A program made the position numbers and the translations under genes. From Halichondria panicea (Eukaryota > Porifera > Demospongiae > Suberitida > Halichondriidae): a stretch of 64,000 nucleotides of DNA. The DNA is taken from assembly GCF_963675165.1 (NCBI RefSeq), contig NC_087382.1, positions 4,441,963 to 4,505,962 of the forward strand. Direction: 5' to 3'. The notes under the pieces are model-generated. The model was not told where the DNA came from. It made no database searches and saw only the letters and a program-made list of their open reading frames with translations. Of this stretch, positions 1 through 64,000 are shown one piece after another (position 1 is the first letter of the stretch; every line of letters starts with the position of its first letter).

Positions 1-2603
1 CAATATTGGATTGAATTAACTTGAGCCCAATAGGGCATGTGCAGGGTAGAAAATAAATATTTATAAATTGTCTTGAAATTCCCAAATTGATGCATGGACC
101 CTCGGCATAGAGTTCCACTTGAGCAGAGCTGTCTTGTGTGAATACATTGTACTCTAATTCTGTGCACTGATTGCCAACTTCTTGTTTTGCCTGTCCTTCT
201 TTGAGACGACCAACACCACTCTCACTGACAACAGAACTGCGAATTCTAGCATTCACTGGATTTCCAACTTGGTCAACAGCCATAACACTGATTTTAAACG
301 TGTGTCCCTTTCTTGTAAAAACAATGTCGCTTTGTGAATATTTACAAAAAATTACTTGCACAGGCCTAGAAGAGATTGATAATTCGGTGGAGAATTCTAT
401 GGTGTTATTTATGTAGTCTAACCCATTTAAAGAAAAGTAATATTCAGCATTTTGACTTACTGTACACCTGTCCAACAGACCTCCGTAGATGTCTGCTCCT
501 GACTGGGTAGCCGTGTTGTTAGTCATGAACGTGTTGAAATGGTTTGCGAATCCGTAGCCATAATTATACAATTTAATTGTTTGAAAAAAGCATTCAGCAA
601 AAATGGTTTGAGTAGCACCAGTTTCTATAACTCCTCCTCCACACGCACTCCTATCCGTGTCATCCGCCACAAATATTCCCCCTCCGTACTGAGCCAAGTT
701 GTTGTTAAACATTAACGTGACAAATATATTCTGAGCCTCATATTCATTGTCTTTTTTATATAAGTACAAGCTCGAGCTTTGCCGTAGAAACACTCCACCT
801 CCACTAACAGTTGCTGTATTTGAGTAGATGTTAACGTGTGAACGAGTTAGTTTAATGGTTGTAGCTACTGCATAAATGCCTCCACCATTCTCAGCAATGT
901 TGCCAACAATCTCACTTTGTGTATTTGTATACCTAAACACATTGGTAACACAGATTGAAACTCGATTCTGCTTGAATAAACATAAACGCCTCCACCATTC
1001 AGTGCTGTGTTGTGATATATCTTTATTGGCTCATTTACAAAGAGTGTACTGTCTCTCAGAAATATCCCTCCTCCAAAGGTAGTAGCCGTGTTGTTTTTTA
1101 GCGTACTTTTGCAGATGGACATAGTACTGCCTAGATTACCATGAACCGCTCCACCATTCCTGTTAGCACTATTGTTTGTCAGTGTGCTGTCGGAGATAGA
1201 CACACTGCTTGAGTAAACACCAATCGCTCCACCACTCCCGTCAGCTCTATTATTTGTCAGCGTGCTTTCGAAAACGGACAAATTGCTTGAGGTAACATCA
1301 ATTGCTCCACCAAAGTCAGCTCTGTTGTTTGTTAGTGTGCTGTCGGAGATAGATACACTGCTTGAGTAAACAACAATCGCTCCACCACTCCTGTTAGCTC
1401 TGTTGTTTGTCGGCTCGCTGTCGGATATGGACAAACTGCTTGAGGTAACATCAATCGCTCCATCAAAGTCAGCTCTGTTGTTTGTCAGTGTGCTGTCGGA
1501 GATAGATACACTGCTTGAGTAAACAACAATCGCTCCACCACTCCAGTCAGCTCTGTTGTTTGTCAGTTCGCTGTCGAAAATGGACAAACTGCTTGAGGTA
1601 ACATCAATCGCTCCACCTAAGTCAGCTCTGTTGTTTGTCAGAATGCTGTCAGAGATGGACAAACTGCCTGAGGTAACATCAATCGCTCCACCATTCCAGT
1701 CAGCACTGTTGTTTGTCAGTTCGCTGTCGGAGATGGACAAACTACCTGAGGTAACATCAATTGCTCCACCATAGTCAGCTCTATTGTTTGTCAGTATGCT
1801 GCCGGAGATAGATACATTATTTGAGTAAACATAAATCGCTCCACCATACCGAAAAGCTTCGTTATTTGTGAAGCCACACCAAGTGATAACTACAGTACCC
1901 GATACCGCTTTTACCGCTCCTCCAGTCACAGCACTGTTATAGTTGAACTCTGTGTTGCTGATCAGTGTGCTATTTGATTCAATGTAAACTGCACCTCCAC
2001 CATTTCTAGTGAACCCACTATTTGTTATGTACACGTCATCAGCCTCAATGTGTAGTGCCCGAGCAGTGTTGTTCACAAAGAAAGTGTTCTCAATTGTTGC
2101 AGTTTGAGTATTTATGTGGTTTTCCACCTGATTGAGTAATACAAAAAAGTTTGTATAGTAGCAGCCATTTATATAGACATCGTGGGCACTGTCAACGGTC
2201 AATCCTTGATGTGAATTTTGTGATCCAACATTCACTCCAATGAAATCCAAGCCTTCAATACTTAATTCAATAATATTAACAAAACGTATCGTACCATTGC
2301 TATAGAATCTGATTACAGTTGTACTTTTGTTCCGGCTGGTAAAGTGTACATGTCTAAAGTTACGAATCAATAACTGCTCAGTTAACACATGATCTCCAGG
2401 TAGAAAGCTCAAGGTGAGATTGTCTCCACCAGATAACAGGTCTGTTTGAACAAGCTGCTCGAGAGTGAAACAAGTTCCATTTCGATATCCATGACACAAG
2501 TCAGTTGAATCCACCGGCACAATGTGATAGTGCTCACTCCTGGTAACAGTAGCTATAGGGTCAGTAGTAGTACTAACCAGTTGAGAACATCTCTAGACAG
2601 CAT
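1..2603 (-). CDS. Beta-helix repeat membrane protein, type C; partial, two apparent frameshifts
   Basis: This is the 5' part of a third beta-helix gene, related to the A and B genes further on. An ATG at 2603 opens a hydrophobic stretch (MLSRDVLNWLVLLLTL) that looks like a signal peptide. The frame then slips by one near 2555-2565 into ATVTRSEHYHIVPVDS and continues unbroken from 2520 to about 985. A second slip near 925-985 moves to the frame that runs to base 1. The last part reads AVDQVGNPVNA, then VELYAEGPC, then PCTCPIG, which match in order the same blocks of the A and B proteins, so the membrane part lies beyond the window. Between them are repeats of the 'LTNN.AD..GGAI' type. The two slips could be real decay or assembly indels. 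The family call is firm; whether the gene is functional is unknown. Confidence 0.8.
1140..1850 (-). repeat. Tandem 23/24-residue coding repeats in the type C gene
   Basis: About ten consecutive copies of a 69/72-bp unit code for 'SxSISDSxLTNNxADxxGGAI'. Units with one residue fewer (ending GGAIDVTS after RADF or RADY) alternate with longer ones (ending SGGAIVVYS), giving a higher-order unit of about 47 residues (141 bp). DNA identity between units is high, so they multiplied recently compared with the diverged beta-helix coils on either side. Confidence 0.85.
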
Positions 2604-3190
2604 CTCTCTGAAGTGAATGTGATGATGATTAATATAATTATGCAACAAATTATAAATTTTAACTCACTGTTGTAATTGATGCTGCACTCTTTTCTGTTTA
2701 ACTACTTTTGCTAGTCAACGAGTGCTTTAAATATGTTGTGTCTTAGTGATTGCCATGCATGCATATCCCCTCCATTAGGGGAAATTAATTGTTAATTGCA
2801 TGAAAGCATATAAGGCACTAGTTCAACCACATAATGGCATGGCCATCCGCTGTTATTGTATTGTTGATTGGGTATTTCCCGTGTGTTTCCCCAGGATAAT
2901 TAGGGTGCAGCCAAAAACATCCTGTTGGAAGCTAGCCCTAACATGTAAAGAATGCCCCACATTGTGAGATGTGGTTGATATACATTTCATCCAGAGTACG
3001 TTTTGGTATCAGTACTAGTAATGGCCTCCTAAACAGCTACTGGATGTTTTCGGGCCAAGAGAATGATTGTTATAAAAAAAAAATTATACATGACTAAATT
3101 TATAATGCTTTTTTCCTTGCAGCAGCAGTTGGACTGTTTTGACCCAATCAAGCATCAAGATATCTCCATTCTGTTAAGTAACAGACATCA
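2604..3190. other. Upstream region of the type C gene, no gene seen
   Basis: AT-rich sequence with no convincing coding frame on either strand. It should contain the promoter and 5' leader of the minus-strand gene that starts at 2603. No specific site can be supported. Confidence 0.5.
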
Positions 3191-3390
3191 NNNNNNNNNN
3201 NNNNNNNNNNNNNNNNNNNNNNNNNNNNNNNNNNNNNNNNNNNNNNNNNNNNNNNNNNNNNNNNNNNNNNNNNNNNNNNNNNNNNNNNNNNNNNNNNNNN
3301 NNNNNNNNNNNNNNNNNNNNNNNNNNNNNNNNNNNNNNNNNNNNNNNNNNNNNNNNNNNNNNNNNNNNNNNNNNNNNNNNNNNNNNNNNN
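3191..3390. other. Assembly gap (200 N)
   Basis: A run of exactly 200 N, a typical scaffold-gap length, so true length is unknown. The sequence just after it matches the interior of the MITE found complete at 23565-23946, so the gap falls inside a copy of that repeat. Confidence 0.99.
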
Positions 3391-3650
3391 GTCATAGTAT
3401 AAACAATTGGAATTACTGGTGGTTAATTATCTCCTTACAATTCTATATTATAGATATAGAGTCATGCAATGGCAATTATTTATAGTTTGATGTTACTTGT
3501 GCAACGACAATCATGGGGCCTATGTTGTGGGCGATTTGAAAAGAATAATAGGCAATTTGAAAAGAATAATAGGTAATTTTTAGGCTGTTTACTTGAGCAT
3601 AAAAGAATAGCATAATAGGTAATATCTCGAGCATAATCTACCAACCCCTA
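3391..3650 (+). mobile_element. MITE copy 1 (left end lost in gap)
   Basis: It matches the reverse complement of 23565-23810, including the internal 'gtcatagtataaac' and 'tagtttgatgttacttgtgc' segments, and ends with the family terminus ctaccaacccct. The interior has short repeats of 'gaaaagaataatagg'. It is non-coding and non-autonomous. Confidence 0.75.
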
Positions 3651-4488
3651 CACATAGTACAGCCTGAGAAATACAATGTATAGATCGAAGACTAATGCGA
3701 GTATTAAAAAATAGCTTAATAGGCAATTAATGAGCATAATAATATTATTATAGGCAAGGCCTACCCCTAATCTCTTAACCGCAATGTTGCAACATTTCAG
3801 AAGCTTCTAGTAACAAACCGTTATTGATGCATGTCATTGACCGGAGTTTGGGGATTGTATACCGGAGTAAATAATTGAGTAAGAAAAAATTTTTCAGCAC
3901 AGACTAAAAATGTGTTTATTATACCGTCTATTATTATATTATAGTATTACTCATGCTATTCAGACTTCTATTATTATACCAAAATTTGATAAAAATTGCC
4001 TATCATCATGCTCCATGCTGCAGGGTTATAATTAGTCTCAATCATATCAAATTATATAATTTATTTGGGCAAGGCCTATATATATAGTTAGGGGTAAACT
4101 CAGTGCTGTGAAATCTGTTTATGTGTGCATGTGTTGATCAAGGGCCAGTCACTCCAACAAAGAATTTAGTTTCCCGTCCTGAAATTTGACTCTTCATTAT
4201 GAAAGGAGGGAAATTTGTTTATAGCAATTTGTTTATATAGCAACCACTCTTGCATGGGAAGACCAGTGCCTGTAATAATAAGGAAGTGGCTTGTTGACTC
4301 AGGAGACATGTATATGCTATAGGGAGATTAGTATAATGTGGCTATAGATTAACCTCAATAGACAGTATGTGCACTGAGTCACTGACCAAACATTCATTTG
4401 TGGTGCATGTGTACATCTTGGCTCCTACACAATTTGATGTGTGTTTACTTCCTCTACCCAAATTGATTGTGGTGTGCTTAGCTTCCTA
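3651..4488. other. Intergenic, nothing recognised
   Basis: AT-rich sequence without a supported gene. Short fragments similar to the neighbouring MITE may be present, but boundaries cannot be set. Confidence 0.4.
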
Positions 4489-4793
4489 CACGAGAATAAT
4501 AGGCAGGTTTTGAAAGTACAAGTCATTATGAATCATATAATTTACAGTATAAACATTTGTAGGCCTGATGGTCATGATGGAAGTATACTGATGGTTATAA
4601 TTAGTGGCATTCTGTATTGTAGATAGAGTCATGTCGCCATTATTTTATAGTTTGATGTTACTTGTGCGACGACATGGAGTCTATGTTGGAATAATGAGGC
4701 AACTGATTTGAAAAGAATAATAGGCTGTTAACTTGAATAAAAGAATAATAGCTAATAGGTATAATTATCTCAAGCATAATCTACCAACCCCTA
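4489..4793 (+). mobile_element. MITE copy 2 (5'-truncated)
   Basis: It shares with copies 1 and 3 the internal 'tagtttgatgttacttgtgc' segment, the 'gaaaagaataatagg' motif and the terminal 'agcataatctaccaacccct'. The left terminus is not recognisable and the copy is more diverged. Confidence 0.65.
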
Positions 4794-4911
4794 TACATAT
4801 ATAGGCTTATTGCTATACAGTTCAAACTTCATTATTGTATCACTATGCCATGGGCCAATTTCTGTGTGTAACAACACATGCAGCAACACATGCAGCAGGC
4901 TGAGGGAGGGG

Positions 4912-5184
4912 TAGTCTCGGGTTCAGGCCACGCTTTAGAAAGAACGTCTGATCAAGTTCGTATATGAAACTCAGACGTCCAGGAATTTCTTGGACCGGTA
5001 ATTATAACCGCACAGGACATGCACGCCCACGATCAGCCATGAATATACACTTAGTGATTCGATTCATAATTATATTCATGGCTTATCGTGGGTGTGCACA
5101 TCCTGTGCGGTTAATTTCATGGAATTCTGCACGAGTTTCACATAGGAAACTTGACCAGACGAACGCGGCCTGGACCCGAGACTA
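4912..5184. mobile_element. Foldback element with 'tagtctcggg...cccgagacta' ends
   Basis: A 273-bp imperfect palindrome. The outer ends are tagtctcggg and cccgagacta. Inner pairs include a segment around 5013-5045 (cacaggacatgcacgcccac and following) matched in inverse by 5087-5107. Similar palindromes occur at 38143-38323 and 50367-50547. A single strand could form one long hairpin. The small reading frame inside it is just palindrome sequence. Confidence 0.7.
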
Positions 5185-5534
5185 GGGGAGGGGCTGGTCT
5201 GTAGTCTGTGGTGAAGGGGGGGAGCTCATCCATATAGGACAGTCTCAGCTGGTCCGCCCTCGTGGCTGGTCTGATGACGGAAGGAGTTATGTCAGTTGGG
5301 TACACAAGATCTCTCCTTGTGTATAGTCATCAGCATAATTAATTTTATCGACCTCGTTTTCATCATTATTTTATACCTGCTGATACATTTCCTGGCCCGG
5401 CATTGTTGGCTTGTCAGAGTTTCAAATGTACATCACCGGTTCATAAATTCCTTATGATGCATATCCTATCTTTTAGGCATGTATATTACTCTTCTTGAGT
5501 ACGAATTGATATAGGATTATATATAACACTCATA

Positions 5535-5635
5535 CTATGGTTGCTAGGGATTTATGGCAACGTAAACCACACCTCGCCCTCGGGCTACGCCCTTGTGCTT
5601 GGTGGGTTTACTGCCATAAATCCCTAGAACCATAG
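5535..5635. mobile_element. Short foldback element (101 bp)
   Basis: Inverted arms of about 34 bp (starting ctatggttgctagggattta) surround a 'tcgccctcgggctacgccc' loop. No coding content. Confidence 0.75.
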
Positions 5636-6281
5636 CATAATTATATGTAGACCTGTATGTATAATTATATGTACACCTGCATGCATGCAGTTACCCTTTG
5701 TGGCTGAGTGCATGTGCGTGTGTGGGAGTATAGGGGGATGAGTCCCATGCACTATCGCTCGAAGAAGGCCCTGAAGTTGTTACAACCCTCTTCCTCCATG
5801 GCGATGGTGGTGACATCACATCACATCATGATGTCACAAGTTACATTCATCTCTCATGAACACTAAAAATGCATGTGTAGTTTATTCTCATTGAATGTTG
5901 AACACTTGACTTAAGTCATTTTGTTTTTTATCGACAAAAATTTTAACTATTCCCCCATGATCTATAAAATTATCTCCTATGCAAGTTTTAAGATTCGTTT
6001 GTGTCACCATCAGGACTTTTCATGCAAAACTTAATAAAATCCCCAAAGATTGCATTATCAAAATTGACATTGATTCCCATTCTTTAGACACCTATTATGC
6101 TAAAAACTTAGTCTTGCACCAGCCCCGATTAAAATTGGGTCTGGACTCTGGAGAACTTCCTATAAGTGGCTAAGTAAATAGTGGTCACAAATAATAGTTG
6201 ATGACCACAGCTAGGGCTAGTGTAGCCTCGATCCCAGGCCGAGTTTTCGCTTTTATAACGGTTAGGCGAACTAGTTGTAGT
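5636..6281. other. Intergenic with a repeat end at 6213-6262
   Basis: No gene is supported. The stretch 6213-6262 (gtagcctcgatcccaggccg and onward) is the reverse complement, with changes, of 38091-38139. It is therefore the end of a dispersed repeat abutting the glycosyltransferase fragment that follows. Confidence 0.55.
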
Positions 6282-6563
6282 ACTATCATCAAGTGTAATA
6301 TCAAAGAGGTGGTTACTGACCCTCGTTTTAAAGTCATAAACCCACATCACAGCGAGTACCCAAAGGGCAAGTGTACTAATGATATTGTGTGTGAAATTCG
6401 ATCAAAAGTACCAGAAAAGTATCGAACTTCAGTAGAGCCTATTTTACAGCAATGGTTAACAGTCTTAACAACAGGTGATAGTAGCTCCAAGGAGTTATTG
6501 GGCCAAAAAACATGCAAACGTGATTTGTCTCATCCATATAAACTTTACGAGAATTTGGCTTAA
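6282..6563 (+). pseudogene. 3' fragment of a glycosyltransferase-like gene
   Basis: This encodes only the C-terminal part of the intact protein at 13356-14399, from TIIKCN through VVTDPRFKV, VPEKYRTSVEPILQQW and QKTCKRDLS to YENLA. The residues before TIIKCN come from the neighbouring repeat, not the gene. A short deletion is visible where the intact protein has YFTQDVLSN. It is a truncated duplicate lying just before the next copy. Confidence 0.8.
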
Positions 6564-6629
6564 AAATAATGTTGATAGAAAGTTTCTGCTAAAATTTGAA
6601 TTGGCAGTATATTTTTTAAGTGCATAGTG

Positions 6630-7600
6630 ATGAATCAATTCACTTTTAAGGTAACGCTACTATTTGCTTTGTTTGGTAATATCATAGTGCTATGGTATTT
6701 ACCAACTTATACTTCATGGAGGCGGCAAGAACTGAGCAAGCCAATAATATTGAACACTCAAAGGATGTACCAATTGCTTTCTCTATATCTAACACAAACA
6801 GAAAACTGTATTCCAACTTATCTAAAGTCTCCCGAAGTGATTGGTGACTCTGAAGCATGTCAGTGTGATGTCATCATCTTCAGTTACAAAAATAAGTGCA
6901 CTGACACGTCATTTCCTCATGTCCAGTACTTATTCAACTCTAGTAAGTCTACAACTTGGACTGTTGGAAGAAACTTGCTTTACGAAGCAGCCAGGAAAAG
7001 GAAAGACAAGTACATTCACTACATTTTCATGGACGACGATGTTCACATTGGATATAAAAAACACACAGAATCTGTGGAGGATGTATGAGGAGTCTCTCAA
7101 GACCTTCCAACCAGCTGTAGTTATCGTCCCATTGCACAGTAAGAACTTATCCGGTGAAAATGTTCCTGAGCGAGTGAATTGTGAACCCACAAGATACACA
7201 AGTATACTACATCCATGGATGCTATTTTCAACGCCTTTCACTATCAAACAATAGACCACATACTTCCATACACACCAAAGTATGATTCACTGAGCTGCAT
7301 GGTGGTACTCACTTCATCAAGTGTAATATCAAAGAGGTTGTTATGGACCCTTGTTTTATAGTATAGGAAACCCACAGCACCGCGAGTACCCACGGAACCG
7401 TTTTACCCAGGATATCCTCAATTTTAAATATTGTATCTGAAATTCGGTCAGAAGTACCAGAAAAGTATCGAACTTCACTTGAGCCTATTTTACAGCAATG
7501 CTGGTTAACAAATGATAACTCAAACAGGTTATTGAACGAACAAACATGCAAACGTGATTTGTCTGTGCATCCATATAGACCTTACGAGAATCTGGCTAAA
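6630..7600 (+). pseudogene. Degraded glycosyltransferase-like gene
   Basis: A second copy of the family. From the ATG at 6630 the frame is open through a membrane anchor (FKVTLLFALFGNIIVLWYL), the CQCDVIIFSYK block and the DDD motif (YIHYIFMDDDV), then is lost near 7050 by a small deletion. The matching sequence continues in another frame (WRMYEESLKTFQPAVVIV, PERVNCEPTRY). It breaks again near 7205 and near 7310, where bases matching the intact gene's SQMYT region are missing, and continues to PYENLA near 7598. Several independent frame losses make this a pseudogene. Confidence 0.85.
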
Positions 7601-7700
7601 ACAAAACATTCGTCTATACCAAAAGTTGACTATAATTATGTACCCTGATATACCAAGTATCCTTTTTTTAGTGGTGATGTAATGTAATATATTGTACATG

Positions 7701-7752
7701 CATACTCTGGTATATACATACATACATACTCTGGTATATACATACATACATG
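7701..7752. repeat. 24-bp direct repeat, two copies
   Basis: The unit starting catactctggtatatacata at 7701 is repeated from 7725. A simple local duplication rich in 'cata'. Confidence 0.8.
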
Positions 7753-7950
7753 CATGGTTCTCTTTACTACAGTAGACTCTCAATTCCGGCTCTCTGAAAT
7801 TCGGCTACCTCCATGCATATAATGGATTGCTAGCTAGAAAATTCGTCCTGAAATGCGGCCACTCGCTATTCTCTGTATATATACTGGCTGCCCCAAACTA
7901 GGTTTGCAATGTACATTTAATACGACCTTTTGGATGAAGGTCACGCTATA

Positions 7951-8053
7951 TGTGCTATGCGCTAAACGACAATTTCCAATGCGTCATGCGCGATGTGCTA
8001 TGCACTATGAGACGATTTCCAATGCGTCGTGCATGATGTGCTATGCACTATGC
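7951..8053. repeat. 43-bp tandem repeat, about 2.4 copies
   Basis: Units begin tgtgctatgc at 7951, 7994 and 8037, the last one partial. The units differ by a few bases. No coding role is supported. Confidence 0.8.
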
Positions 8054-9007
8054 AAAATGGGTCAACAACTCTTGCTTATGTTTACAGCTGGTCAGCTATT
8101 AAAATAAAAACGCAGTCAAGAACCCAGAGTCTGCCCAGTTCAATACTGCTGGATTCTCAACAGGCTGATGTGCCACTAAGATCACAAACAGATTGTATAC
8201 TCTGCTAACATCATCAGATGTTGCGTTAATTAATTGTTGAAGTCATGATATACAGATTATGTAATGGACACTTCGCCTCATGTATATCATCTGAGGTGAT
8301 GAAAGTGAAGTGCTGGATATACAAGTATAGAAGTTATGCACATGCAAGGGCGTGCATGGTCAACACCCACATGGATCATTGTCAGCTTAAATAATAATTA
8401 GGATGTATACTAAGCTAGTAAAGAGCAAACAAAGAGCAAAAACAAAAAATTAAAGAACACAAGTCATGTAAAAGCTATTTGTTAGTTAGCAGGCAGGGCA
8501 AAGGTGTCCCTCCTATAGCAGAGAAATGGGACCAACTGTACCACCAAGTCATAAAACTGGCTATAAGATACTCTCATCATGTAGTCTATTTATACTGAGA
8601 TCCGCTATACAGGGTGTGCACAAGGTCCCCGTTCCTCCCGTGGTCGTGCTATCAGGACCATGATGCATTCCACCAGAAGCCAATCTCCTGTAGAATACTG
8701 TTATTTCCTTGCCCAGCTGTCCACTTGCAGAGAGCACTAAAGGGGTGAATGACACAGACGCGTGCGCTTGCTCTACCTCCCTGACTCTTTACTCATAATT
8801 TTTTTCTCTGCACTGCTCTAGGCTCGTGCTCCTGCGTGCAGGACCTTAAATCCAGAAGGTGGGGCGTGAAGCCCAGCTCCGCCTCATCGAATAAATAAAG
8901 AAACGATGAAAGTAGTGGTATTTATGTGTGGGGTTTAAATACCCAAGCATCTATATGAAGGTTCTCTCCAGTCTTATAAGCCATTTGCTGCAATGTCCAA
9001 TCTGGCC
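8054..9007. other. Intergenic, no gene recognised
   Basis: Only short frames of low plausibility are present and nothing recognisable by family. Confidence 0.4.
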
Positions 9008-9330
9008 TTATCTGTGGTAATGGCAGTGCGCCTTGCCATGGCCTCGGAGCTTAAAGGTCTGCACATCGTTGCAGATTTCTGTCACCAGGGTGGCAGTTAG
9101 GTCTTTGGTCTCATTATGTCTTATCGACCTCGTGAGTAGTATAAAGTTTGCACCACAGACACAATTAGTAGCGGTGTTTGACAAACTCCATCCATACCGC
9201 ACGGTCAGAACGTCTACAAACTGGCTTTTTGAGGGTATAGGCCTCTCTGAGGTGATCGGCATTCATCTTGTGTTTTTGCATTTTTCCCGCTGGATCTCTG
9301 CTTTAGCTGAGTTTGTTAGAGCTTCGTAGG
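9008..9330 (-). pseudogene. Possible retroelement ORF remnant
   Basis: The minus-strand frame reads SQFVDVLTVRYGWSLSNTAT, then CVCGANF, then RSIRHNETKDLTATLVTEIC. The order 'RYGW.L..T...C.CG..F', then 'IRHNE..DLTA.L.TE.C', resembles the C-terminal region of reverse-transcriptase-type ORFs common in cnidarian and sponge genomes (recalled pattern, not searched). The segment expected between CVCG and IRHNE is shortened, and no intact polymerase frame lies upstream, so it would be a relic. Confidence 0.45.
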
Positions 9331-9774
9331 GATATGCAGGGTCTTGTGAATAGATTAGCTTCCAGAGTAGAGCAGTGACGAACATGGAAGACTTAAATTC
9401 TTGATCGGATAACGATTGTTGTGAGAGAATTGAATATTAATGCCTAAACCGCCTAGTCTTGCAGCGAGAGCAAACAATTAAGTCTCTATCCACAGTGCAC
9501 GTACGGTGGTCTGCCTGTGAGGTTTGGACATTGGAGAATGTCGTCCAGCTCTTTGAGGTGTCGGTCAATGCATGGGTGGTTCGTGAGAGCTAGGACCATA
9601 TATACTTGACATAATATACCATGCATGGGCTAAGGCAGCAAAAGCGGTATGGGGTTGAGAATTTCTGATTGTTGAAAAGGTCTTTAGTTCATCAGTCCAG
9701 GCCTGGGAGCCCAGAGATGCTCCAAAGTGGGGTCTATACCCTTATTTGTGGTTCTCAAATTTGTGTCACCAGTA
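9331..9774. other. Intergenic, nothing recognised
   Basis: No supported coding frame. The sequence may be further decayed retroelement, but no motif is visible. Confidence 0.35.
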
Positions 9775-10104
9775 AGGCCAGTGTTCGTCAATGTCTTGTT
9801 TTCTGGTTTGGAAATCACCTTACCACTAGTGAGGGAGGGAGGTTATCATTATTCATTATTGTGACATCACTTCCTGTAAAACCCCATTTTCTAAAATAAC
9901 CACACTGGATATACAATAAAACCACAAATATGAAAAAGGAAAATCTTACCTCTTCAATCTATGCTATTTATCATGTGACACACCCACAAGTAGGTGTGGC
10001 TAATGAAAATAATGGAGTGATGTCATAATAATGAGTTTTTTGATGAGGCAGTGAAATTTGAGGAGGGAGGTAACCAGAAACAAGACATTGATTAACATTG
10101 GCCT
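9775..10104. mobile_element. Non-autonomous TIR element (about 330 bp)
   Basis: The ends are inverted: left aggccagtgttcgtcaatgt then cttgttttctggtt, right aaccagaaacaagacattga then ttaacattggcct, matching over about 35 bp with a few changes. Non-coding interior. No clear target duplication could be fixed. Confidence 0.65.
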
Positions 10105-10398
10105 AAAGGGGTCCAGGGGAGGGGGAGCGGGCGCACAGCATACACCCACAACCCTGTGTAAGTTGTAATTCCATGAATTGTATAATTATTGTTTGTACCA
10201 AAAAAGGATGAAGAATTTAATTAAAAAGTAACGGTGTCCTCCCTCCTGTGCCTCTGGGTAGTCCTATTTCAAAAAAAAAAAAAAAAGTTTCAACAGCTCA
10301 ATTTCACCCTGTGTGACCTTAGAAGTGAGCTGGTCTGACCTGCCATAGTGTGTGGTCTCTGTGTTATCCTGAGGCTGTTGAGCTAGTAAGTTTATTAT

Positions 10399-10456
10399 TA
10401 GCCTCGAGACCAGGCCGATTAAAATACGTATTTTAATCGGCCTGGATTCTAGGCTA
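10399..10456. repeat. Short palindrome containing a 36-bp perfect core
   Basis: Bases 10410-10445 form a perfect palindrome centred on 'tac|gta', with ends ccaggccgatt and aatcggcctgg. The flanks tagcctcga and ttctaggcta extend it imperfectly. The CCAGGCC end motif recurs at other palindromes in the window. Confidence 0.9.
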
Positions 10457-10602
10457 GTTTATTATCAACTGAGCTGCTCTGACCCGTTGCAGGCGTGTCA
10501 GGAGTCTCCGTGCTCTTGTTGCCCATGCGCAGCAATTCACGTAAAGTTGGTAAAGGATCATGAGTATCAAAAGCAAATTATCATGCCGATTTAGCCTGGA
10601 TT

Positions 10603-13114
10603 GGGATCGACTAAGTTCACCGAAGTTGATGAGGATCACGTGATTACTGATCGACCTTTGTCCTCCTTACAACATTAATATGCGAGGAAACTTCAGTGAT
10701 TCAACTACACATCAGTGGCGTAGCCAGAGGGGGGCAGAGGGTGCTCCAGCACCCCCCTCTGGCCTCAGACTCTGCTCCACAAGTTCCTTAGCTAAGCTAC
10801 ATGTAGCTAGCTAGCTGATATGAGAAAACTAGAGCTCTTATGCGATCAACTCAAAACTCCACCTCCAACTAGCTAGCTCCACCTCCAAATTTCATTCCAG
10901 CCAGTGCACATGCGCAAAGCCACGTGGGCTGAGCAGACCAAGGTCCCCCACAGACTATTCAGCAGCTATCACCATCATCATCATGTCACTCTTTCAGTTG
11001 AGCCCAAGTTCACAGAGCAGCACTGCAAAACTGCAAGTGGCTTGCCACCCTGTCCTGCTAATTCACAAGCAGAACCTGGTTAGCAGCTGCATGATTTAAT
11101 TGTCACAACTCAAAACAATGCATTTTATAGGACATAATTCAGATGAAGATGTGGCTTAACCACCAGTACCCTCAAAGCAGCAGTACCTCATTTCTTTAGC
11201 CAGATTACGCTAGAATCAATCTCAGAGCATGTAACAACAAAAATTTTCTGGGGGAGTGCCCCCAGACTCCCCCCCGTTGGAGCGTATTTTGCACCGCCGG
11301 AGCGCACTGGTAATTCAGACAACCCATTCATCCAGCACCCCCCTCTCTCAAATCCTGGCTACGCCCCTGCACATGCTTACATGATGTATAAGTTATAGCT
11401 AATTAAGCCTATGCAATTATTATTGCATGCTATAGCTATATGGATGCATTACTACAGAGGTGGAGAGTGCAGAGTTGGCCTATACTATGAAGGTTACTTA
11501 TAATATCAGTTCAAGACTATGTCATCACTAATTAGTGAGACAGCAGCACCAAGCATACAAGCATGCACAGTATCAACATTTGGTATAAACTATTGAACGG
11601 TTGTACGCAATGAAAAATAAAATAATGCCAAAAGTGACAAACAAGGAAAGATGGTAATAATACAATAAACTCTGAGACAATAAATAAACAGAGCAGTAAT
11701 GTACAGTAATAAGAGTCTTTCACTCTGCAGGTCCCTACTTGTAGCAGTCAGGCGAAGATTTCTGGGAAAAGAAAAATGTGGTCAACTTATGATACTGCTT
11801 TTCTGTTGACAGACATGCACACAACGTTAATAGATTACCAATTAAATGTATGGTCAACATTAAAGAAAGAGTGCAAACATGCTCGGCTACAAGGCACAAA
11901 AAAACATGAAAACTACGTACCCAGTACTCCCATCAGGCCCACATAATTATGTTTATACTACTGACTGGACTGACCTGTCATAATTGTTATAAAAGTGCAT
12001 AAATCAGCATAATTCTCACCCCAAAAATGTGACTATTATAAATTATACTGTATATCTTCTAATTTATCGGACACTTCAAGTGCTCTATATTAGATCTGTT
12101 CCAATTATACCCGGACAATTTTCAATTTTTTGCTGTCCGAACATTATTTATACGGTAGTATAATTAATAGTATGGCTAAGAATGCAATATGGAACTAATA
12201 GCACAAGTATAACAAGCAGCAATGGCAAGGTTACTAATTGCACGAGATGTAGCCGAGTACTATTACCCTTGCCAGAGCTTGTTATGAATGCCTTATTGCA
12301 CGAGTAACCATACTAATCATGTATAATTAAGTTTTGACGTTATTCGAAAACAATACGTTGTCATTAACAGCGTGCAATTATTTGACAGGTACTTGTACGC
12401 TGTCAATGACAACGTGCAATTACTGTACTGGATGTGATACGGGATTAATTGCTGTACACTCTCCATGCAGTCGCTAATAGCACATCATACGATTATGATT
12501 GAAATAATACCAGCATAATCTACCAACCCCTACCGTAAGCTAGCCCAGTAACTCCATACACACCCTGAAGAGTATACCTGGGCATGTGAACAGAATTTCA
12601 GCCGGGGTATTTTATAATGAGATGGCCAAGATTGTGGTGGAAAGTGGGAGAGATAATGTCATGTGTACTATAATGCTTCTGCTTTCCAGCTGTGTTTTGC
12701 TACCCTTAAGGTTCACTGCAAGAAAATGGAAACTACTGGTTACTGGGATATCTACACAGCAGCTAACTTGATGAAGGCTACATCTTCTCGGTAAGCCGGC
12801 AACCAGACAGCCAATGTTACCATTCATTGGATTTGCTATTGACCAAACGAGCGACTCTATCCACAAGAAAAATATTCAGACCCAGTACTAAATAAGATAT
12901 TTCCCACCAAAGGGATACTACATATAATACTATAGAGCTCAAATACTTTGGAATGCCACTTTGCCCCTTCTACAATGTATATAAACCTCTTGCTTACCTC
13001 AATGGACAGTGCTCCTGAGCTCCAGTCAGCAACATCAACTGTAGATTCAACCATTCAACTTAACCAAGAATCAAGCTTAGGCCTACTTTGTTACTGATGT
13101 CATTCCCTGCATTT
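10603..13114. repeat. Left arm of a long inverted repeat
   Basis: Apart from the 657-bp insertion at 10713-11369, this arm is nearly identical to the reverse complement of 14747-16745. The outer end is gggatcgactaagttcac, the inner end attccctgcattt. Arm length without insertions is about 1.85 kb, with scattered point changes. The arm contains a MITE-type terminus (ctaccaacccct, ending near 12530) and no gene that can be supported. Its short frames recur mirrored in the other arm, which reflects the duplication rather than coding. Confidence 0.9.
10713..11369. mobile_element. 657-bp insertion with CAGTGGCGTAGCCAG ends
   Basis: It starts CAGTGGCGTAGCCAG and ends CTGGCTACGCCCCTG. Next inside, a run of cacccccctct occurs at both ends. 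It is flanked by the direct repeat CACAT (10708-10712 and 11370-11374). This terminal type is typical of non-autonomous class II DNA transposons in animals; the superfamily cannot be fixed. Non-coding. Confidence 0.8.
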
Positions 13115-13163
13115 ATCCCAGCCTGGATTAATTCGAGGCTAGTCTGTCCACGTGCATGTACCT

Positions 13164-13244
13164 CAATAATTATCCGCCCACGCCCCGCCCAAGTCGTATG
13201 TTTTTGCTGAGGGGCTATAGCGGGGCGTGGGCGGATAATTATTG
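13164..13244. repeat. Hairpin with 25-bp perfect arms
   Basis: The arms caataattatccgcccacgc... (13164-13188) and its exact inverse (13220-13244) surround a 31-bp loop. It sits about 110 bp upstream of the intact glycosyltransferase-like gene and just inside the left arm of the long inverted repeat. Confidence 0.85.
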
Positions 13245-13355
13245 CTCAGAGCTGCACGCGCCTGTGTACCCTGCATAAAACCTCAACGTTGAAGACTAGG
13301 TAGGGATTCGCTTCGCTCCCCCCAATTATCAAACAAAAGGAAACAACTGACTATT

Positions 13356-14399
13356 ATGGTGAAGGTGAATCAACTTAATTTTAAGGTGACTTTATTATTT
13401 GTTTTGCTTAGCACTGTCATAGTGCTATGGTATTTATCTAACTTACATTTTACGGCCATGAATGAGCAAGCCAATGTTCATATTGAACACTCGAACTCTA
13501 GTGAAACAAGACTCCCTGCTATTGATGATGCTATTGATATTGAAGTTACACCGACTCGCTTTCTCTATCTAACACAGACAGAACACTGTATTCCAGCTTA
13601 TCTAAGGTCTCCCAAAGTGATTGGTGACTCTGAAGCATGTCAGTGTGATGTTATTATCCTCAGTTACAAAAAGAAGTGCGATGACACGTCATTGCCTCAT
13701 TTCCAATACTTATTCAACTCTAGTAAGTCTACAACCTGGACTGTAGGAAGAAACTTGCTTTACGAAGCAGCCAAGGAAAGGAAAGACAAGTACATCCACT
13801 ACATTTTCATGGACGATGATGTTAAACTAATATCATTAAAATGGTTCGACACACAGAATCCATGGAGGATGTATGAGAAGTCTCTCAAGACCTTCCAACC
13901 AGCTGTAGTTGTCGTCCAATTAATCAGTAAGAAGTTCTCAAGTGAAATTTTTCCTGAGCGAGTGAATTGTGAACCCACACGATACATACAAGTATACTTC
14001 ATGGATGCTATCTTTAATGCCTTTCACTATCAAGCAATACACCACATACTTCCATACACAACAAAGTATGATTCACTGAGCTGGTGGTACTCACAAATGT
14101 ATACTATCATCAAATGTAATATCTTATTTAATAAAGAGGTGGTTATCGACCCTCGGTTTAAAGTACAAAACCCACAGCACCACAACTACCCACAAAGCTA
14201 TTTTACTCAGGATGTCCTCAGTAATATTGTCTCTGAAATTCGATCAGAAGTACCAGAAAAGTATAGAAATTCAGTTGAACCTATTTTACAGCAATGGACA
14301 GATGATGATAGCTCAAAGGGGTTACTGGGCCAACAAACATGCAAACGTGATTTGTCTGCACATCCATATAGGCCTTACGAGAATCTGGCTAGTAATTAA
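13356..14399 (+). CDS. Putative type II membrane glycosyltransferase
   Basis: An intact 347-residue protein. A short cytoplasmic N-terminus is followed by one membrane anchor (residues about 8-28, FKVTLLFVLLSTVIVLWYL), the usual shape of a Golgi enzyme. The lumenal part has paired cysteines (ACQCDVIILSYKKKC), a conserved 'TVGRNLLYEAA' segment and YIHYIFMDDDV, where DDD fits the metal-binding DxD motif of GT-A glycosyltransferases. Several N-glycosylation sequons are present (for example NSS). The substrate is unknown and no CAZy family can be named from sequence alone. The gene lies alone between the arms of a 1.85-kb inverted repeat. Two defective relatives lie at 6282-7600. The ATG at 13356 is supported by alignment with the copy at 6630. 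Confidence 0.7.
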   Translation: MVKVNQLNFKVTLLFVLLSTVIVLWYLSNLHFTAMNEQANVHIEHSNSSETRLPAIDDAIDIEVTPTRFLYLTQTEHCIPAYLRSPKVIGDSEACQCDVIILSYKKKCDDTSLPHFQYLFNSSKSTTWTVGRNLLYEAAKERKDKYIHYIFMDDDVKLISLKWFDTQNPWRMYEKSLKTFQPAVVVVQLISKKFSSEIFPERVNCEPTRYIQVYFMDAIFNAFHYQAIHHILPYTTKYDSLSWWYSQMYTIIKCNILFNKEVVIDPRFKVQNPQHHNYPQSYFTQDVLSNIVSEIRSEVPEKYRNSVEPILQQWTDDDSSKGLLGQQTCKRDLSAHPYRPYENLASN

Positions 14400-14746
14400 C
14401 TTGTTAAATGTATATTGTTATGTTATTGTTATTTGTTTATTTGCCTGCTTGGATAGATCTATCCAGTGCTTAGCCTCGATTCTAGCCTCTACACAGGCTC
14501 TCCTTTTTGTTCTTTATCACAATCGTTCAATAAGATAAAATACTGTATTAATCGTTCAATGAGATAAAATACGATATTAATTGGAGGAATAAAGAAAGAA
14601 ATAGACGTAGAGTTAGAGCCCGGGATCGCTAAGTTCACCGAAGTTGATGAGGATCATCACGTGGTGGGTGGGTGGACTCCACCTTGATTCTTGTTTACTC
14701 TGTTCACAATCACAGTGCAGTGCACAGTATTATTTATCATAGGCAC
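14400..14746. other. 3' flank of the glycosyltransferase gene, with a dispersed motif
   Basis: No further gene. Bases 14621-14663 (gggatcgctaagttcaccga and onward) repeat, in direct orientation, the outermost sequence of the left inverted-repeat arm at 10603-10645. That terminal motif therefore occurs three times around this locus. Confidence 0.6.
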
Positions 14747-16745
14747 AAATGCAGGGAATGACATCAGTAACAAAGTAGGCCTAAGCTTGATTCTTGGTTA
14801 AGTTGAATGGTTGAATCTACAGTTGATGTTGCTGACTGGAGCTCAGGAGCACTGTCCATTGAGGTAAGCAAGAGGTTTATATACATTGTAGAAGGGGCAA
14901 AGTGGCATTCCAAAGTATTTGAGCTCTATAGTATTATATGTAGTATCCCTTTGGTGGAAAATATCTTATTTAGTACTGGGTCTGAATATTTTTCTTGTGG
15001 ATAGAGTCGCTCGTTTGGTCAATAGCAAATCCAATGAATGGTAACATTGGCTGTCTGGTTGCCGGCTTACTGAGAAGATGTAGCCTTCATCAAGTTAGCT
15101 GCTGCGTAGATATCCCAGTAACCAGTAGTTTCCATTTTCTTGCAGTGAACCTTAAGGGTAGCAAAACACAGCTGGAAAGCAGAAGCATTATAGTAAACAT
15201 GACATTATCTCTCCCACTTTCCACCACAATCTTGGCCATCTCATTATAAAATACCCCGGCTGAAATTCTGTTCACATGCCCAGGTATACTCTTCAGGGTG
15301 TGTATGGAGTTACTGGGCTAGCTTACGGTAGGGGTTGGTAGATTATGCTGGTATTATTTCAATCATAATCGTATGATGTGCTATTAGCGACTGCATGGAG
15401 AGTGTACAGCAATTAATCCCGTATCACATCCAGTACAGTAATTGCACGTTGTCATTGACAGTGTACAATTACCTGTCAAATAATTGCACGCTGTTAATGA
15501 CAACGTATTGTTTTCGAATAACGTCAAAACTTAATTATACATGATTAGTATGGTTACTCGTGCAATAAGGCATTCATAACAAGCTCTGGCAAGGGTAATA
15601 GTACTCGGCTACATCTCGTGCAATTAGTAGCCTTGCCATTGCTGCTTGTTATACTTGTGCTATTAGTTCCATATTGCATTCTTAGCCATACTATTAATTA
15701 TACTACCGTATAAATAATGTTCGGACAGCAAAAAATTGAAAATTGTCCGGGTATAATTGGAACAGATCTAATATAGAGCACTTGAAGTGTCCGATAAATT
15801 AGAAGATATACAGTATAATTTATAATAGTCACATTTTTGGGGTGAGAATTATGCTGATTTATGCACTTTTATAACAATTATGACAGGTCAGTCCAGTCAG
15901 TAGTATAAACATAATTATGTGGGCCTGATGGGAGTACTGGGTACGTAGTTTTCATGTTTTTTTATGCCTTGTAGCCGAGCATGTTTGCACTCTTTCTTTA
16001 ATGTTGACCATACATTTAATTGGTAATCTATTAACGTTGTGTGCATGTCTGTCAACAGAAAAGCAGTATCATAAGTTGACCACATTTTTCTTTTCCCAGA
16101 AATCTTCGCCTGACTGCTACAAGTAGGGACCTGCAGAGTGAAAGACTCTTATTACTGTACATTACTGCTCTGTTTATTTATTGTCTCAGAGCTAGTTTAT
16201 TGTATTATTACCATCTTTCCTTGTTTGTTATTTTTGGCATTATTTTATTTTTCATTGCGTACAACCGTTCAATAGTTTATACCAAATGTTGATACTGTGC
16301 ATGCTTGTATGCTTGGTGCTGCTGTCTCACTAATTAGTGATGACATAGTCTTGAACTGATATTATAAGTAACCTTCATAGTATAGGCCAACTCTGCACTC
16401 TCCAACTCTGTAGTAATGCATCCATATAGCTATAGCATGCAATAATAATTGCATAGGCTTAATTAGCTATAACTTATACATATTAAATGTAAGCACGCAC
16501 TGTAAAAAATGGTGTGTGGTTTTGACGCAAGTGCGTGACTATTGTGGCAATTATCAGGAAAAACGCAAGAAAAAACGCACGTTTGCCACAATAGCCACGC
16601 ACTCTGCGTCAAAACCACACATCATTTTTTACAGTGCGTGTAGTTGAATCACTGAAGTTTCCTCGCATATTAATGTTGTAAGGAGGACAAAGGTCGATCA
16701 GTATCACGTGATCCTCATCAACTTCGGTGAACTTAGTCGATCCCG
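14747..16745. repeat. Right arm of the long inverted repeat
   Basis: Reverse complement of the left arm (10603-13114) over about 1.85 kb with few differences. It carries its own insertion (16498-16636), absent from the left arm. The inner end is aaatgcagggaatgac, the outer end ttagtcgatccc. Confidence 0.9.
16498..16636. mobile_element. 139-bp foldback insertion with CACTGTAAAAAATG ends
   Basis: It begins CACTGTAAAAAATGGTGTG and ends CACATCATTTTTTACAGTG. The arms pair over most of the length. It is flanked by CG on both sides. The left arm of the long inverted repeat shows the empty site. The CACTG termini suggest a CACTA-like non-autonomous element, but the superfamily is not certain. Confidence 0.75.
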
Positions 16746-17189
16746 TTAGAGCCCCTATCGGGAAGTCGCGTGAGGGTAGAAGGGTGAAAATGAGCATGGG
16801 CATATGCTGAACTAGATGTTGGACTGCCCACGCAGAGATCTATGACTAATAAAACTTTGCCTGAAGCAAGCTGGACATGGACTTGGAACTGGAAGTTTGC
16901 AAGCACTATAGCTAGCTCTATACCTTAGCCTAAGGCTTAGGCTTAGCTAGATGATCTACTACTGTACTAGTCTAGATTGTGAATTTGTGTGTTCAGATTC
17001 TATCAGACTATCACCTTTTCTTGTGTCTTTCTACATGCTATAGTCTATAGTATAAATTAGTCATCATTATAATATAGCAGGTAGCTACTGCCACCAGAGC
17101 TGGCCACGCTGGTTCTCTGATCTGACTTAGTACTTACTTGCAGCACAGCTTGGTGGTTGTCTCAGTACATTAACTCTGAATGTGTGGGA
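16746..17189. other. Intergenic, nothing recognised
   Basis: AT-rich spacer with 'gctagct'-type short repeats and no supported gene. A segment near 17106 (ccacgctggttc) is repeated inverted near 17440, outside the next foldback element. Confidence 0.4.
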
Positions 17190-17407
17190 GAATACCTTAC
17201 GTCACGATTGTGGGCTAGCCTCGATCCCAGGCCTTACTTTTTCTTGCTGTTGTCACTGTTCATCCATAAAGACATCGTGAGGCAGCAAAGAAAGAAATGG
17301 GCGTACAGTTAAGAAAAAGTAAGGCTTGGCTCGGGAAATCGCGTGATCCACAAGGATTTTTATGAACATGGGCGATATGTAGCCCACAATCTTGACGTAA
17401 GATATTC
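17190..17407. mobile_element. Foldback element upstream of the helicase gene
   Basis: The outer ends gaataccttacgtcacgatt then gtgggct pair with the right end, agcccacaatcttgacgtaa then gatattc. An inner pair, ccttactttttctt and aagaaaaagtaagg, is visible. It carries the dispersed 'tagcctcgatcccaggcc' motif. Confidence 0.65.
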
Positions 17408-17533
17408 ACCCACGCTTTTATAGACCGGCTAGAAATCTAACTTGCCAGGAACCAGCGTGGCTAGGCTAGCTAGCCTGGAGCTCTGGAGGCAGCCTAGCTA
17501 GCTAGCTAGGTAGATAAAATAATCCTAGACAAC

Positions 17534-19954
17534 ATGCAGCCTATAGTTCAGCTACAAGGCAACAAGCACTTCTGTTATCAAGTCAGAAAGTAAGTTTTGT
17601 TCATTAACTAAGGCTATAGATATATGGCCTGGCATATAATTTTGTACTTGCATGACTGTGCTAGATATATAATATATTAGATCTAGTCGATGTTTCCCTG
17701 GTGGTGAAAAAGTAGACATTGTGATATTTATTATAATGCTCAGCAGACTTGCGCAATAGTGACACTCTAGTAAAATTTGAATGTGTACATAGATCTCTAG
17801 CTACCTGTATTGTCTCAGTTGATAGCCTACTAGAAGGTCTCCATCAGTCAAACATGTCCTGTTCTGTAGCTGCAGGTAGCTGTAGAGATAGACCTAGATT
17901 GACAGAAAGTAGTGACAGAATTGTGCTAACAGCATTAGTGAAGTACTTCCACTACGTCTCTGAGACCTGGTCAGCTAGAGGCAGTGCAACCTGTACTTAA
18001 TGGTGAAGATGTTTTCATAAGAATGGCAACTGGTTCCGGAAAATCTTTGTGTATGTTTCTTCCCCCGTTGAGTTCAAGTGACACGTCGGCTGCAGCTGTA
18101 GTAATCAGCCCTTTGAATGGCCTAATGGAGCAACAAGTGAGTTCAGGTGGTTGTTGAAAGATGTTTTAGCTTTGTGTTTTTTTAGGTGGGGCAAATCACC
18201 AGCATAGGAGTGAGTGCAACTCTGGCAACAAAGAATAACTATGATGCCGCTGCTCAAGGAAGTTATAGATTTGGTAAGACTTTTATATATGCATGCATGC
18301 ATGGTTATGCATGGAATCACTTTCTACTGGTATATAGTTTTTATGTCTCCTGAAACGGTTGTAAGTGCACCATGGCGTCAGTTCTTTACAACTCCTTTCG
18401 CTAAACAACACCTTGTTCTAGTTGCTGTTGATGAAGCTCACTGCATCACTGATTGGTTAGTTAACAACTATTTCCAGGGTAGTTATGTATATATAAGTAC
18501 TTCTGGTTTAATTAAGGTGCCGCTTTTTAAGTTTTTGAGGCTATAATTATAGTGTATATGCAAAGCCAATGATTCCTTATATGGGAGAAATCTCCTGGTG
18601 GCACCTTATTAGAAGGGGGCCTCTTTTAGAAGTAGTGCGGTATATAATTTTTCTTCTTAAAATAGGGGGAAGTCATTTCAGCCTGCCTTTGAGAAGCTCG
18701 GTTGTTTGAGAGCTTTAACAAGAGTGCCTTTCATGGCTCTAACTGCTACAGCTTCAAGTGAAACACAAGATGCTATAGTAAAGTCTCTCCATCTCGTACA
18801 TCCAGTTTTTGTCTCCCAGCCACTGGATCGCCCTAATATTTATGTGTCTGCTAGTCCACTTAAGGCGTTAACTGTGAGTATAATTATATATACCTTACTG
18901 AAACCTTTATGTTCTAAATACTCTATAATTATATAGACTGACTGAGTGGAATTCTTCGGTGTGCATCTCCAAACAGCATTCCCAAAATCTTGATTTTTGT
19001 TCGTACCAAGAATGATGCATGTAAAGTGTATGGTGTCCTGAAGACAGCTGCTTACTGTTCTAAATATGTTGGAATGTATCATGCATCATTGACAAGCCAA
19101 ACCAAGTTGATAATAAGGACTGACTTCCAAGGCAACACACAACTCCGTTGTCTGGTGGCAACTGTAGCATTTGGAATGGTATACTTTAACAATGTAATTA
19201 ATATTCTTTTCTTACAGGGGATGGACGTTGGAGACATCAAGGTAGTTATTGTTTATGGTGCCCCAAATGGAATCAATGAACTGCATCAGGTAACTATAGC
19301 TCGTGTTTTCTTAGTGTGCCAAATATTTATGATCAAACTTCTGTTTATATATAGCTTTTTGGGCGTGCCGGAAGAGACGGAACTGCTGCCCGCGCTCATG
19401 TTTTCTACAGTAACAAACAAAAAAACATAAATCCAGTCATCGAAAATTTTTGTAAATCGAAGGAAAACTGTAGAAGAAAGTTTATGTTATCAGCTGTAGG
19501 ATGTTCCCATAGTGTAGCGAGGAACACGTCGACTGATACCAGTAATCATAATCCATGCTGCGATGTTTGTGATCCTAGTGTTTGTTCTGCTCATATAGTG
19601 TGTTTACAGCCTGTTTTGTCATCAGCAAGAAGACCCAAACGTCGGCGTGTAAGAGTAGCCTCACCGGAAGATAGCACAAATCTAGAAGAGAAGCTCAGAA
19701 AAGTACGGGATGATATCATTTTAAAACACCCTGGATTTCAAATGTTAGGTGGCGAATTCGTTTTATCATCATCTGTAATTAAGGCGATGTGTAAAGATGT
19801 GCAATTTATAGATTCGGTTGAGTACATAAAGGAACGTTTTGGTGTGAGACCTGAATTGTGCGATGAACTATTTTCTGTAATTGAGAGTGTTTTTTTACTA
19901 CTCCATCGGCTAGTAAAAGGCTACACTAATTTTTATTCTTTTTATGTTTTGTGA
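17534..19954 (+). CDS. RecQ-like ATP-dependent DNA helicase (spliced, one apparent frameshift)
   Basis: A superfamily 2 helicase spread over several exons: about 17955-18136 (LRPGQLEAVQP, then motif I ATGSGKS), 18186-18273, 18338-18455 (motif II DEAHCITDW), 18666-18873 (motif III MALTATAS, DRPNIYVS), 18937-19178 (ILIFVRTKND), 19218-19289 (GMGMDVGDIKVVIVYGAP) and 19355-19954 (LFGRAGRDGTAA, the RecQ-type motif VI). The last exon also has a RecQ zinc-binding pattern (CKSKENCRR...CCDVC) and a C-terminal extension. Introns have gt...ag borders. The first exon is uncertain; an ATG at 17534 followed by gtaagt is one candidate. Near 18943 one base seems to be missing, because TDLSGILRC is expected but a stop appears. 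The gene converges on the DUF6589-like gene with about 115 bp between stops, which suggests a two-gene mobile element rather than a host repair gene. Confidence 0.85.
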
Positions 19955-20069
19955 ATAATTATAATTATGGTGATCAGGTGACATTGAAATGAAAACACAT
20001 AGCTACATGTATATAGCTAACGGAACAGTATTTAAAACAACATAATGGGAAACATCGTACTCTGCATGG

Positions 20070-22051
<1,982 letters not shown>

Positions 22052-23437
22052 ATCAGCACATAATAGCCATACTAGCTAGATCCGCCTAGATCCAGTCATG
22101 TTCTACTGCTGAGTCAGCAAAAACGAAAAGCAATTTGGCCTGGAATGTCATTAAAAGGTCATAATTAGTGAAAGTTCAAGTGATGTCCGACCTCCTCTAG
22201 GGAAATATGACAGGAAACAAAATGTGAAGAATCTCTGCTTTGGTATCCTGTTCCTGCCACGCCCAGATACAATCAATACCAGGCCGTATTTTTCAACTTC
22301 GTTCTATTAAAAAAAAATCGGCCTGGGACCGTGCCAGTACATCAACATCTACAGTGGTTTTCATACTCCAAGCACTGTAACCACAATGTAGTGATCAATA
22401 TTTTGGTTGGCTTCTGTTATGATTGATAATAATTAACTTGGAATTGCCATGGCCTGCAAAATCCAACCTTATAATTATATACACTGTAACTGATGGGTGT
22501 TTTAATTTGGCGATCTATTGCTAGAAGCATAGATCTATGCTAGAAGGAAGTATAGTATATTTACACACTGAATAATTATATGTGTTGTGATTGCAGATAT
22601 TGATCAGCTGTTGCTTGGAGAGATTATCATGATGAACATTTTTGCATTAATTAATTTTGCATGAGAAACTCAGAGTGGGAAATGATCTTACATGATTGTT
22701 GTTAAAAACGATCGATGCCAAAAGTCCAAGTCTATGAATAATGAAACACAGAGGAGGAACGCCAGGGTCAATAGGGTAACGTTTAATGAAGGATTAAACA
22801 TTCTTGTTCTGGGTTCTTGACCTTTGCTTGCATATAGCAGCTTAGCACTTCTGTTCTTTATTTGCCTGCTTGGAAAGCTAAATCTATCCCAGTGCAGCAA
22901 GCCAGTAGCTACATCAAAATTTATACCCTAGCCACGGAAGGCTCATTTCCATATCTTGTGGTTTCGAAGAATGCAATAAAAGGTCAAAGGTTGCAATTAA
23001 ATCCTGGATCTCCTCTCTCAAGCTGATTCCTCTGGGGCGCGATAGCTTAACCAATTTCCAGCCTTCAAAGACGTTGCTTAGACTAAGCCTTAGTTCTTTT
23101 TACATCAAAAAAGCTTCTTAGAACTAGTAATGTGCCTTCAAACGATTAAATAATGTTTGCTTTATGCGTGTTATTAGTAAGTGCTAACGCATTAGATCTG
23201 AAGGTCAGGAATGCAATACGCATTGGGTCCAAAGGTCAGGAATGCAGTACGCAATAATTTTTTAGTGTCATTATCCTTGACCTTTTGACCTTGTCGAACC
23301 TCCTCTGGGTGTAGCCTCGAATCCAGCCAGACCACAAAGACAAAGAGAAAGGCGGCCCTGGTATATTGTGCATGCGCATGAGCGAAATAATTCATCATAA
23401 ATAATAATTATTATATATATAAGAATTGGACAAAAAG
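22052..23437. other. Intergenic, with a small CCAGGCCG palindrome at 22279-22327
   Basis: No gene is supported. 22279-22327 starts ccaggccg and ends cggcctgg around an A-rich centre, another member of the palindrome family with these ends. Near 23200-23255 a 'aaggtcaggaatgca.tacgca' unit occurs twice. Confidence 0.5.
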
Positions 23438-23508
23438 GGGTTGATGTCTCATGTAAGATGGATCTGTAAAGAGCAGAGTAGATCCATCCTTATATGAGAC
23501 ATCAACCC
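23438..23508. repeat. 71-bp inverted repeat
   Basis: gggttgatgtctcatgtaag pairs with a mirrored copy ending atgagacatcaaccc; the arms continue through 'atggatct'. The spacer is about 17 bp. Confidence 0.8.
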
Positions 23509-23564
23509 AAAAAGGAAGAATACGTATGACCACGTGGTTAAACTGTTCATGACCACAATGGTAG

Positions 23565-23946
23565 TAGGGGTTGGTAGATTATGCTTGAGATATTACCTAT
23601 TATGCTATTCTTTTATGCTCAAGTAAACAGCCTTTTCAAACTGCCTATTATTCTTTTCAAATCGCCTATTCCCCATGTCGTTGCACAAGTAACATCAAAC
23701 TATAAATAATTGCCGTGACTCTATCTATATTAACACGAATTGCAAGGTCAGGAGATAATTAACTATCAGTATAATAATACTTCCAAAATGTTTATACTAT
23801 GACTCGTACTGACCTGTATTTCTGTGAAATCTGCCTATTCTTCTCGTAATTGTTATAAATGTGCCTATTATCGGCCAGCATAACTCTCACCCAAAAAATG
23901 TACCAATTATGCTCAAGATTATGCTAGCATAATCTACCAACCCCTA
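23565..23946 (-). mobile_element. MITE copy 3, complete (about 380 bp)
   Basis: The terminal inverted repeats are aggggttggtagattatgct and its exact inverse agcataatctaccaacccct. Copies 1 and 2 lie at 3391-3650 and 4489-4793, and a related element is embedded in both arms of the long inverted repeat. The flanks both contain 'atggtagt' (ending at 23565 on the left, starting at about 23950 on the right), a possible 8-bp target duplication displaced by a few A residues; a TA duplication is the alternative. Confidence 0.8.
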
Positions 23947-25028
23947 AAAATGGTAGTGTACACAATACAAGACTGATGATAGAGAAATCGCTCTCTTGGA
24001 TCAAGAGTGAGTTACCCTAAAATAGGTATGTAGCCATGCTTTTGGATGTTTTAGGAGATTCACTGCCAACGCTTGCAGAATCAGAAATAGGACGCCGGAA
24101 CGTTGCCGTGGTCACAACACAACTATACAATACTGCCGGTAATGAATTGTTCATTATACATACTGTTGATTTGATATATTCATGATGATAGAATTCCCAA
24201 ATAAACTTGTTACGAAGAGACACTTTTTCTGGGCAGGAGAAAGAAGTTAAATCTCATGTGCTTACGATTGGAAAGTTTTGATTATGCTCACTTCTTTAAA
24301 TTTGAAATGCTGGCATCCAAGCATCACCTACGAATCGTTGATGATCATGAGCAATATATATAGTATACTATAGTATAGGACACTCCATCTCCTCATGTGC
24401 TACTTACATACTCAATGTATATTCGGTGTCTTTATAGTTATAGAATTTAGTCATCTTAGGAACAATTAAACATTCAAATTCAAAATGGATCAAGTTTATA
24501 CAATGTCAACAATAACTAGCTTCCTGTCACATAAAACTGACCATTGATTATTGAGAAAGAAGCATACTAGACTGTGATCTACATATTGAGACTTGCTGAG
24601 AAAAGACTATATTATAGCTGGACAAAATTGGTGGTGAGAAGAGTTACTTGTTAGAATCCTATAGGCACTGTCATGCATGCATGCATCCCTTATATAATTA
24701 TAGCTGTATACTTATCCATGAGGGATTAACTGAACTCTTTAGCTTAGGTAACATAATTGTGCCCTCATGCATAATTATATGCACACTATCACAATTTCAA
24801 GTTAAGCCTAATTATGCCCACGTTCTACTTATCTTTATTTGCAGATCATGCAATACCTAGCTGTTTTCAACTAGACTTCAACTCCATAATAATAACAATA
24901 CACTGCTGTACAAAAGTATAGATCCACTGACATAATTATTAGAAAAATTACAAATCACGAATTAATATAGACCTTGAAGTTACATCAAAAAATCCATTGC
25001 ATGCCCATGCAAAGCTATCGACTGGAAA
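23947..25028 (+). promoter_or_regulatory. 5' flank of gene A1 (conserved with A2 and A3 flanks)
   Basis: From about 24130 this is clearly homologous to the flanks of A2 (38340-39173) and A3 (50560-51393), although more diverged. Shared segments include 'gatgatagaattcccaaata', 'acactttttctgg' and 'aatatagaccttgaagtt'. It is therefore the upstream regulatory part of the duplicated unit. No coding frame and no defined promoter element can be supported. Confidence 0.55.
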
Positions 25029-28000
25029 ATGGCGAAAATGTTTGTCAGCAATCACCTTCGGCAGCACATTTTCATGGTGGTAGCACTTATCGTATACTCG
25101 AGTGGCAGTGAGTTGTACACAATTGTGCCATCAAACTTTACTGGCACTTGTCCTCATGAACCATGCATATCACTAAATGTTCTTCCATCTGGATTGAATG
25201 TAACATTTAATCAAAGCATCAGCCTGCATTTCCTTCATGGCGAACACTTGTTGGAGGAGATCATTGGAATACAAGGACTTCCTGGCATTGAAATGGCAGT
25301 TTCAAGCAACTGTTCACAATGTAGTCCAATAATCCTCTGCAACGGACCAGCTTCTGGTATCATCTTTCAAAATATCCATTCCGTTGAAATAGTTGGACTT
25401 ACGTTCTCAGGATGCTCACACCAGGGAACAACTGGTTATGGTGGCGCTTTATCTTTCTCTAATGTGACGAATATTTTAGTTGCTAATAGTAATTTTATTG
25501 ATAACTACATCATTGGACAAACGACTAGTGGGGGAGGAGCAATTTTCATACTACAATCACTTAAAGTTAACTTTGAAAACTGTTCCTTTATCAACAATTC
25601 AGCCCAGTGTCAACCTGGTGGCCTTGCCAATTACTGTAGCAAATACAAATTCAATGGAGGTGCTATGTATCTTTTGGAGTGCATGAATGTGAGTATAAGC
25701 GATTGCCAATTCCTTCAAAATAGAGCAATAGCTGGGGCAGCACTTATTGCCATATCTTCTCTGATTCAAATCAGTGGTACAGTTTTTGCTCACAATGGTG
25801 CACAACCAACCTATGGTGGCACGGCAGCATTTTTCGATAGCACTGTTCACATTCATCAAACCCTCTTCACGAACAATATTGCTTACACGGGTGGAGCCAT
25901 TTTTGCCACAAAAACACAGCTATCACTACTTGAATGTCAATTCAAGCAAAACAGTGTGTATAATTTAGGAGGAGCAAGTTTTATTCAGCATAGTTCTCTT
26001 ATAATTTTACGCAGTCTCTTTGTAAGAAACATTGCACTCACAGGCTCGATTGTTTATGCCCGTAACTGCAGTATCACTTCTATAAATAGCTCCTACCTCA
26101 ACAACAATGCTACTGCCAATGGAGGCATATATGCTGATGATGGATCAGCCATATTTAGCAGTGGTAGCTACTACACGGGAAACAGAGCAAAAGTTGGTGC
26201 AGTATATTACATCAGCAACGGTTTCACATATTCATCAAATAACACGTTCACAAACAACAGTGCTGTCTCAGACAACGAGTTTGCATTCGGTGGAATTATT
26301 TTTTGCAATTGCAATTCTGAATTTTCTAAAACACCTTGCTTCCTGAGCCTTAACAATAACAATCTTATGAACAACTATGTCAATGAAGGATCCGGAGGTG
26401 TCATATTTAGCGGAGACTGTGCTCTTACAGACATACAAAATTACTATTACAAGAATAACGGTAGAGTAATATATCAGAGTTCGGGTTCTTTGATAGTGAA
26501 TGGAAGTCATTTCGAAAGTAACACATCACCAATGGGTGTTATAGCGCTAAATATACCAACTAAGAGCACAATTGTTACAGCAGCATTATTTCATGCCAAC
26601 AGCGCACGCTTGGGAAGTGCAATGTTCATTCTATCCTCATTTCCCGTGTATATTTCCGATACTATTTTTTTTAACAATCAAGTAAGTGAATCTGGAACTG
26701 TTTTTAGCGGATTGGTCAACACCCAGTTGAAAAAACCCGGGATTATATCGATTGTAAACTGTTACTTTGTGCAAAATAACGCTCATAATGAAGGTGGTGC
26801 TATATACATCTTTGGAGATTCCATCAGGAATAAACAACAACTACAATTGTCAAATTCTAATTTTTACAACAATACAGGTAATGCAGTTAGTGGATTTGGA
26901 TTCACATTAATGGCATTTAACTGTTCTTTCAAATACAATAATGCGTCATTGAATGTGTTGGGTGGAGCAATTCACATTAATGGAGATGCCTCAGTCTTTT
27001 CCTCAGAGTTTGTGATGAACAATCGAGGAGCCATCTTCATTAGAGGAGGAAAAATGATGATTTCAGGGAGCACATTTCGTGACAATGCAGGTGAACATGG
27101 TGCTGCTGTGTCCGTTTTCAACAACGGTAGTCTATATGTAACGAATTGCTTATTTGTTGGCAACAACGCATTAAAGTATGGTGGAGCCATAGCAGGCGCA
27201 CGTGCTGATTTAATATCGATTGAAAGCAGTGTGTATGAAAACAATACAGCATTAAGAGGAGGGGCTGTTGGCATCATCAATGGCAAACTAGAATGCCGAG
27301 ATACCTACTTTACGAACAACACCAGCCTGGAGCTTGGAGGAGCAGTTTACGTTTATGGTGGATCGTTATACTCACGACACACAAACTATGTGGGCAACTT
27401 TGCTGCCCATACAGGTGGTGCAATCGCAGCTGTATCAGGTGAAGTGTATAGTGATAGGGATTGCTATTTAAGTAACCATGCCAATCAGTATGCTGGAGCT
27501 GTATATATCACCACTTGTTTTTGGCACGATAATTTTAATGAAGGAGAATTTGAAACTGTTGTCATAACACCAATTCTGTTGCTTTCTGTGGCACAGTGTA
27601 ACATAAACACTCAACTGATTAATACTGAGGCCGGTGGAAGCAAGTTACATCTGATCGAAAATGTTACACTTTTCAACAACTCTTGTGAACTAACCGGAGG
27701 AGCTATTCTTGCTATTAAAACTGGCGTATTCTTTGAGGGCAGAGAAGCTATTACTGTGAGCTCAAACTCAGCTGGGTATGGAGGGGGGCTGACATTATTG
27801 TGGAGCAATCTCAACATTTCTTGCAGTGTACAGTTTACACAAAATGCAGCTCACATTTCAGGTGGTGGGATCTTGACGTACAATGGTGTTGTGGAATTAT
27901 CATTCAGCGAGCAAAGATCGGGAATATTTGCTCTAAACACGGCAACTCTAACAGGAGGTGGTATACACGCTATTAACTCAGGTATTAACTTAGTCTCGGG

Positions 28001-30587
28001 ATATTTTGAGCTAACGAAGAATATTGCCACTTATGGTGGTGCACTCTACTTGAGCAGTAACTCTAAACTCCATTTAATCAAGCAAAAGCAAGTATCGATC
28101 AGCCGAGATGACCTGAAACTTGTGCTCAGAGAAAACTCAGCTCAGAAAGGGGGCGGGATGTTCATTAACGATTCTGATATTGGACAGCAATGCGTGTCAC
28201 AACTTTCTTCAGAAGAATGTTTCCTTCAAACTCTGCTGCTCAATTCCACATCAGCACCATTGAGGGACACAAACTACTTGAATTTATATTTTGTCAAAAA
28301 CACTGCGAGTGTGAGTGGTGATGCTATATTCGGCGGCCTACTAGACAGATGCTCTTTGAGTCCTTCAAATGAACTTCTTTTGGACTTTTCCGATTATTCT
28401 TCCTCACACAACGGAGCTGACTACGTGCAGACCATTGCAATGTTCATCGATCAGTTTAACTATAGTAACCTGACATTTCCATTAGCTGGCAAAACAAACA
28501 TCAAAGATTTTATTTCTTCTGAACCACTTCAAATTTGCTTCTGTCTTCAGCAGCAACACAACTGTAGCTATTTCAAGCATGCACCTATTTACACGAAGAA
28601 AGGTCAATTCTTTGAAGTCAGCATTGTAGCAGTTGACCAGTTAGGGAATCCAGTGAATGCCACGGTGATCAGCTCAGTTATCAACAATGCTATACTAGCT
28701 AATGTTGATCAAACGAGACAAGCAATCTCTTCCAAATGCTCGTCCATAGAGTATGCCATGTACCCACAAGATGAATTTAATTCTGCAGAAATTGAGCTTT
28801 TTGCTGATGGTCCCTGTAATGATATTGGGATATCTAAACGAGTATTAACTGTGATTTTTCAACCATGTACATGTCCAATTGGATTCTATCCTCAGGAAAC
28901 TAGAACGCTGTGCTCCTGCATGTGTGACCCACTGTTAGAGTTATATATAACAGGCTGCTCACTGGTGAACGAAACTGTTTTTCGAAAGCCTTACGTATGG
29001 ATAGACTTTATAAACAGAAGCAATGTATCTGGATATTTACTGCATGACAGTTGTCCATTTGACTATTGTCTGAATGAGCTTGTCAGTGTGAACTTAAATA
29101 CAGCTCATGGTGCAGATTCTCAATGTGCATTCAATCGCACTGGAACGCTGTGTGGTGCCTGCAAAGAGAACCTAAGTGCTGTGCTTGGCAGCTCACAATG
29201 TAGAGAGTGTACCAATGGTTATATTTCTCTGCTCATAGCGTTTGCAATGGCAGGGATCGCATTGGTTGCATTTATAATGGTGCTTAATATGACCATAGCT
29301 ATTGGTACAATCAATGGACTTATGGTTTATGCAAACATAGTTTTTGCAAAACGATCTCTCTTATTGCCACAAAGAACGTCAAAATTCCTAACAATTTTCA
29401 TTTCATGGCTTAATCTTGACCTCGGAATCGAGACTTGTTTTTATGATGGAATGGACTCGTATTCAAAAGCTCTTCTCCAGTTAGTGTTTCCTTCATACGT
29501 CATCCTATTAACTGCAGCTCTTATTATACTTGCAAAGTATTCGGTGGGATTCTCAACTTTCATTGGCAGGAAAAGGGATCTGGCTGGCACACTGTGCACG
29601 CTTATCCTGCTCTCTTATTCCAAGTTCATACGCACAATCATTACCAACTTACAGTATACGTACATCACATATCCGGATAACACCTGGGATATCGTGTGGT
29701 TACATGATGCAAACATCCCTTATTTCAAACCTAGTCATTTTCCACGATTAATAGCAGCGTTTGTAATTATCATAGTTGTGTTAATATACACTTCTCTCAT
29801 CTTGTTCGGTCAATGGCTTCCTAAGTTTGATGAAAAGCGGGCACTAAAGTGGATCAAACAACTTGTCGGCAAACATTATAAACCATTTGCACCCCAACAC
29901 AGTTATTGGGTCGGATTGCTGCTACTTGTTCGTGCCTTGCTACACATTGTTGCCACTTGTTTTTCAGACCAAACATCGTTACTATTTTCTTTCTGCATTG
30001 TGCTTTTTCTGATACTACTTAAGCTACTGACAACTCATATTTATCGATTGAAAACTCTTGAGATACTTGAATCCTCATTTCTCGTCAACCTTGGAGTACT
30101 TTCGGTAGTTCAGTATTATGTGCATGACAATGCAAGAATGGCAGCAGTTGTAGCAGATCTATCTGTAGCTGTGGCTGCTATCACGTTTATACTCATCTTA
30201 GGGTATCACATCTATACTTTTATATTGAAAGAAATAACATGGTTGGTAAAAACGACTCGCTCTATTAAAAATCTTGTGCATTTACGTGAAAGACAGCAGA
30301 ATGTAGTGGTCCAGTTTCAAGATCATCTGCAGCCGCTACAAGATGAACAAGATGAAGAACTTCACGAACCGCTCGTTGAAAGAGAAGTACCTGATGTTGC
30401 TACAAATGTCTATGATCCTCCTGTAATCCAGCCAGCTGTTCGATACAGTCAACCACGTCATGCAGACCTTGAGGAACTACTGAAGCCTATCACCGACGAT
30501 GACTACAGGAGACTCAACCAACCGAATCGACGATATCCTCAACCCACAACATATGCATTGGTCGAAATTCACAAGAACAACAACTGA
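25029..30587 (+). CDS. Giant beta-helix multi-span membrane protein A1
   Basis: A single uninterrupted exon of 1852 codons. Signal peptide (HIFMVVALIVYSSGS), then a conserved N-terminal block (IVPSNFTGTCPHEPCISLNV). Right-handed beta-helix coils fill about residues 100-1130, with recurring 'NN.A..GGAI/GGAV'. Then come AVDQLGNPVNATV (about 1200), CTCPIGF (about 1280) and the Cys module GTLCGACKENLSAVLGSSQC (about 1371). Eight or nine hydrophobic segments span about 1396-1733, including LLSYSKFIRTI. The cytoplasmic tail, about 1734-1852, has DDDYRRL and ends TTYALVEI. Many NxS/T sequons fit an extracellular, glycosylated helix. The ATG at 25038 (MFVSN) is conserved in A2 and A3, so it may be the true start. 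No GPS autoproteolysis site was seen. A receptor or adhesion role is inferred; the fold is well supported. Confidence 0.9.
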   Translation: MAKMFVSNHLRQHIFMVVALIVYSSGSELYTIVPSNFTGTCPHEPCISLNVLPSGLNVTFNQSISLHFLHGEHLLEEIIGIQGLPGIEMAVSSNCSQCSPIILCNGPASGIIFQNIHSVEIVGLTFSGCSHQGTTGYGGALSFSNVTNILVANSNFIDNYIIGQTTSGGGAIFILQSLKVNFENCSFINNSAQCQPGGLANYCSKYKFNGGAMYLLECMNVSISDCQFLQNRAIAGAALIAISSLIQISGTVFAHNGAQPTYGGTAAFFDSTVHIHQTLFTNNIAYTGGAIFATKTQLSLLECQFKQNSVYNLGGASFIQHSSLIILRSLFVRNIALTGSIVYARNCSITSINSSYLNNNATANGGIYADDGSAIFSSGSYYTGNRAKVGAVYYISNGFTYSSNNTFTNNSAVSDNEFAFGGIIFCNCNSEFSKTPCFLSLNNNNLMNNYVNEGSGGVIFSGDCALTDIQNYYYKNNGRVIYQSSGSLIVNGSHFESNTSPMGVIALNIPTKSTIVTAALFHANSARLGSAMFILSSFPVYISDTIFFNNQVSESGTVFSGLVNTQLKKPGIISIVNCYFVQNNAHNEGGAIYIFGDSIRNKQQLQLSNSNFYNNTGNAVSGFGFTLMAFNCSFKYNNASLNVLGGAIHINGDASVFSSEFVMNNRGAIFIRGGKMMISGSTFRDNAGEHGAAVSVFNNGSLYVTNCLFVGNNALKYGGAIAGARADLISIESSVYENNTALRGGAVGIINGKLECRDTYFTNNTSLELGGAVYVYGGSLYSRHTNYVGNFAAHTGGAIAAVSGEVYSDRDCYLSNHANQYAGAVYITTCFWHDNFNEGEFETVVITPILLLSVAQCNINTQLINTEAGGSKLHLIENVTLFNNSCELTGGAILAIKTGVFFEGREAITVSSNSAGYGGGLTLLWSNLNISCSVQFTQNAAHISGGGILTYNGVVELSFSEQRSGIFALNTATLTGGGIHAINSGINLVSGYFELTKNIATYGGALYLSSNSKLHLIKQKQVSISRDDLKLVLRENSAQKGGGMFINDSDIGQQCVSQLSSEECFLQTLLLNSTSAPLRDTNYLNLYFVKNTASVSGDAIFGGLLDRCSLSPSNELLLDFSDYSSSHNGADYVQTIAMFIDQFNYSNLTFPLAGKTNIKDFISSEPLQICFCLQQQHNCSYFKHAPIYTKKGQFFEVSIVAVDQLGNPVNATVISSVINNAILANVDQTRQAISSKCSSIEYAMYPQDEFNSAEIELFADGPCNDIGISKRVLTVIFQPCTCPIGFYPQETRTLCSCMCDPLLELYITGCSLVNETVFRKPYVWIDFINRSNVSGYLLHDSCPFDYCLNELVSVNLNTAHGADSQCAFNRTGTLCGACKENLSAVLGSSQCRECTNGYISLLIAFAMAGIALVAFIMVLNMTIAIGTINGLMVYANIVFAKRSLLLPQRTSKFLTIFISWLNLDLGIETCFYDGMDSYSKALLQLVFPSYVILLTAALIILAKYSVGFSTFIGRKRDLAGTLCTLILLSYSKFIRTIITNLQYTYITYPDNTWDIVWLHDANIPYFKPSHFPRLIAAFVIIIVVLIYTSLILFGQWLPKFDEKRALKWIKQLVGKHYKPFAPQHSYWVGLLLLVRALLHIVATCFSDQTSLLFSFCIVLFLILLKLLTTHIYRLKTLEILESSFLVNLGVLSVVQYYVHDNARMAAVVADLSVAVAAITFILILGYHIYTFILKEITWLVKTTRSIKNLVHLRERQQNVVVQFQDHLQPLQDEQDEELHEPLVEREVPDVATNVYDPPVIQPAVRYSQPRHADLEELLKPITDDDYRRLNQPNRRYPQPTTYALVEIHKNNN
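30546..30563 (+). other. TTYALV tail motif of A1 (TxYxxV)
   Basis: Codons for T-T-Y-A-L-V, tyrosine at residue 1842, ten residues before the C-terminus. It fits the immunoreceptor tyrosine-based switch consensus TxYxx[VI]. Same position in A3 (56989-57006). The B counterparts read TTYSVV (37132-37149 in B1, 48971-48988 in B2, 62886-62903 in B3). Binding of SH2 proteins is inference. Confidence 0.6.
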
Positions 30588-31854
30588 TACCCAAACTTGC
30601 GTGTTTGTTTTTACACCTCAGTCCCTAGATAAATGTACCTTCACAAACACATTTTACTTTAACTATAAACTTGATAAATTTGCTTTCTGTTTTCGTCAAC
30701 TATAGAACAGCAACACTTATTCGATTAAAAACGAACTCTACATTTTTATATTAGCTATACACACACTCTATAAACTTCTCTTTCAACACCCGATATGATT
30801 AAAAATCTAGATGTATTATACAAACACATCTTCTAGATACAGCTATCGAATTACTTACTTTCACAAACATGGCACTGTTTAGACTTGATAATAATTGTAC
30901 TTTCTATGTAATTTCGGTAACTATAGACAACAGCAACACTTAATTTGTCTAAGAATCAATTATATCCAACAATCGGTTATTATCAACACAGCTTATAACT
31001 TAACAACACTTTAAAGCTATAATTATTGTTTTTATTTTTGGCTTGTGTTACCAATTACAGTGTTTTTAGTCACTGCACAACTGGAACACTGTGGTTAGCA
31101 AACAGCTAGAAATGAGTTACTAAGTACTGAAAGATAAGCTATGAACTGAGAAACGGATAGGCAATACATTACAATCTAACATAAGATCACTGACAGATAT
31201 TTATACTTCCGAAACTCATTCGATATTTGGACTAAAGAAACATTTTTATGAGCTCTATTCAAACATTACCGATTGAAGTAAGTTTTGGAGCTATTATATA
31301 ATGTACTTCATCATTTTGTAGTCAATGGATTATAGAGATAGGCTGTCCGTTGTGCTACTGGTAGTTACACTTTGTTAATAATTATTACTGTCCAATTATT
31401 GACTTTCACAAACACAGCTTGGTTTACTTAACACCTTAAACTATAACCTAGATTATTCAAGTTATTTTCTATGCAATTTCAAGTCATTAAAAACAGCAAC
31501 ATTTTGTTATCATTATGAATTTTACTTTCACAAGCCACAGCTTAGTTTAACACCTTCAACAAGCACAGCGTGGTTTATATTACCAGCTATAAAACCTTTC
31601 ATTGTAATTTCGTCAAGCAACACTGCATATGGTTACAAACCAACTATAAAAAATCTAGTGTCACTAGTTACTGTATAAGAAAGTCACTGAAAGATAAGCA
31701 ATCACCGGTCTGAGGAATGCGGATAGCCCAATAGGTTTTATACACTGCGGTTTAACATACAGCTACTTAAGAATTGACTTCAGGATATAGAGCTATTCAC
31801 ACATCAGAAGTTTGAAGTAAGTCTTGTACATTCTGACTTTGTTCATTTGAATCA
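30588..31854. other. A1-B1 spacer with diverged internal repeats
   Basis: It contains several diverged copies of a segment with 'ttcacaaacac' and 'aacagcaacact' (near 30640-30730, 30860-30960, 31405-31500, 31530-31630). 31369-31854 is nearly identical to 57118-57608, the B3 5' flank. The first 700 bases or so have no counterpart between A3 and B3. Confidence 0.6.
31130..31378 (+). pseudogene. Relict 5' end of a B-type gene
   Basis: 31325-31378 reads MDYRDRLSVVLLVVTLC and then a stop. It aligns with the B signal peptide MNYLSVVLLVATLLS, with three residues inserted. Upstream, 31130-31324 resembles the B 5' flank (ctgaaagataagc, cggatagg, gaagtaagt in the same order). The rest of this gene is gone and the sequence passes directly into the B1 flank. 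Confidence 0.7.
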
Positions 31855-34800
31855 ATGAATTATCTGTCCGTTGTACTACTGGTAGCAACATTGTTATCAT
31901 GTCCGAACCACCTGGATTGTACATCCATGGCAACAGTTGTAGTCCCTGGTAACTTCACTGATGCATGTCCTCAAGAACACTGCTCCACCATCAATGATTT
32001 ACCATCTAGTATCTTCAACAACAGTATGCAACTACATTTTCTTTCTGGTCAACACCTCTTGCAACGACACATTTCTATGCACAACATCCCCAGCGGCCAT
32101 GTTCAAATTTCCTCTTCATGCTCCAGCCCACAGTGTAATACAATAATTCTCTGCCAGGGAGGACCAACTGGAATGAGCTTTCAAAATATCCAGACTGTTG
32201 AAATAGCTGGACTTACGTTCTCAGGTTGCACACACCAGGGAGAGGTCGGCTTTGGTGGTGCAATATCTTTCATAAATGTCACAAACATTTCGATAGTCAA
32301 CTGTCATTTCATTGGCAACCATATTACTGGGAACATTGGAGGTGGCGCACTCTACGTATCTCAATCACAAAGTGTGAGCATTCGGAATAGTTCTTTTGTT
32401 AATAACTATGCGTATTTGTCAATTCATCAATGTAGTGGTGCTGCGTTTTTTCAGAACAACAATTTCGTCCTAATACAACATACTCTTTTTAAAAACAACA
32501 CAGCCACTTCTGGAGGAGCAATCTTTGCTGATCAGATTGACCTCACCCTGCATCAGAGTAGCTTCTTCCAGAATAACGCAACAGATTCGGGAGGTGCAGT
32601 AGATACTCTAAATTCTTTGATAGTGATTATTGAAAGTGAATTTGAGAGCAATTTGGCAATTTCGTCATCAGTCATTTATACACGCAACACTACTATTAGT
32701 ATTTTGAGCAGCTCTTTTTTAAACAACACAGCTGTAAGCACCGGAGGTATTTATATACAAGACGGCTCGGTTGTTAGGAGCAACAACAGTGTCTATTCCA
32801 ACAACAGTGCATTAGTAGGCTCTGTCTACATCTTATTCAAAGGTTCCAGTTTCTTTGTCAATAACACGTTCGTAAACAATCAAGTGGGTGGAGTGATAGT
32901 TGGTACTAGTTGTTCATTCATAGGTAACGATAATACATTCATTAATAATAATGCGATTATGTATATGACCAGCTGCAACTCTTCGTTCATTCGCAATCAG
33001 TTTATTAACAACGCTGCTGATTTGTATGGCATGTTGTTTCAGTATGGATCTTTGTCTATGTCAGAGACTACGTATGTGAGCAATTTTACAAGTGGTGCTA
33101 TTGCTGTGAACGATGTTTCAACAGCATTTTTTGCAGACAGTTCTTTCGAACAAAACAGCTTCCAATCAACACAATTGATAGGCAGTGCTATCAATGTTGT
33201 GGGTAATGTTAATCTAACAGTTTTAAGAAGTAACTTTTCTGAAAACCAGGCAACTTCTGGAGGGGCTATAGCCGCTACTAGTGGACCAGCAAGAATATTT
33301 ATTTCAGATTGCTATTTCTTTAACAATAGCGCTGCTTTTGGCGGAGCAATTTATTTCATTTTAACTGGAACAGACTCGGAATGTATCATTAGACACTCTT
33401 ATTTCATCAACAATTCAGCTACCAACGTTGGTGGTGCTATATACATTTTTTCCAACCTATTTACAACAATTCAAAATTGCTTCTTTCGTCACAATACTGC
33501 GAAATATAATGGGGGGGCAGTGTACATTCCCGAAGGACAGGTTAGAACTTTCAAATCTCGATTCTTAGATAACTTTGTTGATGAGTACGGCGGTGCCATT
33601 GCTATCAAAGGTGACATAACTACCACACAGTGCGAATATATTGGCAACACAGCAAACGAACGCGGTGGTGCATTATCAATTTTGAATGGTAACCTCAATA
33701 CTTCAAATAGCTTATTTGCACATAATAAAGGAAGACAATTCGGTGGAGCAATTTTCAGCAACAGATCAAGTGTTGCAATTTCAAACACCAAATTTTATTT
33801 CAACCAAGCTTCACTAGGAGGAGCCATCCATCATTTTGCCAGCAAAGTTAGCTGTAGAGAAACATCGTTTACAAACAACACAAGTAATGAATTTGGTGGG
33901 GCGGTTTATATTCAAAGCGGATCACATTCTTCTCAAACAACTCAGTACAAGCTGAACAATGCTTCTGAAGCTGGGGGTGCAATATTTGCTCTTTCAAGCA
34001 ATGTATCGAGCAGCATGGACACATACCAAGGGAACATGGCCAATAAATATGGTGGAGCAGTCTACATCGACAGTTGTCCTTCAGTTTCAAGACCTTTTAG
34101 TGAAACAGGAAACAATTTAATTACTTCAATTGTTTTATTTGGGGAGCCAGTGTGTAGTAAATACAAAAACTATTTATTATCACGAGAACCGAATTGGTTG
34201 CAGATCAACGGCGGTTCATTATTCCTCGACAACTGGTGCAGTTTGGCAGGAGGTGCTGTTGTAGCCATCCATACTCAAGTATACGTTTCTGGTGATGGGC
34301 GTACGCTCATCAGAGGAAATTCAGCCACTCATGGAGCTGGGTTAGCACTTGTGTGGAGTAATGTGAGTATCTCTTGCCCCACACAATTGACAAACAATCA
34401 AGCTTCTATTTCCGGTGGGGGCATTTACATGTACAGTAGCAATATCCTTATCTACCTTGGAATAACTACAGTCGTGATTGAAGGTAACATTGCCACCAAA
34501 AGCGGAGGTGGTATCTATAGCAGTAAATCTAAAATTAAAGTTGTCGGAGGAAAGATGTGCTTTTCTAAGAATAATGCTACATACGGAGGTGCACTGTATA
34601 GCACTGACACCAAGTTGAATATAGTGAAACAAGAGGAAAATGATACATCAAAAATTTTGTTTACAAAAAATTCCGCTGTACAAGGAGGAGCTATTTACGT
34701 GATGGATGTAATTCAAGATTGTGAGACACGATATAATACGACGAAAGAGTGCTTTCTACAAACATTACTAAACAGATACAACGTAACAAAGGTCCCCAAC

Positions 34801-37173
34801 AACTATTTTAATGTCTACTTTATCAATAATACTGCAAGTCTAAGCAGTAATGCCATTTTTGGAGGACTACTGGACAGGTGCTCTTTGAACCCAGCAAACG
34901 AACTACTTCTTGATTTTCCTAACCAAACATTCCTGAGTGGAGCTGACTATATTCTAGCTACTGCACAGTTTGCTGGTCTGATTGATTATAGTAATCTGAC
35001 AACCAACTACAACCCTGAAAAGGTTTTGCAAGCAGTGAGCGGTGCAATTGTCCAAGATTTTGTTTCTTCAGAACCCCTTCAAGCGTGTTATTGCTTCGGA
35101 TACCAGCCTAATTGTAGCAACTTCCAACATCCACCTGTGTACGTAAAGAAGGGACAGCTGTTTTCAATTAGTTTAATTGCAGTTGATCAGGTGGGCAATC
35201 CAGTGAATGCGACAGTGATCAGCTCCGTTGTCACAGGTAGCCGACTACTCAACAGTAATAAAGCACTTCAACGTATTCCCGCTGAATGTTCACTTCTTGA
35301 ATACTCCCTCTATCCAGACCAAAGTGACCCAACAGCCGACATTGAACTTTTCGCAAATGGTCCTTGCAATAATAGAGGGGTATCTAAACGAACAATAAAC
35401 GTGGTATTTCAAGCGTGTACATGTCCAATTGGATTTCAGCAAAGGGAGACCAGAACACAGTGTTTATGTGAGTGTGATACAGTATTACAATCGTATATAA
35501 CAAGCTGTTCCCTGGAAAATGAAACCGTGCTTAGAAGACCCAATGTGTGGATAGACTATGTAAACACAAGTACTAAATCTGGCTATCTACTATATCCGAA
35601 CTGCCCATTTGACTATTGTGTGGATGAGCTAGTTAGTGTGAACTTAAATACAGCTCATGGTGCAGATTCTCAATGTGCATTCAATCGCACTGGAACACTG
35701 TGTGGTGCCTGCAAAGAGAATCTAAGTGCTGTGCTTGGCAGCTCACAATGTAGAGAGTGTACCAACAGTTTCATTTCTCTGCTAATACCATTTGCAATGG
35801 CAGGAATCGTCTTGGTTGCGTTTATAGTTCTATTTAACTTGACTGTAACTACGGGTACAATCAATGGACTTATCTTTTATGCAAACATGACTTTTGCAAA
35901 TCGATCTCTGTTTGTACCCTCTGGAACTCCCGGTTTGCTCCGAATATTCATTTCATGGCTTAACCTTGATCTTGGAATCGAAACTTGCTTTTATAATGGA
36001 ATGGACTCGTATGCTAAAGTTCTTCTTCAACTAGTGTTTCCTTCCTACATTCTCATATTGACCGTACTGATCATCATGCTTTGTGAGTATTCGGTGAGAT
36101 TTTCAACATTCATAGGCAAGAAGAGAGATCCTGTTGGGACACTGTGCACACTTATCCTGCTCTCCTATTCCAAGTTCATTCGCACGATCATTGCAAGCTT
36201 ACAGCATGCATACTTAAACTATCCGGATGGCTCCAGTGAAACAGTCTGGTTGTATGATGCTAATGTTCCCTACTTCAAACCAAGTCACGCTCCACGGTTC
36301 ATTACAGTGTCAGTAATCATTATTCTGGGACTGGTGTATACAGTGCTTCTTCTGTTTGGCCAGTGGTTGACCAAACTCGGTGGATGGATCCCTTTCCGCT
36401 GGGTCAACAACCCAAAGTACAATGAGTTCATTGTTAAATACCATACACAGCTTAAACCCAAACATCGATACTGGATAGGATTGTTGCTGCTTGTTCGAAT
36501 CTCTTACTACACTGTGTCAGCCTTTGTCTCACAATCTGCCGCCCTACTGTTTCTTATCCTCATTGTTCTTATTCTATTAAGTCTCAAGCACATTGCCAGT
36601 CATGTATATGAAGTTAATGCAATTGATAACTTAGAGAGTGCTTTTTTGATTAATCTTGGAGTCCTAGCAGCTTGCTTATACTTCTTGCAAGACAGTGAAG
36701 GAATCCCGCCTATAGCTGCCAGTATATCTATAACAGTTTCTTCGTTTTTTTTCATTATGATTTTTGGATATCATGCCTACACCTTCATTCTCAAGAACAC
36801 ACGTCTCTGGATAAGAATAATTGCTCTACTCAGGCCAGTTTGGGTGCGTATGAGAGTGTTAGCGCAGTGTCCTAATCTACGACGAAACGCAGATATAGAT
36901 CTACAAGAAGAAGAAGAAGTTGAGCATGAGGAAAATCAACTTTTGTTGCAAGAGCTTCCATATGCACAAGGAGAGTCTGACGATGAAGAACAACATCCGT
37001 ATGAGGCTCCAATAATCCAGCCTGCTGTTAGAGACAGCCAACCTCGGAACCAAGACCTCGAAGAACTTTTCCAACCGATAACTGAGCGAGACTACAGACG
37101 TTTTCAAGAGCCTTTTAGGCCACAACAACCCACGACATATTCAGTTGTTGAGATCGACCGAAACCCTGAATGA
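31855..37173 (+). CDS. Giant beta-helix multi-span membrane protein B1
   Basis: A single exon of 1772 codons with the same plan as A1 but clearly diverged. Signal peptide (MNYLSVVLLVATLLSC), then VVPGNFTDACPQEHCSTIND, then beta-helix coils with 'NN.A..GGAI' to about residue 1040. Next are AVDQVGNPVNATV (about 1108), CTCPIGF (about 1188), GTLCGAC (about 1279), eight or nine hydrophobic segments (about 1303-1645), and an acidic tail (QEEEEVEHEE...ESDDEEQ). The tail has DYRRF and ends TTYSVVEIDRNPE. Its 5' half resembles B3 and its 3' half resembles B2, so the copy is mosaic. A cell-surface receptor or adhesin on the plasma membrane is inferred. Confidence 0.9.
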   Translation: MNYLSVVLLVATLLSCPNHLDCTSMATVVVPGNFTDACPQEHCSTINDLPSSIFNNSMQLHFLSGQHLLQRHISMHNIPSGHVQISSSCSSPQCNTIILCQGGPTGMSFQNIQTVEIAGLTFSGCTHQGEVGFGGAISFINVTNISIVNCHFIGNHITGNIGGGALYVSQSQSVSIRNSSFVNNYAYLSIHQCSGAAFFQNNNFVLIQHTLFKNNTATSGGAIFADQIDLTLHQSSFFQNNATDSGGAVDTLNSLIVIIESEFESNLAISSSVIYTRNTTISILSSSFLNNTAVSTGGIYIQDGSVVRSNNSVYSNNSALVGSVYILFKGSSFFVNNTFVNNQVGGVIVGTSCSFIGNDNTFINNNAIMYMTSCNSSFIRNQFINNAADLYGMLFQYGSLSMSETTYVSNFTSGAIAVNDVSTAFFADSSFEQNSFQSTQLIGSAINVVGNVNLTVLRSNFSENQATSGGAIAATSGPARIFISDCYFFNNSAAFGGAIYFILTGTDSECIIRHSYFINNSATNVGGAIYIFSNLFTTIQNCFFRHNTAKYNGGAVYIPEGQVRTFKSRFLDNFVDEYGGAIAIKGDITTTQCEYIGNTANERGGALSILNGNLNTSNSLFAHNKGRQFGGAIFSNRSSVAISNTKFYFNQASLGGAIHHFASKVSCRETSFTNNTSNEFGGAVYIQSGSHSSQTTQYKLNNASEAGGAIFALSSNVSSSMDTYQGNMANKYGGAVYIDSCPSVSRPFSETGNNLITSIVLFGEPVCSKYKNYLLSREPNWLQINGGSLFLDNWCSLAGGAVVAIHTQVYVSGDGRTLIRGNSATHGAGLALVWSNVSISCPTQLTNNQASISGGGIYMYSSNILIYLGITTVVIEGNIATKSGGGIYSSKSKIKVVGGKMCFSKNNATYGGALYSTDTKLNIVKQEENDTSKILFTKNSAVQGGAIYVMDVIQDCETRYNTTKECFLQTLLNRYNVTKVPNNYFNVYFINNTASLSSNAIFGGLLDRCSLNPANELLLDFPNQTFLSGADYILATAQFAGLIDYSNLTTNYNPEKVLQAVSGAIVQDFVSSEPLQACYCFGYQPNCSNFQHPPVYVKKGQLFSISLIAVDQVGNPVNATVISSVVTGSRLLNSNKALQRIPAECSLLEYSLYPDQSDPTADIELFANGPCNNRGVSKRTINVVFQACTCPIGFQQRETRTQCLCECDTVLQSYITSCSLENETVLRRPNVWIDYVNTSTKSGYLLYPNCPFDYCVDELVSVNLNTAHGADSQCAFNRTGTLCGACKENLSAVLGSSQCRECTNSFISLLIPFAMAGIVLVAFIVLFNLTVTTGTINGLIFYANMTFANRSLFVPSGTPGLLRIFISWLNLDLGIETCFYNGMDSYAKVLLQLVFPSYILILTVLIIMLCEYSVRFSTFIGKKRDPVGTLCTLILLSYSKFIRTIIASLQHAYLNYPDGSSETVWLYDANVPYFKPSHAPRFITVSVIIILGLVYTVLLLFGQWLTKLGGWIPFRWVNNPKYNEFIVKYHTQLKPKHRYWIGLLLLVRISYYTVSAFVSQSAALLFLILIVLILLSLKHIASHVYEVNAIDNLESAFLINLGVLAACLYFLQDSEGIPPIAASISITVSSFFFIMIFGYHAYTFILKNTRLWIRIIALLRPVWVRMRVLAQCPNLRRNADIDLQEEEEVEHEENQLLLQELPYAQGESDDEEQHPYEAPIIQPAVRDSQPRNQDLEELFQPITERDYRRFQEPFRPQQPTTYSVVEIDRNPE

Positions 37174-39173
37174 TAGTAACAAGTAGTGTGTATCAATCAC
37201 CCATCGAATTATATATTATGTTCCTCCTTTAATTCATCCTGTGAAACACACATTCAGCTAGCTATATAGCTCAATGACATAATTTACATTAGAAATCTGT
37301 TCTCATCCTTCAAATCACATTCATCATTAACTAGATAGATAGATTCCTTATAATACTCTTAGCCACATATTGGCACTGGGTTATACTTATAGTGTAATTC
37401 TTGTAAATTGGTTATCAATACACGACAAATGTTATACTGAGGGAATTATAAGGGAAGTTAACACTCAATACTATATAGCTGCAACCTATAATCTGTTATT
37501 CATCATGCATGTTAATAATAATGCGCAACCAAATCTAACCACATTGTTGCCCTTTGACCTCCAAGATCAAAGGAAATGTAGTGCCATTAATTTTATATTC
37601 TATTGCGGTGCCACTATTATTATGATAAGAGGAAAAATGCATGGCAAATACAATTTAAAGTAGATAATTGACCTGAGTCTCAAACAATGCAAAGTTTGAA
37701 CAGACCGCTGCAATAGCTTATCTATACTGTCAATGGACTGGGGACCAAATATTACAGGCGGTATAGCTGTCCCCGAAACAGCTTTCCTGGTCTGGAATAA
37801 AGAATGTTTCAATAAAGCAAATATTTCTTTCGTTACAGGCCCTTGACCACATCTACTGCCGAACATTGTGGCACTCATTGCCAATTAATTGAAGAATTTG
37901 CACACAATAATATTTCTGGTTAGGGGGAACCCAACAGGGCACTACTTCACCTGACTAGTTAGTACGAAATAGCAAACAAAAAATTTATGTGAGTGCATGT
38001 GATTACAAAGAAGCTAATTATGTAATCCAACAAAATATACTAGTTAGTTGCTGTTCAGAGTTTGTTTTACAGGTTGAAACTAAATGATGGTTCGTCTAAC
38101 CATTATAAAAGTGAAAACTCGGCCTGGGATCGAGGCTACCCCTAGCCTTGAGACCAGCCGTTCGTTATCTGAAAGAACGCCTAGTCAAGTTCCAATGTGC
38201 AACCAGATCTGATGTGCAACTTGTCTAGCTGAGTTAGCGTTTTACAGCATCATAATGATATTCATGGGTAATACACCCTGTGCGGGCAATTATCGGTATA
38301 ACGAAAGGCTGGTCTCGAGGCTACTTGGGCTTGTCAAAATGAATTGCTCATTACACGTACTGTTGATTTGTATATTACTGATGTATTCATGATGATAGAA
38401 TTCCCAAATAAACTTGTTTACGAAAATACACTTTTTCTGGCCAGGAGAAAGAAGTTAAGTCTCATGTGCTTTACGATTAGAAAGTCACTCACTTCTTTCT
38501 GGCATGCAAGCATCACCTATATGAATCTTTGATGATCACAAGCAATACTATGCATATATAGTAGGACACTCCATCTCCTCATGTGCTACTTACATACTCT
38601 TGCTAATAAATCTAGTCATCTTAGGAACAATTAAACATTCAAATTCAAATTGGCATGGATCAAGTTTATACAATGTCAACAATAACTAGCTTCCTGTCAC
38701 ATAAAACTGACCATTGATTATTGAGAAAGAAGCATACTAGACTATGCATATATGATCTACACACTGATAGATTCTAAGACTTGCTGAGAAAAGACTATAT
38801 TGATCTATACAGCAGGACAAAATTGGTGGTGAGAAGAGTTAGTTGTTAGAATCCTATAGGTACTGTCATCCATGCATGCATCCCTTATATAATTATAGCT
38901 GTATACTTATCCATTAGTATCATTGAGGGATTAACTGCTAAGATAATTGTGCCCTCATGCATAATTATATATGCACACTATCACAATTGCAAGCCTTATT
39001 CCCACGTTCTACTTATCTTTATTTGCAGATCACGCAATACCTAGCTGTTTTCAACTAGACTTCAACTCCATAATAATAACAATACACTGCTGTACAAAAG
39101 TATAGATCGACTGATATAAGAAATCACGAATTAATATAGACCTTGAAGTTGCATCAAGGGGTCAGATTGAGCC
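37174..39173. other. B1-A2 spacer
   Basis: 37174-37666 and 37667-38330 match 49013-49503 and 49875-50560 after B2. A block of about 371 bases present after B2 (49504-49875), and partly after B3, is missing at 37666/37667. 38091-38139 is a dispersed repeat end (ctcggcctgggatcgaggct). From about 38340 the sequence is the A2 5' flank. Short frames are not supported as genes. Confidence 0.6.
38143..38323. mobile_element. 181-bp foldback element, copy in unit 1
   Basis: It starts tagccttgagaccagccgtt and ends ggctggtctcgaggcta. The interior has 'gaacgcctagtcaagtt' and 'ccctgtgcgggcaatta', shared with the foldback at 4912-5184. The identical position in the next spacer (50367-50547) shows that it was copied with the tandem unit. 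Confidence 0.75.
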
Positions 39174-42100
39174 TTGCATTGCATGCCCAAAGCTATCGAC
39201 TGGAAATTGGCGACAATGTTTGTCAACGGTCACCTTCGGCAGCACATTTTCATGGTGGTAGCACTTATCATATACTCGAGTGGCAGCCAAGGTTGCAGTG
39301 AGTTGTACACAATTGTGCCATCAAACTTTACTGGCACTTGTCCTCATGAACCATGCATATCACTAAATGTTCTTCTATCTGAATTGAACGGAACATTTAA
39401 TCAAAGCATCAGCTTGCATTTCCTTCACGGTGAACACTTGTTGGAGGAGATCATTGGAATACAAAGACTTCCTGGCATTGAAATGTCAGTTTCAAACAAC
39501 TGTTCACAGTGTAGTCCAATAATTCTCTGCAACGGACCAGCTTCTGGTATCATCTTTCAAAATATCCATTCCGTTGAAATAGTTGGACTTACGTTCTCAG
39601 GATGCTCACACCAGGGAACACCTGCTTATGGTGGTGCTTTATCTTTCTATAATGTGACGAATATTTTAGTTGCTAATAGTAATTTTATTGATAACTACAT
39701 TATTGGGCAAACGACTAGTGGGGGAGGAGCAATTTTCATACTACAATCACTTAAAGTTAACCTTGAAAACTGTTCCTTTATCAACAATTCAGCCCAGTGT
39801 CAACCTGGTGGCCTTGCCGATTACTGTAGCAGTTACACATTCAATGGAGGTGCTATGTATCTTTTGAAGTGCATGAACGTGAGTATAAGCGATTGCCAAT
39901 TCCTTCAAAATAGAGCAATAGCTGGAGCAGCACTTTTGGTCACATCCTCTCTAATTCAAATCAGTGGTACAGTTTTTGCTCACAATGGTGCACAACCAAC
40001 CTATGGTGGCACGGCAGCATTTTTCGAGAGCACTGTTCACATTCATCAAACCCTCTTCACGAACAATATTGCTTACACGGGTGGAGCCATTTTTGCCACA
40101 AAAACACAACTATCACTACTTGAATGTCAATTCAAGCAAAACAGTGCATATAATTTAGGAGGAGCAAGTTTTATTCAGCATGGTTTTCTTATAATTTCAC
40201 GCAGTCTCTTTGTAAGAAACATTGCACTCACAGGCTCGATTGTTTATGCCTCAAACTGCAGTATCACTTCTACAAATAGCTCCTACCTCAACAACAATGC
40301 TACTGCCAATGGAGGCATATACGTAAAAGAAGGATCAGCCATATTTAGCAGTGGTAGCTACTACACGGGAAACAGAGCAAAAATTGGTGCAGTATATTTC
40401 ATCAGCAACGGTTTCACATATTCATCAAATAACACATTCACAAACAACAGTGCTATCTCGGATAACGAGTTTGCATTCGGTGGAATTATTTTTTGCAATT
40501 GCAATTCTGAATTTTCTAAAACACCTTGCTTCCTGAGCCTTAACAATAACAACGTTATGAACAACTATGTCAATGAAAGATCCGGAGGTGTCATACTTAG
40601 CGGAGACTGTGCTCTTACAGACATACAAAATTACTATTACAAGAATAATGGCAGAGTAATATTCCAAAGTTCTGGTTCATTGATAGTGAATGGAAGTCAT
40701 TTCGAAAGTAACAAATCACCACTAGGTGTGATAGCGCTAAATAAGCCAACAAAAAGCACAATTGTTACAAAAACATTATTTCATGCCAACAGTGGAGTTT
40801 CCGGAAGTGCTATCCACATTCAATCCTCCTTTCCCGTGTATATTTCCGATACTACTTTCTTTAATAATCAAGTAAGTAAATCTGGAACTGTTTTTAGTAC
40901 TAGTGCTGGATTGGTCAACACCCAGGGGAATAAACTCCGGATTATATCGATTGTAAACTGTTACTTTGTACAAAATAACGCTCATAATGAAGGTGGTGCT
41001 ATATACATCTATGGACATTTCATCAGTAATGAACAACAGCAGCTACAATTGTCAAATAGCTATTTCTACAATAATATAGGTGGTGCTGTGAATGGATTTG
41101 GAATCACTTTAATGGCTTTTAACTGTTCTTTCAAAAACAATATTGCCCCATTTGGTTTGTTGGGTGGAGCGATTCTCATTAATGGAGATGCCTCAGTATA
41201 TTCTTCAGAGTTCGTGATGAACGATCGTGGAGCCATCTTTATTACAGGAGGGAAAATGATGATTTCAGGGAGCACATTTCGTGAGAATGTAGGAGACAAA
41301 GGTGCTGCTGTATCTATTTTCAACAACGGTAGTCTATATGTGACGAATTGCTTATTTGTTGGCAATAAAGCAGTTAAGTATGGTGGAGCCATAGCAGGCG
41401 TACGTACTGATTTAATATCAATTGAAAGCAGTGTGTATGAAAACAATACAGCATTAAGAGGAGGGGCTGTTGGCACTGTCAATGGCAAGCTAGAATGCCG
41501 AGATACCTACTTTACAAACAATACTAGCCTGGAGCTTGGAGGAGCAGTTTACGTTTATGGTGGATCATTATACTCACGACACACGCAATATGTGGGCAAC
41601 TTTGCAACCCATACAGGTGGTGCAATCGCAGCTGTATCAGGTGAAGTGTATAGTGATGGGGATTGTTATTTAAGTAACCATGCCAATCAGTATGCTGGTG
41701 CTATATACATAACCACTTGTTTTTGGCAGGATGATTTTAACGAAGGAGAATTTGAAACTGTTGTCATAACACCAATTCTGTTACTTTCTGTGGCACAGTG
41801 TAACGTAAACACTCAACTGATTAATACCGAGGCTGGTGGAAGCAAGTTACATCTGATCGAAAATATAACACTTTTCAACAATTCCTGTGAACTAACTGGA
41901 GGAGCTATTCTCACTATTAAAACTGACGTATTCTTTGAGGGCAGAGAAGCTATTACTGTGAGCTTAAACTCAGCTGGGTATGGAGGGGGGCTGGCATTAT
42001 TGTGGAGCAATCTCAACATTTCTTGCAATGTACAGGTTACACAAAATGCAGCTCACATTTCAGGTGGTGGGATCTTGACGTACAATGGTGTTGTGGAATT

Positions 42101-44492
42101 ATCATTCAGCGAGCAAAGATCGGGAATATTTGCTCTAAACACGGCAACTCTAACAGGAGGTGGTATACACGCTATTAACTCAGGTATAAACTTGGTCTCG
42201 GGATATTTTGAGCTAACGAAGAATATTGCCACTTATGGTGGTGCACTGTACATGAGCAGTAACTCTAAAATTTACTTAATCAAGCAAAAGCAAAAATCCA
42301 TCAGCCGAGATGACCTGAAACTTGTACTCAGAGAAAACTCAGCACAGAAAGGGGGCGGGGTGTTTATTAACGATTCTGATATTGGACAGCAATGCGTTTC
42401 ACAACTTTCTTCAGAAGAATGTTTCCTTCAAACTCTGCTGCTCAATTCCACATCAGCACCATTGAAGGACAAAAACCTCTTGAACATATTTTTTGTCAAC
42501 AACACTGCGAGTATGAGTGGTGATGCTATATTTGGTGGGCTACTAGACAGATGCTCTTTGAGTCCTTCAAATGAACTTCTTTTGGACTTTTCAGACTATT
42601 TTTCCTCACACAACGGAGCTGACTATGTGCAGACCATTGCAACGTTCAGTGATCAGTTTAACTACAGTAACCTAACATTTCCATACAGCCCATATCGTGA
42701 ACAAATAGAGGTAAATCACAACAAAAATATCAATGATCTTATTTCTTCCAAACCACTTCAAATTTGCTTCTGTCTTCAGCAGCAACACAACTGTAGCTAT
42801 TTCAAGCATGCACCTATATACACGAAGAAAGGTCAATTTTTTGAAGTCAGCATTGTAGCAGTTGACCAGTTAGAGAATCCAGTGAATGCCACAGTTATCA
42901 GCTCAGTTATCAACAATGCCAAACTAGCTAATGTTGATCAAACAAGACAAGCACTCTCTTCCAAATGCTCGTCCATAGAGTATGCCATTTACCCACAAGA
43001 TGAATTCAATTCTGCAAAAATCGAGCTTTTTGCTGATGGTCCCTGTAATGATATCGGGATATCTAAACGGGTATTAACTGTGATTTTTCAACCGTGTACA
43101 TGTCCAATTGGATTCTATCCTCAGGAAACTAGAACGCTGTGCTCCTGCGTGTGTGACCCACTGTTAGAGTCGTATATAACAGGCTGCTCACTGGTGAAAG
43201 AAACTGTTTTTCGAAAGCCTTACGTGTGGATAGACTTTGTAAACAGAAGCATTGTATCTGGATATTTACTGCATGACAGTTGTCCATTTGACTATTGTGT
43301 GGATGAGCTTGTCAGTGTAAACCTAAATACAGTTCATGGTGCAGATTCTCAATGTGCATTCAATCGCACTGGAACACTGTGTGGTGCCTGCAAAGAGAAC
43401 CTAAGTGCTGTGCTAGGCAGCTCACAATGCAGAGAGTGTACCAACAATTTTATTTCTCTGCTCATACCATTTGCCATGGCAGGAATCGCCTTGGTTGCGT
43501 TTATAGTGGTGCTTAATATGACCATAGCTATTGGTACAATCAATGGACTTGTTTTTTATGCAAACATCGTTTTTGCAAATCGACCTCTCTTATTGCCACC
43601 AAAAACATCAAAATTCCTAACAATTTTTATTTCATGGCTTAATCTTGACCTCGGAATCGAGACTTGTTTTTATGATGGAATGGACTCGTATGCTAAAACT
43701 CTTCTCCAGGTAGTGTTTCCTTCATACGTCATCCTATTAACTGCAGCTATTATTGCACTTGCAAAGTGTTCGGTGAGATTCTCCAATTTCATTGGCAGGA
43801 AAAGGGATCTGGCTGGCACACTGTGCACGCTTATCCTGCTCTCGTATTCCAAGTTCATACGCACAATCATTACCAACTTACAGTATACGTACATCACCTA
43901 TCCAGATGACACCTGGGATATCGTGTGGTTACATGATGCGAACATCCCTTATTTCAAACCTAGCCATTTTCCAAGATTAATAGCAGCGTTTGTAATTATC
44001 ATAGTTGTGTTAATATACACTTCTCTCATCTTGTTCGGTCAATGGCTGCCTAAGTTTGATGAAAAGCAGGCACTAAAGCGGATGAAACAATTTGTCAACA
44101 AACATTTTGAATCATTTGCACCCCAACACAGTTATTGGGTTGGATTACTGCTACTTGTTCGTGCCTTGCTACACATTGTTGCCACTTGTTTCTCAGACCA
44201 AATATCGTTACTATTTGTGTTCTGCATTGTGCTTATTCTGATACTACTCAAGCTACTGACGACTCATATTTATCAATCGAAAAAGTTAGAGATGCTTGAA
44301 TCCTCATTTCTCGTCAACCTTGGAGTGCTTTCGGTAGTTCAGTATCATGTGCTTACAAACGCAAGAATGGCAGCAGCTGTAGCAGATCTATCTGTAGCTG
44401 TGGCTGCTATCACGTTTATACTCATCTTAGGGTACCACATCTATACCTTTATATTGAAAGAAACAACATGGTTGGTAAAAACGACTCGTTGA
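39174..44492 (+). CDS. Beta-helix multi-span membrane protein A2, tail-less
   Basis: Nearly identical to A3 through the beta-helix, Cys module (GTLCGAC) and all membrane segments, but it ends at LVKTTR with a TGA at 44490-44492. About 120 cytoplasmic residues, including the DYRRL and TTYALV motifs, are absent. The open frame begins at 39174, while the ATG at 39216 (MFVNGHLRQ) matches the conserved A start. The loss comes from a deletion that joins A2 directly to the interior of B2. If translated, A2 would be a membrane-anchored ectodomain without the tail, a possible decoy or dominant-negative form (inference). Confidence 0.85.
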   Translation: MHCMPKAIDWKLATMFVNGHLRQHIFMVVALIIYSSGSQGCSELYTIVPSNFTGTCPHEPCISLNVLLSELNGTFNQSISLHFLHGEHLLEEIIGIQRLPGIEMSVSNNCSQCSPIILCNGPASGIIFQNIHSVEIVGLTFSGCSHQGTPAYGGALSFYNVTNILVANSNFIDNYIIGQTTSGGGAIFILQSLKVNLENCSFINNSAQCQPGGLADYCSSYTFNGGAMYLLKCMNVSISDCQFLQNRAIAGAALLVTSSLIQISGTVFAHNGAQPTYGGTAAFFESTVHIHQTLFTNNIAYTGGAIFATKTQLSLLECQFKQNSAYNLGGASFIQHGFLIISRSLFVRNIALTGSIVYASNCSITSTNSSYLNNNATANGGIYVKEGSAIFSSGSYYTGNRAKIGAVYFISNGFTYSSNNTFTNNSAISDNEFAFGGIIFCNCNSEFSKTPCFLSLNNNNVMNNYVNERSGGVILSGDCALTDIQNYYYKNNGRVIFQSSGSLIVNGSHFESNKSPLGVIALNKPTKSTIVTKTLFHANSGVSGSAIHIQSSFPVYISDTTFFNNQVSKSGTVFSTSAGLVNTQGNKLRIISIVNCYFVQNNAHNEGGAIYIYGHFISNEQQQLQLSNSYFYNNIGGAVNGFGITLMAFNCSFKNNIAPFGLLGGAILINGDASVYSSEFVMNDRGAIFITGGKMMISGSTFRENVGDKGAAVSIFNNGSLYVTNCLFVGNKAVKYGGAIAGVRTDLISIESSVYENNTALRGGAVGTVNGKLECRDTYFTNNTSLELGGAVYVYGGSLYSRHTQYVGNFATHTGGAIAAVSGEVYSDGDCYLSNHANQYAGAIYITTCFWQDDFNEGEFETVVITPILLLSVAQCNVNTQLINTEAGGSKLHLIENITLFNNSCELTGGAILTIKTDVFFEGREAITVSLNSAGYGGGLALLWSNLNISCNVQVTQNAAHISGGGILTYNGVVELSFSEQRSGIFALNTATLTGGGIHAINSGINLVSGYFELTKNIATYGGALYMSSNSKIYLIKQKQKSISRDDLKLVLRENSAQKGGGVFINDSDIGQQCVSQLSSEECFLQTLLLNSTSAPLKDKNLLNIFFVNNTASMSGDAIFGGLLDRCSLSPSNELLLDFSDYFSSHNGADYVQTIATFSDQFNYSNLTFPYSPYREQIEVNHNKNINDLISSKPLQICFCLQQQHNCSYFKHAPIYTKKGQFFEVSIVAVDQLENPVNATVISSVINNAKLANVDQTRQALSSKCSSIEYAIYPQDEFNSAKIELFADGPCNDIGISKRVLTVIFQPCTCPIGFYPQETRTLCSCVCDPLLESYITGCSLVKETVFRKPYVWIDFVNRSIVSGYLLHDSCPFDYCVDELVSVNLNTVHGADSQCAFNRTGTLCGACKENLSAVLGSSQCRECTNNFISLLIPFAMAGIALVAFIVVLNMTIAIGTINGLVFYANIVFANRPLLLPPKTSKFLTIFISWLNLDLGIETCFYDGMDSYAKTLLQVVFPSYVILLTAAIIALAKCSVRFSNFIGRKRDLAGTLCTLILLSYSKFIRTIITNLQYTYITYPDDTWDIVWLHDANIPYFKPSHFPRLIAAFVIIIVVLIYTSLILFGQWLPKFDEKQALKRMKQFVNKHFESFAPQHSYWVGLLLLVRALLHIVATCFSDQISLLFVFCIVLILILLKLLTTHIYQSKKLEMLESSFLVNLGVLSVVQYHVLTNARMAAAVADLSVAVAAITFILILGYHIYTFILKETTWLVKTTR

Positions 44493-44496
44493 AATT
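44485..44496 (+). other. A2/B2 deletion junction
   Basis: A-type sequence ends with acgactcg at 44488. B-type sequence starts with aatttggcaattt at about 44493. The few bases between (ttga) match neither parent here and create the TGA. This is the signature of end joining with filler or slight microhomology. Confidence 0.85.
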
Positions 44497-47400
44497 TGGC
44501 AATTTCGTCATCAGTCATTTATACACGCAACACTACTATTAGTATTTTGAGCAGCTCTTTTTTAAACAACACAGCTGTAAGCACCGGAGGTATTTATATA
44601 CAAGACGGCTCGGTTGTTAGTAGCAACAACAGTGTCTATTCCAACAACAGTGCATTAGTAGGCTCTGTCTACATCTTATTCAAAGGTTCCAGTTTCTTTG
44701 TCAATAACACGTTCGTAAACAATCAAGTGGGTGGAGTGATAGTTGGTACTAGTTGTTCATTCATAGGCATTGACAATGCATTCGTTAATAATAATGCAAT
44801 TATGTATATGACCAGCTGCAACTCTTCATTCATTCGCAATCAGTTTATTAACAACGCTGCTGATTTGTATGGCATGTTGTTTCAGTATGGATCTTTGTCT
44901 ATGTCAGAGACTACGTATGTGGGCAATTTTACAAGTGGTGGTATTGCTGTGACCGATGTTTCAACAGCATTTTTTGCAAACAGTTCTTTCGAACGAAACA
45001 GCTTCCAATCAAGACAACTGATAGGCAGTGGCATCAATGTTGTGGGTAATGTTAATCTAATAGTTTTAAGAAGTAACTTTTCTGAAAACCAAGCAACTTC
45101 TGGAGGGGCTATAGCCGCTGGTAATGGACCAGCAAGAATATTTATTTCAGATTGCTATTTCTTTAACAATAACGCTGCTTTTGGCGGAGCAATTTATTTC
45201 ATTTTAACTGGAACAGACTCGGAATGTATCATTAGACACTCTTATTTCATCAATAATTCAGCTACCAACGGTGGTGCTATATACATTTTTTCCAACCTAT
45301 TTACGACAATTCAAAATTGCTTCTTTCGTTACAATACTGCGAAATATAATGGGGGAGCAGTGTACATTCCCGAAGGACAGGTTAGAACTTTCAAATCTCG
45401 ATTCTTAGATAACTTTGTTGATGAGTACGGCGGTGCCATTGCTATCAAAGGTGACATAACTACCACACAGTGCGAATATATTGGCAACACAGCAAACGAA
45501 CGCGGTGGTGCATTATCAATTTTGAATGGTAACCTCAATACTTCAAATAGCTTATTTGCACATAATAAAGGAAGACAATTCGGTGGAGCAATTTTCAGCA
45601 ACAGATCAAGTGTTGCAATTTCAAACACCAATTTTTATTTCAACCAAGCTTCACTAGGAGGAGCCATCCATCATTTTGCCAGCAAAGTTAGCTGTAGAGA
45701 AACATCGTTTACAAACAACACAAGTGATGAATTTGGTGGGGCGGTTTATATTCAAAGCGGATCACATTCTTCTCAAACAACTCAGTACAAGCTGAACAAT
45801 GCTTCTGAAGCTGGGGGTGCAATATTTGCTCTTTCAAGCAATGTATCGAGCAGCATGGACACATACCAAGGGAACATGGCCAATAAATATGGTGGAGCAG
45901 TCTACATCGACAGTTGTCCTTCAGTTTCAAGACCTTTTAGTGAAACAGGAAACAATTTAATTACTTCAATTGTTTTATTTGGGGAGCCAGTGTGTAGTAA
46001 ATACAAAGACTATTTATTATCACGAGAACCGAATTGGTTGCAGATCAACGGCGGTTCATTATTCCTCGACAACTGGTGCAGTTTGGCAGGAGGTGCTGTT
46101 GTAGCCATCCATACTCAAGTATACGTTTCTGGTGATGGGCGTACGCTCATCAGAGGAAATTCAGCCACTCATGGAGCTGGGTTAGCACTTGTGTGGAGTA
46201 ATGTGAGTATCTCTTGCCCCACACAATTGACAAACAATCAAGCTTCTATTTCCGGTGGGGGCATTTACATGTACGGTAGCAATATCCTTATCTACCTTGG
46301 AATAACTACAGTCGTGATTGAAGGTAACATTGCCACCAAAAGCGGAGGTGGTATCTATAGCAGTAAATCTAAAATTAAAGTTGTCGGAGGAAAGATGTGC
46401 TTTTCTAAGAATAATGCTACATACGGAGGTGCACTGTATAGCACTGACACCAAGTTGAATATAGTGAAACAAGAGGAAAATGATACATCAAAAATTTTGT
46501 TTACAAAAAATTCCGCTGTACAAGGAGGAGCTATTTACGTGATGGATGTAATTCAAGATTGTGAGACACGATATAATACGACGAAAGAGTGCTTTCTACA
46601 AACATTACTAAACAGATACAACATAACAAAGGTCCCCAACAACTATTTTAATGTCTACTTTATCAATAATACTGCAAGTCTAAGCAGTAATGCCATTTTT
46701 GGAGGACTACTGGACAGGTGCTCTTTGAACCCAGCAAACGAACTACTTCTTGATTTTCCTAACCAAACATTCCTGAGTGGAGCTGACTATATTCTAGCTA
46801 CTGCACAGTTTGCTGGTCTGATTGATTATAGTAATCTGACAACCAACTACAACCCTGAAAAGGTTTTGCAAGCAGTGAGCGGTGCAATTGTCCAAGATTT
46901 TGTTTCTTCAGAACCCCTTCAAGTATGTTATTGCTTCGGATACCAGCCAAATTGTAGCAACTTCCAACATCCACCTGTGTACGTAAAGAAGGGACAGCTG
47001 TTTTCAATTAGTTTAATTGCAGTTGATCAGGTGGGCAATCCAGTGAATGCGACAGTGATCAGCTCCGTTGTCACAGGTAGCCGACTACTCAACAGTAATA
47101 AAGCACTTCAACGTATTCCCGCTGAATGTTCACTTCTTGAATACTCCCTCTATCCAGACCAAAGTGACCCAACAGCCGACATTGAACTTTTCGCAAATGG
47201 TCCTTGCAATAATAGAGGGGTATCTAAACGAACAATAAACGTGGTATTTCAAGCGTGTACATGTCCAATTGGATTTCAGCAAAGGGAGACCAGAACACAG
47301 TGTTTATGTGAGTGTGATACAGTATTACAATCGTATATAACAAGCTGTTCCCTGGAAAATGAAACCGTGCTTAGAAGACCCAATGTGTGGATAGACTATG

Positions 47401-49012
47401 TAAACACAAGTACTAAATCTGGCTATCTACTATATCCGAACTGCCCATTTGACTATTGTGTGGATGAGCTAGTTAGTGTGAACTTAAATACAGCTCATGG
47501 TGCAGATTCTCAATGTGCATTCAATCGCACTGGAACACTGTGTGGTGCCTGCAAAGAGAATCTAAGTGCTGTGCTTGGCAGCTCACAATGTAGAGAGTGT
47601 ACCAACAGTTTCATTTCTCTGCTAATACCATTTGCAATGGCAGGAATCGTCTTGGTTGCGTTTATAGTTCTATTTAACTTGACTGTAACTACGGGTACAA
47701 TCAATGGACTTATCTTTTATGCAAACATGACTTTTGCAAATCGATCTCTGTTTGTACCCTCTGGAACTCCCGGTTTGCTCCGAATATTCATTTCATGGCT
47801 TAACCTTGATCTTGGAATCGAAACTTGCTTTTATAATGGAATGGACTCGTATGCTAAAGTTCTTCTTCAACTAGTGTTTCCTTCCTACATTCTCATATTG
47901 ACCGTACTGATCATCATGCTTTGTGAGTATTCGGTGAGATTTTCAACATTCATAGGCAAGAAGAGAGATCCTGTTGGGACACTGTGCACACTTATCCTGC
48001 TCTCCTATTCCAAGTTCATTCGCACGATCATTGCAAGCTTACAGCATGCATACTTAAACTATCCGGATGGCTCCAGTGAAACAGTCTGGTTGTATGATGC
48101 TAATGTTCCCTACTTCAAACCAAGTCACGCTCCACGGTTCATTACAGTGTCAGTAATCATTATTCTGGGACTGGTGTATACAGTGCTTCTTCTGTTTGGC
48201 CAGTGGTTGACCAAACTCGGTGGATGGATCCCTTTCCGCTGGGTCAACAACCCAAAGTACAATGAGTTCATTGTTAAATACCATACACAGCTTAAACCCA
48301 AACATCGATACTGGGTAGGATTGTTGCTGCTTGTTCGAATCTCTTACTACACTGTGTCAGCCTTTGTCTCACAATCTGCCGCCCTACTGTTTCTTATCCT
48401 CATTGTTCTTATTCTATTAAGTCTCAAGCACATTGCCAGTCATGTATATGAAGTTAATGCAATTGATAACTTAGAGAGTGCTTTTTTGATTAATCTTGGA
48501 GTCCTAGCAGCTTGCTTATACTTCTTGCAAGACAGTGAAGGAATCCCGCCTATAGCTGCCAGTATATCTATAACAGTTTCTTCGTTTTTTTCATTATGAT
48601 TTTTGGATATCATGCCTACACCTTCATTCTCAAGAACACACGTCTCTGGATAAGAATAATTGCTCTACTCAGGCCAGTTTGGGTGCGTATGAGAGTGTTA
48701 GCGCAGTGTCCTAATCTACGACGAAACGCAGATATAGATCTACAAGAAGAAGAAGAAGTTGAGCATGAGGAAAATCAACTTTTGTTGCAAGAGCTTCCAT
48801 ATGCACAAGGAGAGTCTGACGATGAAGAACAACATCCGTATGAGGCTCCAATAATCCAGCCTGCTGTTAGAGACAGCCAACCTCGGAACCAAGACCTCGT
48901 ACAACTTTTCCAACCGATAACTGAGCGAGACTACAGACGTTTTCAAGAGCCTTTTAGGCCACAACAACCCACGACATATTCAGTTGTTGAGATCGACCGA
49001 AACCCTGAATGA
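44496..49012 (+). pseudogene. B2, 5'-truncated and frameshifted copy of B1
   Basis: It begins inside the beta-helix at the residue matching about B1 264 (LAISSSVIYTRN), with no signal peptide or promoter of its own. It stays in frame to 48599, where a run of eight T in B1 (36744 region) is seven T here. The rest of the protein continues in the next frame (48596-49012: IMIFGYHAYTF to TTYSVVEIDRNPE). It is in the same frame as A2 across a single TGA. The T-run change could be an assembly error. Without readthrough it should not be secreted. Confidence 0.85.
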
Positions 49013-51393
49013 TAGTAACAAGTAGTGTGTATCAATCACCCATCGAATTATATATTATGTTCCTCCTTTAATTCATCCTGTGAAACACACATTCAGCTAG
49101 CTATATAGCTCAATGACATAATTTACATTAGAAATCTGTTCTCATCCTTCAAATCACATTCATCATTAACTAGATAGATAGATTCCTTATAATACTCTTA
49201 GCCACATATTGGCACTGGGTTATACTTATAGTGTAATTCTTGTAAATTGGTTATCAATACACGACAAATGTTATACTGAGGGAATTATAAGGGAAGTTAA
49301 CACTCAATACTATATAGCTGCAACCTATAATCTGTTATTCATCATGCATGTTAATAATAATGCGCAACCAAATCTAACCACATTGTTGCCCTTTGACCTC
49401 CAAGATCAAAGGAAATGTAGTGCCATTAATTTCATATTCTATTGCGGTGCCACTATTATTTTGATAAGAGGAAATGCATGGCAAATACAATTTAAAGTAG
49501 ATAGAATAAATCAGAACAAGCCAATCGCCTTCAAGATTTGCTGCAAGCATAGACACTGGTTAGGACAAATACAGCGCCGGGCCACATTTTGTAAAAGCGC
49601 TTGTCTTATACTGCAATGGAATCGGTAGATGTATAGCATCTGTCTATTGTTTAGTATTTCGCTACAGAGTCCATTCCAGAAAAATCTCTGTTAGTCTGTA
49701 CCATGTCATTGTAATGCCGAAATGCCGGACATTTACTTGTAGCAGCAGCTCTGAAGTGCTAAGCTTTCCTTATCCTTCTTGTCGGTGAATCTCGAAACAC
49801 TTCACCAGCATTATTAGTCTGCTGTATACCATGCTGAGCGCTAGGCAATCTCTCTGAGATCTTAGCTAAGGCTTAATTGACCTGAGTCTCAAACAATGCA
49901 AAGTTTGAACAGACCGCTGCAATAGCTTATCTATACTGTCAATGGACTGGGGACCAAATATTACAGGCGGTATAGCTGTCCCCGAAACAGCTTTCCTGGT
50001 CTGGAATAAAGAATGTTTCAATAAAGCAAATATTTCTTTCGTTACAGGCCCTTGACCACATCTACTGCCGAACATTGTGGCACTCATTGCCAATTAATTG
50101 AAGAATTTGCACATGTTAACTGATGGCACAATAATATTTCTGGTTAGGGGGAACCCAACAGGGCACTACTTCACCTGACTAGTTAGTACGAAATAGCAAA
50201 CAAAAAATTAATGTGAGTGCATGTGATTACAAAGAAGCTAATTATGTAATCCAACAAAATATACTAGTTAGTTGCTGTTCAGAGTTTGTTTTACAGGTTG
50301 AAACTAAATGATGGTTCGTCTAACCATTATAAAAGTGAAAACTCGGCCTGGGATCGAGGCTACCCCTAGCCTTGAGACCAGCCGTTCGTTATCTGAAAGA
50401 ACGCCTGGTCAAGTTCCAATGTGCAACCAGATCTGATGTGCAACTTGTCTAGCTGAGTTAGCGTTTTACAGCATCATAATGATATTCATGGGTAATACAC
50501 CCTGTGCGGGCAATTATCGGTATAACGAAAGGCTGGTCTCGAGGCTACTTGGGCTTGTCAAAATGAATTGCTCATTACACGTACTGTTGATTTGTATATT
50601 ACTGATGTATTCATGATGATAGAATTCCCAAATAAACTTGTTTACGAAAATACACTTTTTCTGGCCAGGATAAAGAAGTTAAGTCTCATGTGCTTTACGA
50701 TTAGAAAGTCACTCACTTCTTTCTGGCATGCAAGCATCACCTATATGAATCTTTGATGATCACGAGCAATACTATGCATATATAGTAGGACACTCCATCT
50801 CCTCATGTGCTACTTACATACTCTTGCTAATAAATCTAGTCATCTTAGGAACAATTAAACATTCAAATTCAAATTGGCATGGATCAAGTTTATACAATGT
50901 CAACAATAACTAGCTTCCTGTCACATAAAACTGACCATTGATTATTGAGAAAGAAGCATACTAGACTATGCATATATGATCTACACACTGATAGATTCTA
51001 AGACTTGCTGAGAAAAGACTATATTGATCTATACAGCAGGACAAAATTGGTGGTGAGAAGAGTTAGTTGTTAGAATCCTATAGGTACTGTCATGCATGCA
51101 TCCCTTATATAATTATAGCTGTATACTTATCCATTAGTATCATTGAGGGATTAACTGCTAAGATAATTGTGCCCTCATGCATAATTATATATGCACACTA
51201 TCACAATTGCAAGCCTTATTCCCACGTTCTACTTATCTTTATTTGCAGATCATGCAATACCTAGCTGTTTTCAACTAGACTTCAACTCCATAATAATAAC
51301 AATACACTGCTGTACAAAAGTATAGATCCACTGATATAAGAAATCACGAATTAATATAGACCTTGAAGTTACATCAAGGGGTCAGATTGAGCC
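49013..51393. other. B2-A3 spacer
   Basis: Same layout as the B1-A2 spacer, plus the 371-base block 49504-49875 that the first spacer lacks. The foldback lies at 50367-50547. From about 50560 it is the A3 5' flank, almost identical to that of A2. No gene is supported. Confidence 0.6.
50367..50547. mobile_element. 181-bp foldback element, copy in unit 2
   Basis: Nearly identical to 38143-38323, at the equivalent place in the tandem unit. Confidence 0.75.
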
Positions 51394-54300
51394 TTGCATT
51401 GCATGCCCAAAGCTATCGACTGGAAATTGGCGACAATGTTTGTCAACGGTCACCTTCGGCAGCTCATTTTCATGGTGGTAGCACTTATCATATACTCGAG
51501 TGGCAGCCAAGGTTGCAGTGAGTTGTACACAATTGTGCCATCAAACTTTACTGGCACTTGTCCTCATGAACCATGCATATCACTAAATGTTCTTCTATCT
51601 GAATTGAACGGAACATTTAATCAAAGCATCAGCTTGCATTTCCTTCACGGTGAACACTTGTTGGAGGAGATCATTGGAATACAAAGACTTCCTGGCATTG
51701 AAATGTCAGTTTCAAGCAACTGTTCACAGTGTAGTCCAATAATTCTCTGCAACGGACCAGCTTCTGGTATCATCTTTCAAAATATCCATTCCGTTGAAAT
51801 AGTTGGACTTACGTTCTCAGGATGCTCACACCAGGGAACACCTGCTTATGGTGGTGCTTTATCTTTCTATAATGTGACGAATATTTTAGTTGCTAATAGT
51901 AATTTTATTGATAACTACATTATTGGGCAAACGACTAGTGGGGGAGGAGCAATTTTCATACTACAATCACTTAAAGTTAACCTTGAAAACTGTTCCTTTA
52001 TCAACAATTCAGCCCAGTGTCAACCTGGTGGCCTTGCCGATTACTGTAGCAGTTACACATTCAATGGAGGTGCTATGTATCTTTTGAAGTGCATGAACGT
52101 GAGTATAAGCGATTGCCAATTCCTTCAAAATAGAGCAATAGCTGGAGCAGCACTTTTGGTCACATCTTCTCTAATTCAAATCAGTGGTACAGTTTTTGCT
52201 CACAATGGTGCACAACCAACCTATGGTGGCACGGCAGCATTTTTCGAGAGCACTGTTCACATTCATCAAACCCTCTTCACGAACAATATTGCTTACACGG
52301 GTGGAGCCATTTTTGCCACAAAAACACAACTATCACTACTTGAATGTCAATTCAAGCAAAACAGTGCATATAATTTAGGAGGAGCAAGTTTTATTCAGCA
52401 TGGTTTTCTTATAATTTCACGCAGTCTCTTTGTAAGAAACATTGCACTCACAGGCTCGATTGTTTATGCCTCAAACTGCAGTATCACTTCTACAAATAGC
52501 TCCTACCTCAACAACAATGCTACTGCCAATGGAGGCATATACGTAAAAGAAGGATCAGCCATATTTAGCAGTGATAGCTACTACACGGGAAACAGAGCAA
52601 AAATTGGTGCAGCATATTTCATCAGCAACAGTTTCACATATTCATCAAATAACACGTTCACAAACAACAGTGCTATCTCAGATAACGAGTTTGCATTCGG
52701 TGGAATAATTTTTTGCAATTGCAATTCTGAATTTTCTAAAACACCTTGCTTCCTGAACCTCAACGATAACAATGTTATGAACAACTATGTCAATAGTGGA
52801 GGTGTCATATCTAGCGGAGACTGTGCTCTTACAGACATACAAAATTACTATTACAAGAATAATGGTAGAGTAATATTCCAAAGTTCTGGTTCATTGATAG
52901 TGAATGGAAGTCATTTCGAAAGTAACAAATCACCACTAGGTGTGATAGCGCTAAATAAGCCAACAAAAAGCACAATTGTTACAAAAACATTATTTCATGC
53001 CAACAGTGGAGTTTCCGGAAGTGCTATCCACATTCAATCCTCCTTTCCCGTGTATATTTCCGATACTACTTTCTTTAATAATCAAGTAAGTAAATCTGGA
53101 ACTGTTTTTAGTACTAGTGCTGGATTGGTCAACACCCAGGGGAATAAACTCCGGATTATATCGATTGTAAACTGTTACTTTGTACAAAATAACGCTCATA
53201 ATGAAGGTGGTGCTATATACATCTATGGACATTTCATCAGTAATGAACAACAGCAGCTACAATTGTCAAATAGCTATTTCTACAATAATATAGGTGGTGC
53301 TGTGAATGGATTTGGATTCACTTTAATGGCTTTTAACTGTTCTTTCAAAAACAATATTGCCCCATTTGGTTTGTTGGGTGGAGCGATTCACATTAATGGA
53401 GATGCCTCAGTATTTTCTTCAGAGTTCGTGATGAACGATCGTGGAGCCATCTTTATTACAGGAGGGAAAATGATGATTTCAGGGAGCACATTTCGTGAGA
53501 ATGTAGGAGACAAAGGTGCTGCTGTATCTATTTTCAACAACGGTAGTCTATATGTGACGAATTGCTTATTTGTTGGCAATAAAGCAGTTAAGTATGGTGG
53601 AGCCATAGCAGGCGTACGTGCTGATTTAATATCAATTGAAAGCAGTGTGTATGAAAACAATACAGCATTAAGAGGAGGGGCTGTTGGCACTGTCAATGGC
53701 AAGCTAGAATGCCGAGATACCTACTTTACAAACAATACTAGCCTGGAGCTTGGAGGAGCAGTTTACGTTTATGGTGGATCATTATACTCACGACACACGC
53801 AATATGTGGGCAACTTTGCAACCCATACAGGTGGTGCAATCGCAGCTGTATCAGGTGAAGTGTATAGTGATGGGGATTGTTATTTAAGTAACCATGCCAA
53901 TCAGTATGCTGGTGCTATATACATAACCACTTGTTTTTGGCAGGATGATTTTAACGAAGGAGAATTTGAAACTGTTGTCATAACACCAATTCTGTTACTT
54001 TCTGTGGCACAGTGTAACGTAAACACTCAACTGATTAATACCGAGGCTGGTGGAAGCAAGTTACATCTGATCGAAAATATAACACTTTTCAACAATTCCT
54101 GTGAACTAACTGGAGGAGCTATTCTCACTATTAAAACTGACGTATTCTTTGAGGGCAGAGAAGCTATTACTGTGAGCTTAAACTCAGCTGGGTATGGAGG
54201 GGGGCTGGCATTATTGTGGAGCAATCTCAACATTTCTTGCAATGTACAGGTTACACAAAATGCAGCTCACATTTCAGGTGGTGGGATCTTGACGTACAAT

Positions 54301-57021
54301 GGTGTTGTGGAATTATCATTCAGCGAGCAAAGATCGGGAATATTTGCTCTAAACACGGCAACTCTAACAGGAGGTGGTATACACGCTATTAACTCAGGTA
54401 TAAACTTGGTCTCGGGATATTTTGAGCTAACGAAGAATATTGCCACTTATGGTGGTGCACTGTACATGAGCAGTAACTCTAAAATTTACTTAATCAAGCA
54501 AAAGCAAAAATCCATCAGCCGAGATGACCTGAAACTTGTACTCAGAGAAAACTCAGCACAGAAAGGGGGCGGGGTGTTTATTAACGATTCTGATATTGGA
54601 CAGCAATGCGTTTCACAACTTTCTTCAGAAGAATGTTTCCTTCAAACTCTGCTGCTCAATTCCACATCAGCACCATTGAGGGACAAAAACCTCTTGAACA
54701 TATTTTTTGTCAACAACACTGCGAGTATGAGTGGTGATGCTATATTTGGTGGGCTACTAGACAGATGCTCTTTGAGTCCTTCAAATGAACTTCTTTTGGA
54801 CTTTTCAGACTATTTTTCCTCACACAACGGAGCTGACTATGTGCAGATCATTGCAACGTTCAGTGATCAGTTTAACTACAGTAACCTAACATTTCCATAC
54901 AGCCCATATCGTGAACAAATAGAGGTAAATCACAACAAAAATATCAATGATCTTATTTCTTCCAAACCACTTCAAATTTGCTTCTGTCTTCAGCAGCAAC
55001 ACAACTGTAGCTATTTCAAGCATGCACCTATATACACGAAGAAAGGTCAATTCTTTGAAGTCAGCATTGTAGCAGTTGACCAGTTAGAGAATCCAGTGAA
55101 TGCCACAGTTATCAGCTCAGTTATCAACAATGCCAAACTAGCTAATGTTGATCAAACAAGACAAGCACTCTCTTCCAAATGCTCGTCCATAGAGTATGCC
55201 ATTTACCCACAAGATGAATTCAATTCTGCAAAAATCGAGCTTTTTGCTGATGGTCCCTGTAATGATATCGGGATATCTAAACGGGTATTAACTGTGATTT
55301 TTCAACCGTGTACATGTCCAATTGGATTCTATCCTCAGGAAACTAGAACGCTGTGCTCCTGCGTGTGTGACCCACTGTTAGAGTCGTATATAACAGGCTG
55401 CTCACTGGTGAAAGAAACTGTTTTTCGAAAGCCTTACGTGTGGATAGACTTTGTAAACAGAAGCAATGTATCTGGATATTTACTGCATGACAGTTGTCCA
55501 TTTGACTATTGTGTGGATGAGCTTGTCAGTGTAAACCTAAATACAGTTCATGGTGCAGATTCTCAATGTGCGTTCAATCGCACTGGAACACTGTGTGGTG
55601 CCTGCAAAGAGAACCTAAGTGCTGTGCTAGGCAGCTCACAATGCAGAGAGTGTACCAACAATTTTATTTCTCTGCTCATACCATTTGCCATGGCAGGAAT
55701 CGCCTTGGTTGCGTTTATAGTGGTGCTTAATATGACCATAGCTATTGGTACAATCAATGGACTTGTTTTTTATGCAAACATCGTTTTTGCAAATCGACCT
55801 CTCTTATTGCCACCAAAAACATCAAAATTCCTAACAATTTTTATTTCATGGCTTAATCTTGACCTCGGAATCGAGACTTGTTTTTATGATGGAATGGACT
55901 CGTATGCTAAAACTCTTCTCCAGGTAGTGTTTCCTTCATACGTCATCCTATTAACTGCAGCTATCATTGCACTTGCAAATTGTTCGGTGAGATTCTCCAA
56001 TTTCATTGGCAGGAAAAGGGATCTGGCTGGCACACTGTGCACGCTTATCCTGCTCTCGTATTCCAAGTTCATACGCACAATCATTACCAACTTACAGTAT
56101 ACGTACATCACCTATCCAGATGACACCTGGGATATCGTGTGGTTACATGATGCGAACATCCCTTATTTCAAACCTAGCCATTTTCCAAGATTAATAGCAG
56201 CGTTTGTAATTATCATAGTTGTGTTAATATACACTTCTCTCATCTTGTTCGGTCAATGGCTGCCTAAGTTTGATGAAAAGCAGGCACTAAAGCGGATGAA
56301 ACAATTTGTCAACAAACATTTTGAATCATTTGCACCCCAACACAGTTATTGGGTTGGATTACTGCTACTTGTTCGTGCCTTGCTACACATTGTTGCCACT
56401 TGTTTCTCAGACCAAATATCGTTACTATTTGTGTTCTGCATTGTGCTTATTCTGATACTACTCAAGCTACTGACGACTCATATTTATCAATCGAAAAAGT
56501 TAGAGATGCTTGAATCCTCATTTCTCGTCAACCTTGGAGTGCTTTCGGTAGTTCAGTATCATGTGCTTACAAACGCAAGAATGGCAGCAGCTGTAGCAGA
56601 TCTATCTGTAGCTGTGGCTGCTATCACGTTTATACTCATCTTAGGGTACCACATCTATACCTTTATATTGAAAGAAACAACATGGTTGGTAAAAACGACT
56701 CGCTCTATTAAAAATCTTGTGCATTTACGTGAAAGACAGCAGAATGTAGTGGTCCAGTTTCAAGATCATCTGCAGCCGCTACAAGATGGACAAGATGAAG
56801 AACTTCACGAACCACTCGTTGAAAGAGAAGTACCTGATGTTGCTACAAATGTCTATGATCCTCCTGTAATACAGCCAGCTGTTCGATACAGTCAACCACG
56901 TCATGCAGACCTTGAGGAAATATTGGAACCTATCACCGACGATGACTACAGGAGACTCAACCAACCGAATCGACGATATCCTCAACCCACAACATATGCA
57001 TTGGTCGAAATTCACAAGTAA
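51394..57021 (+). CDS. Giant beta-helix multi-span membrane protein A3
   Basis: A full-length A-type protein of 1875 codons by the longest frame, or 1861 from the conserved ATG at 51436 (MFVNGHLRQ). Signal peptide LIFMVVALIIYSSGS, the IVPSNFTGTCPHEPCISLNV block, beta-helix coils, AVDQLENPVNATV, CTCPIGF, GTLCGAC, eight or nine membrane segments, and a tail with DDDYRRL and terminal TTYALVEI. It differs from A2 at very few sites, but several changes cluster at 52570-52820 (for example YVNSGGVISSG against YVNERSGGVILSG in A2, three residues shorter). A1 is more distant. Confidence 0.9.
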   Translation: MHCMPKAIDWKLATMFVNGHLRQLIFMVVALIIYSSGSQGCSELYTIVPSNFTGTCPHEPCISLNVLLSELNGTFNQSISLHFLHGEHLLEEIIGIQRLPGIEMSVSSNCSQCSPIILCNGPASGIIFQNIHSVEIVGLTFSGCSHQGTPAYGGALSFYNVTNILVANSNFIDNYIIGQTTSGGGAIFILQSLKVNLENCSFINNSAQCQPGGLADYCSSYTFNGGAMYLLKCMNVSISDCQFLQNRAIAGAALLVTSSLIQISGTVFAHNGAQPTYGGTAAFFESTVHIHQTLFTNNIAYTGGAIFATKTQLSLLECQFKQNSAYNLGGASFIQHGFLIISRSLFVRNIALTGSIVYASNCSITSTNSSYLNNNATANGGIYVKEGSAIFSSDSYYTGNRAKIGAAYFISNSFTYSSNNTFTNNSAISDNEFAFGGIIFCNCNSEFSKTPCFLNLNDNNVMNNYVNSGGVISSGDCALTDIQNYYYKNNGRVIFQSSGSLIVNGSHFESNKSPLGVIALNKPTKSTIVTKTLFHANSGVSGSAIHIQSSFPVYISDTTFFNNQVSKSGTVFSTSAGLVNTQGNKLRIISIVNCYFVQNNAHNEGGAIYIYGHFISNEQQQLQLSNSYFYNNIGGAVNGFGFTLMAFNCSFKNNIAPFGLLGGAIHINGDASVFSSEFVMNDRGAIFITGGKMMISGSTFRENVGDKGAAVSIFNNGSLYVTNCLFVGNKAVKYGGAIAGVRADLISIESSVYENNTALRGGAVGTVNGKLECRDTYFTNNTSLELGGAVYVYGGSLYSRHTQYVGNFATHTGGAIAAVSGEVYSDGDCYLSNHANQYAGAIYITTCFWQDDFNEGEFETVVITPILLLSVAQCNVNTQLINTEAGGSKLHLIENITLFNNSCELTGGAILTIKTDVFFEGREAITVSLNSAGYGGGLALLWSNLNISCNVQVTQNAAHISGGGILTYNGVVELSFSEQRSGIFALNTATLTGGGIHAINSGINLVSGYFELTKNIATYGGALYMSSNSKIYLIKQKQKSISRDDLKLVLRENSAQKGGGVFINDSDIGQQCVSQLSSEECFLQTLLLNSTSAPLRDKNLLNIFFVNNTASMSGDAIFGGLLDRCSLSPSNELLLDFSDYFSSHNGADYVQIIATFSDQFNYSNLTFPYSPYREQIEVNHNKNINDLISSKPLQICFCLQQQHNCSYFKHAPIYTKKGQFFEVSIVAVDQLENPVNATVISSVINNAKLANVDQTRQALSSKCSSIEYAIYPQDEFNSAKIELFADGPCNDIGISKRVLTVIFQPCTCPIGFYPQETRTLCSCVCDPLLESYITGCSLVKETVFRKPYVWIDFVNRSNVSGYLLHDSCPFDYCVDELVSVNLNTVHGADSQCAFNRTGTLCGACKENLSAVLGSSQCRECTNNFISLLIPFAMAGIALVAFIVVLNMTIAIGTINGLVFYANIVFANRPLLLPPKTSKFLTIFISWLNLDLGIETCFYDGMDSYAKTLLQVVFPSYVILLTAAIIALANCSVRFSNFIGRKRDLAGTLCTLILLSYSKFIRTIITNLQYTYITYPDDTWDIVWLHDANIPYFKPSHFPRLIAAFVIIIVVLIYTSLILFGQWLPKFDEKQALKRMKQFVNKHFESFAPQHSYWVGLLLLVRALLHIVATCFSDQISLLFVFCIVLILILLKLLTTHIYQSKKLEMLESSFLVNLGVLSVVQYHVLTNARMAAAVADLSVAVAAITFILILGYHIYTFILKETTWLVKTTRSIKNLVHLRERQQNVVVQFQDHLQPLQDGQDEELHEPLVEREVPDVATNVYDPPVIQPAVRYSQPRHADLEEILEPITDDDYRRLNQPNRRYPQPTTYALVEIHK

Positions 57022-57608
57022 CATGAATGAATACAATAACACAAAGAATGAAACTGACACCAAAACTTGGTCTAAATAAATGTTCACATTCACAGCTTAG
57101 TTTATACAGTTTAGAACCAGAAACACTTTGTTAATAATTATTACTGTCCAATTATTGACTTTCACAAACACAGCTTGGTTTACTTAACACCTTAAACTAT
57201 AACCTAGATTATTCAAGTTATTTTCTATGCAATTTCAAGTCATTAAAAACAGCAACATTTTGTTATCATTATGAATTACTTTCACAAGCCACAGCTTAGT
57301 TTAACACCTTCAACAAGCACAGCGTGGTTTATATTACCAGCTATAAAACCTTTCATTGTAATTTCGTCAAGCAACACTGCATATGGTTACAAACCAACTA
57401 TAAAAAATCTAGTGTCACTAGTTACTGTATAAGAAAGTCACTGAAAGATAAGCAATCACCGGTCAGAGGAATGCGGATAGCCCAATAGGTTTTATACACT
57501 GTGGTTTAACATACAGCTACTTAATAATTGACTTCAGGATATAAAGCTATTCACACATCAGAAGTTTGAAGTAAGTCTTGTACATTCTGACTTTGTTCAT
57601 ATGAATCA
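57022..57608 (+). promoter_or_regulatory. A3-B3 spacer and B3 5' flank
   Basis: 57118-57608 is almost identical to 31369-31854 upstream of B1, so it is the conserved B promoter and leader region. The sequence gaagtaagt lies about 40 bases before the ATG. No specific binding site is supported. The relict B-type 5' end seen before B1 is missing here. Confidence 0.55.
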
Positions 57609-60600
57609 ATGAATTATCTGTCCGTTGTACTACTGGTAGCAACATTGTTATCATGTCCGAACCACCTGGATTGTACATCCATGGCAACAGTTGTAGTCCC
57701 TGGTAACTTCACTGATGCATGTCCTCAAGAACACTGCTCCACCATCAATGATTTATCATCTAGTATCTTCAACAACAGTATGCAACTACATTTTCTTTCT
57801 GGTCAACACCTATTGCAACGACACATTTCTATGCACAACATCCCCAGCGGCCATGTTCAAATTTCCTCTTCATGCTCCAGCCCACAGTGTAATACAATAA
57901 TTCTCTGCCAGGGAGGACCAACTGGAATGAGCTTTCAAAATATCCAGACTGTTGAAATAGCCGGACTTATGTTCTCAGGTTGCACACACCAGGGAGAGGT
58001 CGGCTTTGGTGGTGCAATATCTTTCATAAATGTCACAAACATTTCGATAGTCAACTGTCATTTCATTGGCAACCATATTACTGGGAACATTGGAGGTGGC
58101 GCACTCTACATATCTCAATCACAAAGTGTGAGCATTCGGAATAGTTCTTTTGTTAATAACTATGCGTATTTGTCAATTCATCAATGTAGTGGTGCTGCGT
58201 TTTTTCAGAACAACAATTTCGTCCTAATACAACATACTCTTTTTAAAAACAACACAGCCACTTCTGGAGGAGCAATCTTTGCTGATCAGATTGACCTCAC
58301 CCTGCATCAGAGTAGCTTCTTCCAGAATAACGCAACAGATTCGGGAGGTGCAGTAGATACTCTAAATTCTTTGATAGTGATTATTGAAAGTGAATTTGAG
58401 AGCAATTTGGCAATTTCGTCATCAGTCATTTATACACGCAACACTACTATTAGTATTTTGAGCAGCTCTTTTTTAAACAACACAGCTGTAAGCACCGGAG
58501 GTATTTATATACAAGACGGCTCGGTTGTTAGGAGCAACAACAGTGTCTATTCCAACAACAGTGCATTAGTAGGCTCTGTCTACATCTTATTCAAAGGTTC
58601 CAGTTTCTTTGTCAATAACACGTTCGTAAACAATCAAGTGGGTGGAGTGATAGTTGGTACTAGTTGTTCATTCATAGGTAACGATAATACATTCATTAAT
58701 AATAATGCGATTATGTATATGACCAGCTGCAACTCTTCGTTCATTCGCAATCAGTTTATTAACAACGCTGCTGATTTGTATGGCATGTTGTTTCAGTATG
58801 GATCTTTGTCTATGTCAGAGACTACGTATGTGAGCAATTTTACAAGTGGTGCTATTGCTGTGAACGATGTTTCAACAGCATTTTTTGCAGACAGTTCTTT
58901 CGAACAAAACAGCTTCCAATCAACACAATTGATAGGCAGTGCTATCAATGTTGTGGGTAATGTTAATCTAACAGTTTTAAGAAGTAACTTTTCTGAAAAC
59001 CAGGCAACTTCTGGAGGGGCTATAGCCGCTACTAGTGGACCAGCAAGAATATTTATTTCAGATTGCTATTTCTTTAACAATAGCGCTGCTTTTGGCGGAG
59101 CAATTTATTTCATTTTAACTGGAACAGACTCGGAATGTATCATTAGACACTCTTATTTCATCAACAATTCAGCTACCAACGTTGGTGGTGCTATATACAT
59201 TTTTTCCAACCTATTTACAACAATTCAAAATTGCTTCTTTCGTCACAATACTGCGAAATATAATGGGGGGGCAGTGTACATTCCCGAAGGACAGGTTAGA
59301 ACTTTCAAATCTCGATTCTTAGATAACTTTGTTGATGAGTACGGCGGTGCCATTGCTATCAAAGGTGACATAACTACCACACAGTGCGAATATATTGGCA
59401 ACACAGCAAACGAACGCGGTGGTGCATTATCAATTTTGAATGGTAACCTCAATACTTCAAATAGCTTATTTGCACATAATAAAGGAAGACAATTCGGTGG
59501 AGCAATTTTCAGCAACAGATCAAGTGTTGCAATTTCAAACACCAATTTTTATTTCAACCAAGCTTCACTAGGAGGAGCCATCCATCATTTTGCCAGCAAA
59601 CTTAGCTGTAGAGAAACATTGTTTACAAACAACACAAGTGATGAATTTGGTGGGGCGGTTTATATTCAAAGCGGATCACATTCTTCTCAAACTACTCAGT
59701 ACAAGCTGAACAATGCTTCTGAAGCTGGGGGTGCAATATTTGCTCTTTCAAGCAATGTATCGAGCAGCATGGACACATACCAAGGGAACATGGCCAATAA
59801 ATATGGTGGAGCAGTCTACATCGACAGTTGTCCTTCAGTTTCAAGACCGTTTAGTGAAACAGGAAACAATTTAATTACTTCAATTATTTTATTTGGGGAG
59901 CCAGTGTGTAGTAAATACAAAGACTATTTATTATCACGAGAACCGAATTGGTTGCAGATCAACGGCGGTTCATTATTCCTCGACAACTGGTGCAGTTTGG
60001 CAGGAGGTGCTGTTGTAGCCATCCATACTCAAGTATACGTTTCTGGTGATGGGCGTATGCTCATCAGAGGAAATTCAGCCACTCATGGAGCTGGGTTAGC
60101 ACTTGTGTGGAGTAATTTGAGTATCTCTTGCCCCACGCAAGTAACAAGCAATCAAGCTTCTATTTCCGGTGGGGGAATTTACATGTACAGTAGCAATATC
60201 CTTATCTACCGTGGAACAACTTCAGTCGTGATTGAAGGTAACATTGCCACCAAAAGTGGGGGTGGTATCTATAGCAGTAAATCTAAAATTGAAATTGTCG
60301 GAGGAAAGATGTACTTTTCTAAGAATAATGCTACGTACGGAGGTGCACTGTATAGTATTGACACCAAGTTGAATATAGTGAAACAAGAGGAAAATGATAC
60401 ATCAAAAATTTTGTTTACGGAAAATTCCGCTGTACAAGGGGGAGCTATTTACGTGATGGATGTAATTCAAGATTGTGAGACACAATATAATACGACAAAA
60501 GAGTGCTTTCTACAAACATTACTAAACAGATGTAACGTAACAAAGGTCCCCAACAACTATTTTAATGTCTACTTTATTAATAATACTGCAAGTCTAAGCA

Positions 60601-62927
60601 GTAATGCCATTTTTGGAGGACTACTGGACAGATGCTCATTGAACCCAGCAAACGAACTACTTCTTGATTTTCCTAACCAAACATTCCTGAGTGGAGCCGA
60701 CTATATTCTAGCTACTGCACAGTTCGCTGGTCTGATTGATTATAGTAATCTGACAGCCAACTTCAACCCTGAAAACGTTTTGCAAGCAGTGAGCGGTGCA
60801 TTTGTCCAAGATTTTGTTTCTTCAGAACCCCTTCAAGTATGTTATTGCTTCGGATACCAGCCTAATTGTAGCAACTTCCAACATGCACCTGTGTACGTAA
60901 AGAAGGGACAGCTGTTTTCAATTAGTGTAATTGCGGTTGATCAGGTGGGCAATCCAGTGAATGCGACAGTGATCAGCTCCGTTGTCACAGGTAGCCGACT
61001 ACTCAACAGTAATAAAGCACTTCAACGTATTCCCGCAGAATGTTCACTTCTTGAATACTCCCTCTATCCAGACCAAAGTGACCCAACAGCCGACATTGAA
61101 CTTTTCGCAAGTGGTCCCTGCAACAATATTGGGGTATCTAAACGAACATTAAACGTGATTTTTCAACCGTGTATATGTCCAATTGGATTTCAGCAAAGGG
61201 AGACCAGAACACAGTGTTTGTGTGAGTGTGATACAGTATTACAATCGTATATAACAAGCTGTTCCCCGGAAAATGAAACCGTGCTTAGAAGACCCAATGT
61301 GTGGATAGACTATGTAAACACAAGTACTAAATCTGGCTATCTACTATATCCGAACTGCCCTTTTGACTATTGTGTGGATGAGCTAGTCAGTGTGAACTTA
61401 AATACAGCTCATGGTGCAGATTCTCAATGTGCATTCAATCGCACTGGAACACTGTGTGGTGCCTGCAAAGAGAATCTAAGTGCTGTGCTTGGCAGCTCAC
61501 AATGTAGAGAGTGTACCAACAGTTTCATTTCTCTGCTAATACCATTTGCAATGGCAGGAATCGCCTTGGTTGCGTTTATAGTTCTATTTAACTTGACTGT
61601 AACCATGGGTACAATCAATGGACTTATCTTTTATGCAAACATGATTTTTGCAAACCGATCTCTGTTTGTACCCTCTGGAACTCCTGGTTTGCTCCGAATA
61701 TTCATTTCATGGCTTAACCTTGATCTTGGAATCGAAACTTGCTTTTATAATGGAATGGATTCGTATGCTAAAGTTCTTCTTCAACTAGTGTTTCCTTCCT
61801 ACATTCTTATTTTGACCGTACTGATCATCATGCTTTGTGAGTATTTGGTGAGATTTTCAACGTTCATAGGCAAGAAGAGAGATCCTGTTGGGACACTGTG
61901 CACACTTATCCTGCTCTCGTATTCCAAGTTCATTCGCACGATCATTGCAAGCTTACAGCATGCATACTTAAACTATCCAGATGGTTCCAGTGAAACAGTC
62001 TGGTTGTATGATGCTAATGTTCCCTACTTCAAACCAAGCCACGCTCCACGGTTCATTACAGTGTCAGTAATCATTATTCTGGGACTGGTGTATACAGTGC
62101 TTCTTCTGTTTGGCCAGTGGTTGACAAAACTCGGTGGATGGATCCCTTTCCGCTGGGTCAACAACCCAAAGTACAATGAATTCATTGTTAAATACCATAC
62201 ACAGCTTAAACCGAAACATCGATACTGGGTAGGATTGTTGCTGCTTGTTCGAATCTCTTACTACACTGTGTCAGCCTTTGTCTCACAATCTGCCGCCCTA
62301 CTGTCTCTTATCCTCATTGTGCTTATTCTATTAAGTCTCAAGCATATTTCCAGTCATGTATATGAAGTTAATGCAATTGACAACTTAGAGAGTGCTTTTC
62401 TAATTAATCTTGGAGTCCTAGCAGCTTGCTTATACTTCTTGCAAGACAGCGAAGGAATCCCGCATATAGCTGCCAGTATATCTATAACAGTTTCTGCGTT
62501 TCTTTTTATTATGATTTTTGGATATCATGCCCACACCTTCATTCTCAAGAATACACGTCTCTGGATAAGAATAATTGCTCTACTCGGGCCAGTTTGGGTG
62601 CGTATGAGAGGGTTAGTGCAGTGTCCTAATCTACAACGAAACGCAGATATAGACTTACAAGAAGAAGAAATTGAGCATGAGGAAAATCAATTTTTGTTGC
62701 AAGAGCTTCCATATGCACAAAGAGAGTCTGACGATGAAGAACAACATCCGTACGAGGCTCCAATAATCCAGCCTGCTGTTAGAGACAGCCAACCTCGGAA
62801 CCAAGACCTCGAAGAACTTTTCCAACCGATAACTGAGCGAGACTACAGACGTTTTCAAGAGCCTTTTAGGCCCCCCCCACAACCCACAACATATTCAGTT
62901 GTTGAGATCGACCGAAATCCTGAATGA
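57609..62927 (+). CDS. Giant beta-helix multi-span membrane protein B3
   Basis: A full-length B-type protein, 1772 codons, intact. The N-terminal half is almost the same as B1. The C-terminal half carries many private changes (TANFNPENVLQAV, FQPCICPIGF, MGTINGLIFYANMIF). The tail has one fewer glutamate and FRPPPQPTTYSVVEI, where a C8 run (about 62872-62879) replaces the sequence coding for PQQP in B1. Domains and likely role are as for B1. Confidence 0.9.
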   Translation: MNYLSVVLLVATLLSCPNHLDCTSMATVVVPGNFTDACPQEHCSTINDLSSSIFNNSMQLHFLSGQHLLQRHISMHNIPSGHVQISSSCSSPQCNTIILCQGGPTGMSFQNIQTVEIAGLMFSGCTHQGEVGFGGAISFINVTNISIVNCHFIGNHITGNIGGGALYISQSQSVSIRNSSFVNNYAYLSIHQCSGAAFFQNNNFVLIQHTLFKNNTATSGGAIFADQIDLTLHQSSFFQNNATDSGGAVDTLNSLIVIIESEFESNLAISSSVIYTRNTTISILSSSFLNNTAVSTGGIYIQDGSVVRSNNSVYSNNSALVGSVYILFKGSSFFVNNTFVNNQVGGVIVGTSCSFIGNDNTFINNNAIMYMTSCNSSFIRNQFINNAADLYGMLFQYGSLSMSETTYVSNFTSGAIAVNDVSTAFFADSSFEQNSFQSTQLIGSAINVVGNVNLTVLRSNFSENQATSGGAIAATSGPARIFISDCYFFNNSAAFGGAIYFILTGTDSECIIRHSYFINNSATNVGGAIYIFSNLFTTIQNCFFRHNTAKYNGGAVYIPEGQVRTFKSRFLDNFVDEYGGAIAIKGDITTTQCEYIGNTANERGGALSILNGNLNTSNSLFAHNKGRQFGGAIFSNRSSVAISNTNFYFNQASLGGAIHHFASKLSCRETLFTNNTSDEFGGAVYIQSGSHSSQTTQYKLNNASEAGGAIFALSSNVSSSMDTYQGNMANKYGGAVYIDSCPSVSRPFSETGNNLITSIILFGEPVCSKYKDYLLSREPNWLQINGGSLFLDNWCSLAGGAVVAIHTQVYVSGDGRMLIRGNSATHGAGLALVWSNLSISCPTQVTSNQASISGGGIYMYSSNILIYRGTTSVVIEGNIATKSGGGIYSSKSKIEIVGGKMYFSKNNATYGGALYSIDTKLNIVKQEENDTSKILFTENSAVQGGAIYVMDVIQDCETQYNTTKECFLQTLLNRCNVTKVPNNYFNVYFINNTASLSSNAIFGGLLDRCSLNPANELLLDFPNQTFLSGADYILATAQFAGLIDYSNLTANFNPENVLQAVSGAFVQDFVSSEPLQVCYCFGYQPNCSNFQHAPVYVKKGQLFSISVIAVDQVGNPVNATVISSVVTGSRLLNSNKALQRIPAECSLLEYSLYPDQSDPTADIELFASGPCNNIGVSKRTLNVIFQPCICPIGFQQRETRTQCLCECDTVLQSYITSCSPENETVLRRPNVWIDYVNTSTKSGYLLYPNCPFDYCVDELVSVNLNTAHGADSQCAFNRTGTLCGACKENLSAVLGSSQCRECTNSFISLLIPFAMAGIALVAFIVLFNLTVTMGTINGLIFYANMIFANRSLFVPSGTPGLLRIFISWLNLDLGIETCFYNGMDSYAKVLLQLVFPSYILILTVLIIMLCEYLVRFSTFIGKKRDPVGTLCTLILLSYSKFIRTIIASLQHAYLNYPDGSSETVWLYDANVPYFKPSHAPRFITVSVIIILGLVYTVLLLFGQWLTKLGGWIPFRWVNNPKYNEFIVKYHTQLKPKHRYWVGLLLLVRISYYTVSAFVSQSAALLSLILIVLILLSLKHISSHVYEVNAIDNLESAFLINLGVLAACLYFLQDSEGIPHIAASISITVSAFLFIMIFGYHAHTFILKNTRLWIRIIALLGPVWVRMRGLVQCPNLQRNADIDLQEEEIEHEENQFLLQELPYAQRESDDEEQHPYEAPIIQPAVRDSQPRNQDLEELFQPITERDYRRFQEPFRPPPQPTTYSVVEIDRNPE

Positions 62928-64000
62928 CAGTAACAAGTAGTGTGTATCAATCACCCATCGAATTATATGTTATTATTATTATTATGTTCCTCCTTTAATT
63001 CATCCTGTGAAACACACATTCAGCTAGCTATATAGCTCAATGACATAATTTACGTTAGAAATCTGTTCTCATCCTTCAAATCACATTCATCATTAACTAG
63101 ATAGATAGATTCGTTAGATACTCTTAGCCACCTACACACACATTCAATATATTGGCACTATAATTATTTTGTTATACTATAGTGTACAATTATAATTCTG
63201 CAAATTGGTTATCAATACAAGGGGGGGGTGGTACACGACAAATGTTATACTGAGGGAATTTTAAGGAAAGTTAGCACTCAATACTATATAGCTGCAACCT
63301 ATAATCTGTTATTCATGCATGCATGTTAATAATAATGCGCAACCAAATCTAACCACACTTGTTGCCCTTTGACCTCCAAGATCAAAGAAAATGTAGCATT
63401 ATTTTTATATTCTATTGCAGTGCCACTATTATTATGATAAGAGGAAATGCATGGCAAATACAATTTAAAGTAGACAGAATAAATCAGAACAAGCCAATCA
63501 CCTTCAAGATTTGCTGCAAGCATAGACACTGGTTAGGACAAATACAGCGGCCACATTTTGTAAAATCGCTTGTCTTATACTGCAATGGAATCGGTAGGTG
63601 TAACATCTGTAGAATTTTTCAAACTCTCTGTTAGTCTGTACCATGTCGTTGTTATGCCGAAATGCCAGATGTTTATTAAATGATTGCATGCATGTGAGTC
63701 ATATATACAATGGATGATCGATATACACTAATTTGTTACTGTCATTCAGGGTTTCGGTCGATCTCGAATATTTTGTGGGTTGTTGTGGCCTAACAGGCTC
63801 TTGAAAACATCTGTAGTCTTTATTGACTTGTGGCAGCAGCTATAAGCTTACCCTATCTTTCTTGTTGGTGAATCAACACTTCACCAACATGAGATCTAAC
63901 CTGACATGAGTCCCAAATAAACTTTGAACAGACCACTGCAATAGCTATCTACTGTCAATGGACTGGGGGACCAAATAGTACAGGCGGTAGCTGTCCCTGA
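62928..64000. other. B3 3' flank, start of the next spacer
   Basis: It matches the sequence after B1 and B2 (caatcacccatcgaattata onward), with local indels and simple-sequence growth such as a ttattattatt tract near 62970 and a G7 run near 63222. 63900-64000 matches 37690-37790, so the tandem array, or at least its spacer, continues beyond the window. Confidence 0.6.

Follow-up and report, generated by a model that had tools for sequence, protein, structure and literature searches.

The window, a 64,000-nucleotide stretch of a Halichondria panicea contig (NC_087382.1, C6 below), carries part of what appears to be a birth-and-death family of adhesin-like, multi-pass surface receptors, very large and made up mostly of single-exon genes, with a probable role in recognition, an interpretation whose chances we put at about even. 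Whole-genome searches yielded at least 170 protein-matched loci, and at least 197 when places found by motif only are included; the local array reported by the first-pass annotation was present, but its scale had been understated. Ninety-four of the at least 197 loci lie on the window's contig, which makes up 5.8% of the bases, and 130 lie within 20 kb of another, compared with a mean of 11.4 and a maximum of 23 in 200 random trials. The motif counts in the genome were at least 160 and at least 183, versus 0 and 1 with the reversed patterns. Of the 170 loci with a reported frame, 136 hold a single open frame of 900 codons or more, so a long single frame, which had been singled out as notable for its lack of introns, is usual in the family. 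The trait is not unique to it, ankyrin and STAND-type frames in the vicinity being long and single as well. Among the genome's three Wnt regions, those on C3 and C12 are matched piecewise across separate frames, and that on C6 is matched within a single 542-codon frame. For the loci L034 and L035, introns instead of frame damage were considered and rejected on junctions judged by eye in the genomic sequence. Neither the window nor L030, L031 or L032 had an Rfam match.

The open-frame listing places the array genes on the forward strand in the order A-B-A-B-A-B (Table 1). Four of the genes (A1, B1, A3, B3) each form a complete single frame, 1772 to ~1860 codons long, with protein identities of 90.3% (A1-A3) and 96.8% (B1-B3). 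These frames are real and not due to chance, because they run to ~1800 codons and show purifying substitution. The three A-B pairs of single-exon genes described beforehand are confirmed in their frames and order, but only two pairs are complete, since A2 lacks its tail and B2 its head; the truncation noted earlier is borne out by this pair, B2 starting at about codon 266 of B1. A2 and B2 are in a common frame with a single stop codon separating them, and a shorter T run throws B2 out of frame near 48560. Beyond the window, the array is extended by an inverted B4-A4 pair (C6:4506369-4517176), in which B4 is ~290 residues shorter than B1 with the frame kept. The distant member C2, frameshifted and with a short tail, is split over a frame at 865-2592 and an overlapping one at 2-1030, of which the second extends outside the window to C6:4440551.

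Table 1. Positions of array genes and associated features in the window
Feature	Position	Strand	Description
C2	2..2592, off the window's left end	-	Distant member, ~39% identical to B1, C-terminal part
C2 78-nt tandem units	1140-1846		
A1	25029..30587	+	Complete single frame, 1852 aa
Cys-module conversion tract	29055..29213	+	A1 residues 1343-1395
A1 GTLCGAC codons	29142-29162	+	
A1 tail TTYALVEI	from 30546	+	
B1	31855..37173	+	Complete single frame, 1772 aa
~99%-identical tandem segment, copy 1	32650..44488	+	Inside B1 to inside A2
B1 GTLCGAC	35692-35712	+	
B1 tail TTYSVVEI	from 37132	+	
A2	39174..44492	+	A copy without tail; TGA end at duplication junction
A2 first in-frame ATG	39216	+	
~99%-identical tandem segment, copy 2	44493..56702	+	Inside B2 to inside A3
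B2	44496..48599	+	B copy without first ~265 codons; frameshift near end
A3	51394..57021 (frame opens 51394)	+	Complete single frame
A3 first in-frame ATG	51436	+	
A3 GTLCGAC	55585-55605	+	
B3	57609..62927	+	Complete single frame, 1772 aa
B3 GTLCGAC	61446-61466	+	

Members share a common plan: a hydrophobic leader and Pmp-like β-helix coils of ~26 residues lead to a Cys module with the pattern G[TVI]LCGxC, after which come 8-10 hydrophobic segments and finally a short tail, the leader and membrane segments being called by hydropathy; the domain order proposed at the outset holds in the complete copies, whose tails end in TTYALVEI or TTYSVVEI. The β-helix fold, the membrane topology and the surface location are predictions from these features. 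In the rod, B1 scored 82.7 bits with Chlam_PMP and 46.9 bits with Beta_helix in Pfam, both above cut-off, and 77.9 bits with the NCBIfam Pmp model TIGR01376; the C2 rod reached 92.2 bits with Pmp (cut-off 20.6). The A1 rod stayed below the Pmp cut-offs (13.5 of 20.6 bits in Pfam, 14.5 of 15 in NCBIfam) and matched no β-helix model at the Pfam cut-off. A 26-residue period of glycine pairs occurs in A1, B1 and C1, and the L033 and C2 rods contain 78-nt tandem units; together with the shortened, in-frame B4, these features show turnover of coil units. N-glycosylation sequons number 34 in A1 and 37 in B1 before the Cys module, and 2 and 4 after it, and the C-terminus of both proteins is strongly hydrophobic. 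A tail stretch is common to A, B, C1, L033 and L035, and is missing in L036 and in the complete L034 tail.

The ~99%-identical tandem segments support a recent tandem duplication. In alignments of ~5.0 and ~6.8 kb they show 47 and 62 differing columns, copy 2 has a ~370-base extra stretch at ~49504-49873, and the junction at the middle pair cuts A2 and B2 in mid-frame. That A2/B2 reflects a haplotype mis-join in the assembly rather than a second duplication, the true array then having fewer genes, is a serious possibility, if somewhat short of even: differences at this level could be reached between haplotypes and the junction breaks both genes, whereas close tandem copies and broken members are also found elsewhere in the family, which makes true duplication equally ordinary. 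The conclusion on the family is independent of the status of A2/B2.

The mosaicism claimed for the array was found at two places. At the Cys module, A and B differ at 5-9 of 159 nt in a tract whose bounds were picked after looking at the similarity data, as do A copies among themselves (7-9 of 159), versus 60-64 of 150 between C1 and A or B; in the flanks, A-B differences rise to 43-54 of 168 and 228-242 of 528. This points to gene conversion between A and B at the Cys module, because the similarity of A to B there equals that among the A copies, while elsewhere A and B are near synonymous saturation. B3 is nearly identical to B1 over the first ~2.5 kb and more diverged thereafter, with a breakpoint maximum χ2 of 60.5 versus at most 19.0 in 2000 random placements. 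In being large and clustered and in undergoing duplication, gene loss and gene conversion, the family behaves as recognition-type multigene families do.

Substitution was purifying in rod and membrane part alike, with dN/dS of 0.36 for A1-A3, 0.28 for B1-B3 and 0.24 for A1-B1; for A1-A3, constraint was no tighter in the membrane part (0.50) than in the rod (0.37). No convincing diversifying selection was detected in the outer part of the young A and B paralogs, pN/pS exceeding 1 in 4 of 60 sixty-codon windows, three of them at 1.06-1.13 and one at 2.38 that was computed from just 2 synonymous changes. Such purifying substitution in the rods of young paralogs would fit chemosensory or environmental sensors as well as immune receptors, the rods then binding dissolved or particulate cues and the repertoire size following from ecology instead of self or microbe recognition, and the large clustered single-frame multi-pass family would suit sensors too. 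We nevertheless consider sensors unlikely, given that rods of ~900-1100 residues are, to our knowledge, unusual among known chemoreceptors and that none of the scanned members hit a GPCR or insect-receptor family at E ≤ 1.

The best conserved part of the family is the Cys module with the polytopic membrane core, not the rod. This distribution argues against structural adhesion, in which the proteins would be a plentiful, non-signalling glue between cells or between cell and matrix and the copies would serve dosage or tissue-specific adhesion; one membrane pass would be enough for glue, and a tail stretch is shared by part of the family. The Pmp-like rods with their many sequons, and the failure of Pfam and NCBIfam scans of members to find catalytic or signalling domains, would agree with glue, a role that we regard as improbable overall.

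As the first-pass annotation had surmised, no characterised family with the same domain order was found in Pfam, NCBIfam, PDB sequences or the literature searched (most subscription papers lay outside the search). Against PDB sequences, phmmer returned 0 matches at E ≤ 1 for A1, and two family profiles gave best E values of 0.39 and 1.8, neither credible. Pmps are β-helix adhesins that vary by recombination; Chlamydia Pmp (PF02415, TIGR01376) resembles the family through the Pmp repeats of the B1 and C2 rods, but in the present family the rod is followed by a Cys module and a helical multi-pass membrane domain, and neither the full-length A1 and B1 proteins nor their C-terminal parts hit an autotransporter β-barrel family at E ≤ 1. 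DUF7630 (PF24633), whose 45-position model overlaps the Cys module, is a weak likeness: all eight of the diverse members scanned matched it at E ≤ 1, the best with 5.6e-4, A1 reaching 10.7 bits under a cut-off of 27, and with 150 of 349 candidates scored it exceeded that cut-off at no fewer than 4 genome places (27.6-27.9 bits), 3 of them within family loci; it is not named in the literature searched. Similar predicted proteins presumably exist in other early animals, which would reduce the novelty of the family. Prokaryotic and viral origins were considered and rejected, as the full proteins, the C-terminal part and the membrane core had no relatives in viral contigs, nor the latter two in genome contigs; the phage records yielded a single match for B1, a β-helix stretch (14% of query, 30.5% identity, E 8e-6). 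Each of these scans used two short peptide patterns, so distant relatives could be missed.

Sponge SRCR and NLR families and aggregation factors are other relevant systems. Like the present family, they are large, germline-encoded and found in this kind of animal, but they have other domains, and neither A1 nor B1 matched any of these at E ≤ 1. Expanded sponge immune receptor families are described as large germline families (PMC10855680, PMC12909245). In plan only, the family also resembles Tetrahymena MTA/MTB, which PMC10901506 presents as paired genes for self/non-self recognition with a large variable outer region, a Cys-rich GFR domain and several C-terminal membrane helices; there, however, five helices and split exons are described, versus a Cys module, 8-10 hydrophobic segments and single frames here. 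Adhesion GPCRs likewise have a large modular outer part atop a multi-pass domain (PMC12716839), and GAIN/GPS and 7tm families (including 7tm_2) were absent at E ≤ 1 in A1, B1 and eight diverse members. By analogy with TRP or polycystin type channels, the 8-10 segment part might form a mechano- or ligand-gated channel with the rod as giant outer lever coupled via the Cys module, for which the segment number would be apt, but no Pfam channel family at E ≤ 1 and no credible PDB sequence match was found, and we judge this very improbable.

For multi-pass adhesin-like receptors, we propose that the leader would place the long right-handed β-helix rod outside the cell, that the compact Cys module would couple it to the polytopic membrane domain, whose core is the best-conserved region, and that the short tail would connect this domain to the cell interior. 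The rod may bind ligands such as microbes, food particles or other cells in the manner of Pmp-type adhesins, and the membrane part and tail may report the binding. Signalling and a microbial or allogeneic ligand are conjectural, and a common signalling route would not be general because the shared tail stretch is missing in L036 and L034. The repertoire would be made in the germ line, where unequal exchange would copy and truncate genes by tandem duplication, in-frame gain or loss of ~26-residue coils would alter the rod, and gene conversion would hold the Cys module uniform as rods drift. A more far-reaching idea, which we rate as quite a long shot, is a sponge histocompatibility-like system, in which the contig with 94 loci would be an allorecognition or immune chromosome, the rods polymorphic self-labels or receptors, and neighbouring A and B genes co-inherited partners, Cys-module conversion keeping a common signalling core while the rods diverge.

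Receptor families this large are as a rule devoted to immunity, allorecognition or sensing, and sponges show sharp self/non-self discrimination with few known surface receptors. The design of rod, Cys module and multi-pass domain has no curated membrane-domain model, solved relative or describing paper in the databases and literature searched, and it occurs in about two hundred genes, with close to half of the loci found lying on one contig. The family offers concrete candidate surface receptors for sponge self/non-self discrimination.

Six long open frames, all on the + strand, occupy window positions 25029-62927, and their translations fall into two protein types, A and B, with 48.7% identity between A1 and B1. 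Where the first-pass annotation had claimed three A-B pairs of intronless receptors, six frames of these types were indeed found, of which A1, B1, A3 and B3 are complete genes, but A2 and B2 are not. Self-comparison of the window aligned 32650-37666 with 44493-49503 (99.06% identical) and 37665-44488 with 49874-56702 (99.14% identical), i.e. a tandem double segment, each copy spanning the inside of a B to the inside of an A gene. Because of the junction at 44488, A2 lacks its tail (C-terminus) and B2 about its first 265 codons; the two share one frame with a single stop codon separating them, and the B2 frame is lost near 48560. This segment may be a true duplication or a haplotype mis-join, both of which fit.

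Reading 314 kb of the genome around the window for long frames gave the further members and single frames tabulated below, the latter including two ankyrin-repeat proteins and one STAND-type ATPase (NB-ARC, 28.5 bits versus a cut-off of 23.5; NACHT, 27.2 versus 26.7). The rod (predicted N-terminal beta-helix part) of B4 is ~290 residues shorter than that of B1, with the frame intact. In the more distant members C1 and C2, GVLCGEC replaces GTLCGAC, and C2 carries a frameshift and misses most of its tail.

Family members and ankyrin-repeat frames on contig C6, the window's own contig
Feature	Position	Strand	Remark
C1	C6:4405019-4408981		upstream of the window
C2	C6:4440551-4444554		upstream, entering the window as far as 2592
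A2	frame opens at window 39174	+	opens with TTG; first in-frame ATG at 39216
A3	frame opens at window 51394	+	opens with TTG; first in-frame ATG at 51436
B4	C6:4506369-4510802	minus	just downstream of the window; inverted pair with A4
A4	C6:4511555-4517176	minus	inverted pair with B4
Ankyrin-repeat single frame (L022-L021)	C6:4393316-4402537		3074 codons; Roc match sub-threshold
Ankyrin-repeat single frame (L007)	C6:4433293-4438479		1729 codons; Roc and Death matches sub-threshold

Two like pairs of frames (533 and 548 codons) lie 25 kb apart at C6:4568249-4573077 and C6:4593319-4598148, the first without a Pfam match at E<=0.01. Within the window, self-comparison also gave a 1.7-kb inverted repeat (11384-13114/14747-16481, 99.1% identical) and a duplicated stretch (6776-7598 and 13558-14391, 84% identical), whose second copy coincides with a 347-codon ORF at 13356-14399 lacking any Pfam match over cut-off. 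Positions 18214-21924 hold RecQ-like helicase pieces in several frames on + (zinc-binding match 16.8 bits, below the cut-off of 25) and DUF6589 across several frames on - (117.5 bits); 200 bases at 3191-3390 are N.

The domain order claimed earlier was recovered for the Cys module, the 8-10 segments behind it (as marked by hydropathy) and the tail; the beta-helix was matched in B1, with Pmp repeats and Beta_helix over Pfam cut-offs, while A1 stayed below the cut-offs for both. The C2 rod passed the cut-off for Pmp repeats. NCBIfam contributed nothing beyond the Pmp repeat. In A1, B1 and C1 the commonest spacing of glycine pairs is 26 residues; 78-nt tandem units were found in the rods of C2 and L033, another member of the family, and none in A1-B1 DNA. 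Ahead of the Cys module stand 34 (A1) and 37 (B1) sequons, and behind it 2 and 4. Among eight diverse members, invariant columns concentrate in the Cys module and about LD[LF]GIETCF, and a twelve-row tree of this part sets A and B apart from C1/L033/L035 and from L034/L036. A tail stretch, P-[VI]-I-x-x-A-x-R-x-x-Q-x-R, is common to A1, B1, C1, L033 and L035 and missing in L036 and the complete L034 tail. The last residues of both types, TTYxxVEI, fit a TxYxxV tyrosine motif, though so short a motif may be chance.

Whole-frame dN/dS was 0.36 for A1-A3, 0.28 for B1-B3 and 0.24 for A1-B1, which indicates that the rod and membrane part act as a single translated unit. Constraint was tighter on the membrane part than on the rod in B1-B3 (0.12 versus 0.43), and not tighter in A1-A3 (0.50 versus 0.37). 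In 60-codon windows of the A and B trios, the ratio exceeded 1 in 4 of 60, and the top value, 2.38, depends on 2 synonymous changes.

Synonymous divergence (dS) between A1 and B1 is only 0.30 in the Cys region, as against 2.4 for the rod and 1.26 for the membrane part. In residues 1343-1395, bounds set after viewing the data, A-B pairs differ at 5-9 of 159 nt and A-A pairs at 7-9. Such likeness could reflect constraint; as C1, differing from A and B at 60-64 of 150 there, is not bound to the same letters, gene conversion fits better. A weaker excess of A-B similarity continues as far as residue ~1545; another lies near residues 103-133. The 123 B1-B3 differences are sparse to coding nt ~2509 and denser after it (maximum chi-square 60.5 versus a top of 19.0 in 2000 random placements). 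Together with the truncated A2/B2, the Cys tract and this breakpoint support the truncation and mosaicism first proposed.

A genome-wide locus count, suggested as a check, was made by scoring the best 82 of 467, 82 of 464 and 93 of 444 candidates of three C-terminal queries and merging loci at 600 nt, which yielded at least 170 protein-matched loci (78 of the 170 on C6) and at least 197 including motif-only places. C6 comprises 5.8% of genome bases; its share of the 197, namely 94, is inflated to some degree, since the motif places among the matches listed end within C6 and motif-only loci on later contigs are under-counted. Two degenerate membrane-part motifs occurred at 160 and 183 places (reversed patterns, 0 and 1), the second lying <=250 nt away in 80 of 100 places of the first among matches listed for both. 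Another locus lies within 20 kb of 130 of the 197, versus a random mean of 11.4 and maximum of 23 (200 trials ignoring contig ends). Frames reach >=900 codons in 136 of the 170 loci and >=1100 in 125, and fall below 700 in 20; some C-terminal matches carry in-frame stops, so broken loci exist, and L034 and L035 have two frames each. With full-length A1, the best 25 of 564 candidates were 25 loci with frames of 1368-2206 codons on contigs C4, C6, C10 and C14. The longest open frame reported for the family has 2847 codons (G000:C6:3203752-3205095). The same genome carries Wnt genes, which place the animal among the metazoans.

The Cys module matches DUF7630 weakly, and a DUF7630 search added one place, C6:1109471, outside the merged loci. 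Searches of PDB sequences and of viral and prokaryotic collections brought up no relative of the membrane part, and, in line with the earlier statement that no characterised system has this architecture, none appeared among PDB sequences, NCBIfam or, in full-text literature searches, the titles and abstract starts of the papers listed. The family is real; it is large, and no description of it emerged within the scope of these searches. Judged from sequence, it most likely represents adhesin-like multi-pass receptors whose repertoire would be assembled in the germ line, and recognition is the best-supported guess at their putative role.
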